The notes under the pieces were generated by a model. That model had not been told where the DNA came from, searched no databases, and saw nothing but the letters and a program-made list of their open reading frames with translations. The translations under genes were made by a program, and so were the position numbers. From assembly GCA_017554145.1 (NCBI GenBank), contig JAFZIZ010000011.1, positions 50,425-114,424 on the forward strand: 64,000 nt of DNA, given 5' to 3'. Position 1 is the stretch's first letter, and every line of letters starts with the position of its first letter. Below are positions 1 through 64,000 of this stretch, in pieces. This stretch comes from Prevotella sp. Lineage in GTDB: Bacteria; Bacteroidota; Bacteroidia; Bacteroidales; Bacteroidaceae.

Positions 1-77
1 ATGTCCTTCTTCTGTTGAAACGCTTCACTACTACATCCTGTAATGATAAAAGCCAACAGAACTAAAAGATTCGTCAG
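1..77 (-). CDS. Partial lipoprotein, N-terminus only
   Basis: The minus strand keeps an open frame from about position 86 to the window edge. Reading from a CTG at 77-75 it gives a 15-residue hydrophobic signal followed by a lipobox (FIITG-C) and SSEAFQQKKD, so the product would be lipid-anchored. The CTG overlaps the TGA of the preceding gene as CTGA, the same arrangement as the ATGA overlaps seen elsewhere in the window, which is why I favour CTG despite there being no ATG, GTG or suitable TTG. There is no positive charge before the hydrophobic stretch. The rest of the gene lies outside the window and its function cannot be told. Confidence 0.42.
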   Translation of the reverse strand, partial: MTNLLVLLAFIITGCSSEAFQQKKD

Positions 78-394
78 ATAACTATCTTTCTGACAACCTT
101 TCCTACCTTGATTATATAACACCCTTTAGGAATGTTTGTAAGTTCTACTTTCTGAGCCGGACTCTCTATACGTACAGACATCACATGACGGCCAGTGAGA
201 GAAATAACCTCCATCACCTCACCTTCTGCACCTGTTACGCGAACTACTGACTTATTGACAGTAATCTGTATATCATTCTTTGTATCATCATCCTGCTCAA
301 CACCAACAACCTCGACCTGCGAAGCCTGAACGCTTGCAGGAATCATGAACAGCATGGCTGCCATCAGTGTCAATCCAAGTAAATGTTTCTTCAT
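74..394 (-). CDS. Small secreted protein with sorting-domain-like C-terminus
   Basis: A 106-residue protein with a Sec signal peptide (MKKHLLGLTLMAAMLFMIPA, cleavage probably after VQA). The mature part has only about 80 residues. Its C-terminal half (ISLTGRHV...GCYIIKVGKVVRKIVI) resembles the beta-sandwich tail of Bacteroidota secreted proteins (T9SS type A-like), also seen at the ends of the CotH, GH5 and LRR proteins of this window. Here the tail is nearly the whole mature protein. It is probably first in an operon with the downstream lipoprotein, whose start overlaps its stop. No enzymatic domain is visible; function unknown. Confidence 0.75.
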   Translation of the reverse strand: MKKHLLGLTLMAAMLFMIPASVQASQVEVVGVEQDDDTKNDIQITVNKSVVRVTGAEGEVMEVISLTGRHVMSVRIESPAQKVELTNIPKGCYIIKVGKVVRKIVI

Positions 395-415
395 AAAATA
401 TACATATTACGAAGG

Positions 416-423
416 CAAAAGTA
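416..423 (-). promoter_or_regulatory. Bacteroidota -7 box (TACTTTTG)
   Basis: On the minus strand TACTTTTG fits the TAnnTTTG consensus and lies 22 bp before the ATG of the small secreted protein. I saw no clean -33 TTTG. Confidence 0.6.
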
Positions 424-469
424 AACAATTTATTTGAAACTACCAAATAATCTGAGAAAAAAATGCAGT

Positions 470-1384
470 TTAGAGGTCAAAAATCATCTGTTCGTCACTT
501 AAACGGGTGTTCTCGAACACTTCTTTTGCCTCTTTTAAGAGTACATCCTCATCCTCATAACGGGAAGAATAATGTCCTAAAATCAAGAGTCCCGCGCCAG
601 CATCTCGTGCTACCATTGCCGCCTGTCGGGCTGTTGAATGGCAGTACTTTTCTGCCCGTTGAAGATTGTCATCAGCATAAGTACTTTCATGGTATAAGGC
701 GGTTACTCCCCTTAACGACTCATACAACGTTGGCATATATCGGGTATCACTACAATAGGCATAACTGCGAGGAGGGTCGGCAGGCCCTACGAGTCGGCTA
801 TTCGGAATATACTCTCCTTCTTCTGTCGTCCAATCAGCACCCGCCTTGATATTATTGATCTGACTGATGGGAATATGATAGAAATCTATCATGTCACGCT
901 TGATATGCGGTTGAGTGGGTTTCTCCCTGAAAAGAAAGCCACAACACGGCATCCGATGCTCTAAGGGAATCGTCTCTACGGTCAGACTATGGTCCTCGTA
1001 AATCACCTGTTGACGGGTAGTGTCTATCGAATGAAATACCACCTCATACTCCAAGCCCCTACAAAACATCCTAATCTGCTCCTGAAGCATCGGTTCCAGT
1101 TCCGCCGGCGCATAAACAGTGAGTTTAGCAGTACGTCCTAATAAACCAAACGTACTGATCATCCCTATCAACCCGAAACAATGGTCACCATGCAGATGAG
1201 AGATAAAGACGGCAGAAAGTTTTGTGAAACGGATACGAGAGCGACGCAACTGCATTTGGGTGCCCTCCCCACAATCCACCATAAACTGCTTCCCTCGTAT
1301 CTCTACAACCTGGGACGAAGCATGATGGTGAAGTGTGGGTAGCGCACTCCCACATCCTAATATATGAATCCTAAACGGCTCCAA
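470..1384 (-). CDS. rnz: Ribonuclease Z
   Basis: A 304-residue metallo-beta-lactamase-fold endonuclease that trims tRNA 3' trailers. The zinc signature HLHGDH is at residues 63-68, preceded by MVDCGEGTQMQLRR, and the later metal ligands sit in LEHRMPC (about 140), YCSDTRY and the C-terminal ILGHYSSRY. The length matches the short bacterial (ElaC-type) form. The start is a TTG at 1384; no in-frame ATG lies near, and the N-terminus MEPFRIHILGCGSALPT is what the family needs. It follows the lipocalin-like lipoprotein gene by 16 bp on the same strand, so it is probably cotranscribed with it and mazG. Confidence 0.95.
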   Translation of the reverse strand: MEPFRIHILGCGSALPTLHHHASSQVVEIRGKQFMVDCGEGTQMQLRRSRIRFTKLSAVFISHLHGDHCFGLIGMISTFGLLGRTAKLTVYAPAELEPMLQEQIRMFCRGLEYEVVFHSIDTTRQQVIYEDHSLTVETIPLEHRMPCCGFLFREKPTQPHIKRDMIDFYHIPISQINNIKAGADWTTEEGEYIPNSRLVGPADPPRSYAYCSDTRYMPTLYESLRGVTALYHESTYADDNLQRAEKYCHSTARQAAMVARDAGAGLLILGHYSSRYEDEDVLLKEAKEVFENTRLSDEQMIFDL

Positions 1385-1400
1385 GATTATTACTCAAGCA

Positions 1401-2066
1401 TCAAATCTTATAGTCGTCGGCAGAAGCCTCTTCCAACTTGATATCAGAATCTGGCTTCTTCAACTGCTGACGTCCATATTCGTAGGTATCCTCACTATCC
1501 TTCATAATCAGAGAGTCAGCACTTAAAGAGACAAGGTCATAAATATTTGTCTCTTCTTCCTCGCCACCACCTTCACGAATAGACACCAGTTCCAACTTAC
1601 CACGAACCAATCGCCATGTCTTGTAGGTAAGACTGCTCTGTTCGATACCTTCTACGATACCACCTTCCTTGATACGGAAACCTACCTCATCACTACCGTC
1701 AAGAGGATTAGGCATTACCCAGTTGCCTAACAAAGCAGATTGATTAATAACAATCAGTGCTTCTGTCTTCTTCTGGTTGGGAACAACAGCCAAACGATCG
1801 CCTGCCTGAAGTTTACCAAATACCTGATTATTATCACGGGCATAGGTGATATCTATCTGGATCGTATCACCCATATCTGAGATGATTTGCAAGGTATTCT
1901 CAGCCGTATCATCTCCACATGTGCCATAGATCGTGGGATCTTGCAAAGCACTTAGGTCAGTAGAGTCACCATTATCAAAAGGAACCTGCTGTGTCTTACC
2001 ACCACAACTACTCATTGCCATTACAATACAGACAATCATTGTTAGTACAATTGAAATCTTTTTCAT
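1401..2066 (-). CDS. Lipocalin-like lipoprotein
   Basis: A 221-residue lipoprotein: signal MKKISIVLTMIVCIVMA, lipobox MSSC, then a low-complexity acidic spacer. The segment around LLGNWVMPNPLDGSDEVGFR to LIMKDSEDTYEYG has the one-domain beta-barrel pattern of the lipocalin-like lipoproteins common in Bacteroidales (G-x-W motif near the start of the barrel, then a graded 'weight of terms' pattern of short strands). The acidic run GGGEEEETN lies in a loop. It is placed between mazG (12 bp upstream) and rnz (16 bp downstream). Family assignment is from overall pattern, and the ligand is unknown. Confidence 0.65.
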   Translation of the reverse strand: MKKISIVLTMIVCIVMAMSSCGGKTQQVPFDNGDSTDLSALQDPTIYGTCGDDTAENTLQIISDMGDTIQIDITYARDNNQVFGKLQAGDRLAVVPNQKKTEALIVINQSALLGNWVMPNPLDGSDEVGFRIKEGGIVEGIEQSSLTYKTWRLVRGKLELVSIREGGGEEEETNIYDLVSLSADSLIMKDSEDTYEYGRQQLKKPDSDIKLEEASADDYKI

Positions 2067-2078
2067 ATCAGTCTTTAT

Positions 2079-2876
2079 TTATTGATTTTCATTTCTTTTT
2101 GCCTCATTCCAAAGCGTATCCATCTCCTCAAGTGTCATCTCCGTCAAAGGTTTCCCAATTTTGATACTATGTTGCTCTATATAATTAAATCGGCGGATGA
2201 ACTTTTGATTCGTCTCTTCCAACGCATTATCCGGATTCAGATGATAAAGACGAGCGGCATTAATAACAGAAAAGAGGAAGTCGCCCAATTCTTGCTCTGA
2301 GCGTTGCTTGTCCTCACGCTTTAACTCTGTTTCCAACTCGCCCAATTCTTCACGCACCTTTGCCCATACATCCTGTTTGTCTTCCCAGTCGAATCCGACA
2401 TGACGGGCTTTGTCTTGTATACGATAAGCCTTAATCATGGAAGGAAGGGAAACGGGTACGCCCCCTAATACAGATTTATTGCCGTCTTTCTCTTTCTGCT
2501 TAATCTGTTCCCAATTATCAAGTACCTCTTCCGCACTCTTGGCAACAGTCTCTCCATAGACATGCGGATGGCGGAATATCATCTTGTCGCACAGCTTATT
2601 ACAAACATCAGCTATATCATAAAGTTTCTTCTCTTCTCCTATGCGACTGTAGAACACGATATGAAGCAGCACATCGCCTAACTCCTTGCATATTTCATGT
2701 GAGTCGTCCTTCATCAATGCATCGCTCAGTTCATACGCCTCTTCTATCGTGTTAGGACGCAAAGAGTCATTCGTCTGCTTGCGATCCCAAGGACATTCAA
2801 CGCGTAAACGATCCATCACATCAAGCAGCCGTCCAAAGGCTGCCATTTTCTCTTCTTTGGTATGCATCTGTTCCAT
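2079..2876 (-). CDS. mazG: Nucleoside triphosphate pyrophosphohydrolase MazG
   Basis: 265 residues, the usual length for two-domain MazG, which hydrolyses NTPs to NMP and pyrophosphate and cleans aberrant nucleotides. The N-terminal domain shows CPWDRKQTNDSLRPNTIEEA and the metal-binding E-ELGDVLLHIVFYSRIGEE; the second domain repeats the pattern as EELGELETEL...EQELGDFLFSVINAARL. The annotated start gives MEQMHTKEEKM; because the -7 box ends only 8 bp upstream, the start may be the ATG at 2867 (MHTKEEK). It heads a probable mazG-lipoprotein-rnz operon. Confidence 0.95.
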   Translation of the reverse strand: MEQMHTKEEKMAAFGRLLDVMDRLRVECPWDRKQTNDSLRPNTIEEAYELSDALMKDDSHEICKELGDVLLHIVFYSRIGEEKKLYDIADVCNKLCDKMIFRHPHVYGETVAKSAEEVLDNWEQIKQKEKDGNKSVLGGVPVSLPSMIKAYRIQDKARHVGFDWEDKQDVWAKVREELGELETELKREDKQRSEQELGDFLFSVINAARLYHLNPDNALEETNQKFIRRFNYIEQHSIKIGKPLTEMTLEEMDTLWNEAKRNENQ

Positions 2877-2884
2877 CGTAAATG

Positions 2885-2892
2885 CAAAGGTA
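2885..2892 (-). promoter_or_regulatory. -7 box (TACCTTTG) for mazG
   Basis: TACCTTTG on the minus strand directly before mazG. It is back to back with the valS promoter, with a heptamer repeat between them. Confidence 0.6.
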
Positions 2893-2900
2893 CTAAAAAA

Positions 2901-2924
2901 TTCTTAATTCTTAATTCTTAATTC
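2901..2924. repeat. TTAATTC heptamer tandem repeat
   Basis: Three full TTAATTC units plus a leading TTC, all identical. It fills the space between the divergent mazG and valS -7 boxes, where the -33 element of valS would be. Confidence 0.9.
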
Positions 2925-2936
2925 ACATTTATTTTG

Positions 2937-2944
2937 TACCTTTG
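2937..2944 (+). promoter_or_regulatory. -7 box (TACCTTTG) for valS
   Basis: TACCTTTGCA 20 bp before the valS ATG. The -33 position falls at the edge of the TTAATTC repeat and shows no TTTG there. Confidence 0.65.
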
Positions 2945-2964
2945 CACGTCATTAATAAAAAAGT

Positions 2965-5673
2965 ATGGAATTAGCGAGCAAATATGACCCAAAAGAGGTC
3001 GAATCGAAATGGTATCAGTACTGGCTGGATAACAAACTATTCGCCAGCAAACCTGATGGACGTCAACCCTACACTATTGTGATCCCACCGCCAAACGTTA
3101 CTGGTGTGCTGCACATGGGTCACATGCTGAATAACACGATTCAGGATATCCTGGTACGTAGAGCACGTATGGAGGGCAAGAACGCCTGCTGGGTACCTGG
3201 TACAGACCACGCATCTATCGCTACTGAGGCTAAGGTTGTGAAAAAACTCGCCAATGAGGGCATAAAGAAACATGACCTCACCCGCGAGCAATTCCTTGAG
3301 CATGCCTGGGACTGGACACACGAGCATGGCGGCATCATCCTGAAGCAGTTGCGCCGCCTGGGTGCCAGCTGTGATTGGGATCGTACAGCATTCACTATGG
3401 ACGAGACTCGCTCGAAGAGTGTTATCAAGGTATTTGTAGACCTCTATAACAAGGGACTTATCTATCGCGGTTTACGTATGGTAAACTGGGACCCCAAGGC
3501 GCTGACAGCTCTTTCAACTGAGGAGGTTATCTATAAAGAGGAGCAGAGTCATCTGTTCCATCTGAAATATTATGTAGACAGTCTAGAAAAACTAGATAAT
3601 CTAGGGTCTCTAAAAAAAGAGGGCAATATCATTCACAAAGACGAGAAGGGCTATTATGCTGTAGTAGCTACCACTCGTCCTGAAACCATCATGGGTGATA
3701 CTGCGATGTGCATCAATCCCAAAGACCCTAAGAACCAGTGGTTGAAGGGGCGCAAAGTAATCGTTCCTTTGGTGAATCGTGTTATTCCTGTCATTGAGGA
3801 CCGTTATGTTGACATCGAGTTTGGCACAGGTTGTTTGAAGGTGACCCCTGCTCACGATACTAACGACTATATGTTGGGTAAAACTCACAACCTTGAGACC
3901 ATTGACATCTTTAATCCCGATGGTACCATCAGCGAGCAGAGTCCTATCTACGTAGGTATGGACCGTATGGACTGCCGTAAGCAGATCAGCATGGACCTGC
4001 AGGAAGCAGGACTCATGGAACGCATTGAGGACTATATTAATAAGGTAGGCTACTCTGAGCGTAACCCTGATACAGCGATTGAGCCACGTCTCTCACTGCA
4101 GTGGTTCCTCAAGATGCAACACTTTGCTGATATTGCTCTGCCACCAGTCATGAACGGTGAAATGAAGTTCTATCCCGAGAAGTACAAGAACACCTATAAG
4201 AACTGGTTGGAGAATATTCAGGACTGGTGTATCTCACGTCAGCTTTGGTGGGGACATCGTATTCCTGCCTATTATTACAACGAAAATGACGATTATGTCG
4301 TAGCCGAGACACGCGAGGAGGCCTTAAAACTGGCTCAGCAAAAGGATCCAAAGGTTACGGATGCCGACCTACGTCAGGACGAGGATGCCCTCGATACATG
4401 GTTCTCATCATGGCTGTGGCCTGTATCACTCTTCGACGGCATCAACAACCCTGGCAACGAGGAAATTAAATACTACTACCCCACTTCCGATTTGGTTACG
4501 GCTCCCGATATCATCTTCTTCTGGGTAGCCCGTATGATTATGGCTGGTGAGGAGTATATGGGCACCTTCCCCTTCAAAAACGTCTACTTCACAGGTATTG
4601 TCCGCGACAAACTGGGTCGTAAGATGTCAAAGTCTTTGGGAAACAGCCCCGATCCTATTGAATTGATTGAGAAGTTTGGTGCTGATGGCGTACGTATGGG
4701 TATGATGCTCAGTGCACCTGCCGGTAACGACATCCTCTTCGACGAGGCACTTTGTGAGCAGGGGCGTAACTTCAACAATAAGATTTGGAATGCCTTCCGC
4801 TTGGTTAAAGGCTGGAAGGTTGCAGATATTGAACAGTCTGAGGCTGGTAAGATTGCTACCGCATGGTTTGAGGCTAAACTGCGCCAGACCAATGCCGAGG
4901 TTGACGATCTCTTCAAGAAATATCGTATCTCTGAAGCACTGATGGCTGTCTATAAGCTGTTCTGGGACGAGTTCTCAAGCTGGTATCTCGAGATGGTAAA
5001 GCCCGCCTATATCAATGGCGAGCCTCAACCTATTGATAAACAAACCTTCGACAAGACCCTCGAATTCTTCGAGATTCTACTGAAGATGCTACATCCGTTC
5101 ATGCCATTCATCACGGAGGAACTGTGGCAGCACCTCTATGATCGCAAAGAAGGCGAAAGTATTATGCGCGACAAACTGGAGTTGCCTGCTCCTACTAAGG
5201 CTGACGACAAACTGGCTAATGATATCGAACAAGTGAAGCAAATTGTATCAGGCGTCCGCATGGTTCGCAACCAGAAAAATATCGCGCCTAAAGAGCAGTT
5301 GGAGTTGCAGGTGGTTGGCCAGAACAACTACACCGAGTTTAATGCTGTCATCTCTAAGATGGCGAATCTGAGTGCTATCAACGTTGTAGCCGAGAAGGAT
5401 GCCACCGCATCAGCCTTCATGGTAGGCACCGACGAGTTTGCAGTACCTGTTGGCGACATGATTGACGTAGATGCAGAGATCCAGAAGATGGAGGCTCAGC
5501 TGCAGCATCTCGAAGGTTTCCTGGCAGGCGTCAAGAAGAAACTCAGCAATGAGCGTTTCGTAGCCAATGCACCAGAGCAGGTGGTTGCTTTAGAACGCAA
5601 GAAACAAAGCGACTCAGAAGAGAAGATTGCCGCATTGAAAGAATCAATCGCAGCACTGAAGTCACAAAAATAA
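2965..5673 (+). CDS. valS: Valine--tRNA ligase
   Basis: A 902-residue class I aminoacyl-tRNA synthetase that charges tRNA-Val. The HIGH-type motif is [11 protein letters not shown] (residues 43-53), the editing domain shows [14 protein letters not shown], the [10 protein letters not shown] and [17 protein letters not shown] blocks are intact, and KMSKS is at 553-557. The C-terminus is the coiled-coil arm ([20 protein letters not shown]...). The editing domain contains an unusual insert, [16 protein letters not shown], encoded by four 9-base near-repeats (see 3583-3618). It stands alone, with its own promoter and a strong bidirectional terminator after it. Confidence 0.97.
3583..3618. repeat. 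9-base repeat inside valS (CTAG...)
   Basis: Four 9-mers starting CTA: CTAGAAAAA, CTAGATAAT, CTAGGGTCT, CTAAAAAAA. They encode a 3-residue-periodic run ([12 protein letters not shown]) in a surface insert of the editing domain, and are AT-rich against the surrounding gene. Confidence 0.75.
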
Positions 5674-5683
5674 TAAAGACAAA

Positions 5684-5730
5684 TCAAATAAAGAAGGGAT
5701 GCCCTATTCGGACATCCCTTCTTTATTTGA
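5684..5730. terminator. Bidirectional rho-independent terminator
   Basis: A perfect 18-bp stem (TCAAATAAAGAAGGGATG and its complement) with an 11-nt loop. It lies 10 bp after valS and 10 bp before the stop of the convergent DUF4293 gene, so it serves both. Confidence 0.9.
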
Positions 5731-5740
5731 TCATACTATT

Positions 5741-6193
5741 CTATCGGATTCTGTCTGCAGCCCTTACTAATTTTTCATCAGCAAGAATCCCCTTGCGAGC
5801 CATAAAATTGAGAATAATCGAAACTGCAGGAAAAGCAGCAGCAATCTCTACGTGGAAATTAAGCGCATCAGGAGCTATCTGCTTGCTGACAACAACCAAG
5901 GCGATATACCATAATAATCCTATCAGGATATTCACCATACACAAACGCGCCTGAAACGGACGACGCTTATATAAAAATATGGTAAACACACTCAAAGTCG
6001 TTGAAATAAGCATTAATGCAAAAAGAGGACATGGCTCAAAAGAGCACGCCCCAGATTGTCCTATTGCCCACAAACTGAATACCCGATATACTGTCAAGCC
6101 TTCTGCTGTTACAGTTGCTAACTGCATACACAAAGCTAAGATACCGAAAACAGCAGCAAGAAATAAAAAGACTGATTGTTTACGTTGTATCAT
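5741..6193 (-). CDS. DUF4293 family integral membrane protein
   Basis: 150 residues with four predicted membrane segments: FLFLAAVFGILALCMQLATV, ALMLISTTLSVFTIFLY, MVNILIGLLWYIALVVV and FPAVSIILNFMA. The start MIQRKQSVFLFLAA and the closing arginine-rich DEKLVRAADRIR fit the DUF4293 family, which is restricted to Bacteroidota and has no known function. Its ATG is 3 bp from the rpoZ stop, in the bamD-rpoZ-DUF4293 order I know from other Bacteroidales, which implies cotranscription. Confidence 0.85.
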   Translation of the reverse strand: MIQRKQSVFLFLAAVFGILALCMQLATVTAEGLTVYRVFSLWAIGQSGACSFEPCPLFALMLISTTLSVFTIFLYKRRPFQARLCMVNILIGLLWYIALVVVSKQIAPDALNFHVEIAAAFPAVSIILNFMARKGILADEKLVRAADRIR

Positions 6194-6196
6194 AAT

Positions 6197-6544
6197 TTAC
6201 AAGCGCTCGTCTTGTGCTACTGCCTGCTCCTGAGCAGGATCACGCCAATAGATCTGATTCTCTACAAACTCCTCTGTAGCCAACAGAGAGGGTTTGGGAA
6301 GCTTCTCGTAATAACGGGAAATCTCTATCTGCTCACGGTTCTCGAACACTTCTTCTAAAGAATCATTATAAGAAGCAAACTCTGCCAACTTCTTGCTCAA
6401 GTCTTCTTTAATCTGAACACTAATCTGATTGGCACGTTTAGAAATGATTGATACGCTTTCATAAATATTACCTGTATCCTCACAAAGATCCATGATGTTA
6501 CGGGTAACTGTGTTTACTGGTGCTTTTGACTTCTTGTAATCCAT
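6197..6544 (-). CDS. rpoZ: DNA-directed RNA polymerase omega subunit (Bacteroidota type)
   Basis: 115 residues of the Bacteroidota omega type: MDYKKSKAPVNTVTRNIMDL, the KRANQISVQIKEDLSKKL core that corresponds to the omega helix, and EVFENREQIEISRYYEKLPKP. It binds the beta' subunit and supports RNA polymerase assembly. The gene is 4 bp downstream of bamD and 3 bp upstream of the DUF4293 gene. Confidence 0.92.
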   Translation of the reverse strand: MDYKKSKAPVNTVTRNIMDLCEDTGNIYESVSIISKRANQISVQIKEDLSKKLAEFASYNDSLEEVFENREQIEISRYYEKLPKPSLLATEEFVENQIYWRDPAQEQAVAQDERL

Positions 6545-6548
6545 TATA

Positions 6549-7376
6549 TTAATCTTTTGTTACTTTTTTACACTTGACAATAAATTTCTCTGCCGTTGTA
6601 CACTCCTTAGACTCTGGATACTCATTCAAGAATCCATAGCATTCGTCCTCTGCGTCACGGTAGCGCTCGAGCTTTCTTTCCTCAGAACTATTCTCTGCAA
6701 GATAGAACTTACTTTTCATGATTAATACAGAGAACTTCTCACGCATTCTAGAATACGGATAATTCTTCAGAGCATTCTGAGCCGTGATAATACATGCTTC
6801 GTAGTTACTTTCTGTATTGGAATTGATGTTTCCAAAATAGCCTCCAAGGTTATAATATAGTTCTGCTGACAAATATTCTTTCTGAACCAGATTATCCTGC
6901 AAATCAAACAATCGCTGCTGAGCAACAGGTCTTAACTCTGAATCTGGAAAGAGATCAAGGAACTGCTGATATGCGTTGATTGCCCCTATTGTTGGAGTCT
7001 GATCCAAACGAGGCTCTGGTGCACCCTGATATAGAGACTGCCCTACATAAAAAGATGCCTGTTCTGCAAAATATCCTTTAGGATAACTGGTATAATACTT
7101 TTTGAAGGTAGCACTTGCAGACTCGTAGTCTCTATTGCAAAATTGAGACATAGCCAACAGATACAGACTTTCCTGTCCTGTATCTCTTCCCTTACGGAGC
7201 ATGACTAAATCTTGAAGCAATGTACTGGCATGCTGAAACTCCCCCATCGCAAAACACTGCTTGGCATATTCGTATTTATAATCGTTATCCGTAGACTTAT
7301 AAACCCGACTATACTCTGATGTACAACTGCTCAACAAAGCCGTCACACAGAGCATGATGATTGTCTTTTTCTTCAT
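6549..7376 (-). CDS. bamD: Outer membrane assembly lipoprotein BamD
   Basis: 275 residues with a lipoprotein signal (MKKKTIIMLCVTALLSSC) followed by tetratricopeptide-like helices (YEYAKQCFAMGEFQHASTLL, SLYLLAMSQFCNRDYESASATF, FAEQASFYVGQSLYQG) and the typical IIMKSKFYLAENS segment and the conserved YPESKEC near the end. It is the lipoprotein of the BAM complex that inserts beta-barrels in the outer membrane. It is the first gene of the bamD-rpoZ-DUF4293 operon. Confidence 0.93.
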   Translation of the reverse strand: MKKKTIIMLCVTALLSSCTSEYSRVYKSTDNDYKYEYAKQCFAMGEFQHASTLLQDLVMLRKGRDTGQESLYLLAMSQFCNRDYESASATFKKYYTSYPKGYFAEQASFYVGQSLYQGAPEPRLDQTPTIGAINAYQQFLDLFPDSELRPVAQQRLFDLQDNLVQKEYLSAELYYNLGGYFGNINSNTESNYEACIITAQNALKNYPYSRMREKFSVLIMKSKFYLAENSSEERKLERYRDAEDECYGFLNEYPESKECTTAEKFIVKCKKVTKD

Positions 7377-7396
7377 CTTATATCAAATTTGACGTG

Positions 7397-7404
7397 CAAA
7401 ATTA
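7397..7404 (-). promoter_or_regulatory. -7 box (TAATTTTG) for bamD
   Basis: TAATTTTG on the minus strand, 20 bp before the bamD ATG. Its -7 box and that of uvrB face away from each other across about 85 bp of AT-rich sequence. Confidence 0.6.
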
Positions 7405-7489
7405 GTTATTTTTCTCCTAATTCCAAAGGAAAACGAACGATTTTTAGCAATTAACGTTAGATTATAACGTTTGTTACGAAGAAAATGTG

Positions 7490-7497
7490 TAAATTTG
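7490..7497 (+). promoter_or_regulatory. -7 box (TAAATTTG) for uvrB
   Basis: TAAATTTG ends 10 bp before the uvrB ATG, giving a very short leader. A TTTG at 7470-7473 is a possible -33 element but the 16-bp spacing is short. Confidence 0.6.
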
Positions 7498-7507
7498 CAG
7501 CATCTTG

Positions 7508-9538
7508 ATGAACTTCCAACTGACATCCCAATACAAACCGACAGGTGACCAGCCTGAAGCCATTAGGCAACTGACTGACGGAATCAACCGAGGCGATAAA
7601 GCCCAGGTGCTCTTAGGTGTGACCGGTTCTGGAAAAACTTTTACAATGGCAAACGTCATAGCCAATGTTAACAAACCAACATTGATTCTTTCTCATAACA
7701 AGACACTGGCAGCACAGTTGTATGAGGAGATGAAAGGTTTCTTTCCCAACAACGCCGTCGAATATTATGTCAGTTATTATGATTATTATCAGCCAGAGGC
7801 TTATCTTCCTTTGACAGACACTTATATTGAAAAAGACCTTGCCATTAATGAAGAAATTGACAGACTTCGTCTCCGTGCCGTAAGTGCATTACTATCAGGA
7901 AGAAAAGATGTAATTGTTGTATCTTCTGTTAGTTGTATTTATGGTATGGGGAGTCCTGTAGCATTGCACGAGAATGTCATCGAGATACACAAAGGACAGA
8001 TTCTTGATCGTAATATCTTGTTAAGAAAATTGGTAGCAGCACTCTATGTTCGAAATGACCTCGAACTGAAACGAGGATGCTTCCGCGTGAAGGGCGACAC
8101 CGTTGATATTGCCATGGCATATAATGAGGCGATTTTACGTATCACCTTCTGGGATGACGAAATAGACTTCATTGAGGAACTGGACAATGAGACCATGATG
8201 CGCATGGCGAGTTTCGAGGAGTATAAACTCTACCCTGCCAACCTATTTATGACCTCACAAGAACAGACTGATATCGCTATCCGACAGATACAAGACGACT
8301 TGGTGAAACAAATTGCTTTCTTTGAGGAAACAGGTGACGAAATCAAGGCACAACGCATCAAAGAGCGTGTGGAGTACGACATGGAGATGATCAAGGAACT
8401 GGGACATTGTTCTGGTATTGAGAACTATTCTCGTTATTTTGACGGAAGGCAGGCAGGAGAACGCCCTTATTGCCTACTCGATTTCTTCCCTGAAGATTAT
8501 CTGATGATGATTGACGAAAGTCATGTCAGTGTACCACAGATTGGAGGTATGTATGGTGGCGACCGCGCCCGTAAGACCAACTTGGTAGAGTTCGGATTCC
8601 GTCTGCCAGCTGCCTTCGATAATCGTCCTTTGACCTTTGAAGAATTCTCAGAAATGACGAATCAGGTGATATACGTCAGTGCCACACCTGCTGACTATGA
8701 ACTCAACGAAGCAGAAGGAGTTGTTGTTGAGCAATTGATTCGTCCAACAGGATTGCTTGACCCAGAAATTGAAGTGCGCCCAACGGAAAATCAAATAGAT
8801 GACTTGATGGACGAGATAGAGACTCGCGTTCATCGAAAAGAGCGCGTACTCGTCACTACTCTCACCAAACGTTTGGCTGAGGAACTTAGTGAATACCTAC
8901 TGAACAATGGTATCCAAACTGCTTATATCCACAGTGAGGTTACTACACTCGACCGTGTGAAGATTCTGGAGAATCTGCGCAACGGCACTTATGATGTCTT
9001 GGTCGGTGTCAACCTGTTACGCGAGGGACTTGACTTACCAGAAGTATCACTGGTTGTCATTCTCGATGCCGACAAAGAGGGATTCCTTCGTTCCCACCGT
9101 TCACTGACACAGACAGCAGGACGTGCCGCACGAAATGTTAACGGTAAAGTCATTATGTACGCTGACAACATCACTGCTTCCATGCAACTCACCATCGACG
9201 AGACCACCCGCCGACGCATAAAACAGATGCGATACAATGAAGAACATGGTATTACTCCCAAACAAATAGAGAAAGCTATTAAACAAAGTAACTTGCGACA
9301 ACTAACAGGAGAAGAGGAGAACGACAAACGGGCACAGAGCGTCTATATGAGTCCAATGGAACATGGTGCCTTTGCTGCTGATCCTATCATACAACAGATG
9401 ACTCGTCCTCAATTGGAGAAGAGTATTGCTGAGACAACCCGTCTGATGAAAGAAGCTGCCAAAAAACTCGATTTCCTACAAGCCGCCCAATACCGTGATG
9501 AGATCATTCGATTACAGAAAGAACTCGAATTAAAATAA
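7508..9538 (+). CDS. uvrB: Excinuclease ABC subunit B
   Basis: 676 residues. UvrB receives damaged DNA from UvrA and loads UvrC in nucleotide excision repair. The Walker A GVTGSGKT is at residues 37-44, the beta-hairpin YYDYYQPEAY near 93, the DEAD-type MIDESHVSVPQ, the helicase motifs VTTLTKRLAEEL, LVGVNLLREGLDLPEVSLV and QTAGRAARN, and a UVR motif at the C-terminus (KLDFLQAAQYRDEIIRL) that contacts UvrC. The ATG at 7508 is used rather than the TTG three bases upstream. Confidence 0.97.
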   Translation: MNFQLTSQYKPTGDQPEAIRQLTDGINRGDKAQVLLGVTGSGKTFTMANVIANVNKPTLILSHNKTLAAQLYEEMKGFFPNNAVEYYVSYYDYYQPEAYLPLTDTYIEKDLAINEEIDRLRLRAVSALLSGRKDVIVVSSVSCIYGMGSPVALHENVIEIHKGQILDRNILLRKLVAALYVRNDLELKRGCFRVKGDTVDIAMAYNEAILRITFWDDEIDFIEELDNETMMRMASFEEYKLYPANLFMTSQEQTDIAIRQIQDDLVKQIAFFEETGDEIKAQRIKERVEYDMEMIKELGHCSGIENYSRYFDGRQAGERPYCLLDFFPEDYLMMIDESHVSVPQIGGMYGGDRARKTNLVEFGFRLPAAFDNRPLTFEEFSEMTNQVIYVSATPADYELNEAEGVVVEQLIRPTGLLDPEIEVRPTENQIDDLMDEIETRVHRKERVLVTTLTKRLAEELSEYLLNNGIQTAYIHSEVTTLDRVKILENLRNGTYDVLVGVNLLREGLDLPEVSLVVILDADKEGFLRSHRSLTQTAGRAARNVNGKVIMYADNITASMQLTIDETTRRRIKQMRYNEEHGITPKQIEKAIKQSNLRQLTGEEENDKRAQSVYMSPMEHGAFAADPIIQQMTRPQLEKSIAETTRLMKEAAKKLDFLQAAQYRDEIIRLQKELELK

Positions 9539-9576
9539 ATTATCATAATTTATTAGGTGATTCCCCCGATAATTCG

Positions 9577-9584
9577 TACTTTTG
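9577..9584 (+). promoter_or_regulatory. -7 box (TACTTTTG) for the DUF4468 operon
   Basis: TACTTTTGCAGG 27 bp before the ATG of the DUF4468 gene. Confidence 0.6.
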
Positions 9585-9611
9585 CAGGCAATATAATCAA
9601 AACTACATAAG

Positions 9612-10220
9612 ATGGCTAGAAAATATCTATGGATGATGCTCATGATCAGCATGCCGATGATGAGTTATGCCCAGAACACATGGGAAAACAATACTGTAAA
9701 GGAAGAAGTGGACGTCAATCCCAATCAGAAATATTTAGACGGTGCCATTCCTCTCGTTGATGGAAAGGTGGTATTTACAAAGACCTTTGAGGCTCCAAAC
9801 AAGACTGCTTTTCAGATATACAATATCATTGGCAAGTATTTTCAAGACATCACCAAAGAAGAAAACCAAATCAACAGTAGAATTGTTATAGCCGATACAA
9901 CAACCTACGAGCTCGGTGCTTCTTACGAGGAATGGATGCAGTTCAAAAGCAATATAATCTCTTTAGACCGCACACGCTTTTACTACACTTTGAAAGCTGT
10001 ATGCCAAAACGGTAAAGTATCAGTAGAGATGGCACACATCAGGTATCTGTATGATGAATTCCGCAAGCCTCAGCACTTGAAAGCAGAGGAGTGGATTACT
10101 GATAAGGAAGCACTGAATAAGAAGAAGACAAAACTGATACCTATCACAGGTAAATTCCGTCGCAAGACCATAGACCGCAAAGACGAAATTTTCAAGAATT
10201 TAGAGAACTTGCTGAAATGA
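9612..10220 (+). CDS. Secreted DUF4468 domain protein
   Basis: 202 residues with a methionine-rich Sec signal (MARKYLWMMLMISMPMMSYAQ). The segment from AIPLVDGKVVFTKTFEAPNK to IRYLYDE fits DUF4468, a periplasmic or secreted Bacteroidota domain with a TBP-like fold and no known function. The C-terminal part is basic. The TGA overlaps the ATG of a 57-aa membrane protein (ATGA), which in turn overlaps the porin gene, so the three are translationally coupled. Confidence 0.8.
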   Translation: MARKYLWMMLMISMPMMSYAQNTWENNTVKEEVDVNPNQKYLDGAIPLVDGKVVFTKTFEAPNKTAFQIYNIIGKYFQDITKEENQINSRIVIADTTTYELGASYEEWMQFKSNIISLDRTRFYYTLKAVCQNGKVSVEMAHIRYLYDEFRKPQHLKAEEWITDKEALNKKKTKLIPITGKFRRKTIDRKDEIFKNLENLLK

Positions 10221-10390
10221 GACTTCTTCGCAACATTCTCAACACCATCTTTATCATTGGTGCGCTGATAGGCATGTACCTTTATTATAAAGGAAACACT
10301 GATACAGGTACCATTGTTATCATTGTGGCTATGGCTTTCAAGTTTATTGAGGTTGTCATACGTCTGCTCAAATTAGAGGATAAGCATTGA
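10217..10390 (+). CDS. 57-aa two-pass membrane protein
   Basis: This short frame begins MRLLRNILNTIFIIGALIGM and ends VVIRLLKLEDKH. It has two hydrophobic stretches, LNTIFIIGALIGMYLYY and TIVIIVAMAFKFIEVVI, with a short polar turn (KGNTDTG) between them. The ATG overlaps the upstream TGA as ATGA, and the TGA overlaps the TTG start of the porin as TTGA. Tight coupling on both sides and two clean membrane spans are strong signs of a real gene. I do not know a named family for it. Confidence 0.75.
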   Translation: MRLLRNILNTIFIIGALIGMYLYYKGNTDTGTIVIIVAMAFKFIEVVIRLLKLEDKH

Positions 10391-12759
10391 AAAGAAAACT
10401 ATCCATACTCCTGATAGTCCTGACAGGCATGGTTTCTGCTATGCAGGGACAGGTCTATAATGAAATCAACGAGGATGGAATGATTACTCAGCGCGATGAA
10501 CGTGGCGGAAATTTCAATCCCAACAGACGGGACTCTGTAGAAAACAAGGAGATTCCACGAGGTGTCCACGTATGGACCGTTGACCGCAAGTTTGGAGATG
10601 TTATTCCTGCTGAAGTGGACACGATGCCTCACCTTTATCAGAACACCATCTTCAATACGGGTGTCTTTGGCGAATATAACTCTATCGGCAATAACTATAC
10701 CCCCCGACTGAACCGCATCGCTATTGACCGTCCGCTTATCAACGAATTCTTCTTTACACAACTTTACGACTATACGACAAAAGAACCTGACCAGTTTCTG
10801 TTTGTCAACACGTTGTCGCCATATACAAATATCTCTTACGATAACTGCGGCAACAAGCAGAATGGTGAGGATCATATCGATGCCAAGTTTGCTGTCAATG
10901 CAAACAAACGGTTAGGTTTCGGATTCGACCTCGATTATTATTATGCCCGAGGCTATTATCAGAATCAGAACATCTCCCACTTCCGTGCCTCTTTGTTTGG
11001 TTCTTATATAGGTGACCGCTACCAGATGCATACACTTTTCTCCACCTATCACCGAAAGGCATCAGAGAACGGGGGTATCAGCAATGACAACTATATCACC
11101 CATCCCGAGAGTTTCGACGATGATTATAGCGAAGAAGAGATTCCCACTGAACTCAGTCAGAACTGGAACCGTAACAATTCCATTCACTTATTCCTAACCC
11201 ATCGCTATAATATCGGTTTCTACCGCAAGGTAAAAATGACGGAGGACGAAATCAAAGCCCGTCAGTTTGCTGCAGCATCGGCGAAAGAGAAACGCGACCA
11301 TGAGGAGAGAGATATGAATCAGGACGCTAATCGCAAAGGCAACAGGAAAGGCAATAGCAACAACGTTACGTTAGGACGCCCTGATAATGCACGTATTGCC
11401 GGTGATCTTCCTGCTGACGGAAAGAAACCCGTGGTAACGGATTCCACTCGCATTCTGGTAGACTCTCAGCAGGAGATGGACAGTTTGATTGCAGCCCAAC
11501 AGCGACAAGACTCTATCGATGCGACCATGAAACGCGAATATGTACCTGTTACGAGTTTCATCCATACCCTTGACATCAATAGTCATAGCCGTATCTATCA
11601 AGCCTATAATACGCCTGATGACTACTATTTGAATACATATTATAACTATAACGACGAAGGGAAATACGGCAACGACTCCATCTACGACAAGACCAAACAT
11701 CTGTCGATAAAGAATACGTTTGCCATTGCCTTGCTGGAAGGATTTAACAAATATGCTAAGGCTGGTCTGAAAGCCTTTATCAGTCATGAGTATCGCCGCT
11801 TTGAGATGCCCGACTTAATGGAAGGTTCTGAAGCATACTTCATGAACCGATGGACTGAAGGACATGTCAGTGTGGGCGGACAGTTGGCGAAGACACAAGG
11901 GCGCACACTACATTATAATCTCGGACTCGAGGCATGGGTTGTTGGACCAGATGCCGGTAGTCTGAACATTAATTTCAGCACCGATGTTAACTTCCCGTTG
12001 TTCGGCGATACCGTTCGAATGGCAGCGAAGGCGAACTTCCTCCGCAAACATCCTGTATTCTTCCAATCACAATACCATTCCAAGCATCTCTGGTGGGATA
12101 TCAGCGACCTAAGCAAAGAGACGCGCACACGCATTGAGGGACTTTTCTCCTACGACAAAACACACACTAAGTTGCGTGTGGCCGTTGAGGAAATACAGAA
12201 CTACACATATTTCGGTATGAACTATACTGTTACGCCGCAGGATGTCATCACGACCAGTGGCCGTACGGGATTAACTGCCGGTGTCTATCAAGAGAGCGGT
12301 AATATCAACCTATTAACGGCACAGTTGCGTCAGGATTTCCGTCTAGGTATCCTGAACTGGGAGAACGTCATCACCTACCAGAACTCCAGCAATCAGGATG
12401 TATTGCCAGTTCCTGCACTGAATATCTTCACGAACCTCTATCTGAAATTCAAGATTTCCAGAGTGCTCAGCGTGGAACTGGGTGGTGATATGACCTTCTT
12501 TACCAAGTACTATGCACCCGACTATGTTCCACAGTTAGCGCAGTTTGCCGTGCAGAAGAATCCCGACAGCCGTGTGGAGTTAGGCAATTATCCCTTCATA
12601 GATGTCTATGCCAACTTCCATCTGAAGCGTGCCCGTTTCTTTGTGATGATGAGTCATGTGAATAATGCGTCGGGCAATAAAATGATGTTCCTCACTCCAC
12701 ATTATCCTGTTAATGGCAACGTACTGCGTTTCGGTGTCTCTTGGAATTTCTACAATTGA
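10387..12759 (+). CDS. Putative outer-membrane porin (putative porin family)
   Basis: 790 residues. A signal peptide (MKRKLSILLIVLTGMVSAMQGQ) is followed by VHVWTVDRKFGDVIPAEVD and YNSIGNNYTPRLNRIAIDRP, which I recognise from the Bacteroidales 'putative porin' family (PF14121), then many amphipathic beta-strands rich in aromatic residues, ending FGVSWNFYN with the aromatic C-terminus of outer-membrane barrels. Residues of about 300-385 form a charged, low-complexity loop (KEKRDHEERDMNQDANRKG). The start is a TTG at 10387 that overlaps the upstream stop. The 3' end overlaps the convergent HD gene by 10 bp. Confidence 0.82.
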   Translation: MKRKLSILLIVLTGMVSAMQGQVYNEINEDGMITQRDERGGNFNPNRRDSVENKEIPRGVHVWTVDRKFGDVIPAEVDTMPHLYQNTIFNTGVFGEYNSIGNNYTPRLNRIAIDRPLINEFFFTQLYDYTTKEPDQFLFVNTLSPYTNISYDNCGNKQNGEDHIDAKFAVNANKRLGFGFDLDYYYARGYYQNQNISHFRASLFGSYIGDRYQMHTLFSTYHRKASENGGISNDNYITHPESFDDDYSEEEIPTELSQNWNRNNSIHLFLTHRYNIGFYRKVKMTEDEIKARQFAAASAKEKRDHEERDMNQDANRKGNRKGNSNNVTLGRPDNARIAGDLPADGKKPVVTDSTRILVDSQQEMDSLIAAQQRQDSIDATMKREYVPVTSFIHTLDINSHSRIYQAYNTPDDYYLNTYYNYNDEGKYGNDSIYDKTKHLSIKNTFAIALLEGFNKYAKAGLKAFISHEYRRFEMPDLMEGSEAYFMNRWTEGHVSVGGQLAKTQGRTLHYNLGLEAWVVGPDAGSLNINFSTDVNFPLFGDTVRMAAKANFLRKHPVFFQSQYHSKHLWWDISDLSKETRTRIEGLFSYDKTHTKLRVAVEEIQNYTYFGMNYTVTPQDVITTSGRTGLTAGVYQESGNINLLTAQLRQDFRLGILNWENVITYQNSSNQDVLPVPALNIFTNLYLKFKISRVLSVELGGDMTFFTKYYAPDYVPQLAQFAVQKNPDSRVELGNYPFIDVYANFHLKRARFFVMMSHVNNASGNKMMFLTPHYPVNGNVLRFGVSWNFYN

Positions 12760-13388
12760 TGTTCTTCTTGGAATATCCTATCGAAAACTTCACGCATCTT
12801 TTGAGGATTAGTAATCAGTGATCGTAACGCGTTCAGGTTACGTTCATTCTCTGACCCTTGTATCCACAAGCGAATATACCCGTTTACGGAATATTTCTCG
12901 TCCATGTGCTTGCAGAAACGACGCCAATGTCCTTCCTGATCGAAGTCGGGATAATTGGCGAGTCCAAACTGGATGGTACGACGAATGACGGTCTCTGGGT
13001 CGAGGTCACGGTCTGCCTCCGCCACAATCTTCCCATAGATACTGCGTGGCGTATGCGATGCAGAGGCACGATGATCCTCTACTGCCTCCTTCATCACTTT
13101 CAGTTGGTCTTGTGAGAACCAGCGTTTCAATCTTGCGTCCTGCATCAGTATCTTACCGCTGGTCACATGATGGATAGCACGTGGTCCGCTGAGTCCGAGG
13201 TCATGATAGGCAGCAACGACATACACCATATTAATATCGGCACCCGTCTGCTTCGCTAAATCCAACGAACGACGTATGACACGTGTCACGTGACCGAGGT
13301 TATGCGCCTTGTCAAATTCCGCATATTGAGGCAGAATTTTCGTCTCCACAAACTCAACCAAATCAAGGCTGGCAGTATTATTAATCAT
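12750..13388 (-). CDS. HD domain phosphohydrolase
   Basis: 212 residues. The metal-binding HD superfamily pattern is visible: H in KAHNLGHVTRVIRRS, YHDLGLSG, H in IHHVTSGKIL, and D in AEADRDLDPETVIRR. Such proteins hydrolyse phosphomonoesters or nucleotides, but the substrate is unknown. The ATG at 13388 is chosen because a -7 box (TATATTTG) lies at 13410-13417; a longer frame from a TTG at 13412 would start inside that promoter. Confidence 0.85.
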   Translation of the reverse strand: MINNTASLDLVEFVETKILPQYAEFDKAHNLGHVTRVIRRSLDLAKQTGADINMVYVVAAYHDLGLSGPRAIHHVTSGKILMQDARLKRWFSQDQLKVMKEAVEDHRASASHTPRSIYGKIVAEADRDLDPETVIRRTIQFGLANYPDFDQEGHWRRFCKHMDEKYSVNGYIRLWIQGSENERNLNALRSLITNPQKMREVFDRIFQEEHQL

Positions 13389-13409
13389 AGAAAGTGGTGA
13401 AAATTTTTG

Positions 13410-13417
13410 CAAATATA
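13410..13417 (-). promoter_or_regulatory. -7 box (TATATTTG) for the HD gene
   Basis: Minus-strand TATATTTGCA placed 21 bp before the ATG at 13388. It decides the start of that gene. Confidence 0.65.
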
Positions 13418-13429
13418 CACATTATTCCT

Positions 13430-13437
13430 TACTTTTG
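13430..13437 (+). promoter_or_regulatory. -7 box (TACTTTTG) for menA
   Basis: TACTTTTGCAA 25 bp before the menA ATG, divergent from the HD gene promoter. Confidence 0.65.
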
Positions 13438-13462
13438 CAAGAAGAATTAAGTAAAAAACAAG

Positions 13463-14371
13463 ATGAACGATACAACAATCAAGCAGAACTCCCTCCGTGC
13501 ATGGATATTGGCAGCGCGTCCCAAGACCCTGTCAGGTGCAGCAGTACCCGTACTTATCGGACTAGCACTCGCCTATACCGACTCGCTCGAATACGGGGAT
13601 GTGTTTAGTTGGACGGCAGCCGCCCTGTGTATGCTCTTCGCATTGGTGATGCAGATAGATGCCAACTTCATCAACGACTTCTTCGATTATGCCCGTGGCA
13701 ATGATGATGCTGCCACCCGTTTAGGTCCGTTGCGTGCCTGTACTCAAGGTTGGGTGACTACTGATGCCATGAAGAAGGCGATAGCAGGCACTACCTGTGC
13801 AGCCTGTATCATTGGTCTTCCTTTAATATATTATGGTGGACTGGAGATGATTCTCGTCGGACTGTTCTGTGTCGTTTTCTGCTTTCTCTACACCACTCAC
13901 CTCTCCTATCTCGGCTTGGGTGACGTGCTGGTACTCTTGTTTTTCGGTATTGTACCCGTCTGTATTACCTATTATGTACAACTCCATACCGTCACCTTCC
14001 AAGTCTTCACCGCCTCCGTCGCCTGTGGCTTGGTGATTGATGCTTTGTTGATTGTCAATAACTACAGAGACCGAGATAATGATCGTCGTGACGGGAAGAT
14101 GACACTCGTGGTCCATATCGGAGAACTAGCAACGGAATGGCTCTACTTAGGTATTGGAATAGTAGCATGCGCCTTTGGTATCGTATTCTGGATGAATGCA
14201 CATATCCTTGCCTTCATCCTGCCTTTCCTCTATCTGTTGCTACACGTGTTTACGTGGCTGAAGATGCGTCGTATCCATCAGGGCAGACAACTCAACGAGT
14301 GTTTAGGTGAGACTGCACGTAACATCCTTATCTACGGACTTACAGTGTCGGTGGGGTTGCTCCTTCTCTGA
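13463..14371 (+). CDS. menA: 1,4-dihydroxy-2-naphthoate polyprenyltransferase
   Basis: 302 residues of a UbiA-type integral membrane prenyltransferase that makes demethylmenaquinone. The first aspartate-rich motif is NDFFDYARGNDDAATR (about residue 73), the second is NNYRDRDNDRRDGKMTL (about 200), and the N-terminus AARPKTLSGAAVPVLIG is typical of MenA. About eight membrane segments are visible. It has its own promoter; no other men gene is in the window. The 3' end overlaps a convergent small gene by 32 bp. Confidence 0.93.
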   Translation: MNDTTIKQNSLRAWILAARPKTLSGAAVPVLIGLALAYTDSLEYGDVFSWTAAALCMLFALVMQIDANFINDFFDYARGNDDAATRLGPLRACTQGWVTTDAMKKAIAGTTCAACIIGLPLIYYGGLEMILVGLFCVVFCFLYTTHLSYLGLGDVLVLLFFGIVPVCITYYVQLHTVTFQVFTASVACGLVIDALLIVNNYRDRDNDRRDGKMTLVVHIGELATEWLYLGIGIVACAFGIVFWMNAHILAFILPFLYLLLHVFTWLKMRRIHQGRQLNECLGETARNILIYGLTVSVGLLLL

Positions 14372-14516
14372 GGAAGAAATACCAGATAGCTGCCATGATG
14401 ATGATCAATATGATGGTGAAGATACTCTTCAGCAGACAACTGGCAACCTTCTTCACTACAAAGAAGCCGATGACAATCATCAATAGCAATGCGATATAGT
14501 ATGTAATATTCTCCAT
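14340..14516 (-). CDS. 58-aa membrane protein
   Basis: Read directly on the minus strand: MENITYYIALLLMIVIGFFV, then a lysine pair and a cysteine (KKVASCLLKS), then IFTIILIIIMAAIWYFFLR. Two membrane spans joined by a short basic turn. The ATG is 17 bp after the stop of the pseudouridine synthase, so it is probably the second gene of that operon. It overlaps the last 32 bp of menA in the opposite direction. Small proteins of this shape are frequent in Bacteroidales genomes, but I can give no function. Confidence 0.7.
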   Translation of the reverse strand: MENITYYIALLLMIVIGFFVVKKVASCLLKSIFTIILIIIMAAIWYFFLREGATPPTL

Positions 14517-14533
14517 TCAACCTAACTCCTTTA

Positions 14534-15427
14534 TTATTTAAACAATTGCCTGAATGCTACAGGTATGGGGGTCTCAAACTCCATGCGTTCATGCGTCACG
14601 GGATGTTCCATACATAACAGAAAGGCATGTAGACAAAGGCGGTGCAACGGGTCGTCACCATTCCCATATTTCGTATCCCCACAGACAGGATGCCCCATGT
14701 CGGCAGCATGTACACGAATCTGGTTCTTGCGTCCCGTCTCCAATTTGAACTCCACCAACGAATGATCCGTCGTGCGGTCGAGTACATGGAAATGTGTCAC
14801 GGCATATTTTCCTCCATTATCTACTGGTGATGAGTAGGTGACATACGCCTTATTATCCTTCAACCAATTGGCAATCGTGCCCTCGTTCTCCTCCATCTCA
14901 CCGCTAAGCACTGCCACATAGCGACGATCATACACGATATCATGCCAATAATATTCCAATGTCTGTTCGGTATCCATATCCTTCGCATATACCATCAACC
15001 CCGAAGTGTCACGGTCCAAACGGTGTACCACATGCGCCGTACATTTCTGGCGTGACTTCTTGAAATAGTCATCCAACACTGTCTTCACATTCAGTGATGC
15101 ATGCCCTGCCGCTATGGAAAGAATACCTGCCTGCTTCTCCACCACAATCAACCAGCGGTCTTCATACACGATTTTCAGCCAACGACTCTTGAACTGCGTC
15201 TGATTGCGCTTCGTTTTACTCACGGCAACCTTCATCCCCGGCTGCAAAGGGAAATCAAACTGACTCACCGTCTTGCCATTCACGCGGATACCACGTCCCT
15301 GCAAAGTCAACTTAATCTTATTGCGACTCTGGTGTACGTTCTCCAAAAGGAACTCCAACAGTGGCTGTTCTTTCGTGACCACAAGATGGTCGTATTCTCC
15401 TTGTTGATTATATGGATTATATCTCAT
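14534..15427 (-). CDS. RluA/RluD-family rRNA pseudouridine synthase
   Basis: 297 residues. The S4-like N-terminal part is followed by the catalytic loop VVHRLDRDTSGLMVYAKD, whose aspartate attacks uridine, and by RKNQIRVHAADMGHPVCGD (motif III). It therefore isomerises uridine in rRNA or tRNA; the exact site cannot be read. The ATG at 15427 (MRYNPYNQQGEYDH) is chosen because a -7 box lies 9 bp upstream; the upstream extension to 15556 would cross that promoter. The downstream 58-aa gene is probably cotranscribed. Confidence 0.9.
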   Translation of the reverse strand: MRYNPYNQQGEYDHLVVTKEQPLLEFLLENVHQSRNKIKLTLQGRGIRVNGKTVSQFDFPLQPGMKVAVSKTKRNQTQFKSRWLKIVYEDRWLIVVEKQAGILSIAAGHASLNVKTVLDDYFKKSRQKCTAHVVHRLDRDTSGLMVYAKDMDTEQTLEYYWHDIVYDRRYVAVLSGEMEENEGTIANWLKDNKAYVTYSSPVDNGGKYAVTHFHVLDRTTDHSLVEFKLETGRKNQIRVHAADMGHPVCGDTKYGNGDDPLHRLCLHAFLLCMEHPVTHERMEFETPIPVAFRQLFK

Positions 15428-15435
15428 TTCGGATG

Positions 15436-15443
15436 CGAAGGTA
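15436..15443 (-). promoter_or_regulatory. -7 box variant (TACCTTCG) for the pseudouridine synthase
   Basis: TACCTTCG on the minus strand, with C in place of the second T of TTTG, as seen for other genes of the window. It sets the start at 15427. Confidence 0.55.
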
Positions 15444-15521
15444 CAAAGAAGTCTACAAATATGCAAATTTACGGGCTTGTTTTTCTTTGATGAAACTGAA
15501 ATGAGAAACAATGTGAAAATA

Positions 15522-15553
15522 TTTGGTTGTATCATATAAAGTGTGTAACTTTG
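15522..15553 (+). promoter_or_regulatory. Full Bacteroidota promoter for the CotH gene
   Basis: TTTG at 15522-15525, a 20-bp spacer, then TAACTTTG at 15546-15553. It leaves a leader of about 45 nt before the ATG at 15605. Confidence 0.75.
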
Positions 15554-15604
15554 CACGCCGTAAACATAAAAGCTAACAAACAGAAAACAATAAACTCTCT
15601 AAAA

Positions 15605-18244
15605 ATGAAACTGAAAACAACAATCCTTACCATTGGAATGATGGTAGCAGGCAGTCTGACGGCCAACGCCCAATTGGTAATCAACGAGATCATGCAGTCG
15701 AATGTGGAATGCATTCTGGATGACTTGAATGAGTTCCCTGATTCATGGGTAGAACTCTACAACAGCGGCGAAGAAACCGTCAACCTCAAAGATTACAAAA
15801 TCTGCAACAAGAACAAGTTAAAGAAAGCTTGGCAGTTGCCCGACCAGACCGTAGAGGCTGGAGGCTATGCCTTGATTTATTGTGACAAGGAAGGCAAAGA
15901 GGACAATCGCCTCCATCCCGACTTCCGTCTGGAGTCAGGCAAGGGATGTACCATTTACCTTTTCAAGGGTAAAGATGAAGAGCCTGTTGATAGTCTCCCC
16001 TATATATATAATGAGAAAAAACAAGAATACGAACCTTTGGCCAAGATGCCAGCTCCCGATGTAGCCTTTGGTCGTATGACCGATGGTTCTGCCGAGTGGG
16101 GTTATCAATTAACACCAACACCAGGTAAGAAAAACACAGGTGAGATTTGCGATGCAAAACATATTTTAGGTGCTCCTGTATTCAGCGAGTTAGGACGTGT
16201 TTCTTCTAATAATACAGCCTTCAACCTCGAACTGAGTCTGCCTGAAGGTGCTCCTAAAGATGCCTATATCACCTACACCACCGATGGTAGCGAGCCGACA
16301 GCCCAAAGCACAAAATATGAGGCAGCCATCAATATCAACAAGACGACGGTAATTCGCGCCAAGGTATTCTGCGACGGTTGGCTCTCACCATTGAGCACTG
16401 CCCAGTCATATATCTTCCATCCGAGAAAGATGACAATTCCCATCTTCTCCGTTCAGACCAACGACAAGTATCTGAACAGTAAAGAACTGGGGCTTTTCGC
16501 TAACAACAACAGCAAGGAAGATAAGAAGTTGCACGACTGGCGTCGTCCTGTCAACGTGGAGTTCTTCCCTGCAGAAGACAAGGAGAGCGCCTTTAACCAA
16601 CCTGGCGAAACTCGTATCCAAGGTGGTGCATCGCGTGCAAATCCCCTCAAATCAATGGTTTTCTATGCCAACAAGCGCTTTGACCCCGACCACAAGCGTT
16701 TCCAATATGAATTCTTCCCTGACCAGAAGCCTGGTATTACAGAATTTAAGTCATTCTCACTTCGCGATGGAGGTAACGACTTCGACGACATGTACTTCCG
16801 TGATCTCATCATCCAGCGTACGATGGCAAGTCATGTAGAAGACCTCGACTGGCAGGCAGGTCATTCGGCTGTCCTCTATATTAACGGTGAGTATATGGGT
16901 ATGCTCAATATCCGTGAGCGCAGTAATGAGGACAATATCTACAGCAACTACGATGGTCTTGAGGACCTCGATATGGTTGAGATTGGACACGAACAAATCA
17001 ATGGCAAAGATATGTTCGAAGAGGAGTTGAAGGAAGGTACTGCTGACTTCTACGAAGCTTTCAAGGCCTTCTATAGTGAGGAGGGTCATAGCTTAGAAGA
17101 ATATGAGCAGTATCTGGATGTCAACGAATACTTGAACGTGGTAGTCATGAATCTCTTCTACGGCAATGTCGACTGGCCAGGCAACAATACCGTCTTCTGG
17201 CGTCCCAATGATGACAAATCTAATCTGCCCATGATCTGGCGTGTGATTGTCAAAGATACAGACTTCGGATTGGGGCTCTACGGCAGGAAGCCCGACTTGA
17301 ACACAATCGACATCCTTTATAATCCCCAAAACCATCCAGGTGATAACTGGGCTTGGACAGAACCTGCAACCCGTCTGCTCAAGAATATGCTGGAAAACCC
17401 AGATATTCGACAGATGTTCATTGACAAGTGCTGTATCTTCATGGGTGACTTCATGAATGCAGAAGGAACGGGTGCTGTTATGGATGCTATTTTGGATGAA
17501 GCGTTGGAGGAGTTTGTTGCCCATCGCGATAAGTACAACGGCGGTGGTGGCTGGTGGGGTCCAACCGACAACCGTGCAGACATTCTCAACAAGTTCGAAA
17601 ATGCCAAGAAATGGCTCGCCGGCTATACCGAGCAAGGCTGGAGTGGCTCAACCACTTACCTTCCTCGTACAGAATACATCCTTCAGTTCTTAAAAAAACA
17701 ATATCATCTTGGTGATGCTATTCCCGTAACAATCAACAAGGGTCTCACAGACCTTGAAGACGTTGAGGTTAAGGTGAACGGTATCAAACTTAGCGAGGGA
17801 ACCTTCGGTGGTAAGTTCTTTGCAGGTCAGAACATCACCCTCGACTGGGTGGCTACCGAGGAAGCTGATGCCGACTTTAATGGTTGGACCATCGCTACCA
17901 CACCAAAGAGCGGTTCTACTACATGCAAGTTTATTGAGGAAACTACCTATAATTTCAGCATACCCGATGACTGCAAGGAGGTGAATATCCGGCTGTCCAA
18001 TGGTCTTGATGAGAGCATGGGTATCAAGAATCTGAATACGAAGAAGCAGGGTTCTTGGCGCATCGTTGGTACACAGCTCATTCTCTCGAACATCGAGCGT
18101 GGCACTAACATCAGCCTCTACGATATGGCTGGACGTACCATCTATCAGGGTAAGGCTAATGACAATCAGGTGCTCATTCCACTCGGATTTGGCAATGGTT
18201 CATATATCCTGAAGACAGGTAACAAGGTACAGAAGATTCGTTAA
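15605..18244 (+). CDS. Secreted CotH-family protein with lamin-tail domain
   Basis: 879 residues. Order: Sec signal (LKTTILTIGMMVAGSLTANA), lamin-tail domain (LVINEIMQSN..DSWVELYNSG..VNLKDY), a chitobiase C-terminal-like segment (YTTDGSEPT...TTVIRAKVFCDGWLSP), then a CotH kinase-fold region (ETRIQGGASR, SLRDGGNDFDDMYFRDLIIQ, INGEYMGMLNIRERSNED, VKDTDFGLG) and a sorting-like C-terminus (YDMAGRTIY...GSYILKTGNKVQKI). CotH proteins have a protein-kinase-like fold, and in Bacteroidota are commonly exported surface proteins. The ATG at 15605 follows the promoter; the longer frame from 15527 lacks a signal. Confidence 0.85.
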   Translation: MKLKTTILTIGMMVAGSLTANAQLVINEIMQSNVECILDDLNEFPDSWVELYNSGEETVNLKDYKICNKNKLKKAWQLPDQTVEAGGYALIYCDKEGKEDNRLHPDFRLESGKGCTIYLFKGKDEEPVDSLPYIYNEKKQEYEPLAKMPAPDVAFGRMTDGSAEWGYQLTPTPGKKNTGEICDAKHILGAPVFSELGRVSSNNTAFNLELSLPEGAPKDAYITYTTDGSEPTAQSTKYEAAININKTTVIRAKVFCDGWLSPLSTAQSYIFHPRKMTIPIFSVQTNDKYLNSKELGLFANNNSKEDKKLHDWRRPVNVEFFPAEDKESAFNQPGETRIQGGASRANPLKSMVFYANKRFDPDHKRFQYEFFPDQKPGITEFKSFSLRDGGNDFDDMYFRDLIIQRTMASHVEDLDWQAGHSAVLYINGEYMGMLNIRERSNEDNIYSNYDGLEDLDMVEIGHEQINGKDMFEEELKEGTADFYEAFKAFYSEEGHSLEEYEQYLDVNEYLNVVVMNLFYGNVDWPGNNTVFWRPNDDKSNLPMIWRVIVKDTDFGLGLYGRKPDLNTIDILYNPQNHPGDNWAWTEPATRLLKNMLENPDIRQMFIDKCCIFMGDFMNAEGTGAVMDAILDEALEEFVAHRDKYNGGGGWWGPTDNRADILNKFENAKKWLAGYTEQGWSGSTTYLPRTEYILQFLKKQYHLGDAIPVTINKGLTDLEDVEVKVNGIKLSEGTFGGKFFAGQNITLDWVATEEADADFNGWTIATTPKSGSTTCKFIEETTYNFSIPDDCKEVNIRLSNGLDESMGIKNLNTKKQGSWRIVGTQLILSNIERGTNISLYDMAGRTIYQGKANDNQVLIPLGFGNGSYILKTGNKVQKIR

Positions 18245-18263
18245 GAACAAAGAATCAGAAAAT

Positions 18264-18299
18264 AAAGAAAGGCATCCAAATCAATGGATGCCTTTCTTT
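18264..18299 (+). terminator. Rho-independent terminator after the CotH gene
   Basis: A 15-bp perfect stem (AAAGAAAGGCATCCA) with a 6-nt loop and a T-run. It sits between the CotH gene and the 3' end of the convergent tRNA-Ser gene. Confidence 0.85.
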
Positions 18300-18300
18300 T

Positions 18301-18391
18301 TGGCGGAAGGTGAGGGATTCAAACCCCCGATACCCTAAAAGGGTATACCGGATTTCGAGTCCAGCGCGATCGTTCACTCTGCCAACCTTCC
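18301..18391 (-). tRNA. tRNA-Ser (anticodon CGA)
   Basis: 91 nt on the minus strand with encoded CCA. The acceptor stem is GGAAGGT/ACCTTCC followed by GCCA. The anticodon arm is CTGGA-CTCGAAA-TCCGG, placing CGA at the anticodon (codon UCG). The long variable arm (TACCCTTTTAGGGTA) is the class II feature of serine tRNAs, and the T-arm reads GGGTTTGAATCCC. Confidence 0.93.
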
Positions 18392-18418
18392 GATTGGATT
18401 TCTTCCAGGAATCGGATG

Positions 18419-18426
18419 CAAAGATA
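18419..18426 (-). promoter_or_regulatory. -7 box (TATCTTTG) for tRNA-Ser
   Basis: TATCTTTG on the minus strand, 27 bp before the tRNA 5' end. Confidence 0.6.
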
Positions 18427-18465
18427 ATACTTTTTCAGAGAACTGCCAAATTTATCTTAGAGAAA

Positions 18466-19044
18466 TCAGAGTAGTTTACTGAGACGGTTACGCAGTTGCT
18501 CTGCCTCGCTCTTACGGATAGAGAGACGAATCTCACACGTATTATCGTAGGTCTGCGACAGAATGCGAGGATTCATCTCCTTGACGATACGCATCACATC
18601 GTTCATCTGTGGATAGGCAAACGAATAGGTGACAATCTCTTCTACCTGTCGTGTCTCAATGGTAGCGTGGGCAATCGCATCGGCGGCAGCTTCCCGATAG
18701 GCGACAATCAGTCCACTCGTTCCGAGATTCACCCCACCATAGTAACGCACCACCACGATGAGGATGTTGGTCAGTTCGTTGGAGTTAATCTGTCCTAATA
18801 TTGGTTTGCCTGCTGTACTTGACGGTTCACCATCATCATTGGCACGGAACTCTTCCCTACCCGCTCCTAACATATAGGCATAGCATACGTGGCGCGCATC
18901 ATAGTACTTCTTCCGATAGTCGGCAAGCAACTCCCTTACCACGTCGACAGTCTCAACGGGATGTGCAAAAGCGAGGAACTTACTACGTTTCTCCGTGTAA
19001 TATCCCTCGCTTGTGGTTGCTATGGTTTTATACTCGTCAGTCAT
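18466..19044 (-). CDS. IMPACT/YigZ family protein
   Basis: 192 residues. The UPF0029/IMPACT N-terminal domain is clear: YYTEKRSKFLAFAHPVETVD, then DARHVCYAYMLG, ANDDGEPSSTAGKPIL and VVVRYYGGVNLGTSGLIVAY. The second part is a ferredoxin-like DUF1949-type domain. Family members act near translation or the ribosome, but the exact role is not settled. The ATG overlaps the stop of the DUF1015 gene (TAATG), so the two are translationally coupled. Confidence 0.88.
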   Translation of the reverse strand: MTDEYKTIATTSEGYYTEKRSKFLAFAHPVETVDVVRELLADYRKKYYDARHVCYAYMLGAGREEFRANDDGEPSSTAGKPILGQINSNELTNILIVVVRYYGGVNLGTSGLIVAYREAAADAIAHATIETRQVEEIVTYSFAYPQMNDVMRIVKEMNPRILSQTYDNTCEIRLSIRKSEAEQLRNRLSKLL

Positions 19045-20291
19045 TAGGAGAGTTTGTGAATCACCAAGCCGCTACGCAGTTTCGGCTCAAACCATGTAGC
19101 CTTCGGCGGCATGATCTTACCGCTGTCGGCGATATCCATAATCTGCTGCATCGTCACAGGATAGAGTGCCAATGCTGCACGCATCTCACCAGAATCTACA
19201 CGACGCTTCAATTCACCCAATCCACGCAGTCCACCTACGAAATCGATACGCTTAGAAGAACGCAAATCACCGATATTCAGAATCTCGTCAAGAATCAGAC
19301 GGCTGGAGATATCCACATCCAATACACCAATAGGATCGGTATTGTCGTAGGTTCCCTCTTTGGCTTTCAACGAATACCAGTGCTGATCGAGATAGAGCGA
19401 GAACTCATGCAACTGCTGTGGCTTATATATTTCCGTACCCTTGTCTTCCACGATGAAGTTCACCTGCAGGGCAGCAAGGAACTCTTCTGAAGACATACCG
19501 TTGAGGTCTTTCACCACACGGTTGTAGTCAAGGATCGTCAACTGACTGGCTTGGAAGCATACCGCCATGAAGTAGTTATATTCCTCCGTACCAGTATGGT
19601 TGGGATTCTGCTTCTGTTTCTCGGCACCTACCAAAGCTGCAGCGGCAGAGCGATGATGTCCGTCAGCGATATACAGGCTTGGCATCTTGGCAAACTCATC
19701 GGTAATAGTCTGCATGTCTGCCTCATCACTGATAATCCAGAACTGATGACGGAAACCGTCAATAGGTGCAATGAAGTCATACTCAGGCTCTGTAGCGGCA
19801 TAGCGCATAATCAGCTCGTTGAGTACTGCGTTATCGGGATAGGCGAAGAACACCGGTTCGATGTTGGCATTGTTCACACGCACATGCTTCATGCGGTCTT
19901 CCTCCTTATCACGACGCGTCAGTTCATGCTTCTTGATATTACCCTTCGCATAGTCGTCGCAATGAGCACATACCACCAGACCATACTGTGTCTTACCGTT
20001 CATTGTCTGCGCATAGATGTAATACTGCTCCTTGTCGTCCTGTACCAGCCAACCCTTGTCCTGGAACTTCTGGAAGTTCTCGGCAGCCTTCTCATAGACT
20101 TTCGGATCATACTCCGAAGTACCTACTGGGAAATCAATCTCGGGTTTGATGATATGATACAGACTCTTCTCGTTGTCGCCAGCCTCGGCGCGTGCCTCTT
20201 CACTGTCAAGCACATCGTAAGGACGGCTCTCTACCTGCTCCACCAATGCTTTCGGTGGACGTATTCCTTTAAACGGTTTTACTATTGCCAT
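19044..20291 (-). CDS. DUF1015 family protein
   Basis: 415 residues starting MAIVKPFKGIRPPKALVEQV, with the conserved RPYDVLDSEEARAEA, the YIYAQTMNGKTQYGLV strand, KHELTRRDKEEDR and YIADGHHRSAAA that define DUF1015. In other Bacteroidales the gene often neighbours serA and serC, hinting at a link to serine metabolism; here those genes lie 9.6 kb away, so the neighbourhood is broken. It has its own promoter and is followed directly by yigZ. No catalytic role is established. Confidence 0.88.
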   Translation of the reverse strand: MAIVKPFKGIRPPKALVEQVESRPYDVLDSEEARAEAGDNEKSLYHIIKPEIDFPVGTSEYDPKVYEKAAENFQKFQDKGWLVQDDKEQYYIYAQTMNGKTQYGLVVCAHCDDYAKGNIKKHELTRRDKEEDRMKHVRVNNANIEPVFFAYPDNAVLNELIMRYAATEPEYDFIAPIDGFRHQFWIISDEADMQTITDEFAKMPSLYIADGHHRSAAAALVGAEKQKQNPNHTGTEEYNYFMAVCFQASQLTILDYNRVVKDLNGMSSEEFLAALQVNFIVEDKGTEIYKPQQLHEFSLYLDQHWYSLKAKEGTYDNTDPIGVLDVDISSRLILDEILNIGDLRSSKRIDFVGGLRGLGELKRRVDSGEMRAALALYPVTMQQIMDIADSGKIMPPKATWFEPKLRSGLVIHKLS

Positions 20292-20325
20292 AATAATTCT
20301 TGATAATATATATTAATTATAGGTG

Positions 20326-20333
20326 CAAAATTA
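20326..20333 (-). promoter_or_regulatory. -7 box (TAATTTTG) for DUF1015-yigZ
   Basis: TAATTTTGCA on the minus strand, 35 bp before the ATG; divergent from the GH5 promoter. Confidence 0.6.
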
Positions 20334-20365
20334 CGGAAAAGTTCTGAATCTTCAAAATAATTCCG

Positions 20366-20373
20366 TATATTTG
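20366..20373 (+). promoter_or_regulatory. -7 box (TATATTTG) for the GH5 gene
   Basis: TATATTTGCAGC 27 bp before the GH5 ATG. Confidence 0.65.
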
Positions 20374-20399
20374 CAGCATGAAACTATACTAAAACCAAT

Positions 20400-21770
20400 A
20401 TGAAGAAAATAATAGTATTGATAACTAGCATGTTGATGACGACCCTTTCATTCCATGCACAAAGTTTCGAAACGGCGACACAGGCTGTAAAAAATATGAA
20501 GGTTGGATGGAATCTGGGAAACACCTTGGATTCAAATTCTGGTGATGTGAATAATATGTGGATAGAGGCCTATAATACTAGTAGAAAACCCTCTGACTAC
20601 GAGAAAGCATGGGGACAACCCATTACCAAACCAGAACTCATTAAGATGTTCAAGGATGCTGGATTCAATACTATCCGTGTACCAGTGACATGGTATCCGC
20701 ACATGGAGGCGAATATTACATCTCTGAAGTGGGACAAGGAGAAAAACGACATCGGCACGAAGATACAGGCAGCTTGGATGAAGCGTGTTCACGAAATCGT
20801 TGACTACGTCATCAGCCAAGGCATGTATTGCATCATCAATATCCATCACGACACAGGCGCAGCCAATACGGCTTGGCTGATAGCCAGCGAGGAAGACTAC
20901 GCGAAAGAGAAAGACCGTTTCGAGGCAGTATGGACACAGATTGCCGAAGAGTTCAAAGACTATGACGAGCACCTGCTCTTCGAAGCCTATAACGAGATGC
21001 TCGATCCATACGACTCTTGGTGCTTTGCATCCTTTGGTACTTCTGCCCGCTATAACACCAAGGTAGCGACTTCCGCCTACAATGCCATCAACAGTTACGC
21101 ACAGAGTTTTGTCAATGCTGTCCGCGCTACAGGCGGCAATAATGCTCAGCGCAACCTTATCGTCAACACGTATGGCTCATGCAGTGGTGGTGGTACGTGG
21201 AATTCTCATTTGAAAGATCCTTTGAAGGAGATGAAGTGTCCTACCGATGCAGCAGGTGTTGGACATATCATCTTCCAGGTACACACCTACCCCTCACTGG
21301 TAAAAGACGACAAAGTGACAAACCGCACGCTCAAGAGCATTCAGGATGAGATTGACGATATGATAGACGCATGGAAGACATATCTCGTTTCCAAAGGGGC
21401 ACCAGTGATTGTTGGCGAATGGGGTACTAGCAATGTCGATGCTAAAGTTACGGACTATGACGCTCGTCGTGCACTCATGCTCAAATTCGCAGAATACTTT
21501 GTCAAGCAGTGTAAGATTAACGATATTGCTACCATCTACTGGATGGGACTATCAGACGGCGCTCACCGCAGCGTCCCTGAGTTTAACCAACCAGACTTGA
21601 AGGACGCCATCATCAAAGGCTACTATGGTGAAGGAGGCTATTCTGGTGTCAGTCCGCTTATCTACAAACCTTCGTCCGACACTCCTATCTTCGACCTGCA
21701 AGGACGGAGAATTGTAAAGCCCCAACGTGGCATCTACATCCAAAACGGCAAAAAGTATATTGCCAAATAA
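20400..21770 (+). CDS. Secreted GH5 endoglucanase (cellulase family)
   Basis: 456 residues. A Sec signal (MKKIIVLITSMLMTTLSFHA) precedes a TIM-barrel glycoside hydrolase of family 5. Visible are GWNLGNTLDS, FNTIRVPVTWYPHM, CIINIHHDTG, the acid/base glutamate in LLFEAYNEMLDPYD (about residue 200) and the nucleophile glutamate in VIVGEWGTSN (about 340). GH5 enzymes of this kind cleave beta-1,4-glucans. The C-terminus FDLQGRRIVKPQRGIYIQNG is the Prevotella-type export tail. The gene stands alone with a promoter and terminator. Substrate specificity within GH5 cannot be fixed by eye. Confidence 0.92.
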   Translation: MKKIIVLITSMLMTTLSFHAQSFETATQAVKNMKVGWNLGNTLDSNSGDVNNMWIEAYNTSRKPSDYEKAWGQPITKPELIKMFKDAGFNTIRVPVTWYPHMEANITSLKWDKEKNDIGTKIQAAWMKRVHEIVDYVISQGMYCIINIHHDTGAANTAWLIASEEDYAKEKDRFEAVWTQIAEEFKDYDEHLLFEAYNEMLDPYDSWCFASFGTSARYNTKVATSAYNAINSYAQSFVNAVRATGGNNAQRNLIVNTYGSCSGGGTWNSHLKDPLKEMKCPTDAAGVGHIIFQVHTYPSLVKDDKVTNRTLKSIQDEIDDMIDAWKTYLVSKGAPVIVGEWGTSNVDAKVTDYDARRALMLKFAEYFVKQCKINDIATIYWMGLSDGAHRSVPEFNQPDLKDAIIKGYYGEGGYSGVSPLIYKPSSDTPIFDLQGRRIVKPQRGIYIQNGKKYIAK

Positions 21771-21814
21771 GAAATATTTAGACCTCGAGACACCACGAAA
21801 GGTCTAACGAATTG

Positions 21815-21836
21815 GGAGCCTTCGGGCTCCTTTTTT
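21815..21836 (+). terminator. Terminator with UUCG tetraloop after GH5
   Basis: GGAGCC-TTCG-GGCTCC followed by six T. The same hairpin recurs on the minus strand at 59514-59541. Confidence 0.9.
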
Positions 21837-21845
21837 GCAAATAAA

Positions 21846-21877
21846 TTTGGTTTTTCGCTTACTTATTTGTATCTTTG
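21846..21877 (+). promoter_or_regulatory. Full Bacteroidota promoter for the lipase-LRR operon
   Basis: TTTG at 21846-21849, 20-bp spacer, TATCTTTG at 21870-21877, 30 bp before the ATG of the secreted hydrolase. Confidence 0.75.
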
Positions 21878-21907
21878 TCCCGAATATAAAAACCTAACAC
21901 AAACAAT

Positions 21908-23650
21908 ATGAATCCGAAAACAATTATCATGTCGGTACTGCTCACCTTGGGTGCAGCAAGTATGACAGCACAGACAGGAGGTTTTAACAATATTCCCAAG
22001 ACCGTAAAAGCGAGTGATGCCCGTATCACAAATATCGGTGTGATGGCATCGGATATGATGCTATGGAAGGTCGAGAACGAGCAAAGCCATAAGATGGATA
22101 CAATGGTGACAGCGGAGTCGTATATCCTCTGGAAGTCCGATGGTGATTTGGAAATGCAGGCAGAACGACACCGTGCTCAGGCTGATGCCATCAAGGAGAG
22201 GTTTCGTGCGCAGGTAATGTCCCAAAGAACTTCTCGCCGAGTGTCACCCATCGAACAGAAAGGAACTTTCAGGGAAGACTGGTTGTGCGAATTCCATTAC
22301 AATGTTTTTACGTATGAATATCCCTCGATAGATGCCAACGGAAAACCAGTGACACTCTCGGGTATTGCCGCATGTCCCACAAAATCTGCTGATCAGGTGC
22401 AAGACGTGGTCATCGGTACGCATGTCACTATCGCATCCGACAGCGAACGTCCTTCTGCCCAAACCAAAAATTTTGACACTAGCGACTGGGGGGCATTGAT
22501 GTCAATGGCGGCAGGCAAGAAGGTAAAACTGGGATGGGCTTCCAATTCCGTTGCGGGTGCTATATCTGCATTAACCCCAGCTTCTTTGATTGTTTTTCCT
22601 GTGTGGGTCGGTGTGGGTATCGCTGCCGAGGTGAAGTCGGGCGAAGATGCCTATAATAACAATCTGGTCATTATACCCGACTACGAAGGATATGGCTCAA
22701 CGAAAGATAGGGCGCATCCGTATTTGTATCAAGAACTGACGGCACGGCAGGTAGTTGATGGAACACGCTATGGTATCGCCCTGTATAAGAACGACGCAGG
22801 GTTGGAGGACATCCGCCATTCCATCCGTGACGACTTCCGCACGATTAGTTGCGGCTACTCACAAGGAGGCTCCGTGGCTCTTGCTACCCACCGTTTCATC
22901 GAGCAAAACGGATTGGTAAACGAACTCCACTTTGTGGGCTCGCTCTGTGGCGACGGCCCTTACGACCCCATGGCGACACTGATGTACTACATGGAGAACG
23001 ACTTAGCAGATAAGTCCATGAATATGCCTGTGGTGTTGCCACTCATCGTGAAAGGCATGCTGGACACCAATCCTTTCATGACCCGACATAAGGCGTCGGA
23101 ATATTTTCGTCCCAAGTTTCTGGAGACAGGTGTCATGGACTGGATAGCAAGTAAGAAGAAGACGACAACTGACATAGACGATGGTCTGAAAGCAGCACAT
23201 GGTGGCAAAGTCATGCTGCGCGACGTGATGAACGATGCCTGCTACGAATATTTCAAGAACATCTATGACCAGAACAAGTCGACCTTCACTGATGCCGCCG
23301 GTATTCCTTTGCCTACTAAGCGTGGCGTGATGGAAGACCTTCACTTTGCACTTGCCAGTAACGACATGACCAAGGGTTGGACGCCCCAGCATACCATCCT
23401 GCTATATCATTCGAAATTGGATCCTGTAGTACCCTTCGTGAATGCCACCAGTGCCAAAAACAGTTTTGGGGCCTGGTCTGTATTGCATACCTCGAACATA
23501 GATAACCATAACAACGCAGGTACAGACTTCTTCCAAGGCGAGTTAAGCGACGTCATTCTCAAATTTTCTATACAGTTATTCAGGGCGAAGAAACAACTGT
23601 GTGATTTGGACTGGAAGAACCAACAGAAAGGAAGTATAACGGAATGGTAG
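21908..23650 (+). CDS. Secreted alpha/beta hydrolase, lipase-like
   Basis: 580 residues with a Sec signal (MNPKTIIMSVLLTLGAASMTAQ). The nucleophile elbow GYSQGGSVAL (about residue 317) has the GxSxGG form, and VIIPDYEGYGSTKDRAHPYL upstream and LLYHSKLDPVVPF (Asp) and DNHNNAGTDFF (His) downstream complete an alpha/beta-hydrolase triad. The pattern is nearest to secretory lipase/esterase families, with S9 peptidases as an alternative. It lies 22 bp upstream of the giant LRR gene and shares its promoter. Confidence 0.78.
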   Translation: MNPKTIIMSVLLTLGAASMTAQTGGFNNIPKTVKASDARITNIGVMASDMMLWKVENEQSHKMDTMVTAESYILWKSDGDLEMQAERHRAQADAIKERFRAQVMSQRTSRRVSPIEQKGTFREDWLCEFHYNVFTYEYPSIDANGKPVTLSGIAACPTKSADQVQDVVIGTHVTIASDSERPSAQTKNFDTSDWGALMSMAAGKKVKLGWASNSVAGAISALTPASLIVFPVWVGVGIAAEVKSGEDAYNNNLVIIPDYEGYGSTKDRAHPYLYQELTARQVVDGTRYGIALYKNDAGLEDIRHSIRDDFRTISCGYSQGGSVALATHRFIEQNGLVNELHFVGSLCGDGPYDPMATLMYYMENDLADKSMNMPVVLPLIVKGMLDTNPFMTRHKASEYFRPKFLETGVMDWIASKKKTTTDIDDGLKAAHGGKVMLRDVMNDACYEYFKNIYDQNKSTFTDAAGIPLPTKRGVMEDLHFALASNDMTKGWTPQHTILLYHSKLDPVVPFVNATSAKNSFGAWSVLHTSNIDNHNNAGTDFFQGELSDVILKFSIQLFRAKKQLCDLDWKNQQKGSITEW

Positions 23651-23672
23651 AACCCTTAAAACTTGAACGGCA

Positions 23673-26600
23673 ATGAAAAAATATTTATTTTCCATCATCA
23701 CAGTTCTGATGCTGAGCCTGACAGCGAGTGCACAGATCATGAAAGGTACGCTGAGAATAGGCGACAAGGTAGTCACAGCCGAATTCCTCAAACTTTCTGA
23801 CAACACCGTTGCTGTGGGTAACGGACGTAATGCCTGCGTTTCACAGTACGAGAGTAACGGACTGCTCACCATCCCTGGCGAGGTGACAATTGATGGCATA
23901 ACCTACAAGGTAGTGGAAGTGTCGCGGTTGGCATTCCGTTTGTGTAATGGGATTACTGGGGTCAACATCCAGGAGAACACCGAGAAAATAGAGGAGTATG
24001 CCTTCATTGGCTGCAGCAGCATTCAGAACATCACGCTGCCGACCAGTCTACAGACCATCGGCGCCGGCGCCTTCGCCAGCTGCTACGATGCCTTGAAGAC
24101 GGTGACATGCCTGGCCGACGAGCCTGCCCAGTGGGAGGACCTCGACGTGTTCCGTCCTATCACGGGCGACGATTTGATGTACAGCTACGACAAGCAACTC
24201 TTCGTGACCAACAAGGAAAACTATGCGCAGGCCGACGGATGGAAGTTCTTCCCCAACGTGAAGTTCGGACAGGGAACGTACTATGTCTACGATGCTGCCG
24301 ACCTTACGCTGCTGCGCGACCGCAGCCAACTGGGCAACGCCATGGCGTATATCAGTGACGTGGTGCTTGCCAACGACATCGACATGACAGGAGTGACGTG
24401 GAGCCACGGCATGGGAGTGAGCGAGGAGGAACCCTTTATCGCCCATTTCGACGGACAGGGCCACACCATTACGGGTCTCACCGTGAACAGCACCGACTGC
24501 CCCGCCTTCATCGCACACTATGGTGGCGGTCTTATTGAGAACGTCACCTTCCGCAACTGCAAAAGCATGAACCACACGCCGACGGGCTACAGTGCCATCG
24601 TCGTCGGCGAGTCGGGCCGTTTCATGTTGAGCAACGTGTGGGTGGAGAACTGCATCGTGGCGGGCGGACAATACATGGGAGCGCTGATAGGCCACAGCAT
24701 CACGCCCGGCACGAACATCACCGACTGCGTGGTGAAGGACATCGACATGAAACCCTATCCGCAACTCGGCGTCAAGGCGGGGGCTTTGGTGGGGCTGGCT
24801 GCCAGCGGCAATGCCTGGCACTGTGCCGTCATTGGCAACTACGGCGTGACAATCGACTTTACAGAGTTCCCCGACGTGTATACCTCACCCTTCCGTGATT
24901 TCCTTGAGGTGGCACGTCCCTTCGTGGCCCAGTGCTCCGACGGTGAACAGTTCCAGATGCACAGCAGCTATGCCACGAAAAATGTCTTCAAGGACTACAC
25001 CATTCCCGACTTTATGGTTTATGACAGCGATGTAGCCATTGCCGGCCATAAAATCGACATCATCGATACCGACGGCTCGCCGAAACAACTCACACTGGAC
25101 GAGAACGACATGAAGACGCTCCTCATGGCTGGCATCCTCGGCAGGCAGTGGACTTACGCCGAGGGTCAGTACCCCTTGCCCGACATCTATGGCAGTTACT
25201 TCCCAGTGGAAGTGAACAAAGCCACCTACTGCTTCAACGCCACTTCTGCCGACGACATCCCCGTGAACCGTCTCTTCTCGCGCACCGCCCAGCCGAAGGA
25301 TTTCCTCAACCTGAGTGCCAATGGCTACACCAGCAAGGAATATGAGACCTCGAAAGTATGGATAGACGATAACTTCACCACTGGTTTCGGTGCACTGCCC
25401 ATTGGCACTGCCACCATCACTTGCAGCAACGGTGTCATCTACGACCGTACGCTCACTGCTCCTGCCAGTGCTATTGCCGTTGAGAAGGCACAACTCGTTG
25501 ATGTCGACAAGGACGGTGAAGTCACCATTACCGCCCAAGGAAGTCTTGACTATATCGGCGACGAAATCATTATTGATGCAGAAACAGCCTACGAACCCAA
25601 GGGCTATAGTGTCTGCCTGCCCTACAGCCTCCAGTTGAATGGTCCTTCGCATGTGTTCTATCCTGCCAGCATTCAAGAGCGCGACGGCTTGCAGTTCGTC
25701 ACCATGACAGAGAGCCAGACGATTGAGGCATGGCGGCCTTGTCTCGTGACGGTAGCGCAGGAATCCTTACCCCTGGGCACCGATGCCCAAGTCGTCTTCA
25801 AACCGAAGACCGCCGATTCAGACTTCAAACCGGCCGGCAGTCCATACGCCATGATTGGTACCAAAGAGGCGCAGGCGGAAAACGGACTCAACTACTTCTG
25901 TCTGGACGACGATGACCTGTGGTCTTATACCAATCCTTCGACACTGCTCCCCTTCCGTTCCTATTTTACCAGTACAGGAACCGATAAATTCGTGGAGTTT
26001 ACCACGGGTATGGGCTATCGTGCCGAACTCGTGAACGATACGCTGACCTTCCGCAAGGGACTGCCCCTGACCGCCGAGGCAGAAGGAATGCCGTGGTGGT
26101 TTGTCGACCGTGCCTACAACAATACGAATGATGATTACTTTGGGCATCTGCTATGGAGTCCCTTTGCAGAGCAAGTCACAATGGTTGAGTTCGACCCTTC
26201 CTTCAACAATGCACGTCCCAGAATCATGGAAGGATGGTTCTATGGTTTCCATAAACTGAACACTATCGCAGGACTGGAATACCTCAATACTTCGGAGGTG
26301 GAATCGATGTTCAAGTTGTTCGGTGGGTGTGAGTCGCTCACTAAGCTTGACCTCAGCCACTTCGATACGCATCAAGTTTCTTATATGCTTGGCATGTTTG
26401 AAGGCTGTACCAGCCTGAAGAAGATTATCATTGGCAAGGACTGGGACACGGGAACGCCCGCCAAGCCGATAGAGATGTTCAAGGGATGCACCAGTATTGT
26501 CGGACAATATGGCAAAACGTATAATCCCGACCAGACGTCCCATGAATATGCCAACGCCGGACCTGATGGCTATCTGTGGAGAGACTATCCTTACTATGTG

Positions 26601-28169
26601 GCAGTCAAGTCAGGTGATGGCACCCTTACTTTCCAAGGCAGTGATACGGCACCCGACGGCTCTACCGTTTACGATGCCACCAATACGGGCGACGGACAGC
26701 CCGAATGGTATGATTATGATTTTAAGAAAGTGGTCATCGAACCCTCGTTCCTCATGGCCCGTCCTACCAGTTGCAGTTACTGGTTTGCCCAAGGACTGCG
26801 TGCCGATCAAGGCATTCAAACCATTGAGGGCTTGGAAAACCTGAACACCAGCCGTGCCACCAGCATGAAGGGCATGTTTACCAATTGCCAACAGGCCGTG
26901 CTCGACGTCAGCCACTTCAATACCCACTTTGTGACGGATATGTCGGAGATGTTCCAGAATTGCACCAACCTTACCACACTCGACGTGAGTCACTTCAATA
27001 CGGCTGTTGTCACTACGATGGAAGAAATGTTCGCTGGGTGTGAGCACCTCACTACACTCGACGTGACTGGGCTCAAGACGTTCAATGTTGAAACGATGCA
27101 AGGCATGTTCTCTGGGTGTAAGGCACTGACGGAACTCGACCTCAACAATTTCAACATCGACAAACTGACGAACATGACCACCATGTTTATGTATTGCGAG
27201 CAACTCCGTACCCTCTGGTGTGATAACTCATGGGAGGGCGTCGAAAATTCTGTCAATATGTTTGGCAAATGCGAACGCTTGGAAGGTGCCGTGAAATATG
27301 AGTATTCTGAAACCACGCTCGACGGCAGCATGGCGAATCCCGAGACGGGTTACTTCACGGCATCACCCGCCGTGACACTCCTCGACACAGGCGACAATAG
27401 TGAGGCGTTTGCAAAATACGACGGAAAGATTGTCAACCTCACCTACGACCGCGTGCTCCGTGCTACCGACAATGGCGACGGCACCTATAGCAGCCGTGCC
27501 TATACGATCTGTCTGCCCTACGACCTGGACGTCATCAAGAATTGGGTTCAAGGAAAGGCCGATGTGTATCAGCTCTATTTCATCAAAGACAACAAGGAGT
27601 TCATCTTCTCCAATAGCATGCACGGTGGTGTGTTGAAGGCTGGTCATGCCTATTTGGTCGTGGTCAATGAGGGAGAGATCAGTCTCAATGCTCATCGCGT
27701 CACACTCACCAGTCAGCCAGATGAAGGTCTAAAGGTCTATGATAATGACGAAGATACATTCAAAGGCATGTGGCGTGGAACATTCACAAAGATAGAGAGT
27801 GCCGATGCTGCCGCCATGTTTGCCTATAGCCTGCAATCTGACGGCTTCTTCAAACGTATACGTCCTGACACGCCTTGGGCTTGGTGGGGCGCCTTCCGCT
27901 CTATGTTCTGCGCCAAGGAGTTCTTGGGTAATAATGTTTACAAGCCGCTATATCAGGAATTCATTGCCGGCGATGAAGCTCCTATCGTCGATTTTCCTGC
28001 AGACAGTTTCGATGGCGACACGGATATCCCCGACGATGGAGATGGTATCCTGCATGTCATCAACAATGACGGTACCCATCGCTATTTCGACCTGCAAGGT
28101 CGTCAACTCAGTGGCAAACCAACTCGCAAGGGTATCTATATATATAAAGGTAAAAAAGTAATAAAGTAA
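23673..28169 (+). CDS. Giant BspA-like leucine-rich repeat surface protein
   Basis: 1498 residues. Order: Sec signal (MKKYLFSIITVLMLSLTASA); LRR_5 repeats at about 80-145 (EYAFIGCSSIQNITLPTSLQ); a beta-helix-like block around 205-360 (FDGQGHTITGLTVNSTDC, NVTFRNCKS); an all-beta middle; then DUF285/BspA repeats around 850-920 and 1060-1190 (TSMKGMFTNC, VTDMSEMFQNC, VETMQGMFSGC, period about 24); C-terminal FDLQGRQLSG...GIYIYKGKKVIK. BspA-like proteins are surface adhesins. Bases from about 24050 to 25450 are clearly more GC-rich than the flanks, suggesting mosaic origin. Confidence 0.85.
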   Translation: MKKYLFSIITVLMLSLTASAQIMKGTLRIGDKVVTAEFLKLSDNTVAVGNGRNACVSQYESNGLLTIPGEVTIDGITYKVVEVSRLAFRLCNGITGVNIQENTEKIEEYAFIGCSSIQNITLPTSLQTIGAGAFASCYDALKTVTCLADEPAQWEDLDVFRPITGDDLMYSYDKQLFVTNKENYAQADGWKFFPNVKFGQGTYYVYDAADLTLLRDRSQLGNAMAYISDVVLANDIDMTGVTWSHGMGVSEEEPFIAHFDGQGHTITGLTVNSTDCPAFIAHYGGGLIENVTFRNCKSMNHTPTGYSAIVVGESGRFMLSNVWVENCIVAGGQYMGALIGHSITPGTNITDCVVKDIDMKPYPQLGVKAGALVGLAASGNAWHCAVIGNYGVTIDFTEFPDVYTSPFRDFLEVARPFVAQCSDGEQFQMHSSYATKNVFKDYTIPDFMVYDSDVAIAGHKIDIIDTDGSPKQLTLDENDMKTLLMAGILGRQWTYAEGQYPLPDIYGSYFPVEVNKATYCFNATSADDIPVNRLFSRTAQPKDFLNLSANGYTSKEYETSKVWIDDNFTTGFGALPIGTATITCSNGVIYDRTLTAPASAIAVEKAQLVDVDKDGEVTITAQGSLDYIGDEIIIDAETAYEPKGYSVCLPYSLQLNGPSHVFYPASIQERDGLQFVTMTESQTIEAWRPCLVTVAQESLPLGTDAQVVFKPKTADSDFKPAGSPYAMIGTKEAQAENGLNYFCLDDDDLWSYTNPSTLLPFRSYFTSTGTDKFVEFTTGMGYRAELVNDTLTFRKGLPLTAEAEGMPWWFVDRAYNNTNDDYFGHLLWSPFAEQVTMVEFDPSFNNARPRIMEGWFYGFHKLNTIAGLEYLNTSEVESMFKLFGGCESLTKLDLSHFDTHQVSYMLGMFEGCTSLKKIIIGKDWDTGTPAKPIEMFKGCTSIVGQYGKTYNPDQTSHEYANAGPDGYLWRDYPYYVAVKSGDGTLTFQGSDTAPDGSTVYDATNTGDGQPEWYDYDFKKVVIEPSFLMARPTSCSYWFAQGLRADQGIQTIEGLENLNTSRATSMKGMFTNCQQAVLDVSHFNTHFVTDMSEMFQNCTNLTTLDVSHFNTAVVTTMEEMFAGCEHLTTLDVTGLKTFNVETMQGMFSGCKALTELDLNNFNIDKLTNMTTMFMYCEQLRTLWCDNSWEGVENSVNMFGKCERLEGAVKYEYSETTLDGSMANPETGYFTASPAVTLLDTGDNSEAFAKYDGKIVNLTYDRVLRATDNGDGTYSSRAYTICLPYDLDVIKNWVQGKADVYQLYFIKDNKEFIFSNSMHGGVLKAGHAYLVVVNEGEISLNAHRVTLTSQPDEGLKVYDNDEDTFKGMWRGTFTKIESADAAAMFAYSLQSDGFFKRIRPDTPWAWWGAFRSMFCAKEFLGNNVYKPLYQEFIAGDEAPIVDFPADSFDGDTDIPDDGDGILHVINNDGTHRYFDLQGRQLSGKPTRKGIYIYKGKKVIK

Positions 28170-28174
28170 AAAAG

Positions 28175-28294
28175 ATGAAAAAGAAAGAATATCAGAAGCC
28201 CGCCTTTTACGCGGTCAAAGTAGGACAGAGAAGAGTGATTTGTACTAGTGATCCTGATCCAAATCAAGATCCAGAAGAAAGTGGTGGCAATTAA
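28175..28294 (+). CDS. 39-aa peptide, conserved-type Prevotella small protein
   Basis: A short frame 5 bp after the LRR stop: MKKKEYQKPAFYAVKVGQRR, then VICTSDPDPNQDPEESGGN. It has no hydrophobic signal. The start (MKKx-Y-xKP-xxxxV) and acidic, glycine-rich end match a pattern I have seen in many small unannotated Bacteroidales peptides. It is probably the third gene of the lipase-LRR operon. The next gene, on the opposite strand, is an NTP_transf_5 protein. Function unknown. Confidence 0.6.
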   Translation: MKKKEYQKPAFYAVKVGQRRVICTSDPDPNQDPEESGGN

Positions 28295-28340
28295 TTCTCG
28301 TCGCTACGATGATTGGGACAGCCAATCTCTCTAAGGAGAT

Positions 28341-29444
28341 TTAATATGTATGAACCTTTCTCCAGCCGAAGTGCCAGAGACGGAAGATGGGTTCCCAGAG
28401 GCATTCCGAGGGAAAGTAGCGGAATAGCCTGATATCACGTTTCAGACGGAGAATATTTCTGCCAATGGTAGTATCAGCATTAAACCATTTGGCATTAGAT
28501 TTATGCCTTTTTCCAAAGTTTCCTCCTTCCATGATTTCTTCAAGCAGGAGCCTTCCTTTTCTTTCATCCACAGGAGCTATCAGATACTTCTCCTCCATGC
28601 CAAGCACCTCTTTCAATACCCACATTACCGCTCTGGCAAAGTTATACAGCTTCAAATGCTTTAGTGTATTTTTCAATTCTCCATCCTCCATTCTCCATTT
28701 ATCATTAGCGGAACGCAGAAGATAATAGTAGTCTATCATCTGCCTCAGACCAATGCCTTTCTGAATCACATGTCGGTAGATATGGCTCAACTGGAATACT
28801 ACGTTGAACTCCCTTGTTGGTACAGGAATACTTCCTGCCCCCTCCGGTAAATCAATCATGCACCTTTCACCGTGACCCTTGAACCACCTTTGCAGTCGTC
28901 GATTCATTATAAGATTATTTGCAAACGAGGGCCGATAATGAACCTCCACCTCAACATCTTTGTAATCACCATAATGTACATGATGATAGCACGCCTTGCC
29001 TTCAGGATTCTTGCCCCTGACGTATCTGGTGATCTCCTTGACGGGCTTATTTGTCACAAACAGGTCAATGTCGCCAGAAGTACGCAACAGTGGATTAGGG
29101 TACAACGCAGCATTGCCTTGGCCTTTCAGGATACACGTCTCTAATCCATCCTTCTGGAATGCAGACGTAATCTCTACGCACCGCTTATTCACCAGTTTAT
29201 TCTGTTCTTTGATATCATAAGCATAGCCTATCCACTCTGCGAGATCATCAAAAGGAATCTTCAGTTTCTCCTGATTATTTTGCTCCTTGCATCCTCTTTC
29301 AATGCCTTGATAAAAAACGCCGACAATAGCCTGACATTCTGCCCAGTCCATCAGATCCATCCAGTCAATGTCCTTGACACTCACTGGAAGTTTTAACGTA
29401 TCATCGATACAATATCGTAAGAACTCAAGATAAGTATCTTCCAT
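28341..29444 (-). CDS. NTP_transf_5 family nucleotidyltransferase-like protein
   Basis: 367 residues. The nucleotidyltransferase fold motif LKGQGNAALYPNPLLRTSGDIDLFV (about residues 100-130) carries the D-x-D pair, followed by VEVHYRP and FQLSHIYRHVIQKGIGLRQMIDYYYLL, all typical of the 'uncharacterised nucleotidyltransferase' family PF14907. Such proteins are often near peptide-modification genes, but no such enzyme is visible here. The stretch DKWRMEDGELKN around residue 250 is encoded by heptamers. A -7 box (TAATTTCG) lies 8 bp upstream. Confidence 0.82.
   Translation of the reverse strand: MEDTYLEFLRYCIDDTLKLPVSVKDIDWMDLMDWAECQAIVGVFYQGIERGCKEQNNQEKLKIPFDDLAEWIGYAYDIKEQNKLVNKRCVEITSAFQKDGLETCILKGQGNAALYPNPLLRTSGDIDLFVTNKPVKEITRYVRGKNPEGKACYHHVHYGDYKDVEVEVHYRPSFANNLIMNRRLQRWFKGHGERCMIDLPEGAGSIPVPTREFNVVFQLSHIYRHVIQKGIGLRQMIDYYYLLRSANDKWRMEDGELKNTLKHLKLYNFARAVMWVLKEVLGMEEKYLIAPVDERKGRLLLEEIMEGGNFGKRHKSNAKWFNADTTIGRNILRLKRDIRLFRYFPSECLWEPIFRLWHFGWRKVHTY
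28679..28699. repeat. CTCCATT heptamer tract inside the NTP_transf_5 gene
   Basis: Three 7-base units (CTCCATC, CTCCATT, CTCCATT) with a related TTTCAATT just before. They encode part of the linker DKWRMEDGELKN between two helical regions. Confidence 0.8.
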
Positions 29445-29451
29445 TGGGGGA

Positions 29452-29459
29452 CGAAATTA
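29452..29459 (-). promoter_or_regulatory. -7 box variant (TAATTTCG) for the NTP_transf_5 gene
   Basis: TAATTTCG on the minus strand just before the ATG at 29444; the TTTCG variant is shared with serC and the SPOR gene. Confidence 0.5.
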
Positions 29460-29663
29460 CGAAAAATATCTGAATCTGCCAAAACTCTGCACCATTTTAC
29501 GCCTTTCATCCCTCTTCTTTACCTTTTTACCTTTTCCTCACTCCTCTTTAACCTTTACTATCGTCCCTTCGGACTTCCTTTTTTGTATTTTATTCGTAAT
29601 AAGATTTTGACATGTGGATAAATCTTGAACCTTTGCATTGTCTTCGAGGATAAATTTACGGGT

Positions 29664-29735
29664 ACGTGTACTAGTAATTTCTCCTACGTGTACTAGGAAA
29701 TACTCCCACGTGTACTAGGAAATTCTCACGTGTAA
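29664..29735. repeat. 22-bp-phased ACGTGTACTAG repeat array
   Basis: ACGTGTACTAG occurs at 29664-29674, 29686-29696 and 29708-29718, with a truncated fourth copy (ACGTGTA) at 29728. Steps are 22, 22 and 20 bp, with variable AT-rich spacers such as TAATTTCTCCT. It lies in the largest gene-free stretch of the window (29445-29860), which otherwise holds only the NTP_transf_5 promoter and the serA terminator. The two-helical-turn spacing suggests a protein-binding array; no terminal inverted repeats or cas genes. Confidence 0.85.
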
Positions 29736-29798
29736 CCCCAAATCTTTAAACTCTACCTGTCCCTGCTTCGATACAGCGAAAGAGTATAAGAATCTGTA

Positions 29799-29845
29799 AA
29801 TAAAGAAGGGCGGATGTCAAAACTGACACCCACCCTACTCTTTAT
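29799..29845 (-). terminator. Imperfect terminator after serA
   Basis: Hairpin with TGTCA-AAAC-TGACA at the tip, an AGGGCGG/CCACCCT middle with mismatches, and AATAAAG/CTTTATT at the base. On the minus strand it is followed by a T-rich stretch. Confidence 0.6.
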
Positions 29846-29860
29846 TCTTTGTCTTTCAGT

Positions 29861-30778
29861 TTACTTGTTCACCTGGAACTTCGTGTCACCATCCTTGAAG
29901 AAGGCGTTAATCTGCTTAGCAGCGGCGATACCAGCATTGATGTTGGCCTCAGCTGTCTGAGCACCCATCTTCTTAGGTGTTGAGAAGTAACGACCTTCGA
30001 ACTTAGCGAACTCGTCGTTAGCATCGGGCATGATGTCAGTCACGAACTTCAAGTCCTCACGCTCAGCCATCAACTTGATGAGACCAGCCTCGTCAACGAC
30101 TTCCTTACGAGCGGTGTTCACCAAGATACCACCCTTCTTCATCTTACCAACCAAAGCGTAGTTGATGCTCTGCTTGGTCTCAGGAGTAGCGGGGATATGC
30201 AGGGAAACAACGTCGCACTGCTCGAAGAGTGCATCCTGATTGGCAACGGCATGAACACCAGCCTTCTCGATAACCTCTGCAGGGCAGAATGCATCGTAAG
30301 CATAAACATCCATACCAAAGCCCTTGGCGATGCGAGCCACATTGCGACCTACATTACCGAAAGCGAGGATACCGAGTTTCTTACCCAGCAACTCAGAACC
30401 GCTCTTACCGTTGTAGAATCCGCGAACTGCCATGACGAGCAGACCGAATACCAACTCGGCTACGGCATTGGCATTCTGACCAGGAGTGTTCTCGGCTACC
30501 ACATTGTGAGCAGTAGCAGCGGCGAGGTCGATATTATCGTAACCAGCACCTGCGCGAACCACAATCTTCAACTGCTTGGCTGCGTCCAGAACCTCAGCAT
30601 CTACCTTATCCGAACGGATAATGAGTGCATCAGCATCCTTTACAGCGTCCAGCAACTGAGCCTTCTCTGTATATTTCTCCAGCAGGGCCAGCTCATTGCC
30701 GGCTGCTTCAACTTCTTTGCGAATGCCTTCTACTGCAGCACTTGCAAAAGGTTTTTCTGTAGCTACAAGAATCTTCAT
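29861..30778 (-). CDS. serA: D-3-phosphoglycerate dehydrogenase
   Basis: 305 residues, the short form without ACT/regulatory domains. It oxidises 3-phosphoglycerate, the first step to serine. The NAD-binding fold shows LGILAFGNVGRNVARIAKGF followed by VYAYDAF; catalytic Arg lies in VNTARKEVVDEAGL and Glu/His regions follow. The N-terminal VRAGAGYDNIDLAAA is typical. It is the second gene of a serC-serA operon, 30 bp after serC, with a TTCTTAA heptamer tract in the gap. Confidence 0.93.
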   Translation of the reverse strand: MKILVATEKPFASAAVEGIRKEVEAAGNELALLEKYTEKAQLLDAVKDADALIIRSDKVDAEVLDAAKQLKIVVRAGAGYDNIDLAAATAHNVVAENTPGQNANAVAELVFGLLVMAVRGFYNGKSGSELLGKKLGILAFGNVGRNVARIAKGFGMDVYAYDAFCPAEVIEKAGVHAVANQDALFEQCDVVSLHIPATPETKQSINYALVGKMKKGGILVNTARKEVVDEAGLIKLMAEREDLKFVTDIMPDANDEFAKFEGRYFSTPKKMGAQTAEANINAGIAAAKQINAFFKDGDTKFQVNK

Positions 30779-30780
30779 AA

Positions 30781-30808
30781 CTCTTAATTCTTAACTCTTA
30801 ATTCTTAA
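30781..30808. repeat. CTCTTAA/TTCTTAA heptamer repeat between serC and serA
   Basis: Four 7-base units alternating CTCTTAA and TTCTTAA. They fill the serC-serA gap and touch the serC stop codon (30809-30811). Confidence 0.9.
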
Positions 30809-31876
30809 TTAGTGCTGTGCCTCAAACTCCTTCATGCAGGCAACGAGAGCATTGCAGCCTTCGATGGTCTGAGCATTGTAGCAAGAAGCACGGAAACCAC
30901 CTACTGAGCGGTGACCCTTCACGCCAACCATACCCTTTGATACAGCGAAGTCGAGGAAGTCTTTCTCCAACTCCTTGTACTCATCAGCCATCACGAAGCA
31001 GATGTTCATCAGTGAACGGTCTTCCTCAACGGCAGTACCCTTGAACATCTTGTTGCGGTCGATCTCACCATAGACAATCTCTGCACGCTGCTGAGCCAGC
31101 TTATCCATAGCCTCAACACCACCGTTCTTCTTGATCCAACGAAGCGTCTCAAGAGCGCTGTAGATAGGAACTACAGGAGGAGTATTGAACATAGAACCCT
31201 TGTCCACGTGTGTACGATAGTCGAGCATGGTAGGAATCTCACGAGGAGCCTTACCCAGTTTCTCGTCCTTCAGGATGATGATGGTCACGCCAGCCATAGC
31301 CAGGTTCTTCTGAGCACCAGCATAAATAGCATCGTACTTCTTCACGTCGATAGGACGGCTGAAGATATCAGATGACATATCGGCAATCAGAGGAACATTG
31401 ACGTCGAGGTCCTTGCGGATCTCTGTACCGTAGATCGTGTTGTTGGTTGTGATATGCAGGTAGTCTGCATCAGCAGGAACAGTCCATCCTTTGGGGATGA
31501 AGGTATAGTTGGCATCTGCGGAAGAAGCCACCTCTACGACCTCACCAAACAATTTTGCCTCCTTCATAGCCTTCTTAGCCCAAACACCTGTGTTCAGGTA
31601 AGCAGCCTTCTTAATCAGGAAGTTGAAAGGAATCATGCAGAACTCGAGGCTTGCACCACCACCGAGGAAAATGACTGAGTAGCCCTCAGGAACCTGCAGC
31701 AACTCTTTTACGAGAGCTACTGCCTCGTCAACGACGGGCTGAAAATCCTTGGCACGATGGCTGATCTCCATCAAAGAGAGACCAGAACCGTTGAAGTCTA
31801 AACACTGCTGAGCAGTCTTCTCGATCACTTCGCGAGGAAGCATTGAGGGACCTGCGTTAAAGTTGTACTTCTTCAT
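30809..31876 (-). CDS. serC: Phosphoserine aminotransferase
   Basis: 355 residues, PLP-dependent class V aminotransferase that converts 3-phosphohydroxypyruvate to phosphoserine. Seen: [36 protein letters not shown], the Schiff-base lysine in [14 protein letters not shown], and the C-terminal [19 protein letters not shown]. It precedes serA on the same strand, the two forming the serine operon; serB is not in the window. Confidence 0.95.
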
Positions 31877-31938
31877 TTTGATTGTGAATTTAATTATTTG
31901 TTATACTTTATCTTTTATCTGTTTTTGCTAAAACGATG

Positions 31939-31946
31939 CGAAATTA
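31939..31946 (-). promoter_or_regulatory. -7 box variant (TAATTTCG) for serC-serA
   Basis: TAATTTCGCAT on the minus strand, 62 bp before the serC ATG, leaving an AT-rich leader with no visible riboswitch. Confidence 0.55.
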
Positions 31947-32036
31947 CACTTTTTATTTGAATTGGACAAATATTTGAGCAAAAATTAAGCATTTTAGACG
32001 ATTTTCTTACGTTTTGCCAAGTCTGCCTTGCAATAT

Positions 32037-33359
32037 CTATCTCACAGGCTCTATTATTGTCTTGATTCCCTTGATCTTTTCTCCCTGTGTCTGACGTAAC
32101 ACTTGCTGGAGTTTTTCACGCTTGACGGCAACATACGAATAGCGGTTGTTCACATCGATTCGTCCAATCTCTGATGACTCCAAGCCGCCCTTCTTACAGA
32201 GGAATCCCACAATATCGCCCTTGCTCACCTTGTCCTTCTTGCCCTTACCGATGTAGAGGGTTGCATTTTTTGGAGCCTTTGGCTCTTGGCTTTTAGCTGT
32301 TGGCGTATAGGGTTCTACTTCTCCTTCCACATACTCAGGAATCTGTTCCTCAGGACCTGTGATGAAAAATGCTTTTCCCTGTTTGTCCCAACGGGCGGTA
32401 CGACCCACTCGATGGATATAGCCTTCCTCACTCTCCGGCATGTGATAGTGGATGATATTGGCAATATCAGGGATATCCAATCCTCGCGAAGCAAGATCCG
32501 TACTTATCATCACATTGGCAGAACCATTAGAGAACTTATAGAGCGCATCCTCGCGTTGTTTCTGTTCCAATCCTCCGTGAAAGAAACTGGTGGTGAATCC
32601 CTGTTCCGAGAGATAACGGTTTACCCGCTCCACCGAGTCGCGATAGTTCAGGAAGACAATGCTACTCTCATCACCCATATCCAACAATAACTGACGCAAC
32701 GTGTCGAGTTTGTCCTTCGTGGGACTCTTCACCTCATAAAGCGTTACCCTTTCCGACGTCTGCTCGTCTTCTGGCAGAAAGTCGACTACCGTCCCCTTCT
32801 TCGCCATATTCACAAACTGCGGAATCTGTTCGGCATTAGTGGCCGACAACAGGATACGGCGCTTCAAGCCTGGCAGACTCTTAATGAGTTTCTGCATTTC
32901 AGCATGGAATCCCATTTCGAGACACTTGTCAAACTCATCGATGACGAGCCAGTGAATGCCATAGCGTGAGATATTCTCCTTGTCGAGATGGTCATTCAGT
33001 CGTCCAGGGGTTCCGAAGATAATCTGCGGCTTCACCTCCTTCAACTTACGATGCTCGTCCATGGCAGCACGACCGCCATAGCAACTGACTGAACGGAAAC
33101 CAGAACCCATATCACGAAGCACGGTGTCTGTCTGCAAGGCGAGTTCCCTGCCTGGTACTACCACCAAAGCCTGCACCTCGTCAGACGAGGCATCTAACCG
33201 TTGCAGCAATGGCAACAGATACGCCAGTGTCTTTCCCGTTCCAGTAGGTGATAGTAAAACAACATCACCGTCGGAGCATAATATCGCTTCGGCGGCGTGT
33301 TGCTGCATCTCGTTAAGTTCGGTGATGCGTAGTTTGGCGAGAATCTTCTGTATATCCAC
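32037..33359 (-). CDS. DEAD-box RNA helicase with DbpA-type RNA-binding tail
   Basis: 440 residues. Motif I is SPTGTGKT, PGRELALQ is Ia, FGTPGRL is Ib, motif II reads DEFD (VIDEFDKCLEMGF) rather than DEAD, SATNAEQIPQF is III, and STDLASRGLDIPDIANIIHY and HRVGRTAR are V and VI. The C-terminus (TLYIGKGKKDKVSKGDIVGF) is the DbpA-like RNA-binding domain, which in E. coli directs the enzyme to 23S rRNA. The linker TPTAKSQEPKAPKN is encoded by GGCTNTT heptamers. The start is GTG at 33359, 2 bp after the stop of the OmpH-like gene. Confidence 0.9.
   Translation of the reverse strand: MDIQKILAKLRITELNEMQQHAAEAILCSDGDVVLLSPTGTGKTLAYLLPLLQRLDASSDEVQALVVVPGRELALQTDTVLRDMGSGFRSVSCYGGRAAMDEHRKLKEVKPQIIFGTPGRLNDHLDKENISRYGIHWLVIDEFDKCLEMGFHAEMQKLIKSLPGLKRRILLSATNAEQIPQFVNMAKKGTVVDFLPEDEQTSERVTLYEVKSPTKDKLDTLRQLLLDMGDESSIVFLNYRDSVERVNRYLSEQGFTTSFFHGGLEQKQREDALYKFSNGSANVMISTDLASRGLDIPDIANIIHYHMPESEEGYIHRVGRTARWDKQGKAFFITGPEEQIPEYVEGEVEPYTPTAKSQEPKAPKNATLYIGKGKKDKVSKGDIVGFLCKKGGLESSEIGRIDVNNRYSYVAVKREKLQQVLRQTQGEKIKGIKTIIEPVR
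32274..32308. repeat. GGCTNTT heptamer tract inside the helicase gene
   Basis: Five 7-base units: AGCCTTT, GGCTCTT, GGCTTTT, AGCTGTT, GGCGTAT. They encode TPTAKSQEPKA, a 7-residue-periodic linker before the RNA-binding tail. Same word family as 49155-49189 and 61755-61789. Confidence 0.85.
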
Positions 33360-33361
33360 GC

Positions 33362-33982
33362 TTATTTTTTCTCTTCTTTCTTCTCTTCAGTCTTATTGAA
33401 AGTAGACTTATAAGCCTTGTTCAGACCATTGATGACATCAGCAGTGATATCGAAACGCTTAGCAGCGTAAAGAATGTTATCACCCTGCTTGGTGAGAATC
33501 AGGTCGTACTTCTTATCCTTATTATATTTGGCAAGGAAATGCTGAAGACTGTCACGAAGACCCTCGTTATAGGTAGAGGTCTCATTGGCGAGTTCATTCT
33601 CCAGACGAACCTGCAACTGCTGCAAGTCATTCTGCTGACGCTGGATGGCAGCCTGCTGGCTCTCAGCCTGCTCACGACTGGTGAAACCATTGTTGTTCAG
33701 TTTCTGCTGGAAATTGTTCATGGCGTTCTGCAACTGCTGTCCTTTTTGGTTTAGTGTATTACGGGCATTGTTGCTCTTCTTCTGGAGAACGAGTGTGAAG
33801 TCCTTGCAGAACTCATACTGTGTCATCAAGGAGTCAACCTCCACGTAAGCGATTTTCAGTCCTGTTCCGCCAAGCGAGTCTGCATCTGCGGGTTGGTCGT
33901 CCATCTTAGGACTTGCATTGTTACATGAAGCGAGTGCTACGATGGCGGCAACAGCCATAGTGCCAAAAATGTACTTTTTCAT
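33362..33982 (-). CDS. OmpH/Skp-like periplasmic chaperone, lipoprotein
   Basis: 206 residues with a lipoprotein signal (MKKYIFGTMAVAAIVALASC), then IAYVEVDSLMTQYEFCKDF, the N-terminal beta part of the Skp fold, and a long glutamine-rich coiled coil of about 60-130, followed by the returning YDLILTKQGDNILYAAKRFDIT. The lipid anchor is unlike E. coli Skp. The C-terminus is a charged tail (TEEKKEEKK). Such proteins hold outer-membrane clients. The helicase start follows its stop by 2 bp, an odd functional pairing. Confidence 0.8.
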   Translation of the reverse strand: MKKYIFGTMAVAAIVALASCNNASPKMDDQPADADSLGGTGLKIAYVEVDSLMTQYEFCKDFTLVLQKKSNNARNTLNQKGQQLQNAMNNFQQKLNNNGFTSREQAESQQAAIQRQQNDLQQLQVRLENELANETSTYNEGLRDSLQHFLAKYNKDKKYDLILTKQGDNILYAAKRFDITADVINGLNKAYKSTFNKTEEKKEEKK

Positions 33983-34018
33983 TTTTACTGTTTTATTCGT
34001 TATTATGTTATTTCTATC

Positions 34019-34228
34019 TTACGCTCTCTCTTTGACGGCAAATCTGCTCTTGCGGCGCATCTCCCGGTCTTGGTCCATGACGCAGTGGATACCTCTCTCA
34101 CGCATTGCCTTACTGTCGTGAATATGCTGCGACGAGAAGGTACCGTTCTTGCGAAAAAAGACTTTCACCAAGAAAAAAGCCATCCCTATAGCAATTATTA
34201 ACGTGCTAATTAGCAGTATTTCCATCAT
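34019..34228 (-). CDS. 69-aa single-pass membrane protein
   Basis: A hydrophobic N-terminal segment (EILLISTLIIAIGMAFFLVKVFF) followed by a basic cytosolic tail RKNGTFSSQHIHDSKAMRER and GIHCVMDQDREMRRKSRF. The H-x-x-x-x-x-x-RERGI-C tail pattern is one I recognise from unnamed Bacteroidales small proteins. It has its own -7 box upstream and lies before the OmpH-like gene, so it may be the first gene of that operon. The first two codons are both ATG. Function unknown. Confidence 0.65.
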   Translation of the reverse strand: MMEILLISTLIIAIGMAFFLVKVFFRKNGTFSSQHIHDSKAMRERGIHCVMDQDREMRRKSRFAVKERA

Positions 34229-34249
34229 AAATGATTATTTTTGCGGGTG

Positions 34250-34257
34250 CAAAGATA
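34250..34257 (-). promoter_or_regulatory. -7 box (TATCTTTG) for the 69-aa gene
   Basis: TATCTTTGCA on the minus strand, 21 bp before the ATG at 34228. Confidence 0.6.
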
Positions 34258-34267
34258 ATAATAAAAG

Positions 34268-34295
34268 ATTAAACATTGAATATTAAACATTAAAA
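34268..34295. repeat. ATTAAAC heptamer repeat upstream of pepD
   Basis: Four 7-base units (ATTAAAC, ATTGAAT, ATTAAAC, ATTAAAA) between the divergent 69-aa gene and pepD; no clear pepD promoter box is visible in it. Confidence 0.75.
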
Positions 34296-34307
34296 TAAAT
34301 ATTAATT

Positions 34308-35771
34308 ATGAATAAAAGTGAGTTAAAACCTGCCGTTGTCTTCCAACATTTTGCGAAGATTAACGAAATCCCACGCCCTTCTAAGCGTGAAGAGAAGATG
34401 ATTGAATATCTGAAAAACTTCGGTGAGAGCCGCGGACTGGAGACGAAAGTCGATGAAGTGGGTAATGTGGTGATTCGTAAAGGGGCCACTCCTGGCTATG
34501 AAGACTGCAAGACTGTCATCCTACAGAGCCACATGGACATGGTATGCGACTGTCTGCCTGACGTGAAGATTGATTTCGACAAGGAAGGTATCACCACTTA
34601 TATAGATGGCGAATGGCTGCGTGCCAAAGGAACCACACTTGGTGCTGATGACGGTATCGGCATCGCTATGGAACTGGCAATCCTTGACAGCAACGATATC
34701 GAGCATGGTCCTATCGAGTGTGTTTTCACGCGCGATGAGGAGACAGGACTGACGGGTGCCGAGGGTATGAAAGCCGGTTTTATGAATGGCGACTTCCTGA
34801 TCAACCTTGACTCCGAGGACGAGGGTGAGATTTTTGTATCCTGTGCTGGTGGTCGTACCACCACAGCCCAATTTGAGATGCAGCGTCAGCCCGCCCCTGA
34901 GGGTTATTTCTTCATCAAGGGTTCTGTCAAGGGCCTCGTCGGAGGGCACTCTGGTGATGACATCAACAAGAAACGCGCCAATGGCCTGAAAATCATCGCC
35001 CGCTTTGTCTATCAGGAGATGGAGCGTTATGAGGGTGTCCATTTGGTACGTCTTCATGGTGGTAGCCTGCATAATGCCATCCCTCGTGGCGGCTATTTCG
35101 TTCTGGCAGTCCCTGATGCCATCAAAGAAAACATTCGTGTCGACTGGAACATCTTCTCTGCCCAGGTTAACGAGGAGTTCTTGGTCAACGACCCAATGAT
35201 GGTTTGGCGCATGCGCAGTTATGACCCAGAGCCCATCATCGACGACGATACGGCTCGTCGTTTCGTCTATGCCCTTCAGGCTGTTGACAATGGCGTCTAT
35301 GCTGTTTGTCAAGACGAGGCATTAGGAGGTATGACAGAGACTTCCAGTAATCTGGCTCGTGTGGAGACGAATGAATCGACGATTGATATCATGACCTCTC
35401 AGCGATCGAATGTCATGTCGAATCTGGACAACATGTGTAATACCGTTGCCGCCACTTTCAAATTGGCTGGTGCGAAAGTAACCTTCTCTGAGGGTTATCC
35501 TGCCTGGAAGATGCGCACGAACAGTGAATTACAGAGTATCGTAAAGTACACCTACCACAAATTGTTCCAGAAAGACCCGATTATCAAGGGTATCCATGCA
35601 GGACTGGAGTGTGGCTTGTTCGCAGAGCGTTATCCAAATCTGGATATGATCAGTATGGGTCCTACCCTTCGTGATGTGCATACCCCTGATGAGCGTCTGC
35701 TCATTCCTACCGTTCAGATGGTATGGGATCATCTCTTGCTCACCCTCAAAAACATACCTCATCAGTCATGA
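34308..35771 (+). CDS. pepD: Aminoacyl-histidine dipeptidase (PepD, M20 family)
   Basis: 487 residues. A cytosolic metallodipeptidase that splits Xaa-His dipeptides such as carnosine. Metal ligands are visible: QSHMDMVCD (about residue 70), LGADDGIGIAMEL, FTRDEETGLTGAEGM, and INLDSEDEGEIFVSCAGG; the C-terminal ligand histidine is in IKGIHAGLECGLF. The length fits the bacterial PepD family. The TGA overlaps the ATG of the next lipoprotein gene (ATGA). Confidence 0.93.
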   Translation: MNKSELKPAVVFQHFAKINEIPRPSKREEKMIEYLKNFGESRGLETKVDEVGNVVIRKGATPGYEDCKTVILQSHMDMVCDCLPDVKIDFDKEGITTYIDGEWLRAKGTTLGADDGIGIAMELAILDSNDIEHGPIECVFTRDEETGLTGAEGMKAGFMNGDFLINLDSEDEGEIFVSCAGGRTTTAQFEMQRQPAPEGYFFIKGSVKGLVGGHSGDDINKKRANGLKIIARFVYQEMERYEGVHLVRLHGGSLHNAIPRGGYFVLAVPDAIKENIRVDWNIFSAQVNEEFLVNDPMMVWRMRSYDPEPIIDDDTARRFVYALQAVDNGVYAVCQDEALGGMTETSSNLARVETNESTIDIMTSQRSNVMSNLDNMCNTVAATFKLAGAKVTFSEGYPAWKMRTNSELQSIVKYTYHKLFQKDPIIKGIHAGLECGLFAERYPNLDMISMGPTLRDVHTPDERLLIPTVQMVWDHLLLTLKNIPHQS

Positions 35772-36142
35772 AACAGTATCTATATATTATAATAATGTGT
35801 GTCACCATACTGCTGTTCGCCTCGTGCGGACCGCAGTATGATGCCGAAGACCTGGTAGAGAACTTCATGGAGCAGAATATGCGAGAGGAGATGAAGCCGT
35901 CAGCGATTCGCTTTACGGATATCGACTCTACCACGTTTGTCAACGACTCCGTTATCATCAGTCTTCGCCATCAGGCTCGTCGCGCCCAGCGTTATCGTCC
36001 TGATGTGAAGTATGCGCCAGACCAGCCTTTCAAGAAACTCATCGTTACCCGTGTCACCTACCGTATCGAGGACCAGGAATATAACGACACCTATTACCTC
36101 GACATGGATTTGACCCGTGTCATAGCATACAAGGAAAACTAA
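35768..36142 (+). CDS. Small lipoprotein, unknown function
   Basis: 124 residues with a lipoprotein signal (YLYIIIMCVTILLFASC), then YDAEDLVENFMEQNMREE and a beta-rich C-terminus (LIVTRVTYRIEDQEYNDTYY). The ATG at 35768 overlaps the pepD stop and yields a correct signal, whereas the longer frame from 35723 has none. I know no domain name for it. It ends 3 bp from the convergent relA gene. Confidence 0.75.
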   Translation: MKQYLYIIIMCVTILLFASCGPQYDAEDLVENFMEQNMREEMKPSAIRFTDIDSTTFVNDSVIISLRHQARRAQRYRPDVKYAPDQPFKKLIVTRVTYRIEDQEYNDTYYLDMDLTRVIAYKEN

Positions 36143-36145
36143 GTA

Positions 36146-38362
36146 TCAGATTCTGCTCACCTGCTTCACACCCTTGACGGTGCGTAACTTCTTGATAAGA
36201 GATTCCAAACGAGTATTGTCGTCAATCATAATAGTGAGATTGCCGCTGAAGAGTCCGTCGTGCGAATCGATATTGATGCTACGCAAGACGAGGCGCTCGT
36301 CTTTGGAGATGATGCTCGTAAGATTATTGACAATACCAATGTCATCCGTACCGATGACATGAAGGGTGATGGCATACTGAGAGGACCCTTTCCCACTCCA
36401 CTTCGCCTTGACGATGCGATAACCGAAACGCTTCTTAAGTTCAGGGGCGTTAGGACAGTCTTCGCGATGAATCTTAATGCCACCGCTAACGGTAACGAAG
36501 CCGAAGACTTTATCTCCATAAATGGGTTGACAGCAACGTGCCAACTGATAGTCAACGCCCTTCATACCTTGGTCGATGACAAGAACATCGTCTGTAAGGT
36601 GAGTGGTGAGAGGTGAGAGGTGAGAGTCGTCCAAGACGAAATCTGCTGCCGTCTGGGCTACATTGTTGCCTGTGATGGGCTGTTCACCCTGCTGTATCTC
36701 AATATATTTGTCGATGACCTCATTGACGTCAAGCGTACCGTCTGCCAACTGACGATAGAAATCACTGGTCTCTTTGAAACCGAGTTTTTTCACGAGGTGC
36801 TGCATAGCAGCCTCCTCCATTTCCACCTTTCGGTTGCGGAACTTACGTTCCAGCATCTCTTTGGCAAAGAGACCTTCCTTCACCTGTGTCTCCTTCAATG
36901 CCAGACGGATTTTCGACTTGGCACGCGAAGTCTTCACAATGTTTAACCACTCCTGTCGTGGTTTTTGGTTGGAGGAAGTCATGATCTCCACCTGATCACC
37001 ACTCTGTAGCGGTTGACGCAATGGCACCACCTTATTATTAATACGGGCACCAGTACATGCATTACCTATCTTAGAATGGATATGGTAGGCGAAGTCGAGC
37101 ACGGTGGCACCCTTCGGAAACTTATAGAGATCACCCTTGGGCGTAAAGACAAACACCTCGTCTTCATAGAGGTCCATCTTAAACTGGTCCATCGCCTCCA
37201 ATCCGTCGGAGGTCTCTAGCATCGAACGGATATTCGTGAGCCACTCGTCAAGTCCCGTCTCACCCTTCACACCTTTATAGCGCCAATGGGCAGCCACACC
37301 ACGTTCGGCAATCTCGTCCATGCGTTCCGTACGAATCTGCACCTCTACCCATTTCTGTTCGGGACCTAATACGGTGATGTGAAGACTCTCATAACCGTTA
37401 GACTTCGGCACACTCAACCAGTCGCGCAAGCGCTTAGGGTTAGGTTGGTACATCGAAGTGACGATGGCAAACGCCTGCCAACAGTGCATCTTCTCCTTCT
37501 CTATCGGCGCATCAATGATAATACGGATAGCAAAGAGGTCGTAGACACCCTCAAACGGACATTTCTGCTTCTTCATCTTTTGCCAGATGGAATGGATAGA
37601 CTTCGTGCGTCCTTTGATATGGAACTTCAGACCTGCTGCCTGAAGATGTTCACTGACAGGCTGGATGAAACGCTCGATATAGGCATCACGGCTCTTCTTC
37701 GTCTCGCTCAGTTTCTCACGGATATGATAATAGGCATCATGCTCCAAGTATTTCAGTGAGAGGTCTTCGAGTTCCGACTTCATCTTATAGAGACCTAACT
37801 TATGAGCCAACGGCGCATAGAGATAGGCAGCCTCGATACTTACCTCCTTCTTGGCCTCTGCATTCTCTGTATCACGAATCTGGCGCATCAAGTTCACACG
37901 GTCGGCAATCATAATCAGGATGACGCGCATATCCTCGGCAAACGAAAGTAGCAGGTTGCGGAAGTTTTCCGTCTCCACCACAGGATTCTTCTTGTAGAGT
38001 TCCTGAATGCGCTGTAGACCACGCAAGATACGAGCCACCGACTCACCGAACTCATTCTTCACCTCCTCAATAGTAAGATGACCGTCTTCGATACTGGGAT
38101 GTAGCAGGATGGCAAGCACTGCATCGCGCTTCAGTCCTATCTCCTCCACCACCAGTGCCGCCGTTTGAAAAGCCAACAGAATGGGATTCAGTCCAAACAC
38201 ATCACGGTGTATCTGGCTCTGCTCGATATAACTGCTCAGATACTTACGCATTTTCTCTTCATCGCCTTCGACAAGCGACGACAATACTTCTTGACGTATC
38301 TGACTATGCAATGCAAGAGCCTCTTCCCTTTCCTGTGATGTAAATTCGAATTTATCTGTCAT
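36146..38362 (-). CDS. relA: RelA-type (p)ppGpp synthetase with degenerate hydrolase domain
   Basis: 738 residues. Domains in order: HD hydrolase-like (about 45-200), synthetase (GRTKSIHSIWQKMKKQK, VYDLFAIRIIID, GYESLHITV, VEVQIRT), TGS (DEVFVFTPKGDLYKFPKGAT), helical, conserved-cysteine (YQLARCCQPIYGDKV) and ACT (LHVIGTDDIGIVNNLT). In the HD domain the HD pair is H88-P89, the first histidine is replaced by Asn in GLNP, and the distal LHNMR is VNLMR. As in E. coli RelA, only synthesis is likely. The linker SHLSPLTTHLT is heptamer-encoded. Confidence 0.9.
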   Translation of the reverse strand: MTDKFEFTSQEREEALALHSQIRQEVLSSLVEGDEEKMRKYLSSYIEQSQIHRDVFGLNPILLAFQTAALVVEEIGLKRDAVLAILLHPSIEDGHLTIEEVKNEFGESVARILRGLQRIQELYKKNPVVETENFRNLLLSFAEDMRVILIMIADRVNLMRQIRDTENAEAKKEVSIEAAYLYAPLAHKLGLYKMKSELEDLSLKYLEHDAYYHIREKLSETKKSRDAYIERFIQPVSEHLQAAGLKFHIKGRTKSIHSIWQKMKKQKCPFEGVYDLFAIRIIIDAPIEKEKMHCWQAFAIVTSMYQPNPKRLRDWLSVPKSNGYESLHITVLGPEQKWVEVQIRTERMDEIAERGVAAHWRYKGVKGETGLDEWLTNIRSMLETSDGLEAMDQFKMDLYEDEVFVFTPKGDLYKFPKGATVLDFAYHIHSKIGNACTGARINNKVVPLRQPLQSGDQVEIMTSSNQKPRQEWLNIVKTSRAKSKIRLALKETQVKEGLFAKEMLERKFRNRKVEMEEAAMQHLVKKLGFKETSDFYRQLADGTLDVNEVIDKYIEIQQGEQPITGNNVAQTAADFVLDDSHLSPLTTHLTDDVLVIDQGMKGVDYQLARCCQPIYGDKVFGFVTVSGGIKIHREDCPNAPELKKRFGYRIVKAKWSGKGSSQYAITLHVIGTDDIGIVNNLTSIISKDERLVLRSINIDSHDGLFSGNLTIMIDDNTRLESLIKKLRTVKGVKQVSRI
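36597..36624. repeat. AGGTGAG heptamer tract inside relA
   Basis: Four 7-base units (AGGTGAG, TGGTGAG, AGGTGAG, AGGTGAG). On the coding strand this is CTCACCT, giving SHLSPLTTHLT with a 7-residue period in the linker before the cysteine domain. The same word, TCTCACC, breaks the aminopeptidase P frame at 52115. Confidence 0.9.
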
Positions 38363-38386
38363 GCTTGTTTTGCTTCATTTGTGGGA

Positions 38387-38394
38387 CAAAGGTA
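38387..38394 (-). promoter_or_regulatory. -7 box (TACCTTTG) for relA
   Basis: TACCTTTGTCC on the minus strand, 24 bp before the relA ATG. Confidence 0.65.
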
Positions 38395-38457
38395 CGAATA
38401 AGTGAGCGAAATGCAAAAGTTTTCACCTAATCTTTTGGCACAGTCAATGATTTTCCT

Positions 38458-38465
38458 TATCTTTG
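38458..38465 (+). promoter_or_regulatory. -7 box (TATCTTTG) for the DUF4301 gene
   Basis: TATCTTTGCA 32 bp before the ATG at 38498. Confidence 0.65.
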
Positions 38466-38497
38466 CAAAATAGAATCTAATAAAAAACAATTGCATT

Positions 38498-40015
38498 ATG
38501 TTATCACAACAAGACCTAAAGCAACTCGCCCAAAAGGGCATTAGTGAAGCACAGATTGAGCATCAGCTCGGACAGTTTAAAACAGGTTTCCCATTCTTGA
38601 AGTTGGAAGCAGCCGCCAGCATCGAGCGTGGCATCATGGCTCCTAATGAGGACGATCGTAAGAAATATGTGGAAGCTTGGCTGCAATATAAGGCTGCCGG
38701 CAAGCGTGTGGTGAAGTTCGTTCCTGCCTCTGGTGCTGCCAGTCGCATGTTCAAGGATATGTTTGCCTTTGTCGATGCTGACTACGACGTGCCTACTACT
38801 GACTTTGAAAAGAAGTATTTCGACAACATCGAGAAGTTTGCTTTCTACAACGAATTGGATGCTGCCTGTCAGAAGAATGAAGGTAAGGGTATTAAGGCAC
38901 TCATCAGCGAAGGCAACTACAAGGCAGTAGCAGCCAATATGTTGAAGGCAGAAGGACTGAACTACGGACAATTACCCAAGGGACTCCTCCTCTTCCACAA
39001 CTACGCCGAAGGGCCTCGCACGCCGATGGAAGAGCATTTGGTGGAGGGAGCCCTCTATGCTGCCAGCAATGGTGAGGCTCATGTCCACTTCACTGTCTCT
39101 CACGAGCACATGGAACTCTTCAAACAGAAGGTTGCCCAGAAGGCAGACCTTTATGCGAAGAAATATGGTATCCAGTACGATATCACCTTCTCTGAACAGA
39201 AGCCTTCTACCGATACTGTTGCCGCTAATCCCGACGGAACACCATTCCGCAATAGCGACGGTTCCCTACTCTTCCGTCCAGGAGGACATGGTGCACTGAT
39301 TGAAAACCTGAACGAGATAGCTGCCGATGTTATCTTCGTGAAGAATATCGATAATGTAGTGCCTGATCGTCTGAAGCCCGAGACTGTAGAGTGGAAACAG
39401 ATTATCGCAGGTGTACTCGTTACGCTCCAGCAGAAAGCCTTCGACTATCTGCGTCTCTTGGATACAGGTAAGTACACCCACGAGCAGATTGAGGAGATCA
39501 TCCGCTTCGTACAACAAGACCTCTGCTGCCGTAAGCACGATATCAAGGAACTGGAAGATGCCGAACTGGTCATCTATCTGCGTGAGAAACTCAACCGTCC
39601 AATGCGTGTCTGCGGTGTCGTGAAGAATGTCGGAGAGCCTGGTGGTGGTCCGTTCCTTACCTATAATCAGGACGGTACCGTTAGCTTGCAGATTCTCGAG
39701 TCTTCACAGATTGACAAGTCAAACAAGGAATATATGGAGATGTTCACCAAAGGCACTCATTTCAATCCAGTTGACCTTGTCTGCGCTGTGAAGGACTACA
39801 AGGGCAATGCTTTCGACCTTCCTAAGTATGTCGACCCAACTACAGGCTTTATTTCCCAGAAGTCGAAGAATGGCAAGGAGTTGCAGGCACTGGAGTTACC
39901 AGGACTTTGGAACGGTGCAATGAGCAACTGGTCAACCATCTTCGTTGAGGTTCCTCTCGGCACTTTCAATCCTGTGAAGACTGTTAACGACCTATTACGC
40001 GAACAACACCAATAA
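38498..40015 (+). CDS. DUF4301 family protein
   Basis: 505 residues. Start MLSQQDLKQLAQKGISEAQI, then FPFLKLEAAASIERGI and KFVPASGAASRMFKDMF, which reads like the N-terminal GxxSR-type nucleotide-binding loop of sugar-nucleotide enzymes, then TPMEEHLVEGALYA, FRPGGHGALIENLNEI, RVCGVVKNVGEPGGGPF and LPGLWNGAMSNW. These blocks are the DUF4301 family of Bacteroidota, whose similarity to nucleotidyl-transferase/epimerase folds hints at sugar metabolism, but no reaction is known. Own promoter and palindromic terminator. Confidence 0.87.
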   Translation: MLSQQDLKQLAQKGISEAQIEHQLGQFKTGFPFLKLEAAASIERGIMAPNEDDRKKYVEAWLQYKAAGKRVVKFVPASGAASRMFKDMFAFVDADYDVPTTDFEKKYFDNIEKFAFYNELDAACQKNEGKGIKALISEGNYKAVAANMLKAEGLNYGQLPKGLLLFHNYAEGPRTPMEEHLVEGALYAASNGEAHVHFTVSHEHMELFKQKVAQKADLYAKKYGIQYDITFSEQKPSTDTVAANPDGTPFRNSDGSLLFRPGGHGALIENLNEIAADVIFVKNIDNVVPDRLKPETVEWKQIIAGVLVTLQQKAFDYLRLLDTGKYTHEQIEEIIRFVQQDLCCRKHDIKELEDAELVIYLREKLNRPMRVCGVVKNVGEPGGGPFLTYNQDGTVSLQILESSQIDKSNKEYMEMFTKGTHFNPVDLVCAVKDYKGNAFDLPKYVDPTTGFISQKSKNGKELQALELPGLWNGAMSNWSTIFVEVPLGTFNPVKTVNDLLREQHQ

Positions 40016-40024
40016 CCCCAATAA

Positions 40025-40052
40025 GAGAGGCTTGCCAATTGGCAAGCCTCTC
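40025..40052. terminator. Palindromic terminator
   Basis: GAGAGGCTTGCC directly followed by AATT and GGCAAGCCTCTC, a perfect 28-bp palindrome between the convergent DUF4301 and 40093-40710 genes. Confidence 0.8.
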
Positions 40053-40092
40053 AATATATATACTTTTCGCACAGAAACAAAAATGTGTTGTC

Positions 40093-40710
40093 TCAACGGA
40101 TGATGCCTGCTTGCTGAAGCGTGGTGATGACGACATCGGCGGCTTCCTGGCGCTTGCGGTCGAGTTGCTGATATTGAGCGAGTTGCTGGGAATGGTTGGC
40201 AAGAAGCTGGGCAACGACCTCGGAAGTGACACGGGCGATGCGGAGTTCCTCACGCTGTGGATCCCATGCAGCGAGATAGCAGACGAGGTTTTCTAACTTC
40301 GAGAGACTGCCAAACGACTTCTTGGTAAAAGGAATACCGCTGTCGCCGTTGGCGATACTGAAACGGGAAGGGGCAATGTCCTGACGGGCAAACAACACCT
40401 TATCACCCAAACGCCACGCACGGACATAGACGTCGCCAAACGTATTGAAGGGACGGAGGTTGAGATAGAGCGAGTCGACATACTCCACGACGCTGGCGCT
40501 TTTGCGTAACAGGCTGGCAGTCTTCTTGTCGGAAGCACTTACCTCAAGTGCCAAACGGTCTTGCTTGGAGGAAGGTTTCAACTCCACCCTGCCCTTTACC
40601 TCTTGCCATTGGTCGCTGAGGAAGTCCTGCCAACTGGCACAATATCTGGTCTGTGCCACACAGCACAGGGGCATCATCATCAGGAAAAAGAATAGTTTGC
40701 GCATGGTCAT
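40093..40710 (-). CDS. Secreted protein of unknown function
   Basis: 205 residues. A signal (MRKLFFFLMMMPLCCVAQ) is followed by ASWQDFLSDQWQEVKGRVEL, a beta-rich core with VYVRAWRLGDKVLFARQDI, and a helical C-terminus (SQQLAQYQQLDRKRQEAADV). It is a Bacteroidales-type hypothetical; I recognise no named domain with certainty. Its ATG overlaps the TGA of the TPR gene (ATGA), so it belongs to the SPOR-ruvX-def-TPR operon as the last gene. The downstream ATG at 40704 would still leave the signal. Confidence 0.7.
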   Translation of the reverse strand: MTMRKLFFFLMMMPLCCVAQTRYCASWQDFLSDQWQEVKGRVELKPSSKQDRLALEVSASDKKTASLLRKSASVVEYVDSLYLNLRPFNTFGDVYVRAWRLGDKVLFARQDIAPSRFSIANGDSGIPFTKKSFGSLSKLENLVCYLAAWDPQREELRIARVTSEVVAQLLANHSQQLAQYQQLDRKRQEAADVVITTLQQAGIIR

Positions 40711-42677
40711 TTCTGATATCGTTTAATAATACTATAGGCAGTATAGAGTCCCAGTTCTCCGGCTTTCGAGAGGTCGCTGATACCTTCTGCCTGTTGTTTG
40801 TTGGCAATACGGGCAAGTCCACGGTTGTAATATGCCTCTGCCAGATGTCCGTCAAGTTGGATAGCACGAGTATAATCCTCGATGGCATGGGTATAGTCAT
40901 TACGCTGCACGTACACATTACCACGATTATAATAGAGATAGGCACTCTCATTATAGCGTATCGCCTCGGTGAGGTCAGAGAGCACATTGGCAGTCTTCAT
41001 CCGGATATCCGTACCCTGCGAGGCATTGAAATCATTGAGTTTCGACTGGCAGACGGCACGTTGCCAATAAGCCAGTGACGAAGTGGAATCGATTTGCAGG
41101 TAGGTAGACAGGTCTTCGATGGCAGCGTCGAAGTTCTGAATGACGCTATAGGCAACGGCACGCCTCATCAACAACGAGGCAGAACGACGGATATCACGCT
41201 CACGATCGATTTGTCCTGACAGGCTGTCGATATAAGAGAAATAGCGCTTGGTATCCTTCTCGTCCATCGCAGGATTGCTGTTGATGATATATAACGGGTA
41301 CTGTTTGCCCTCAGAGGTATTATACGCCTCCACTTGTTTGTCATAGGCAATATACTGTTTCACCTGGTTCTGCTCATGTTCCATCGACAGTACAAACATC
41401 GGCAGATAGTCGATGGTCACCCTACGGTTCTGTACCCTACCCCTGTAATCGCTCTGGTATTCGTGTTCCACCTCCTGTTCATCCGCCACAGCCAACTGGT
41501 TGTATTTCTCAATATCGAGGTCGCTGCGCTTACGCATCTGCTTCTGCGACAGACGAGGTTGCTTACCACCATAGCGCTTGTCCATCTGTGCCTTCAGGAT
41601 ACGGAACTCATCCATCTCTGCCTGTTTTGCCATCCCCAAACGACGATAACAGGAGGCACGATGCTGCAAACCGAACCAGAAGTTGGGAAACTCCTCGATA
41701 ACCTTCGAATAGTCGCGAATGGCACCACGAAGATTACCTGTATTCTCCAACAACAAAGCGCGATTGAAGAGAGCCATCAGGTTCTCGGGTTCGAGGTTCA
41801 GCACGAAGTCGAAGTCAAGGATGGCACGGTTGTCGTCGCCCACCTGTGCACGCAACAAACCTCGGTTATAATGTGCAAGGAAGTTATTCGGGTCGAGGTC
41901 GAGTGCTATATCATAATCGGCCATCGTGCCTCGCAGGTTGTTCTGGTTGAAACGAGCCACAGCACGGTTGATATAGTTAACCGTCTGTTTGGGTTGAAGG
42001 TGTATGGCCTTATCAAGATATCCCTCACTCTCCTTCCATTCCTCACGCGACAGGCTAATGATAGCACGCTGACTCCACAGACTACCGTCGTAGGGGTCTA
42101 CCTCCAGGCTCTTTTCCAACGCAGCAATTGCCTTGGTAGTGTCTTTCTGCTGCATATACACCTCCGCCTGCATGGCATAGGCAGGGGCATGCTTACTCCA
42201 ACGAGTGATAATGGTATCCAGTTGAAGAAGTGCTGTATCATAGTCTTTATCGTTGATATGACAGAGCACACGGTTGTGCCAAAGACTCTGGTTCTCTGGG
42301 TCGTAACGCAATGCCTGGTTATAGTCTTTGATAGCACCAGAGAAATTTTTCTGGCGGATACGACAGAGTCCTCGCAACTCATACATATTGACGACGTAGG
42401 GGTTGCGCTTGATAGCCTCCGAGCAGTCGGCCTCCGCCCCAGCAAAATCGTCAAGATAGAATTTCGCCACGCCCCGATAGAACCACGGTTCATAGAGATA
42501 AGGCTTGGCAGAGATCGCCTGATTGAAATACTGGATGGAAAGAACGTAATCCTCATAATAAAGCGCAGAGCGCCCTATCATCACCAAGCGATCGGTCTTG
42601 AACTGGGCTCTACAAATTGACAATTGACAATTGACAATTGACAATTGAAGCAAGGCAAACAACAGTAGTTTCTTCAT
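40707..42677 (-). CDS. Secreted TPR protein
   Basis: 656 residues: a signal peptide ([18 protein letters not shown]...RAQ) and at least ten tetratricopeptide repeats in two arrays (YEPWFYRGVAKFYLDDF, NNFLAHYNRGLLRAQVGDD, and after a 130-residue beta-rich middle SAYLYYNRGNVYVQRNDY, AEAYYNRGLARIANK). TPR arrays bind partner proteins. The start overlaps the def stop (TAATG). Unusual: five near-perfect AATTGAC heptamers run through the signal peptide and code for the periodic LQLSIVNCQLSI, so repeat-number change would break the frame. Confidence 0.85.
   Translation of the reverse strand: MKKLLLFALLQLSIVNCQLSICRAQFKTDRLVMIGRSALYYEDYVLSIQYFNQAISAKPYLYEPWFYRGVAKFYLDDFAGAEADCSEAIKRNPYVVNMYELRGLCRIRQKNFSGAIKDYNQALRYDPENQSLWHNRVLCHINDKDYDTALLQLDTIITRWSKHAPAYAMQAEVYMQQKDTTKAIAALEKSLEVDPYDGSLWSQRAIISLSREEWKESEGYLDKAIHLQPKQTVNYINRAVARFNQNNLRGTMADYDIALDLDPNNFLAHYNRGLLRAQVGDDNRAILDFDFVLNLEPENLMALFNRALLLENTGNLRGAIRDYSKVIEEFPNFWFGLQHRASCYRRLGMAKQAEMDEFRILKAQMDKRYGGKQPRLSQKQMRKRSDLDIEKYNQLAVADEQEVEHEYQSDYRGRVQNRRVTIDYLPMFVLSMEHEQNQVKQYIAYDKQVEAYNTSEGKQYPLYIINSNPAMDEKDTKRYFSYIDSLSGQIDRERDIRRSASLLMRRAVAYSVIQNFDAAIEDLSTYLQIDSTSSLAYWQRAVCQSKLNDFNASQGTDIRMKTANVLSDLTEAIRYNESAYLYYNRGNVYVQRNDYTHAIEDYTRAIQLDGHLAEAYYNRGLARIANKQQAEGISDLSKAGELGLYTAYSIIKRYQK
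42615..42648. repeat. AATTGAC heptamer tract in the TPR signal peptide
   Basis: Four full AATTGAC units plus AATTGA, without mismatches. Unit length 7 is not a multiple of 3, so gain or loss of one copy shifts the frame within the signal peptide. Confidence 0.95.
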
Positions 42678-43228
42678 TACCTTTTGGTCTTGTAACCACA
42701 ACGGTAACGTCCTTGAGTGAGTGCGCGTAACTTACTCTTGATAAGTTGCTTACGAAGTGGGGAAACACGGTCGACAAAGACCTTTCCTTCCAGATGGTCG
42801 AACTCATGCTGCATGACACGAGTGAGGTAGCCCTCCACCCATTCATCGTGAGGTTTCATCTCCTCATCCAACCACTGCACACGAATACGCGTGGAACGAA
42901 CCACCTTCTCGTGGATAGCGGGAAGCGACAGGCATCCCTCTTCCATCGATTCCGTCTCAGTATCGTCGTACTCGACAATATGAGGATTGATATACACATG
43001 ACGGAAGCCCTTATACTCAGGCATATCTTCACTAAGCACATCCAAGTCGATAACAACGACACGGATGGACTTGCCAATCTGAGGGGCAGCCAATCCGATA
43101 CCCTCACTCTCCGCCAGCGTCTCCCACATGTCTGCAATCAACTGCTGCAAACCAGGATAGTCGGCAGGAATATCCTCGGCTACCTTGCGGAGCACGGGAT
43201 GTCCATATATATATATTGGTAATACCAC
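42677..43228 (-). CDS. def: Peptide deformylase
   Basis: 183 residues. It removes the formyl group from nascent proteins with a metal ion. The three motifs are [10 protein letters not shown] (about 42-51), EEGCLSLP (about 100) and [14 protein letters not shown] (about 143), which supply Gln, Cys and the two metal histidines. The N-terminus [14 protein letters not shown] is normal, with an (AT)n stretch in the coding region. The stop overlaps the TPR start (TAATG). It follows ruvX by 35 bp, a gap filled with heptamers. Confidence 0.95.
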
Positions 43229-43234
43229 TTTTTA

Positions 43235-43262
43235 GTTAAGAATTAAGAGATAAGAGATAATA
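43235..43262. repeat. RTTAAGA/GATAAGA heptamer repeat between ruvX and def
   Basis: Four 7-base units (GTTAAGA, ATTAAGA, GATAAGA, GATAATA) that fill most of the ruvX-def gap. Confidence 0.85.
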
Positions 43263-43263
43263 A

Positions 43264-43677
43264 TTATTTTTTGGAGCGGAGATAGTCTTCGAGAATAATC
43301 GTGGCAGAGATTTCATCGACGAGAGCCTTGTCCTGACGGGCTTTCTTCTTCAAGCCTCCGTCAATCATTGCCTGATGGGCTATGACAGACGTAAAACGCT
43401 CGTCGTAATACTCAATGGGAATCTGCGGCATCGCCTTACGCCAACGGTTCACAAACTGTTGCACGCGCTGAAGGTTCTCACTGGGTTGTCCATTGGGTTG
43501 GCGGGGTTCACCTATCACAATACGCTCCACTTCCTCACGACCAACATAGGCATGCAGATATTCGAAGAGCTCTGATGTAGAGACAGTCGCCAACCCACCT
43601 GCGATAATCTGCAAGGGGTCGGTGACTGCCAAACCTGTACGTTTCTTACCGTAATCGATCGATAATATTCGTGCCAC
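43264..43677 (-). CDS. ruvX: Holliday junction resolvase RuvX (YqgF)
   Basis: 137 residues of the RNase H-like YqgF family, with ARILSIDYGKKRTGLAVTDP (the first acidic residue and GxxRxGLAV loop), VIGEPRQPNGQPSE, EYYDERFTSVIAHQ and the closing VDEISATIILEDYL. Family members process Holliday junctions or 16S pre-rRNA 5' ends. It is 16 bp downstream of the SPOR gene and 35 bp upstream of def, in one probable operon. Confidence 0.93.
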   Translation of the reverse strand: MARILSIDYGKKRTGLAVTDPLQIIAGGLATVSTSELFEYLHAYVGREEVERIVIGEPRQPNGQPSENLQRVQQFVNRWRKAMPQIPIEYYDERFTSVIAHQAMIDGGLKKKARQDKALVDEISATIILEDYLRSKK

Positions 43678-43693
43678 GCTCGTATCTCAGCCT

Positions 43694-44221
43694 TTACTGG
43701 GCGTTATAGAGCAACCAAGCACCAGCGTATTTCGACTGCAAATCATTACGACTGGAAGCTGCATCCTCCTTACTATCGAAGGTCGTAGCAATCACACGAT
43801 ACATGACGGGAGTCGTATTGTTGTTGACAACAACCTGTGCATCATAACCAGCACTCTTCAACTGCTCCTGCAAACCAAGAGCGTTTGCTTCCAGAGAGAA
43901 CGAACCTACTACTACGCTAAAGTTCTTCAGACCACTACCGTTAACCAAAGAAACCTTCTCTTGAGTAACCTTCACATTGTCCGTATTGTCAACAACCTGA
44001 GTCTGAGTAGCAGGTTTCTCCTCCAAAGGAACAACAACATTGGTCTCCACTTGTTCTGTCTGAACAACAGGCTGCTGTTGCTGCTGTTGTTGCTGCTGCT
44101 GAATCTCCTCCTGCTGTTTAGCTTTCAAATAAGCCTGCTTGTAGGCACTCTCACTTGATTTACAACTTGTAAAAGCCATTGCCACGCAAATACCTGCGCA
44201 AAATACGATGTACTTCTTCAT
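43694..44221 (-). CDS. SPOR domain lipoprotein
   Basis: 175 residues: lipoprotein signal (KYIVFCAGICVAMAFTSC), a glutamine-rich helix with ten consecutive Gln (about 43-52) encoded by mixed CAG/CAA codons, a proline/valine linker, and a C-terminal SPOR domain (NFSVVVGSFSLEANALGLQEQ, VVVNNNTTPVMYRVIATTF). SPOR domains bind septal peptidoglycan stripped of stems, so a cell-division or wall role is likely. It opens the SPOR-ruvX-def-TPR operon. Confidence 0.88.
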   Translation of the reverse strand: MKKYIVFCAGICVAMAFTSCKSSESAYKQAYLKAKQQEEIQQQQQQQQQQPVVQTEQVETNVVVPLEEKPATQTQVVDNTDNVKVTQEKVSLVNGSGLKNFSVVVGSFSLEANALGLQEQLKSAGYDAQVVVNNNTTPVMYRVIATTFDSKEDAASSRNDLQSKYAGAWLLYNAQ

Positions 44222-44270
44222 TTTTCTATTTCCTTATTTTTAAATTAAACTTGTTTCAAAATATCACCTG

Positions 44271-44278
44271 CGAAATTA
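44271..44278 (-). promoter_or_regulatory. -7 box variant (TAATTTCG) for the SPOR-ruvX-def operon
   Basis: TAATTTCGCAGG on the minus strand, 49 bp before the SPOR ATG. Confidence 0.6.
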
Positions 44279-44394
44279 CAAAATATCGCGCAAATGGAGC
44301 GAAAAAACGTGCATAAAGTTTGTTAAATGAGAAAAAACTAACGTTTTTAACAAAAAAAGTATGTTGTTTTGATGCTAATTTCAAAAACTTTCCA

Positions 44395-44402
44395 TATATT
44401 TG
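44395..44402 (+). promoter_or_regulatory. -7 box (TATATTTG) for the YtxH operon
   Basis: TATATTTGCACA 43 bp before the YtxH ATG. TTTG at 44368-44371 is a possible -33 element at 23-bp spacing. Confidence 0.6.
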
Positions 44403-44445
44403 CACATAGATTCAAGTATATTATTAACTCAAAAACAATACAATT

Positions 44446-44661
44446 ATGAGAAGTTTAGGTTTTTTAGGCGCATTCTTCGGCGGTGCTATTGCCGGTGCAG
44501 TGATTGGTTTATTGCTGGCTCCTGAGAAGGGAGAGGACACCCGTACGAAAATTACGGATGCTGTAGACGATTTCATGAAGAAGCATAACATCAAACTGAG
44601 CCGCAAAGAAGTAAGCGACCTCGTTGACGATATCGCTGACGCAGCCCCTGAAGTAGATTAA
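44446..44661 (+). CDS. YtxH domain membrane protein
   Basis: 71 residues. A glycine-rich hydrophobic N-terminus (LGFLGAFFGGAIAGAVIGLL) is followed by LAPEKGEDTRTKITDAVDDF, the signature of YtxH-type small stress proteins, and an acidic helix ending IADAAPEVD. Membrane-anchored, role unknown. It is the first of three closely spaced genes (gaps 4 and 6 bp), all with membrane or helical character, which suggests a joint envelope function. Confidence 0.88.
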   Translation: MRSLGFLGAFFGGAIAGAVIGLLLAPEKGEDTRTKITDAVDDFMKKHNIKLSRKEVSDLVDDIADAAPEVD

Positions 44662-44665
44662 TCTC

Positions 44666-45016
44666 ATGTTATCGAGCGACCAAAACGTAGAAACCATAGC
44701 GCAATTGGTGGAAATCATCAAGCACTATCTGGGACTTCAGAAGGAATATCTGAAGCTGGATGTGATTGATAAGGTAGTTCGACTGTTGACGTTTTTCGCC
44801 CTTGCCATCGTATTCATCTTAGTGATTGTGGCAGTGGTGACGTATTTCTCGTTTGCTATCGCATTCTGGCTTGCCTCCTACACGGGGACGGCTCTTGCCT
44901 TCCTCGTGGTAGGTGGTATTCATCTGCTGTTGATGATAGTTATCTTCATCTTCCGTAAGAAATGGATTGAGAAGCCGTTGGTTCGTTTCCTCGCCAATCT
45001 TTTATTAAACCAATAA
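44666..45016 (+). CDS. Holin-X-like membrane protein
   Basis: 116 residues. An N-terminal amphipathic helix (VETIAQLVEIIKHYLGLQKE) precedes two membrane segments (LTFFALAIVFILVIVAVVTYF and GTALAFLVVGGIHLLLMIVIF) and a basic tail. This is the layout of the putative 'Holin-X' membrane family (PF07332), often next to YtxH proteins. It is not evidence of a phage here. Middle gene of the trio. Confidence 0.75.
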   Translation: MLSSDQNVETIAQLVEIIKHYLGLQKEYLKLDVIDKVVRLLTFFALAIVFILVIVAVVTYFSFAIAFWLASYTGTALAFLVVGGIHLLLMIVIFIFRKKWIEKPLVRFLANLLLNQ

Positions 45017-45022
45017 TGCCGT

Positions 45023-45307
45023 ATGCTGCCAGTACAGAAGCCCAAACCCGACACTTACACCACGCTCGATGAGATTCGTGAGCGTAAAGACCAGTTGTTG
45101 GAAGAACTCAATGGCGACAACGAACAGTTCACCACCAAGTGGCACCAGTTGTTTGCCCCTCGGGAGTCTTCTACCAAGGCTGAGTTTGTAGGTGGACTGA
45201 TTACGAAGAGTATTACGGCTATTGATGCTTTCTTGGTCGTCAGGAAACTCGTCAAGAACTATGGAAGTCTTTTCGGACTCGGGAAGAAGAAAAAAAAGAA
45301 GAAATAG
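45023..45307 (+). CDS. 94-aa helical protein with poly-lysine tail
   Basis: Residues 10-45 (TYTTLDEIRERKDQLLEEL) predict a charged helix, the middle (AEFVGGLITKSITAIDAFLV) a semi-hydrophobic segment, and the C-terminus ends in seven lysines (GLGKKKKKKK). It shares the operon with the YtxH and Holin-X-like genes. Conserved-type hypothetical; I recognise no named family. Confidence 0.7.
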   Translation: MLPVQKPKPDTYTTLDEIRERKDQLLEELNGDNEQFTTKWHQLFAPRESSTKAEFVGGLITKSITAIDAFLVVRKLVKNYGSLFGLGKKKKKKK

Positions 45308-45316
45308 TCCCCTATC

Positions 45317-46102
45317 CTATTTTATCTCAATGACTTGTCCATCATACGCCATCTGAATATCAGAGGGCAATGAGGCATTGACTTCTGCGTGACGACCAAT
45401 ATCATGACTGGAATGGATCAACCACGTCTGACGGGCTCCTATCAGTCGGGCAAAGTCTACCGCCTCATCCAACGTCTGATGGGAGTGATGGGGCTTTTGA
45501 CGCAGGGCATTGACGATTAAGGTATCCACACCTTGCAGATAATCCAGTTCTCCATCATCAATCGTCTTCATATCCGTGATATAGGCAAATGAGGAATGTG
45601 GAGTGTGGAGTGTGGAATGTATGCGATAACCGAGGATAGGCAGGTTATGGTGCATCACCTCTATCGGCATGATTTCCATATCTCCGATAGTCAGGGGCTC
45701 GTGTTTATGAATCTCATGTAACTGGATGGCAGGAACCCCAGGATAGCGATTTTCTGCAAAACAATACGGCAACATCTGCAGCAATCCCTTACAGGCTTTC
45801 GGGTCGGCATAGACATTGATCTCACCAAACTGACAATAAGGACGGACATCATCCATCCCTCCCATGTGGTCGTAATGGGCATGAGTAATCAGTATTCCGT
45901 CAATCTTACGGAAGGGCTGTGGCATGATTTGCTGACGGAAATCAGGACCACAGTCAATCAGGATACGGGTGGTCTCCGTCTCTATCAACACAGAACAACG
46001 CAATCGTTTGTCGTGCGGATCCGTACTTGTACAGGTATAGCACTGGCAACCAATCGTCGGTACGCCACACGATGTTCCCGTTCCTAAGAAAGTCAGTCTC
46101 AT
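45317..46102 (-). CDS. MBL-fold metallohydrolase (PhnP-like)
   Basis: 261 residues. GTGTSCGVPTIGCQCYTC at the N-terminus and the zinc motif THAHYDHMGGMDDVRPY (about 75) place it in the PhnP/lipoate-protein-ligase-like branch of metallo-beta-lactamase enzymes; GPDFRQQ and WLIHSSHDIGRHAE add ligands. PhnP is a cyclic phosphodiesterase, though the substrate here is unknown. The loop GYRIHSTLHTPHSSFAYITD contains a 7-residue-periodic insert encoded by heptamers. The start overlaps the murB stop (ATGA). Confidence 0.88.
   Translation of the reverse strand: MRLTFLGTGTSCGVPTIGCQCYTCTSTDPHDKRLRCSVLIETETTRILIDCGPDFRQQIMPQPFRKIDGILITHAHYDHMGGMDDVRPYCQFGEINVYADPKACKGLLQMLPYCFAENRYPGVPAIQLHEIHKHEPLTIGDMEIMPIEVMHHNLPILGYRIHSTLHTPHSSFAYITDMKTIDDGELDYLQGVDTLIVNALRQKPHHSHQTLDEAVDFARLIGARQTWLIHSSHDIGRHAEVNASLPSDIQMAYDGQVIEIK
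45591..45618. repeat. GTGGAGT heptamer tract inside the MBL gene
   Basis: Four 7-base units (GAGGAAT, GTGGAGT, GTGGAGT, GTGGAAT) that encode HSTLHTPHSSF, an insert in a surface loop between LGYRI and AYITD. Confidence 0.9.
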
Positions 46103-47106
46103 ATAATATTCACTTCTGGGTGTATCTCTATACCAAACTTCTCTTTGACGTCACGCTGGATAGCCTCACACAAAGCAACTATCTCCTTACCTGTAGCACC
46201 ACCACGATTCACCAATACCAATGCCTGCTTGTCGTGAACACCGGCTCGTCCCATCGACTTACCTTTCCATCCGCATTGGTCAATCATCCAACCAGCAGGA
46301 ATCTTCTCATGTGCCGCATCTACAGTATAATGAGGCATTCCCTCATATTGTGCAGCGAGTTGTTCGTATTTCTCCTTCGTGACGATAGGATTCATGAAGA
46401 AACTACCTGCATTACCCATCACTTTCGGGTCAGGAAGTTTGGCATTACGGATATCAATGATAACCTGTCGCAGTTGTGAGGCAGAAAGATTCACAATCCC
46501 CTTTCGCTCCAGTTCTGCACGGATATTCCCATAGTCGAGGTGAGGTTGGAAAACAGTCTGCATCTGATAGGTGACATGGGTGATGAGATATTGATTCTTC
46601 CACTCCCCTTTGAAACGACTCTGGCGATAAGCATATTCGCACTCCTCGTTCTGGAAGATGCGGATATCACCTGTAGCAATCTCTACAGCCTCTATCTCCG
46701 TGATAAGGTCTTTCACCTCCACCCCATACGCTCCGATATTCTGTACGGCACTTGCTCCTACATCACCAGGTATCAAGGAAAGGTTCTCCGCTCCGTAGAG
46801 TTGATGCTGAACGGCATAGTCAACCACATCATCCCATATTTCTCCGCTACCGCAGATGAGTTGACCTTCGACCTTTGACCTTTGACAATCCTTAATGGCA
46901 GAATGTACTACGATTCCATCAAAGTCCTGCGTCAATAAGAGATTACTACCCCCACCTATTATTATATATGGAAGAGATGACTCACGTAAGATAGCAGCCA
47001 CCTGCTGTGCCTCTTCTATCGACGCATATTCCAAGAAGCGACGACATTTAGCGTCAATGCCGAAGGTATTATGCTGTAAGAGAGAGTAATTGCTGAGATC
47101 CTTCAT
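46099..47106 (-). CDS. murB: UDP-N-acetylmuramate dehydrogenase
   Basis: 335 residues. It reduces UDP-GlcNAc-enolpyruvate with NADPH and FAD. FAD-binding is seen in YIIIGGGSNLLLTQD and ENLSLIPGDVGASAVQNIGA; the catalytic segment GNAGSFFMNPIV and C-terminal GWMIDQCGWKGKSMG follow. The ATG at 47106 (MKDLSNYSLLQHNTFGID) is chosen; a longer frame from 47136 would overlap the DUF4348 gene. The loop KDCQRSKVEGQ is heptamer-encoded. Operon order DUF4348-murB-MBL. Confidence 0.95.
   Translation of the reverse strand: MKDLSNYSLLQHNTFGIDAKCRRFLEYASIEEAQQVAAILRESSLPYIIIGGGSNLLLTQDFDGIVVHSAIKDCQRSKVEGQLICGSGEIWDDVVDYAVQHQLYGAENLSLIPGDVGASAVQNIGAYGVEVKDLITEIEAVEIATGDIRIFQNEECEYAYRQSRFKGEWKNQYLITHVTYQMQTVFQPHLDYGNIRAELERKGIVNLSASQLRQVIIDIRNAKLPDPKVMGNAGSFFMNPIVTKEKYEQLAAQYEGMPHYTVDAAHEKIPAGWMIDQCGWKGKSMGRAGVHDKQALVLVNRGGATGKEIVALCEAIQRDVKEKFGIEIHPEVNII
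46861..46888. repeat. TTGACCT heptamer tract inside murB
   Basis: TTGACCT, TCGACCT, TTGACCT, TTGACAA. Coding strand AGGTCAA, giving KDCQRSKVEGQ in a surface loop before LICGSGEIWDD. Confidence 0.85.
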
Positions 47107-47108
47107 CG

Positions 47109-47948
47109 TCAAGTCACCAGTTTCTCCAGTTTCCACTTCCCACCATCGTGCTTGAAGGTCAGTTCTATCTCCATACCGTTGGCAATACCACGCAGCACGA
47201 AGACCTTCCTTCCTGTCTCTTTCTGAGGTGCTCCATACACGATATTATATATCATTCCAGAAGGAAGTTCTGGCGCAAAAGCCTCCCACGTATCAGGGGT
47301 TATCACTCCTTCCATCTGACTGAAGTCGTCATCAGGGTCGGGACCAACAAATTTCACGTTGTCCATCAGGTGTTTCGACTGATACTCAGGACTGGCGGCA
47401 AACTGCTCGTAGAACTCCAGGAAAGAGGCATTGCGTGATTCGCTCAAAGGCATGTGGACAACCTGTTGTAACATCCATAAACCATTGACGCGATCGAAGA
47501 TATACTGTTTGACAGTCTTCCCATGCAGATAGATCTTCTCCACCACCGCATGCTCGATATTGGTTTCCTTCACTGCCTCCATTTCCTTCTCGCTATCAAA
47601 CAACAAGGTGTAGAAGTCTTGCTTCATGAAGAAATACTCCATCTGCCACTCTCCTTTCTTGAGGTAACTGACTTCATCGCCACGCTTAACGAGCAAAGGG
47701 AACTTGATACGAGAGGATTGCAGGGTGCGATTAGCGGCAAAATTGAAAATGAAATCGTCGAACAGTTCATCTGCTGCCTTGGGTACTGAAGCATCCTCTG
47801 CTATCTCCTCCTCAAGCGATGCGGCAACAGTATCTGCCTGTTGTGTCGAATCGGCAGTCTCCTCTACCTCGCTGCTTCCCGTCTTATTACCTTGACAGGC
47901 GGAAAACAACAGTACTACCACAGAAAAAACAAACCAAAAACGTTTCAT
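47109..47948 (-). CDS. DUF4348 lipoprotein
   Basis: 279 residues with a lipoprotein signal (KRFWFVFSVVVLLFSAC), then an acidic, threonine-rich linker (VEETADSTQQADTVAASLEE) and a domain starting DELFDDFIFNFAANRTLQSS and ending ELTFKHDGGKWKLEKL. I recognise this as the Bacteroidota-restricted DUF4348 family. Function unknown. The murB ATG is 2 bp after its stop, so it heads the operon with murB. Confidence 0.8.
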   Translation of the reverse strand: MKRFWFVFSVVVLLFSACQGNKTGSSEVEETADSTQQADTVAASLEEEIAEDASVPKAADELFDDFIFNFAANRTLQSSRIKFPLLVKRGDEVSYLKKGEWQMEYFFMKQDFYTLLFDSEKEMEAVKETNIEHAVVEKIYLHGKTVKQYIFDRVNGLWMLQQVVHMPLSESRNASFLEFYEQFAASPEYQSKHLMDNVKFVGPDPDDDFSQMEGVITPDTWEAFAPELPSGMIYNIVYGAPQKETGRKVFVLRGIANGMEIELTFKHDGGKWKLEKLVT

Positions 47949-47987
47949 TCTCCACTTATCTGTGAACCACTACTCTCAAATTTGATG

Positions 47988-47995
47988 CAAAGGTA
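47988..47995 (-). promoter_or_regulatory. -7 box (TACCTTTG) for DUF4348-murB-MBL
   Basis: TACCTTTGCATC on the minus strand, 39 bp before the ATG. Its -33 position falls in the AATTGAN heptamer tract. Confidence 0.65.
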
Positions 47996-48001
47996 CAAAA
48001 T

Positions 48002-48029
48002 AATTGAGAATTGACAATTGATAATTGAT
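48002..48029. repeat. AATTGAN heptamer repeat in a divergent promoter
   Basis: AATTGAG, AATTGAC, AATTGAT, AATTGAT between the -7 boxes of the DUF4348 operon and pheS, covering both -33 positions. It shares its word with the TPR signal-peptide tract. Confidence 0.9.
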
Positions 48030-48039
48030 AATTTTTTTG

Positions 48040-48047
48040 TACCTTTG
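48040..48047 (+). promoter_or_regulatory. -7 box (TACCTTTG) for pheS
   Basis: TACCTTTGCACG, identical in the core with the valS promoter, 50 bp before the pheS ATG. Confidence 0.65.
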
Positions 48048-48057
48048 CACGCAAATT

Positions 48058-48092
48058 TTGTAAATCGTCAAATTGTAAATTGTCAAATAGTA
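48058..48092. repeat. ATTGTAA/ATTGTCA heptamer repeat in the pheS leader
   Basis: Five degenerate 7-base units (TTGTAAA, TCGTCAA, ATTGTAA, ATTGTCA, AATAGTA) in the 5' leader of pheS, ending 5 bp before the ATG. Confidence 0.7.
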
Positions 48093-48097
48093 AAAAT

Positions 48098-49156
48098 ATG
48101 TTACTTGATAAGATAGACGAACTGCTGAAAGAGGTACAGACATTAAGTGCCAAGAATGCAGAAGAAGTAGAGCAACTCCGACTGAAATACCTCAGTAAGA
48201 AGGGCGAGATTACCGCATTGATGAATGACTTCCGCAATGTGGCTGCCGACCAGAAGAAGACGGTCGGAATGAAGATCAACGAACTGAAGACACTGGCTAC
48301 AGAGCGCATCAACCAACTGCGCGAAGACTGTCAGTCACAGGAGAGTGATGGTGAGGCTATCGACCTGACTCGTACTCCCTATCCTATTCAGTTAGGCACC
48401 CGCCATCCGTTGACCATCGTTACCAACGAGATTATCGATATCTTCTCACGTATGGGTTTTGTATTGGCCGACGGTCCTGAAGTAGAAGACGACCTGCATG
48501 TGTTCACGAAGATGAACTTTGCTGCCGATCATCCTGCCCGTGATATGCAGGATACCTTCTTCGTCAGTCAGCATCCCAACGATGTGACAAAGAATATCCT
48601 GTTGCGCTCCCACACATCCAGTGTTCAGGCTCGTGTGATGGAACACATGCACGATGAGAATGGTAAACTCACTGCTCCCATCCGTGTCATCTGTCCAGGA
48701 CGTGTCTATCGTAACGAGGCTATTACTGCCCGTGCCCATTGCTTCTTCCATCAGGTAGAAGGACTCTATATTGACAAGAACGTATCATTCACCGACCTCA
48801 AGCAAGTACTGCTGTCATTTGCCCGTGAGATGTTCGGACCAGATACCGATATCCGTTTGCGTCCCTCATACTTCCCCTTCACAGAACCCAGTGCAGAGAT
48901 GGATATCTCTTGCTTCATCTGTGGTGGCGAGGGTTGTGGTTTCTGCAAGCATACCGGTTGGGTAGAGATTCTGGGCTGTGGTATGGTAGACCCCAACGTC
49001 CTTGAACTCTGTGGCATCGACTCTAAGGTATATAGCGGTTATGCCTTCGGTATGGGCGTAGAGCGTATCACCAACCTGAAATATCAGGTTAGCGACCTCC
49101 GTATGTTCTCAGAAAATGATGTCCGCTTCTTGAAAGAATTTGAGTCAGCAAGTTAG
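48098..49156 (+). CDS. pheS: Phenylalanine--tRNA ligase alpha subunit
   Basis: 352 residues of a class II synthetase alpha subunit. The N-terminal coiled coil (LLDKIDELLKEVQTLSAKNA) binds tRNA; the catalytic core has TPYPIQLGTRHPL, ADGPEVEDDLHVF, RSHTSSVQARVM, RVYRNEAITARAHC and the motif 3 FGMGVERITNLKYQVSDLR. The ATG at 48098 (MLLDKIDEL) is used; the upstream TTG frame at 48080 lies in the leader repeat. pheT is not adjacent; the gene stands alone. Confidence 0.95.
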   Translation: MLLDKIDELLKEVQTLSAKNAEEVEQLRLKYLSKKGEITALMNDFRNVAADQKKTVGMKINELKTLATERINQLREDCQSQESDGEAIDLTRTPYPIQLGTRHPLTIVTNEIIDIFSRMGFVLADGPEVEDDLHVFTKMNFAADHPARDMQDTFFVSQHPNDVTKNILLRSHTSSVQARVMEHMHDENGKLTAPIRVICPGRVYRNEAITARAHCFFHQVEGLYIDKNVSFTDLKQVLLSFAREMFGPDTDIRLRPSYFPFTEPSAEMDISCFICGGEGCGFCKHTGWVEILGCGMVDPNVLELCGIDSKVYSGYAFGMGVERITNLKYQVSDLRMFSENDVRFLKEFESAS

Positions 49157-49189
49157 CATTTAGCCTTTGGCTGTTAGCCATTGGCTTTG
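49155..49189. repeat. AGCCNTT/GGCTNTT heptamer tract at the pheS/panE ends
   Basis: Five 7-base units (AGCATTT, AGCCTTT, GGCTGTT, AGCCATT, GGCTTTG). The pheS TAG (49154-49156) and the panE stop (49160-49162) lie 3 bp apart inside or beside the tract. Confidence 0.85.
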
Positions 49190-50080
49190 AATGAATATCA
49201 ATTCGGCTTCGAGCATTGCCAGTTTCGGCATATCGAAGCCGACTTTTTTTGCCTCTGCGATAGGACGGGTATAGAGATAAGGTATCTCCATCGGACGATG
49301 GAAATCGAAGTCGAGTTTCATTGAAGGACTATAGGGTACCATCGCATCCGTCATCGCCATCATCTTATCCGCAAACTCACTGGTCAGCGCAGAGATACCC
49401 AATGCATTGGCAGCCCCAATCACCTCCATCATCTGTTCGTAGATCAACTGACGGGTAGACAGGTTCTTCAGCAACTTGTCCGTAGAGGTATTCAATGCCA
49501 CCGTCATTCCGTTGAACGGCATATTCCATACTGCCTTCCTCCATCGTGCCTCTAAATAAGGAACCTCTGCTGCCTCAATACCAGCCTCCTGGAAGTCTGT
49601 GAGTATCTGGTGGAAACGCGCTTCGGGACAAGAGTAGTTGCCTAAATTGATAGAGCCGTAACACTGGTGAGAGATATGTCCAGGACCTACCTTACCAGAA
49701 CAGATAAACGCCAATCCTGCCACAATCTGCAAATCAGGAAACTGTGCCTGTAGATCCTCTTCCAAACCAATACCGTTCTGGATCAACACTACCGTTGTCT
49801 GGGTATCGATGACAGGTGTCAGCATATCCTTCAACAGATGGTTGTTGATGGACTTCAAACCTACCAGCACCACATCTGCCTTCGGCATCTGCCTGGTATC
49901 ATTATATGCCTCTACTCCATCCAGATGGAAGTCACCATCACAGGAGTCTATCTGTAAACCGTTATCTCGTACATATTCATAATCCGAGTGCAACAGGAAG
50001 CGCACCTTACGTCCTGCCTTCATGAGCCTTCCGCCGTAAAAACCGCCAATGGCTCCCGTACCAATTACTGTATAATTCAT
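49160..50080 (-). CDS. panE: 2-dehydropantoate 2-reductase (PanE/ApbA family)
   Basis: 306 residues. It reduces ketopantoate with NADPH on the route to pantothenate and CoA. The Rossmann start MNYTVIGTGAIGGFYGGRLM, ADVVLVGLKSINNHLL, LIQNGIGLEEDLQ and the C-terminal GMTVALNTSTDKLL and SMKLDFDFHRPMEIPYL are family blocks. The ATG at 50080 is used because a -7 box (TATATTTG) lies at 50103-50110. The last residues (SQWLTAKG) are coded by heptamers. PanE versus a related ketoreductase of the family cannot be fully separated by eye. Confidence 0.85.
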   Translation of the reverse strand: MNYTVIGTGAIGGFYGGRLMKAGRKVRFLLHSDYEYVRDNGLQIDSCDGDFHLDGVEAYNDTRQMPKADVVLVGLKSINNHLLKDMLTPVIDTQTTVVLIQNGIGLEEDLQAQFPDLQIVAGLAFICSGKVGPGHISHQCYGSINLGNYSCPEARFHQILTDFQEAGIEAAEVPYLEARWRKAVWNMPFNGMTVALNTSTDKLLKNLSTRQLIYEQMMEVIGAANALGISALTSEFADKMMAMTDAMVPYSPSMKLDFDFHRPMEIPYLYTRPIAEAKKVGFDMPKLAMLEAELIFIQSQWLTAKG

Positions 50081-50102
50081 ATTGTCTTTTGTAAATGCCC
50101 TG

Positions 50103-50110
50103 CAAATATA
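50103..50110 (-). promoter_or_regulatory. -7 box (TATATTTG) for panE
   Basis: TATATTTGCAGG on the minus strand, 22 bp before the ATG at 50080, which decides that start. Confidence 0.65.
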
Positions 50111-50142
50111 CGGCATTATTTTGAGAATTGCAAATTTTTTCG

Positions 50143-50150
50143 TACCTTCG
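50143..50150 (+). promoter_or_regulatory. -7 box variant (TACCTTCG) for patatin-trmD
   Basis: TACCTTCGCAGC only 4 bp before the ATG at 50155, leaving almost no leader. Confidence 0.55.
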
Positions 50151-50154
50151 CAGC

Positions 50155-51003
50155 ATGAAAAAAGGACTGGTATTGGAAGGTGGTGCCATGCGTGGACTAT
50201 GGACGGCAGGTATTATTGATGTGATGATGGAACATCACATCGAGCCTGACGGACTCATCGGCGTATCTGCTGGAGCAGCTTTCGGCTGCAATATGAAGTC
50301 TCGACAGATAGGACGCGCCATCCGTTATAATGCCCGTTTCGCCATAGATCCTCGCTATAGTGGTGTGCGTTCCCTGTTGAAGACGGGCGACTATTTCAAT
50401 GCCAAGTTCGGTTATCATGTGGTACCCTACGAGTACGACATTTTCGACATCAAGACTTTCGAACAGAACCCCATGCAGTTTACTTTCGTCTGTACGGATG
50501 TGGAAACAGGCAAGGCTGTATACCACGACATGCAACAGGTCAATTACGACGAGTTGGAATGGTTGCGTGCCTCTGCCTCAATGCCTGTTGTCTCGAAAAT
50601 CGTAGAGGTACAAGGAAGGAAACTGCTTGACGGAGGTGTTGCCGACTCGATACCCTTGGAGTACTTCGAGAAAGAAGGCTATGAACGTAATATCGTCATC
50701 CTCACCCAGCCTGCTGGTTTTCAGAAATCGCCCAACAAACTGATGCCCGTCATACGTATCGCCCTCAGAAAATATCCCCTGATGGTAAAGGCATTGGAAG
50801 AGCGACATGTCATGTATAATCGGCAACTGGACTATGTGGCAAGGGCGGAAGCCGAAGGACGCTGCCTTGTGATTCGTCCTGAGGGAAAAATCCCTATCGG
50901 GCATATCTCCCACAACCCCGACAAGATGCACCACGTCTATGAGTTAGGACGACAGACAGGTGAACAATATATTCAGAAAATCAAAACGTTTTACGAGATA
51001 TGA
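50155..51003 (+). CDS. Patatin-like phospholipase
   Basis: 282 residues. The oxyanion loop [19 protein letters not shown], the nucleophile elbow GVSAGAAFG (GxSxG, about residue 41) and the Asp-Gly-Gly of [12 protein letters not shown] form the Ser-Asp dyad of patatin-fold lipid acyl hydrolases. The short cytosolic form without signal resembles YlbK/RssA-type proteins. The ATG at 50155 is chosen; the frame extends upstream into the promoter. The TGA overlaps the trmD ATG. Confidence 0.9.
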
Positions 51004-51686
51004 GAATCGACATCATTACCGTACTGCCTGAAATGATAGAGGGCTTCGTACATGAAAGTATACTGGCTCGTGCCGAGAAGAAAGGACTGGCAGAGATACG
51101 ACTGCATAACCTTCGTGACTATACGCTCGACAAATGGCGTCGCGTGGATGACTACCCCTATGGTGGTTCGGCTGGTATGGTGATGCAATGTGAACCAATC
51201 GACCGTTGTATCACCGCCTTGAAGGCAGAACGTGACTACGACGAAGTGATTTATACGTCACCCGATGGAGAACGCTTCGACCAACACATGGCGAATGAAC
51301 TCTCGTTGAAGGGTAATCTCATCATCCTCGCAGGACACTATAAAGGGATTGATCAAAGAGTGCGTGACCATCTGATTACCAAGGAGATATCAATCGGCGA
51401 CTTTGTACTGACTGGTGGTGAACTCGTAGCCGCCATGATTGCAGATGCCATCGTCCGTGTAGTACCTGGCGTGATTGGTGATGAGCAGAGTGCCCTCTCT
51501 GATTGTTTCCAGGATGATTTGCTTGCTGCCCCTATCTATACCCGTCCTGCCGACTATAAAGGGTGGAAGGTTCCTGACATCCTGCTGAGTGGCAACGAGG
51601 CGAAGATTAAGGAGTGGGAACTGGAACAGGCATTAGAGCGTACGCGTCGCCTCCGTCCCGACCTTTTGCAAGATTCAGAAAAATAG
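51000..51686 (+). CDS. trmD: tRNA (guanosine(37)-N1)-methyltransferase
   Basis: 228 residues of the SPOUT family that methylates G37 to block frameshifting. Seen are [69 protein letters not shown] and [19 protein letters not shown] (the knot), and the C-terminal [20 protein letters not shown]. The start overlaps the patatin stop (ATGA), showing coupling. Confidence 0.96.
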
Positions 51687-51690
51687 ATAT

Positions 51691-51711
51691 AAGCATTTTA
51701 ATGCTTTTTAT
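51691..51711 (+). terminator. Weak terminator after trmD
   Basis: AAGCATTTTAATGCTT followed by a short T-run; a small stem with T tract between trmD and the aminopeptidase P promoter. Confidence 0.45.
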
Positions 51712-51745
51712 GATGCAAAGTTGATGCTATTCGATAAATAATGTG

Positions 51746-51753
51746 TATCTTTG
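51746..51753 (+). promoter_or_regulatory. -7 box (TATCTTTG) for the pepP-C1-recJ-recQ operon
   Basis: TATCTTTGCAAA 35 bp before the ATG at 51789. Confidence 0.65.
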
Positions 51754-51788
51754 CAAATTAAATAGATATTATTACTGAATTTTGATAC

Positions 51789-52181
51789 ATGTTTGACAAG
51801 AATACATATATCCGGCGACGGGCAGAACTGAAGAAACTGGTGGGAGAAGGCGTTATCGTACTCTTCGGTAATAACGAAGCACCTTGCAACTATCCTGCCA
51901 ACAGTTATGCGCCCATGCGTCAGGATTCTTCTTTCCTCTATTATTTCGGACAACACCGTGATGGACTGGTGGGTGTGATTGATGTTGACAACGACGAAGA
52001 GTGGCTCTTTGGTGATGATATTGACGTAGAGGACATCGTTTGGATGGGCTTTACACCAACGGTCAGCGACCTCGCTGCCGAGGTAGGTATCAGTAAGACA
52101 GCCCCGATGAAATCTCTCACCTCTCACCTCTCACCTCTAAGAACATCCACTTCCTTCCCCCCTATCGCCACGATACGATGA
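51789..52181 (+). CDS. Aminopeptidase P, N-terminal fragment (frame broken)
   Basis: 130 codons. MFDKNTYIRRRAELKKLVGE to ISKTAPMK is the N-terminal creatinase-like domain of an Xaa-Pro aminopeptidase (VLFGNNEAPCNYPANSYAPM, QDSSFLYYFGQ). After residue about 110 it reads through a TCTCACC tract and then out of frame to a stop. The downstream frame (52178-53176) supplies the metallopeptidase half of the same protein. Together they would be about 463 residues, the family length. Confidence 0.75.
   Translation: MFDKNTYIRRRAELKKLVGEGVIVLFGNNEAPCNYPANSYAPMRQDSSFLYYFGQHRDGLVGVIDVDNDEEWLFGDDIDVEDIVWMGFTPTVSDLAAEVGISKTAPMKSLTSHLSPLRTSTSFPPIATIR
52115..52138. repeat. TCTCACC heptamer tract at the aminopeptidase P frame break
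   Basis: Three identical TCTCACC units plus TCT. The upstream frame enters and the correct downstream frame (KNIHFLPPYRHDT) leaves shifted by one base. One added unit or two lost units restores one continuous frame. Confidence 0.95.
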
Positions 52182-53176
52182 TACAGATCATGGACCTGTT
52201 GGGCATCCATCCTTCAAAACAGAAGGACGCTGCCTCACTGCCATTGATCAAGGCTGTCGTGAAGATGCGTGCCACGAAGGAGCCTCAGGAAATCGCTATC
52301 ATGGATAGTGCCTGTGATGTGGGTTATGTGATGCATACCACTGCCCAGTTGCTGATTAAGCCTGGTATCACGGAGCGCTTCATTGGCGGACAGGTGGATG
52401 GTATTGCCCGCAGTCTTTCCAGCGGTACCAGTTTTGCCACTATCTTCTCACAACATGGTGAGATCATGCACGGCAATCCGTCGGATGCAAAGTTGGAGGA
52501 TGGCAGGCTCGTGCTCTGTGACGCTGGTTGTGAACTCGAAGACTATTGTTCCGACCACACTCGTACGATGCCAGTCAACGGGAAGTTTACCCAGCGCCAA
52601 CTGGAGATATACTCGATCGTAGAGGCTTGTCACGACTATGTACTGGAAGTAGCCAAACCTGGTGTGAAATATATGGACGTGCATTTTGCCGTATGCCGCA
52701 TGATGACGGAGCGCCTGAAGGAACTCGGACTCATGAAAGGCGATACCGACGAGGCCGTCCGTGCTGGAGCCCATGCGATGTTCCTGCCTCACGGATTGGG
52801 ACACATGATTGGTATGGATGTTCACGATATGGAAGGACTCGGACAGATTTACGTAGGTTTCGATGACGAGACACGTCCTAATCTGGAACAGTTTGGTACC
52901 AACTGTCTGCGCATGGGTCGCCGACTGGAAGAAGGCTTTGTCGTTACCGATGAGCCTGGTATCTATTTCATCCCTGCCCTTATCGACGAGTGGAAGGCAT
53001 CAGGACATTGTAAGGAGTTCCTGAACTTCGATATGCTGGAGACCTATAAGGACTTCGGCGGCATCCGCATTGAGGATGATGTGCTGATTACGAAAGACGG
53101 TTGCCGTTTCCTCGGCAGCAAGCGCATCCCTTATCATCCTGCGGAATTGGAAGAATATATGAATAACAATAAATAA
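52178..53176 (+). CDS. Aminopeptidase P, C-terminal catalytic fragment
   Basis: 332 codons. The pita-bread metallopeptidase M24 core is complete: LCDAGCELEDYCSDHTRTMP (two Asp), HGLGHMIGMDVHD (His), VTDEPGIYF (Glu) and IRIEDDVLIT (Glu). The first codons (MIQIMDLLGIHPSKQ) belong to the middle of the full protein; the real coding sequence starts out of frame in the tract upstream. It removes N-terminal residues before proline when intact. The frame ends 8 bp before the C1 peptidase gene, in one operon. Confidence 0.75.
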   Translation: MIQIMDLLGIHPSKQKDAASLPLIKAVVKMRATKEPQEIAIMDSACDVGYVMHTTAQLLIKPGITERFIGGQVDGIARSLSSGTSFATIFSQHGEIMHGNPSDAKLEDGRLVLCDAGCELEDYCSDHTRTMPVNGKFTQRQLEIYSIVEACHDYVLEVAKPGVKYMDVHFAVCRMMTERLKELGLMKGDTDEAVRAGAHAMFLPHGLGHMIGMDVHDMEGLGQIYVGFDDETRPNLEQFGTNCLRMGRRLEEGFVVTDEPGIYFIPALIDEWKASGHCKEFLNFDMLETYKDFGGIRIEDDVLITKDGCRFLGSKRIPYHPAELEEYMNNNK

Positions 53177-53184
53177 AAACAACA

Positions 53185-54387
53185 ATGAGAAAATTAATGA
53201 CTTTGGCCCTACTCGCATGCTTTGCCGTAGGAGCACAGGCGGAGGAAAAGAAAGACTCCGTCAACAAAAACAAGCCGGTGTTCACCGTGATAAAGGAGAA
53301 CCCCATCACCAGCATCAAAGACCAAAACCGAAGTGGTACGTGCTGGGCTTACTCTACTACCTCCTTCTTCGAGTCGGAGATCCTGAAGAAGACAGGTAAG
53401 ACCTACAACCTCTGTGAGAGTTTCATAGAGAACAAGAACTACATGGATCGTGCCATCCAGGTAGTACGTCTGCATGGCGACTGCCAGTTCTCACAGGGCG
53501 GCTCTGCCTACGACGTGCACTACGTGTTGCAGAACTATGGTATCTGCCCCATCGAGGCAATGCCTTTCCCTGGCTCTCTCTATGGCGACTCACTGAACAA
53601 CTTCAATGAGTTCTTCTCACTGCTGGAGCCCTATGTAGAGGCTGTAGCGAAGAACAAAGCCAGCAAACTCTCTCCTCAGTGGAAGGTAGGTTTGCAGGGT
53701 ATCCTTGATGCCTATCTCGGCAAATGCCCTGAGACGTTCACCTACGAGGGTAAGACCTATACGCCGAAGACCTTTGCCCAGAGCCTTGGTCTCGATTTCA
53801 ATGACTACGTAAGTATTACCAGTTATACCCACCATCCTTTCTACACCGCCTTTGCCGTAGAGGTTCAGGACAACTGGCGCAACCCACTGTCCTACAATCT
53901 CCCAATGGACGAGATGATGCAGATTATCGATTATGCTGTCATGAACGGCTATACTGTTGCCTGGGGTGGCGACGTCAGTGAAGACGGATTCACTCGCAAC
54001 GGTCTTGCCTATGCCATCGACGAGAAGAAAGCAGGGAGCATGCAAGGCTCGGATATGGCACGCTGGCTGAAACTGTCTGCTGCCAAGAAGCGCGACATCA
54101 TCGACTCACTCGGATGTACTGTTCCTGAGATTGTCCCCACACAGGAGTTGCGCCAGGAGCGTTACGACGGTTGGGAACTCACTGACGACCATGGTATGCA
54201 TATCTATGGTATCGCCAAGGACCAGAACGGCAAGGAGTATTATATGGTGAAGAACTCATGGGGCGAGGCTGGCGACTATAAAGGTATCTGGTATATGACC
54301 AAGGCCTTCATCGCTGCCAACACGATGGACTTCACTGTCAACAAGAACGCCATTCCAAAGGATATCCGTAAGAAACTCGGACTGTAG
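53185..54387 (+). CDS. C1 family (PepC/bleomycin hydrolase-like) cysteine peptidase, secreted
   Basis: 400 residues. A Sec signal (MRKLMTLALLACFAVGAQA) precedes the catalytic segment KDQNRSGTCWAYSTTSFFES with Cys53, then the His in LTDDHGMHIYGIAKD (about 330) and the Asn in YYMVKNSWGEAGDYKG. The fold is that of aminopeptidase C, but the signal implies work in the periplasm. It follows the aminopeptidase P gene by 8 bp and precedes recJ by 24 bp, pairing two peptide-trimming enzymes. Confidence 0.88.
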   Translation: MRKLMTLALLACFAVGAQAEEKKDSVNKNKPVFTVIKENPITSIKDQNRSGTCWAYSTTSFFESEILKKTGKTYNLCESFIENKNYMDRAIQVVRLHGDCQFSQGGSAYDVHYVLQNYGICPIEAMPFPGSLYGDSLNNFNEFFSLLEPYVEAVAKNKASKLSPQWKVGLQGILDAYLGKCPETFTYEGKTYTPKTFAQSLGLDFNDYVSITSYTHHPFYTAFAVEVQDNWRNPLSYNLPMDEMMQIIDYAVMNGYTVAWGGDVSEDGFTRNGLAYAIDEKKAGSMQGSDMARWLKLSAAKKRDIIDSLGCTVPEIVPTQELRQERYDGWELTDDHGMHIYGIAKDQNGKEYYMVKNSWGEAGDYKGIWYMTKAFIAANTMDFTVNKNAIPKDIRKKLGL

Positions 54388-54411
54388 GTTACACTTTAAC
54401 TGGTTACGTAA

Positions 54412-56139
54412 ATGCACTATCAATGGAATTACGAACCACCTACACCCGAGAGACAACAGGCTGCTAAAGAGTTGGCGGAGAAGATCGGCATGAGTCCGAT
54501 CGTCGCCGAACTACTCATAGCACGCGGCATCAAGACGGAATCGGCAGCCAAGCGGTTCTTCAGGCCGATGATGAACGAACTCATCGATCCCTTCCTGATG
54601 AACGATATGGACATAGCCGTAGACCGACTGAATGATGCGATGGGACGCAAAGAGCGTATCATGGTGTATGGCGACTACGACGTCGACGGGTGTACTGCGG
54701 TGGCACTGGTGTACAAGTTTCTACAGCAGTTCTATTCCAATATCGAATACTATATCCCCAACCGTGAAGAGGAGGGATATGGTGTCAGCATCAAGGGAAT
54801 AGACTATGCAAAGGAAACTGGTGTAAAACTGATTATCGTACTCGACTGCGGCATCAAGGCCGTAGACGAAATATCCTATGCGAAAGAGCAGGGCATCGAC
54901 TTCATTATCTGCGACCACCACGTCCCCGACGAGGTGATGCCGCCTGCTGTCGCTATCCTGAATCCCAAACGCGAAGACTCTACCTATCCTTTCAAAGACC
55001 TCTGCGGATGTGGTGTGGGCTTCAAACTGATGCAGGCGTTTGCCAAGAACAACGGTATCCCCTTTGCTCGGTTGATTCCCCTACTCGACCTCTGTGCCGT
55101 CAGCATTGCTGCTGACCTCGTGTCAGTAACAAGTGAGAACCGCATCCTCGCCTTCCATGGTCTGAAACAACTGAACCAGAGCCCGTCTATCGGTCTGAAG
55201 GCAATCATTGAGATCTGCGGACTGACAGGTCGTGAACTGACCATGAGCGATATCGTCTTCAAGATCGGTCCTCGTATCAATGCCAGCGGACGCATGCAGA
55301 ACGGTAAGGAAGCCGTAGAACTGTTGGTGGAGCGTGACTTGCAGAAAGCACTCACTGAGGCGAACCGCATCAACGAGTATAACGAGCAGCGTAAGGATGT
55401 CGACAAGGAGATGACCAAGGAGGCAAACGAGATTGTGGCACGTCTGGAAAGTCAGCGCCACATGCAGGCTATCGTGCTCTACGACGAGGGATGGAAGAAA
55501 GGAGTGGTAGGCATCGTTGCCTCACGCTTGACAGAAATGTATTTCCGTCCTACCGTCGTACTCACCATTATTGACGGCATCGCTTCCGGCTCCGCCCGTT
55601 CTGTGGCAGGCTTCGATGTCTACGACGCCATCAAGTCGTGTCGCGACCTGTTGGAGAACTTCGGAGGACATACCTATGCTGTCGGACTGACATTGCGTCA
55701 GGAGAATATTCCTGAGTTCCGTCGTCGCTTCCAAGAGTATGTCAGTCATCATATCCTACCCGAGCAAACGATGGCTGCATTGGACATCGACATGGAGGTA
55801 GATTTCAAGGATATCTCTCGCCGACTGATGAACGACCTGCGCCGTCTGGCACCTCATGGACCCAGCAATCCAAAACCGTTATTCCTGACGCGTAACGTCT
55901 TCGACTACGGAACATCAAAGGTCGTCGGACGCCATCAGGAGCATATCAAACTGGAACTCGTCGACTCGAAATCAGCAATGGTGATGAATGGTATCGCCTT
56001 CGGACAGAGTGCCGAGGCGCACTATATCAAGTCGAAACACTCGTTTGACATCGTCTACACCATCGAGGAGAACACCTACAAGCGTGGTGAAGTTCAGTTA
56101 CAGATAGAAGACATTATGCCTTCGGCAAATGAGAAATGA
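54412..56139 (+). CDS. recJ: Single-stranded-DNA exonuclease RecJ
   Basis: 575 residues. The DHH phosphoesterase motifs are GDYDVDGCTAVALVY (about 85), LDCGIKAVDE, ICDHHVPDEVMPPA and DLCAVSIAADLV; the DHHA1 part has GVVGIVASRLTE and ASGSARSVAGFDVY with FGGHTYAVGLTL. It degrades ssDNA 5'-3' in recombination and repair. It ends in a heptamer tract (GAAATGA) that carries both its stop and the recQ start. Confidence 0.95.
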   Translation: MHYQWNYEPPTPERQQAAKELAEKIGMSPIVAELLIARGIKTESAAKRFFRPMMNELIDPFLMNDMDIAVDRLNDAMGRKERIMVYGDYDVDGCTAVALVYKFLQQFYSNIEYYIPNREEEGYGVSIKGIDYAKETGVKLIIVLDCGIKAVDEISYAKEQGIDFIICDHHVPDEVMPPAVAILNPKREDSTYPFKDLCGCGVGFKLMQAFAKNNGIPFARLIPLLDLCAVSIAADLVSVTSENRILAFHGLKQLNQSPSIGLKAIIEICGLTGRELTMSDIVFKIGPRINASGRMQNGKEAVELLVERDLQKALTEANRINEYNEQRKDVDKEMTKEANEIVARLESQRHMQAIVLYDEGWKKGVVGIVASRLTEMYFRPTVVLTIIDGIASGSARSVAGFDVYDAIKSCRDLLENFGGHTYAVGLTLRQENIPEFRRRFQEYVSHHILPEQTMAALDIDMEVDFKDISRRLMNDLRRLAPHGPSNPKPLFLTRNVFDYGTSKVVGRHQEHIKLELVDSKSAMVMNGIAFGQSAEAHYIKSKHSFDIVYTIEENTYKRGEVQLQIEDIMPSANEK

Positions 56140-56160
56140 GAAATGAGGAATGAGGAATTT
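56126..56160. repeat. GAAATGA heptamer tract across the recJ/recQ junction
   Basis: CAAATGA, GAAATGA, GAAATGA, GGAATGA, GGAATTT. Each GAAATGA unit holds an ATG and a TGA in different frames. The recJ TGA is 56137-56139 and the recQ ATG 56143-56145. Confidence 0.9.
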
Positions 56161-58035
56161 TCTCATTTACTAAAGAAGTATTTTGGCTACGATGACTTCC
56201 GTGGTGTACAACGGGAGATCATCGAGTCGATAGGTGCTGGTCACGATACGCTGGGACTGATGCCTACAGGTGGCGGCAAGTCCGTCACGTTCCAAGTGCC
56301 AGCCCTTGCCCAAGAGGGTGTCTGTATCGTCATCACCCCTTTGATTGCTTTGATGAAAGACCAGGTGCATCACCTGCGCCAGCGAGGCATCATGGCTGCC
56401 GCCGTCTATAGTGGTATGAAGCACGATGATATCCTGCGCGTACTGGAAAACTGTATCTTAGGCAACACCAAGTTCCTGTATGTCTCACCCGAACGACTGG
56501 GCAGCAGCCTCTTCCAGACGAAACTGCGTCACATGCAAGTGAGTTTCATCACTGTCGACGAGGCGCACTGTATCTCACAGTGGGGCTACGACTTCCGTCC
56601 CAGTTATCTCCAGATAGCCGACATCCGTCGCCTCTGTCCCGATGTCCCCGTCCTTGCCCTCACAGCCACCGCCACCCCCAAAGTAGTGGAAGATATCTGC
56701 GAGAAGTTGTCCGCAGGACACGGTTTCACCGTGTCCAAGATGTCCTTCGAGCGCAAGAACCTCACCTACCTCGTCAACCATGCTACTGATAAATACACGG
56801 AACTCATCCGTCTCTTGGACGGAGAGAAAGGCTCTGCCATCGTCTATGTGCGCAGTCGCCGTCATGCCCGTGAGATAGCCGAACATCTGACAGAGGCAGG
56901 ACTCTCGGCAACCTTCTATCATGCAGGACTGGAACATGCCGACAAAGACCGTCGACAGCGCGACTGGCAACACGACCGTGTGCGTATCATGGTAGCCACC
57001 AACGCCTTCGGAATGGGTATCGACAAAGCCGACGTACGTATCGTGGTGCATTACGACCTTCCCGACTCTATCGAAGCCTACTTCCAAGAGGCTGGTCGTG
57101 CAGGACGTGACGGACTTCCCGCGCGCGCAATCCTTTTATATAATAATGCCGACGAGCCACGCCTTCACAAGCGTATCAGCGACACCTATCCTGATAAAGA
57201 CTATATCCGTAAGGTGTACGACCACCTCGCCTACTACTATCAGATAGCCACAGGCGACGGCTATGGCGTGTCGCGAGAGTTCAATATCGACGACTTCTGT
57301 CATAAGTTCAACCACTTCCCCATCCAGGTACACTCGTCACTGCAGATCCTGCAACGTGCAGGCTATCTCGAATATACCGAAGAACAAGACAATCAGGCAC
57401 GAGTCAAGTTCCTCGTCAGTCGTGACGACCTCTATCGCCTGCGTGGCGACTCCCCCAACGAAGAGAAAGTCATCGTCGCCCTGTTGCGCACCTACGGAGG
57501 ACTGTTTGCCGACTACGGCTTCATCGACGAGAGTCTCATTGCCCAACAGTGTGGCATGAAGTCACACGAGATCTACCAGATACTCAAACTCCTCTCCGAC
57601 AAACACGTCATCCATTTCATCCCTCGCAAGCAAGTACCCTATATCCGTTATATGCAGCGTCGTGAAGATGGTGAACGCCTTGCCCTGCCCCTTGCTGTCT
57701 ATGAAGACCGTCGTGAGCAATACCGTCAGCGCATCGAGTCGATGCTCCGTTATGCCAAGAGCAACGACAAGTGTCGCAGTCGTCAACTGCTGGAGTACTT
57801 TGGCGAGACCGATACCAAGGACTGCGGACAGTGTGATGTCTGCCAGAGCATAGGAACAACAGACATCAAGGATGCCCAACAGCATATCCTCGCCCTACTG
57901 TCCGACCATCAGCGCCACCATATCACGGAACTCCTGCGCCTCCAACTGCCCAAAGAAGAATTAGACGCTGCCCTCACCTCTCTACTACAAGAAGAACACA
58001 TCCATCAAGAAGACGGTTTCCTGACACTCCCATAA
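56143..58035 (+). CDS. recQ: ATP-dependent DNA helicase RecQ
   Basis: 630 residues. Walker A LMPTGGGKS (about 45), DEAH-type TVDEAHCISQWGYDFRPSY, SFERKNLTY, FGMGIDKADVRIVVHYDLP and QEAGRAGRDG are helicase motifs; the zinc module is CRSRQLLEYFGETDTKDCG-QCDVC, followed by a short C-terminal winged/HRDC-like tail. It unwinds recombination and replication intermediates, and pairs with RecJ upstream. The last nine codons (IHQEDGFLTLP) occur again at 59478 as an alternative ending; see the AbiE cassette. Confidence 0.95.
   Translation: MRNEEFSHLLKKYFGYDDFRGVQREIIESIGAGHDTLGLMPTGGGKSVTFQVPALAQEGVCIVITPLIALMKDQVHHLRQRGIMAAAVYSGMKHDDILRVLENCILGNTKFLYVSPERLGSSLFQTKLRHMQVSFITVDEAHCISQWGYDFRPSYLQIADIRRLCPDVPVLALTATATPKVVEDICEKLSAGHGFTVSKMSFERKNLTYLVNHATDKYTELIRLLDGEKGSAIVYVRSRRHAREIAEHLTEAGLSATFYHAGLEHADKDRRQRDWQHDRVRIMVATNAFGMGIDKADVRIVVHYDLPDSIEAYFQEAGRAGRDGLPARAILLYNNADEPRLHKRISDTYPDKDYIRKVYDHLAYYYQIATGDGYGVSREFNIDDFCHKFNHFPIQVHSSLQILQRAGYLEYTEEQDNQARVKFLVSRDDLYRLRGDSPNEEKVIVALLRTYGGLFADYGFIDESLIAQQCGMKSHEIYQILKLLSDKHVIHFIPRKQVPYIRYMQRREDGERLALPLAVYEDRREQYRQRIESMLRYAKSNDKCRSRQLLEYFGETDTKDCGQCDVCQSIGTTDIKDAQQHILALLSDHQRHHITELLRLQLPKEELDAALTSLLQEEHIHQEDGFLTLP
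57998..58026. repeat. 29-bp direct repeat, left copy, recQ 3' end
   Basis: ACATCCATCAAGAAGACGG then TTTCCTGACA. It matches 59478-59506 in 28 of 29 bases, offset 1480 bp. Here it encodes HIHQEDGFLT of RecQ. Confidence 0.9.
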
Positions 58036-58046
58036 TTTTTGCCTTT

Positions 58047-58745
58047 TTACTCAAGGATTTGTGGGAATGTAGCAAATAACAATAGAGCTTGAGCTGTTTC
58101 TTCTATTAATTTCGTCTTTACAAAGTTCTTGGTTCGTGTATCATCAATAACCTCACCAAGTCCTTGCATTAATAATTTAGGACTTGCTTCACGCACCCGT
58201 TTAGCACACCATTCCGCATATTCTGCAACGGTCTTGCCCGTCCGTTCCTTGATGATATTCTCATTAATGCTGGCATGCATCTGTTGTAAAAAGAACCATA
58301 CATCGAAGACATCACGCGGAGAGAGCCTTTCACCCATTGCACATAGTTTATGAGCAAACATATCCGGCACGGTAAGAACCCTAATGTCGGTTCCTGCCAA
58401 GTTTCTTGTCTCATAATGGTTGTCGTATTGACGGTTGGAGATTTCCACTTTCAGCATCCTTTCACCCTTACCGTAATTAAGCACTAAGATTGGTCCATTG
58501 AGTTTCTTGGCTTCATCGTCGATGGTACCAAATCGCAACAGTATTTGGCGTATCTTATTATATACCACATCTTGCTTACTCTCGTCTAAGAGATTAAAGT
58601 CAAGATCGGTAGAGAACCTCGGCAGATTATGAAAGAACATCAAAGCCGTACCTCCCTTGAAACCTAATATGTTGCATAGATCCTTGTCCTTGTAAATCAG
58701 GTTCAGTATCTGAGCCATATATAATTTGTGCTTTTGCTTGTCCAT
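58047..58745 (-). CDS. abiEii: AbiEii-type nucleotidyltransferase toxin
   Basis: 232 residues of the AbiEii/MenT nucleotidyltransferase family. GFKGGTALMFFHNLPRFSTD with DLDFNLLDES gives the GS-like and D-x-D metal motif, KVEISNR a further Asp/Glu region, and PDMFAHKLCAMGERLSPRDVFDVWFF the C-terminal family motif. AbiEii toxins transfer nucleotides to tRNA or other targets and stop growth, giving phage abortive infection. It lies 7 bp after the antitoxin gene and ends 11 bp from the recQ stop, tail to tail. Base composition is far more AT-rich than recQ. Confidence 0.92.
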   Translation of the reverse strand: MDKQKHKLYMAQILNLIYKDKDLCNILGFKGGTALMFFHNLPRFSTDLDFNLLDESKQDVVYNKIRQILLRFGTIDDEAKKLNGPILVLNYGKGERMLKVEISNRQYDNHYETRNLAGTDIRVLTVPDMFAHKLCAMGERLSPRDVFDVWFFLQQMHASINENIIKERTGKTVAEYAEWCAKRVREASPKLLMQGLGEVIDDTRTKNFVKTKLIEETAQALLLFATFPQILE

Positions 58746-58752
58746 CGTTTAT

Positions 58753-59331
58753 TCAGAGTTTAATGTTCAATAGTTTTGCGACGCGTTCGTTGAGCTTTTC
58801 CGAACGGTAAAGAGGCAGCAACTCACGTATACGCCTTATGGAAAGAGGACGCAGGTTATCGAAATAACAGTTGCCCGCACTGAGATACATCATATCCAAA
58901 AAAGCTCGCTCTGGTATGGCAATAGCAATATTGTCACGCTGTTCAATACCTTCCATCCCTATCCATAGTTCAGGATTGATCTTGCGATACTGGTATAGCT
59001 TGTCATTCACCTCGACAGTCCTACTTAAGTAACTGACACAGGTAATAGTGTCATCCCACTGAAAGACGACTCCAGCACGCTGTAAGACATATTCTAGTGA
59101 GATATACGATGGACGGAACAAACTACATGCCATCTCTTGCATCTCGTATTTCAATTTAGTATAGATTCCCCTTCTTGGATTCAGAATTTTACCATCGTTA
59201 GTATAATAGTGTAAGGACTTCGTAATCTTTTTACTATCATCAATACCCGACAGCATGACCAGAGACTGTATTGTAAATACAGTTCTCGGGCTATTCAAGA
59301 CGGTTTGTAATAGGTTAATTTGTGAACCCAT
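58753..59331 (-). CDS. abiEi: AbiEi-family antitoxin
   Basis: 192 residues. An N-terminal winged-helix part (INLLQTVLNSPRTVFTIQSL, KSLHYYTNDGKILNPRRGIY) precedes the AbiEi domain (SYISLEYVLQRAGVVFQWDD, IAIAIPERAFLDMMYLSAG). AbiEi represses its own promoter and neutralises the AbiEii toxin that follows. The ATG at 59331 (MGSQINLL) is chosen since a promoter lies at 59360-59391; the frame remains open upstream to 59481 but would cross it. Two repeat operators are upstream. Confidence 0.88.
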   Translation of the reverse strand: MGSQINLLQTVLNSPRTVFTIQSLVMLSGIDDSKKITKSLHYYTNDGKILNPRRGIYTKLKYEMQEMACSLFRPSYISLEYVLQRAGVVFQWDDTITCVSYLSRTVEVNDKLYQYRKINPELWIGMEGIEQRDNIAIAIPERAFLDMMYLSAGNCYFDNLRPLSIRRIRELLPLYRSEKLNERVAKLLNIKL

Positions 59332-59359
59332 AATTCTAAAGTTTCGTATTTTTAGTTCA

Positions 59360-59391
59360 CAAAAGTAAGTATAATAATTGAAACTGCCAAA
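59360..59391 (-). promoter_or_regulatory. Promoter for abiEi-abiEii
   Basis: On the minus strand TTTG (59388-59391), 20-bp spacer, TACTTTTG (59360-59367), 29 bp before the abiEi ATG. Confidence 0.65.
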
Positions 59392-59415
59392 CTTTTCTTG
59401 TTTTTTTGACAATAA

Positions 59416-59434
59416 TATACCCAAACGGGTATAA
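59416..59434. promoter_or_regulatory. Probable AbiEi operator, proximal copy
   Basis: TATACCC-AAAC-GGGTATA is a 7-bp inverted repeat with a 4-nt centre, followed by A. It lies upstream of the abiEi promoter. See the second copy 41 bp away. Confidence 0.55.
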
Positions 59435-59456
59435 ATTTCAATAATTCTTTTAAAAT

Positions 59457-59475
59457 TATACCCGAAACAGTATAA
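59457..59475. promoter_or_regulatory. Probable AbiEi operator, distal copy
   Basis: TATACCCGAAACAGTATAA, the same half-site TATACCC with a weaker right arm. It starts exactly 41 bp from the first copy (about four helical turns) and ends 3 bp before the right direct repeat. Confidence 0.5.
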
Positions 59476-59477
59476 AT

Positions 59478-59506
59478 ACATCCGTCAAGAAGACGGTTTC
59501 CTGACA
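59478..59506. repeat. 29-bp direct repeat, right copy (relic recQ 3' end)
   Basis: Same as 57998-58026 with one change (G for A). It continues in the recQ frame as RQEDGFLTLAK and TAA at 59514-59516, followed by a terminator, and so looks like the original end of recQ now separated by the AbiE cassette. Confidence 0.85.
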
Positions 59507-59513
59507 TTAGCCA

Positions 59514-59541
59514 AATAAAAAAAGGAGCCCGAAGGCTCCTT
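59514..59541. terminator. Terminator with UUCG loop
   Basis: AAGGAGCC-CGAA-GGCTCCTT with an A-run on the left. Read on the minus strand it is GGAGCC-TTCG-GGCTCC plus seven T, closing the P5-like gene operon. Its core is the same as the GH5 terminator at 21815-21836. Confidence 0.85.
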
Positions 59542-59545
59542 AATT

Positions 59546-59983
59546 TTACGGATTCAGCAACTTCCAACCGATATCGATATGTGTTGCCAGAATCTCTTTG
59601 CTTTTGGTGTCTAAGCCGCATTCAACGGTAGCCATAGCGAGAACGAGGTCACACCATACCAGTTTTGTTTCTTCCTTCATCGGTGGAAGTGGTGTTGTTG
59701 GCTCAATCCCTGTCATCCGACTGACATTCTTGATATAAGCCTGCACATTATTCTCTGTCTCAGGCGCCCATCTGCGGATGATGCGGCTGATAGTTTGGCA
59801 CTTGTGCTTCTCGTAGTAGGTGCGTAGCAGTTTTAAAGCTGCACGGCATCCATACGCCAGTGTTTCAAACTGTGCGAAGTTCTTGTCCGTACTGGGTTTG
59901 ATTTCACCCTGCCAACTGATATTCGCGTTCTTTACTATGTTTAGCGGATTCTTGTTCCGCATTCCTCTTGCTTGTTTGTTCAT
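59546..59983 (-). CDS. Structural protein P5-like, accessory island
   Basis: 145 residues. RGMRNKNPLNIVKNANISWQ, DKNFAQFETLAYGCRAALKL, ISRIIRRWAPETENNVQAYI are the pattern annotated as 'structural protein P5' in Bacteroidales mobile elements and phage-like regions. It may be related to cell-wall-acting or virion structural proteins. It is the last gene of the minus-strand island, followed by a strong terminator. It marks the region right of the AbiE cassette as accessory. Confidence 0.78.
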   Translation of the reverse strand: MNKQARGMRNKNPLNIVKNANISWQGEIKPSTDKNFAQFETLAYGCRAALKLLRTYYEKHKCQTISRIIRRWAPETENNVQAYIKNVSRMTGIEPTTPLPPMKEETKLVWCDLVLAMATVECGLDTKSKEILATHIDIGWKLLNP

Positions 59984-60050
59984 AATTGAAAATTGATAAT
60001 TAATTCTATAACCTTTAACCGTTAACCTTTAACCGTTAACCTTTAACCGT
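59984..60050. repeat. AATTGAN and TAACCTT/TAACCGT heptamer tracts
   Basis: At 59984-60004 three units (AATTGAA, AATTGAT, AATTAAT). At 60009-60050 six perfect heptamers alternate TAACCTT and TAACCGT, i.e. three 14-mers. The DUF5675 stop (60036-60038) lies within the second tract, so its final residues TVKG are repeat-coded. Confidence 0.9.
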
Positions 60051-60485
60051 TATAAATACTCCTTCTCCCTGTCTCTTCGCTTCCACGATAAGTTTCTTCA
60101 GGTTGAATACAGTGGTGGGACTATTCACGATGCGCCCTTTCTGGTAGTATTGACCGATAATCATCCCATGTCTGAAACTAGTCACCTTCTTACCGACATA
60201 GATTCGTACCGTTTTGTAGCAACGTACCTTCAGTAGTTGTGGCAGCCACTTATCACGACGCTTGTCGTAGGTAATCACCATTGGGTATCGCCCTGATGGG
60301 ATGGCTCGTTTCTTTCTCCAGCGTTTGGTGCCATAGCCCATCTTAACGTATTTCGGCTCGATCGTGTCGCAGAAGTACTTCTTTACTTCTCCAGCCAGAA
60401 ACTCATCGTCCACTCGCTGCATGACACTCAGACGACCCAATGTGAATTTCTCGGTTTTTTCTATTCTTTCTAATATAAGTTCCAT
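60036..60485 (-). CDS. DUF5675 family protein
   Basis: 149 residues starting MELILERIEKTEKFTLGRLS, then KYFCDTIEPKYVKMG, RAIPSGRYPMVITYDKRRDK, LLKVRCYKTVRIYVGKK and IGQYYQKGRIVNS. These blocks fit DUF5675, seen in phages and mobile elements of Bacteroidota; function unknown. It sits 6 bp after the primase-like gene. The C-terminus lies inside a TAACCGT heptamer tract, so the stop position depends on repeat number. Confidence 0.75.
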   Translation of the reverse strand: MELILERIEKTEKFTLGRLSVMQRVDDEFLAGEVKKYFCDTIEPKYVKMGYGTKRWRKKRAIPSGRYPMVITYDKRRDKWLPQLLKVRCYKTVRIYVGKKVTSFRHGMIIGQYYQKGRIVNSPTTVFNLKKLIVEAKRQGEGVFITVKG

Positions 60486-60491
60486 GATGGT

Positions 60492-62786
60492 TTACTTTTT
60501 TACTTTTGTGTAATTGTGATTTGTGATTTGTGATACATACCCTCTGGATTTCCACATGTCAATCATGTGTTTTGCCCCTTTCGAGTCTTTACCCTGCCGT
60601 CTTCTGATGTTAATCGCATCTTGTATGGTGAATTCATCAGGCAAAAGGTCTAATAGATTCTGAGGACCAGGCTTCGGCTTCACTTCTGTATAGTCAGCCT
60701 TTTCAATGGCTTCCCCAAAGAACTGCATCTTACACCAGAGATCGTATTTCAACGACCATCTAACGAAGTCCTCGATGGCTCTGTCCCATTTATAGTCGTT
60801 AGCCACATAGAGCAGACAACCTTTGAGCCATGCAATGACGTTGGCACGGAAAGATAGGTTTTCATATACTCGCGATTGGCTCAACCTTGAAAACTCTGCG
60901 TTCTCTTCCACCATCTTTTTTGCCAGTGCAAAAGCCTGCGGACATTCGATTTCACCAGTTGCCTTGACCAGTCTTTCAATGTAGGGACGAAGTTCTTCTT
61001 CAAAGGCTGCATCGTATGTGCCATAGACAGGCATTTCGGCTCCGATTTCCCTTTCGGGAATCGTACAGAAGTTGATACGGCTGATAGGTCCATCGGTAAG
61101 GACATTACGGAAGTATCGTTGTCCTTTGAGAATCGTCGTTGCTGCATTCCAATTGAAACGGATGCATACCTTCTCGGTTACTGATTGCGTACCTACGCGA
61201 GTCTGACCGTATCTGTTGCCAGGGTCAAAGGCAAGGCACATGATTTGAAACTGCTGACCACCTTTACCTGAGCCTTTCAGCGCATCGAACTGGTCAATCT
61301 CATTCATCTTCGTATAGAGGAAATGACCGTCTGCCTCTGCCATACGCATCACGAAGGCTGGGTTTGTCATGTCAGGGTCAACCTCTTGGATGATAAGCCC
61401 TTCAGGACGTTGCCGTTTGTCTTTGTTGGCACCCTTTGAACTGACCTCTTGTTTCCACTGACGTTCACGCTCTAAGTTCTCTTCATCCCTTCTGCGTATA
61501 TCAGCCATGATGTAGTTGATAGGTTGGGATATACAATCCTTACCGGCACCTGTGCCTGCCATCAAGACGTTCATCAAGGTTGCCTCGTGGCGAACATTGT
61601 CGATATAGCGGAAAGACACTTTGAAGAAATGAGCAGCCAAGGCAGGAAAGACAGCATGAGCCACCGCAGGTTTATAGACATCTGGAGTCTTCGACACCAA
61701 GAGCGCAATTAGTTTAGGCAGTTTCTTCGGCATTTCAGGAGGCAACTCGGGTTCGGCTGTTGGCTCTTGGCTATTAGCCGTTGGCTCTGTGAGGTCGTTC
61801 ACTATCGATTGGATTTCCTTTGAGAAGCCTTTGGGCGTCTCTTTGCAGGCAGAGTCCACGATGCTTGTCAATTCCTGTTCTGACAGTCCCAGTCGGGGCA
61901 TTACTGCCAATAGCGTTTCTCGCTTGTTGTCGCAGATAGAACGCAGATTCACAGCCAGTTTATGCAGTTTCACGTTCCTTTCGCCTTCTGCTGGCATTCC
62001 CCCGTTCCTATTCCAATACTCCTTGATAATCTCGGAATAAGGAATCTCTCGGAACTTCAATTCTTCCATTCTTCCATTCTTCCGCTCGACTTTGTCGCTT
62101 TGATCCTTTAGGTCAAAGAATTCTTCAACCCTTCCATTCTTCAATTTTTCAATTCTTCCATTTTTCCATTTTTCAATTCTTCCATCAATCGTGAGACCAC
62201 GATTGAGGAACGCTTCATGTCTGATTTTCAGTTCCTCTTCTGAAAGTACCTGATACCACTTTTCAGAGCGATAGATCTCTGAGCCTAAATCCGTGATATA
62301 AATAAATCTCTCAGGGGTGATGCAACTCTCATCGAAGGGAACACCAATAGCCTCACAATATGCACGTTGAGTTTCCTCAATCGTCATACCTACTGGCATT
62401 CTCACATCGATATGCAGTTTCTTTCGGGCTGAGTAGTCCATGTGTAGCAGCATACCTTTCCAGATACCTTCCTGCTTGTTCAACTCTTGGGCTGCCTTGA
62501 TGGCACCCTCTACCTGAGAGGCATCATCGATGTCAATACACGTCTGGAAGGTGAAAGCCTCGGGGATGATACATTTCTGCTGACGTTTGTTGTCCTTAAA
62601 CTCGGTATAGTGAGGACAACGGAAAGGCAGTTTCTTTTTGGCTTCGTCATCACCTTTGCGGATACGTTCTACCAATTCCTTGAGCCAGTTCTCTTTGATC
62701 AGCATGTCATATACTGACAGTTCCTGTTGGAAGGCTGCCCCCTTGTTGGGGCAGCACTTTCCGTTCATAGCGATGAGTGATATCAT
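60492..62786 (-). CDS. VirE_N / DUF3987 primase-like protein
   Basis: 764 residues. The N-terminal half (VYDMLIKENWLKELVERIRK, FTFQTCIDIDDASQVEGAI, LLHMDYSARKKLHIDVRM) is a VirE N-terminal-like domain. After a low-complexity linker comes a DUF3987 region with a P-loop in LMAGTGAGKDCISQP (about 405-420), and AFDPGNRYGQTRVG. In Bacteroidales such proteins form mobile-element replication cassettes. The linker (KWKNGRIEKLKNGRVEE, LTEPTANSQEPTAEPE) is built from 8- and 7-base repeats. Its ATG overlaps the upstream stop. Confidence 0.85.
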   Translation of the reverse strand: MISLIAMNGKCCPNKGAAFQQELSVYDMLIKENWLKELVERIRKGDDEAKKKLPFRCPHYTEFKDNKRQQKCIIPEAFTFQTCIDIDDASQVEGAIKAAQELNKQEGIWKGMLLHMDYSARKKLHIDVRMPVGMTIEETQRAYCEAIGVPFDESCITPERFIYITDLGSEIYRSEKWYQVLSEEELKIRHEAFLNRGLTIDGRIEKWKNGRIEKLKNGRVEEFFDLKDQSDKVERKNGRMEELKFREIPYSEIIKEYWNRNGGMPAEGERNVKLHKLAVNLRSICDNKRETLLAVMPRLGLSEQELTSIVDSACKETPKGFSKEIQSIVNDLTEPTANSQEPTAEPELPPEMPKKLPKLIALLVSKTPDVYKPAVAHAVFPALAAHFFKVSFRYIDNVRHEATLMNVLMAGTGAGKDCISQPINYIMADIRRRDEENLERERQWKQEVSSKGANKDKRQRPEGLIIQEVDPDMTNPAFVMRMAEADGHFLYTKMNEIDQFDALKGSGKGGQQFQIMCLAFDPGNRYGQTRVGTQSVTEKVCIRFNWNAATTILKGQRYFRNVLTDGPISRINFCTIPEREIGAEMPVYGTYDAAFEEELRPYIERLVKATGEIECPQAFALAKKMVEENAEFSRLSQSRVYENLSFRANVIAWLKGCLLYVANDYKWDRAIEDFVRWSLKYDLWCKMQFFGEAIEKADYTEVKPKPGPQNLLDLLPDEFTIQDAINIRRRQGKDSKGAKHMIDMWKSRGYVSQITNHNYTKVKK
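60513..60533. repeat. TTTGTGA heptamer tract at the primase 3' end
   Basis: ATTGTGA, TTTGTGA, TTTGTGA encode SQITNHN near the C-terminus (YVSQITNHNYTKVKK). Confidence 0.8.
61755..61789. repeat. GGCTNTT heptamer tract inside the primase gene
   Basis: GGCTGTT, GGCTCTT, GGCTATT, AGCCGTT, GGCTCTG. Encodes EPTANSQEPTAEP, nearly the same peptide as TPTAKSQEPKA of the DEAD helicase. Confidence 0.9.
62054..62085. repeat. TCTTCCAT octamer tract inside the primase gene (first)
   Basis: ACTTCAAT, TCTTCCAT, TCTTCCAT, TCTTCCGC. Encodes ERKNGRMEELKF with 8-residue periodicity relative to the second tract. Confidence 0.85.
62122..62185. repeat. TCTTCCAT octamer tract inside the primase gene (second)
   Basis: Eight 8-base units mixing TCTTCCAT, TTTTCCAT, TCTTCAAT and TTTTCAAT. 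Encodes EKWKNGRIEKLKNGRVEEF, an 8-residue repeat of the linker. Confidence 0.9.
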
Positions 62787-63115
62787 ACCAGACCTCCTTC
62801 CATTTCTTCACCACGCTCATGCAGGAACTCCGCCATCTCACGACTCTCAGCCAACAGGGCGACGGCATCCCTGCACATACCTATGTTCTTGGGAACGCTA
62901 ATCCACATCTTACGACGCTGGCGACTCTCCTTCAGCCATCCGTTGGTACTGCGATACAGCATCACGTCTTGGGATTTATGGTTTCTTGACAGACGGTTAT
63001 ACGGCTTGAAAGTTATCTCACCCGTCCACTGGTCACGATGCAGTGAACCTTCTACGCACTTGCCCGATACAAGGGCTTTCAATGTCTCTTCATTAATTTG
63101 AATGTACTTTTGCAT
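62783..63115 (-). CDS. 110-aa unknown island protein
   Basis: Starts MQKYIQINEETLKALVSGKC, then LHRDQWTGEITFKPYNRLS, YRSTNGWLKESRQRRKMWIS and a helical, acidic C-terminus (LLAESREMAEFLHERGEEME). No signal or membrane segment; the basic middle could bind nucleic acid. The TGA overlaps the primase ATG (ATGA). A -7 box lies about 139 bp upstream with a long leader between. I know no family name. Confidence 0.65.
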   Translation of the reverse strand: MQKYIQINEETLKALVSGKCVEGSLHRDQWTGEITFKPYNRLSRNHKSQDVMLYRSTNGWLKESRQRRKMWISVPKNIGMCRDAVALLAESREMAEFLHERGEEMEGGLV

Positions 63116-63253
63116 TTTTTCGAGTTTTTGTGAGGAAGAAGCATCTGAAACGCTGGCCAGCTTATCTCATGAGATTCCTTCAGCTCACTTCACTCGGGTT
63201 AATAAATAATGTTACTTGTGCATCTTAAAGCCTTTGCTTCTTGATTGCGACGG

Positions 63254-63261
63254 CAAAGGTA
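63254..63261 (-). promoter_or_regulatory. -7 box (TACCTTTG) for the island operon
   Basis: TACCTTTGCC on the minus strand, about 139 bp before the ATG at 63115. The leader (63116-63250) contains TCTCATGAGA and CTGGCCAG palindromes but no recognisable riboswitch. Confidence 0.6.
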
Positions 63262-63265
63262 AATA

Positions 63266-63301
63266 CAAAAAAAAAGGTGCATGAAACAACGACATGCACC
63301 T
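63266..63301 (-). terminator. Terminator after the partial island gene
   Basis: On the minus strand AGGTGCATG with a 9-nt loop and CATGCACCT, followed by nine T. It closes the gene at 63352-64000 just before the next promoter. Confidence 0.85.
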
Positions 63302-63346
63302 CTGTAGGTTTTTCTGTAGGTTCTGTAGGTTTTTCTGTAGGTTTTT
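63302..63346. repeat. CTGTAGG repeats after the partial island gene
   Basis: CTGTAGG at 63302, 63314, 63323 and 63335, spaced 12, 9 and 12 bp. On the minus strand this is a K-P-T-E-type frame if translated, but it lies after the TAA of the upstream gene. Confidence 0.85.
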
Positions 63347-63351
63347 GTAAG

Positions 63352-64000
63352 TTACGAGGTTCCCACCGCTTCTTTATAGGCATACACCAGTCGCATCACA
63401 CGAGCCTTGACTCCATTTTGTTCCCATTTACTGACATTCAGGCGCATATAGGGGTTGTTTCTGAAAGCGTTCGACAGTAGCCCCTCCGAGCATTGGAAAT
63501 CACGCTCAAACTGGCTCATACTATTGGCATACCCGTAATAGTCACGACAGACACAGAAGATGACTGCCAACGAACTGTCGCTCCAGAAATAATCGCGAAC
63601 ACTGTTCACGCTCTTCACCATCGTCTGCAAGTCAGGCTGACTTGCGTCTACTTCCTCCTTCAATTTTTCAGTTTTTCCATCCTTCCATTCTTCATGATAG
63701 TGGTTGTCCCCATTCACCCTCAGTATCAGTTGTCCAATCTGTCCTATATGTACGTTACTATGTTGTTTTTCATGCTTATCTTCCTTTTCTTTTAAATACG
63801 ACAACGCACTGACAAACTCCTCCAGATTCTGAGTCGCGTCTGCTTTGTATTCCTTCAGATTAACATGCCAGTTATATTGGTCAGCATCGTCGTTGATTAC
63901 CTGTTCCAGTGTATCTCTCACTTCTTTGGTCTCTTCCTGCCAGTCTTTGTTTTTCTCTATCATCACGAAGCAGGGATATAGTCTGGTGTCTATCAGAATA
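63352..64000 (-). CDS. Unknown island protein, partial
   Basis: The frame stays open from the TAA at 63352 through the window edge (codons ILIDTRLYPCFVMIEKNKDW at the edge), so the true start is outside; the start-like GTG-ATG at 63966 is internal. About 215 residues are seen: VRDTLEQVINDDADQYNWHV, EKEDKHEKQHSNVHIGQIGQ, an 8-base-coded stretch (EEWKDGKTEKLKEEV) and SQFERDFQCSEGLLSNAFRN. No domain recognised. Confidence 0.65.
   Translation of the reverse strand, partial: ILIDTRLYPCFVMIEKNKDWQEETKEVRDTLEQVINDDADQYNWHVNLKEYKADATQNLEEFVSALSYLKEKEDKHEKQHSNVHIGQIGQLILRVNGDNHYHEEWKDGKTEKLKEEVDASQPDLQTMVKSVNSVRDYFWSDSSLAVIFCVCRDYYGYANSMSQFERDFQCSEGLLSNAFRNNPYMRLNVSKWEQNGVKARVMRLVYAYKEAVGTS
63657..63696. 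repeat. TTTTCCAT octamer tract inside the partial island gene
   Basis: CCTTCAAT, TTTTCAGT, TTTTCCAT, CCTTCCAT, TCTTCATG. Encodes EEWKDGKTEKLKEE; same words as the primase linker. Confidence 0.85.

Follow-up and report, generated by a model that had tools for sequence, protein, structure and literature searches.

Short tandem arrays with a unit of seven bases, less often eight, recur in the Prevotella genome analysed here and in relatives within the genus. A unit length of seven is a sharp lower edge for tracts of at least three copies, and some orthologous sites keep an array but exchange its word. We propose, with a probability of about 0.55, that these tracts are made and remade by slippage and short-range template switching in replication or repair synthesis and are then filtered by selection.

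Seven as a lower edge of unit length

The window is the whole stretch of 64,000 bp that was analysed. It is included in a sample of 750,919 bases from its own genome (G000), a draft bin of 83.5% completeness and 5% contamination with two mutL genes. Tandem Repeats Finder (score at least 30) returns 16 period-7 rows in the window, and a stricter array scan (score at least 10) finds 13 period-7 arrays, compared with 0.1 in order-4 Markov shuffles, so that the "about twenty" tracts of an earlier note on this DNA is a slightly generous count. Period 8 has four arrays by the same scan, and periods 5 and 6 are empty. Perfect period-7 runs of at least 10 number 11 (0.0 in shuffles), with 0 for period 6 and 3 for period 8. 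The words that the earlier note had listed are all present (Table 1), GGCTNTT weakly, and so are its 8-base tracts and, in the translations, its periodic peptides. Its 9-base tract in valS is not confirmed, having the lowest listed score (30) in Tandem Repeats Finder and no call in the stricter scan.

Table 1. Tandem tracts in the window, with the words given for them in the earlier note
Tract	Position	Setting	Word in earlier note
(AATTCTT)n	2899..2924	divergent gap upstream of valS	TTAATTC
9-base tract	3583-3604	valS (gene 2965-5673, valine--tRNA ligase)	
period 8, AAAGGTAA/AAAAGTAA type	28146..28174	over end of gene 23673-28169	
(CTCCATT)n	28679..28699	within gene 28341-29444	
period 8, TTTACCTT	29518..29535	near inverse complement of the array at 28146, 1.3 kb apart	
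(TTCTTAA/CTCTTAA)n	30774..30810	spans junction of genes 29861-30778 and 30809-31876	
(GGTGAGA)n	36598..36626	in frame in RelA/SpoT (36146-38362, minus), peptide SHLSPLTTHLT	TCTCACC (minus strand)
(AATTGAC)n, perfect, 34 bp	42615..42648	gap between peptide deformylase gene and TPR-like gene	AATTGAC
(TTAAGAA/ATAAGAG)n	43236..43260	co-directional gap	
(GTGGAGT)n	45588..45620	in frame in putative MBL-fold hydrolase (45317-46102, minus; family score below curated cut-off), peptide HSTLHTPHSS	GTGGAGT
(TTGACCT)n	46863..46886	in frame in MurB (46099-47136, minus)	TTGACCT
(AATTGAT/AATTGAC)n	48002..48033	divergent gap, flanked by promoter-like GCAAAGGTA and TACCTTTGC	
(CTCTCAC)n, perfect	52114..52138	close to end of gene 51789-52181	TCTCACC
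(AAATGAG)n	56127..56158	over recJ stop (54412-56139) and following start (56143)	GAAATGA
(TAACCTTTAACCGT)n, 14-bp higher-order unit of two heptamers	60009..60052		TAACCTT
(TTGTGAT)n	60514..60534	within gene 60492-62786	
(GGCTCTT)n, degenerate	61755..61788	peptide TANSQEPTA; weak, 70% matches, missed by stricter scan	GGCTNTT
period 8, (CTTCCATT)n	62055..62083	within gene 60492-62786	
period 8, (AATTCTTC)n	62119..62185	within gene 60492-62786	

Over the 750,919 bases, periods 7, 8 and 9 have 110, 13 and 4 arrays, respectively, and periods 5 and 6 have no array at all. The expected excess of seven over neighbouring unit lengths thus holds against shuffled controls in the window and holds in its genome. 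A strict seven-base ruler does not: in the genome and its relatives period 8 is roughly one-tenth to one-third as frequent as period 7, and in some it is common (12 arrays to 15 of period 7 in G189, 5 to 2 in L057). A period-15 tract at window 48058 resembles 7 + 8, and period 22 is a separate, palindromic family.

The period-7 excess continues through relatives within Prevotella, whose genomes may be rich in arrays or show none in 80 kb; other families contribute one array in ten stretches. Several stretches of G009, G007 and G022 were chosen since an earlier search had pointed to array hits there, and the first 80 kb of G009 yielded 30 arrays, the next 60 kb 1.

Perfect doublets reach at least three copies, in the own genome plus 80 named loci, in 2 of 1618 cases at period 5, 1 of 1157 at period 6, 64 of 478 at period 7, 11 of 90 at period 8 and none of 55 at period 9, with orthologous arrays of the named loci counted repeatedly. 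From unit length 6 to 7 the share with a third copy rises by a step of about 150-fold. Period-7 doublets in the own genome (192, 53.5 expected) are not independent seeds, since fragments of decayed arrays enter the count; away from arrays, bare 7-bp doublets show no excess (25 versus 30 in shuffles, an expectation somewhat high because the shuffles were trained on unmasked sequence). A third copy follows 1 of 13 doublets in the ten other-family stretches, which were not chosen by array absence, and 0 of 18 in a set of "low genus genomes", a circular figure because that set was chosen after its stretches showed no period-7 array. The idea that decayed arrays fill the intergenic DNA is rejected, lag-7 autocorrelation in the own genome after masking being 27.3%, with 28.4% at lag 6 and 28.2% at lag 8.

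Slipped re-annealing and short-range template switching during replication or repair DNA synthesis could make and remake such arrays if about seven paired bases were the minimum for a displaced 3' end to re-prime one unit back. Chance doublets of unit 7 or 8 would then be able to grow, and seven would dominate because seeds become rarer as unit length increases. The abrupt start of tracts at seven, the lack of an excess of bare doublets and one change of exactly one unit (below) all favor this model, although the empty class at period 9 falls below what a pure threshold predicts. That empty class is better explained by a physical ruler, in which DNA polymerase contacts seven bases and so favors slipped loops of one 7-nt unit, a proposal that PMC4679880 attributes to Mrazek 2007. 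Period 7 standing far above 6 and 8 also suits a ruler, but it is hard to square with genomes like G189 and L057, where period 8 is common, or with the tract resembling 7 + 8, and we consider it unlikely.

Placement and paired arms

Arrays lie in gaps, over stop and start codons and inside genes, as the earlier note had it. By the calls of a simple in-house gene caller, 37 own-genome arrays are intergenic and 18 at gene edges (89 kb of noncoding DNA), versus 55 in 661 kb of coding DNA; noncoding DNA is enriched, yet 55 of the 110 are still inside genes, where the absence of an in-frame stop follows from the construction of the calls. In-frame arrays occur in the conserved housekeeping genes mfd, relA and murB, and mfd carries a block copied within the gene (67 bp at 89.6% identity). 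Co-directional gaps hold 125 of 145 gap arrays, though they make up 60% of gap DNA (p=6e-12), and 35 of 43 in the own genome alone (p=0.003), both p-values taking orthologous and clustered arrays as independent. Own co-directional arrays lie at a median of 0 nt from the upstream stop and 33 nt from the downstream start. A fixed strand orientation, as for Rho sites, is ruled out, since the sense-strand skew varies between genomes. Convergent gaps are nearly empty (3/145), which neutral slippage does not explain; purifying selection may lie behind much of the placement, both in co-directional gaps and in frame within genes.

Then there are the paired arrays. Near pairs in the named loci are inverted in 16 cases, direct in 2 and neither in 4 (orthologous arrays being entered more than once), and random pairs are inverted in 6.4%. 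In relatives, then, inverted pairs are frequent, far above chance, with complementary arms and differing words. Some other species carry them in the gap between peptide deformylase and the TPR-like gene, which in the window holds the perfect AATTGAC array: 19 of 65 regions have a strong inverted repeat there, in ten arm families whose sequences differ between species, and none of 60 shuffled regions from other gaps reaches the score. The high arm-to-arm identity within species is partly by construction, the regions surveyed having been selected for a strong inverted repeat. Random co-directional gaps, a draw that may include the deformylase gap, have strong inverted repeats in 15 of 157 cases (0 of 60 shuffles), and viral contigs have an inverted pair in several gaps. 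Near pairs in other stretches of the genus are 8 inverted, 24 direct and 15 neither. The evidence for paired arms comes from relatives, given that the own genome has no inverted pair among 17 near same-period pairs and an inverted arm for 2 of 120 arrays.

Template switching is known to create and mend hairpin stems (PMC8794818), and here switching on the same strand would yield direct arrays and switching to the opposite strand inverted arms. It could thus account together for word turnover, the mfd block copy and inverted partner arrays in the named loci and the deformylase gap; the own genome's near lack of inverted arms and the excess of direct pairs in the other stretches of the genus tell against it. 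An alternative view gives the arrays a function in operons, chiefly as arms of intergenic mRNA hairpins that may have any sequence provided that the arms pair. The preference for co-directional gaps, the ten arm families at one gap, the viral pairs and the 15 of 157 random gaps are all consistent with this. It is difficult to reconcile with the 46 of 65 deformylase-gap regions that have no strong inverted repeat, with the scarcity of inverted arms in the own genome and with the half of its arrays that lie inside genes; moreover, template switching yields paired arms without selection, and the placement p-values count related arrays as independent. We think it quite improbable as the general explanation, though hairpins in operon mRNAs may play a role in some species.

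A bolder version, joined to template switching, would run as follows. Operon gaps in one clade of Prevotella might carry a structural element free of sequence, made of two inverted 7- or 8-base arrays. Species would differ completely in the word, yet the two arms would stay complementary, and the loop would sometimes contain the likely start codon of the gene that follows. Single arrays, the window's among them, would be half-elements or leftovers of the full form, and the structure rather than the sequence would be inherited, with template switching renewing it. We put this forward tentatively, as something much more likely wrong than right.

Words and their turnover

The earlier note took the sequence of the unit to be free. 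That is not supported, for array words share a degenerate consensus beyond composition, and some words are common across genomes. The 110 own-genome arrays have 53 distinct consensus words, and unlinked arrays have a unit in common in 7.3% of pairs, versus 0.75% for random heptamers. Slippage alone leaves the consensus unexplained. The sharing of units between unlinked arrays might suggest that the arrays are written from a template or by something mobile, either a reverse transcriptase of the telomerase-like or diversity-generating kind or a dispersed repeat element. Heptamer tracts that end in some species at a common TTTGCTACCGC, composite arrays in neighbouring gaps of G009 and two RVT_1 matches in that array-rich genome would fit. 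But words are common to 5.7% of pairs between genomes (orthologous arrays included), close to the own-genome figure; RVT_1 has no match in G007, in G022 or in the own genome (83.5% complete), all with arrays; and G010 has six matches yet no array in 40 kb. We reject a reverse transcriptase as the source in G000 and regard a templated source of any kind as very unlikely. A general link with TTTGCTACCGC-like motifs is likewise rejected: of 8 motif hits in the named loci 5 have a called array within 60 bp, as do 3 of 6 from genus stretches and 1 of 5 from the own genome, and the 1 hit in viral contigs has none.

Slippage with template switching would also cover what happens at orthologous sites. 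Between species at 85-93% identity the same gap may keep its array and have its word replaced. A set of 21 comparisons between orthologous period-7 arrays, pooled from different species and near-identical viral contigs, has 13 identical, 5 changed at equal length and one each changed by +7, -3 and -9, the flank mapping favoring unchanged arrays because it requires well-matched edges. The exact one-unit difference comes from a single orthologous array (L058/L061), and viral pairs 97-99.9% alike supply no changed case. It is too much to ask of such numbers that the tracts be contingency loci, hypermutable repeats selected for phase variation. They do cover stops and starts, and one unit more or less would shift the frame, 7 not being divisible by 3, but arrays are in frame in mfd, relA and murB, and with 13 of 21 comparisons identical and the viral pairs unchanged we find this highly improbable.

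Slippage and template switching would operate in a genome that has MutS and MutL and no reverse transcriptase match. Loss of MutS is ruled out as the cause: of 24 relatives 23 pass the MutS cut-off, as do 145 of the 149 genus genomes, and of those below it, G009 and G189 (weak matches only) are matched in array density by MutS-bearing G245 and G075, G184 and G190 having partial or broken matches. MutL was found in all six genomes tested. DinB (PF00817) is no explanation either, being missing from the search results for G000 and present in array-rich G007 and G009. That the arrays are assembly artefacts of metagenome bins, as the draft state, contamination and two mutL genes of the window's genome might suggest, is scarcely credible when one- and two-contig genomes (G133, G362, G282) hold 7 arrays in 140 kb and arrays occur in records not marked as bins, tf2-5 (L123) and tc2-28 (L076).

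The arrays rewrite loops of conserved proteins and intergenic spaces. The paired form, if true, would be a case of structure persisting while sequence is replaced.

Heptamer repeats in other bacteria

Cyanobacterial heptamer repeats, called STRR, belong to a small number of word families scattered through one genome, and REP/BIME elements are a conserved palindromic unit dispersed in one genome. Prevotella arms at one gap, by comparison, differ between species, and 2 of 120 own-genome arrays have an inverted arm. The likeness to cyanobacterial repeats that the earlier note saw is supported by Calothrix, which has three heptanucleotide repeats (PMC4692102) and so shares dispersed heptamer families in one genome, though Prevotella belongs to another phylum and has far more words and arrays also inside genes.

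The note's belief that no such system had been described in Bacteroidota is contradicted by TAACTGA direct repeats, reported from Beggiatoaceae, Cyanobacteria and five Bacteroidetes (PMC4679880). Their placement is similar, over the upstream stop or close to the start codon and sometimes within an ORF, although the own co-directional arrays lie nearer the stop, and close relatives can be without them. They are, however, repeats of one word, similar heptamers being rarely repeated, whereas the Prevotella sample has its 53; TAACTGA is not among the 25 commonest of the 117 own-genome units listed. The GGGNATC and GGGGA(C/T)T repeats of Xanthomonas and Nostoc (PMC4692102) resemble ours in forming many heptamer arrays of varying lengths per genome, the prominent ones at differing genes in two species, but those words, unlike the Prevotella ones, are G-rich with quadruplex potential. 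In template-switch hairpins (PMC8794818, PMC8604942) complementary arms are likewise made or repaired together; those cases come from RNA genes or yeast genes, and ours from a single operon gap, where many species carry arms built of tandem heptamers.

There are, finally, the heptanucleotide long simple sequence repeats of Mrazek 2007, scattered among bacteria, for which slippage was suggested (PMC4679880, PMC4692102). They share with the Prevotella arrays the 7-nt excess and the noncoding enrichment. They differ in that Prevotella, which the descriptions in the available parts of those two sources do not name, has many words per genome, in-place word replacement, conserved genes that carry arrays in frame and, among relatives, arms paired in inverse orientation. 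Why bacterial repeats prefer seven bases was asked in 2007, and the same parts of these sources offer no settled answer; with a jump of about 150-fold from 6 to 7, and with hundreds of species sequenced in the genus, some array-rich and some with no array found in 80 kb, the cause can be tested. An excess of 7-nt units is in itself nothing new (Mrazek 2007, via PMC4679880 and PMC4692102); what is new is the multi-word repertoire, the in-place turnover of words and the paired arms.

Unit length and array growth

An earlier note had described a family of heptamer repeats with changing words in the window, and the observation holds: the report's own scan finds 13 period-7 arrays against 0.1 in shuffles, and none of period 5 or 6, and Tandem Repeats Finder lists 16 rows of period 7. 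The family moreover reaches across much of the genus. The window covers positions 50425-114424 of contig 11 in a draft genome (2.80 Mb, 83.5% complete, 5% contaminated, with which the presence of two mutL genes, on contigs 22 and 38, agrees), and 750,919 bases of that genome, made up of the window and 40 other stretches, contain 110 arrays of period 7, 13 of period 8, 4 of period 9 and none of period 5 or 6. Eighty loci from relatives (the named loci, 1.42 Mb) likewise hold 124, 38 and 11 arrays of periods 7, 8 and 9, none of period 5 and two of period 6. The nearest of these, by identity of one protein, come from the rumen-type Prevotellaceae bins RUG14585 (90%) and RUG11506 (88%), with Prevotella sp. 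tf2-5 next (80%).

In the own genome and named loci together, the share of perfect doublets with a third copy is 2 of 1618 for unit length 5, 1 of 1157 for 6, 64 of 478 for 7, 11 of 90 for 8 and 0 of 55 for 9; these figures are shares and not rates, since the period-7 doublets take in fragments of decayed arrays. Bare 7-bp doublets outside arrays number 25, no excess over the 30 of shuffles whose training sequence was left unmasked. The preference for seven thus seems to sit in the growth of arrays, and its lower edge is sharp. A requirement for at least about seven paired bases, together with a dwindling supply of chance seeds for longer units, fits most of the doublet data; the empty period-9 class fits it less well.

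The words and their replacement

The heptamer words are constrained and largely common to the genus. Their common signal exceeds that of the same letters shuffled (4.74 bits against 4.04 +/- 0.15 in the own genome, 4.97 against 4.11 +/- 0.13 in the named loci), and units are shared by 7.3% of pairs of unlinked own arrays, against 0.75% for random heptamers, and by 5.7% of pairs from different genomes, orthologous arrays included. At the extreme, a single word, AACTGTC, accounts for 23 of 30 arrays in one Prevotella genome, G009. The same genome has composite repeats, recurring in neighbouring gene gaps, in which (AGTTGAC)n blocks stand about 8-10 bases apart with spacers such as AGGTTTATTT. 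The 11-mer TTTGCTACCGC directly follows heptamer-like tracts at several apparently unrelated places (loci L085, L104, L073, L096, L097, L102, L116, L204 and L212).

At fixed sites the words turn over. Three loci (L075, L088, L097) carry differing arrays at three separate orthologous gaps with flanks 79-92% identical, the turnover gap lying apparently just upstream of an ATG; one of L075's three tracts has unit 9, and two of L097's three are shorter or more degenerate. Two loci 93% identical, L079 and L080, share a gap in which one has a TTCAACG-type array and the other an AGCCAAA-type array. One loop of MurB holds array-like sequence whose words differ among the window, L056, L057 and L058/L061. 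For the MBL hydrolase, 22 of 91 ortholog-table rows (not counting the misparsed L090, or L115, which has a single codon more) show a turn lengthened by inserts of which several are visibly built of heptamers and some are not; the insert is present in L058 and absent from its close relative L061. The window's clean array in RelA corresponds in several relatives to degenerate heptamer-like sequence of nearly equal length (15 of 30 loci parsed, the window among them). Over all pairs of orthologous period-7 arrays, 13 of 21 are identical, 5 differ in sequence with their length unchanged, and one case each differs by +7, -3 and -9; at period 8, two of three are identical and one is changed by +9.

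Placement, inverted pairs and a proposed mechanism

With one promoter gap common to many loci left out, there are 145 gap arrays, of which 125 have co-directional flanking genes (0.93 per kb), 17 divergent ones (0.32 per kb) and 3 convergent ones (0.08 per kb); the own genome alone has 35 of 43 in co-directional gaps (p = 0.003). Flanks of own arrays are enriched for GCAAAGGTA, which I take to be the Bacteroidota -7 element, and some promoter-like sites also bear arrays. Half of the own arrays (55 of 110) fall inside genes, the sense strand being C-rich in 43 of 54. In-frame arrays occur in Mfd (six in one gene, which also has two similar 67-bp blocks of 89.6% identity), RelA/SpoT and MurB, all passing their curated cut-offs. 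Three further genes with such arrays fall short of theirs: an MBL-fold hydrolase, a TonB-type receptor and a UDP-GlcNAc epimerase-like gene.

Tandem repeats of 22 bp form a family of their own; many contain a palindrome, and their sequences differ by genome. Members occur in the window and in L073, L084, L101, L103, L109, L124 and L127; the 1.42 Mb of named loci give 22 period-22 calls.

Coordinates of individual repeat features
Feature	Location	Coordinates	Remarks
Octamer arrays	window	28146-28174; 29518-29535	close to inverse complements, on either side of gene 28341-29444
22-bp repeat	window	29663-29734	
Composite repeats	L167 (G009)	14523-15215; 16848-16950	(AGTTGAC)n blocks
Insert in MutS	L273 (G313, contig 11)	~10214-10440	in frame, ~226 bp, 21-bp period

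Among nearby arrays of the same period in the named loci, 16 of 22 pairs are inverted complements, 2 direct and 4 neither, against 6.4% inverted in random pairs; the 16 are not independent, as one orthologous gap contributes seven of them and another gap two. The corresponding counts (inverted, direct, neither) are 8, 24 and 15 in stretches of other Prevotella genomes, 28, 20 and 21 in viral contigs, and 0, 3 and 14 in the own genome, where an inverted arm accompanies 2 of 120 arrays. Of 65 regions compared at the gap that separates peptide deformylase from a TPR-like gene, 19 have a strong inverted repeat, in 10 arm families; both arms are periodic, with units of 7 or 8 bases, in 14 of the 19, and one arm is in 1 more. 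The window genome has a single array there. Arm-to-arm identity within species is 0.89, partly from the selection of regions, and the first arm is 0.61 identical between species, against 0.49 for random strings. The second arm seems, in several species, to fall within the coding sequence of a signal peptide, with an ATG, a putative start codon, in the loop. Two related viral contigs have inverted pairs in several gene gaps; these IMG/VR contigs, L232 (6.7 kb) and L240 (10.5 kb), carry 10 and 14 heptamer arrays, and the first arm often begins at or just past the upstream stop codon.

I propose that slipped re-annealing would produce the direct arrays, with their exact unit step and lower edge, that the paired arms would come from switches of template onto the opposite strand, a process reported for RNA stems (PMC8794818), and that selection would purge arrays that break genes, leaving those in gaps, stop-free frames and loops. 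None of the three accounts for the near-emptiness of convergent gaps, and it is therefore possible that the arrays have a function in operons. Mismatch-repair genes are present in the window genome, and a search of it (83.5% complete) gave no match to a reverse transcriptase.

Distribution and relation to known repeats

Array density is uneven within Prevotella: two genomes are rich (G245, 14 arrays in 60 kb; G075, 11 in 60 kb), and two others, both 99% complete, have none in the DNA examined (G016, 80 kb; G010, 40 kb). Other families of the order, sampled in ten stretches (170 kb), gave one period-7 array. The arrays are not an artefact of assembly, since genomes of one or two contigs have 7 in 140 kb.

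The literature matches listed for heptamer arrays in Prevotella or Bacteroidetes include none for Prevotella, weak evidence of absence given that few subscription papers were covered; they do include papers on a TAACTGA repeat and on Xanthomonas and Nostoc repeats, and the available part of a later survey, PMC4060949, leaves Prevotella unmentioned. The class of heptanucleotide repeats is already known: according to the passage of PMC4679880 that cites Mrazek 2007, they form the most frequent repeat category in the majority of genomes, and seven was proposed as a possible contact length of the polymerase. What is new here is the step between unit lengths six and seven, the repertoire of many words, their replacement in place, the placement of arrays in frame within conserved genes, the bias towards co-directional gaps and, in relatives, the inverted arms of differing words.
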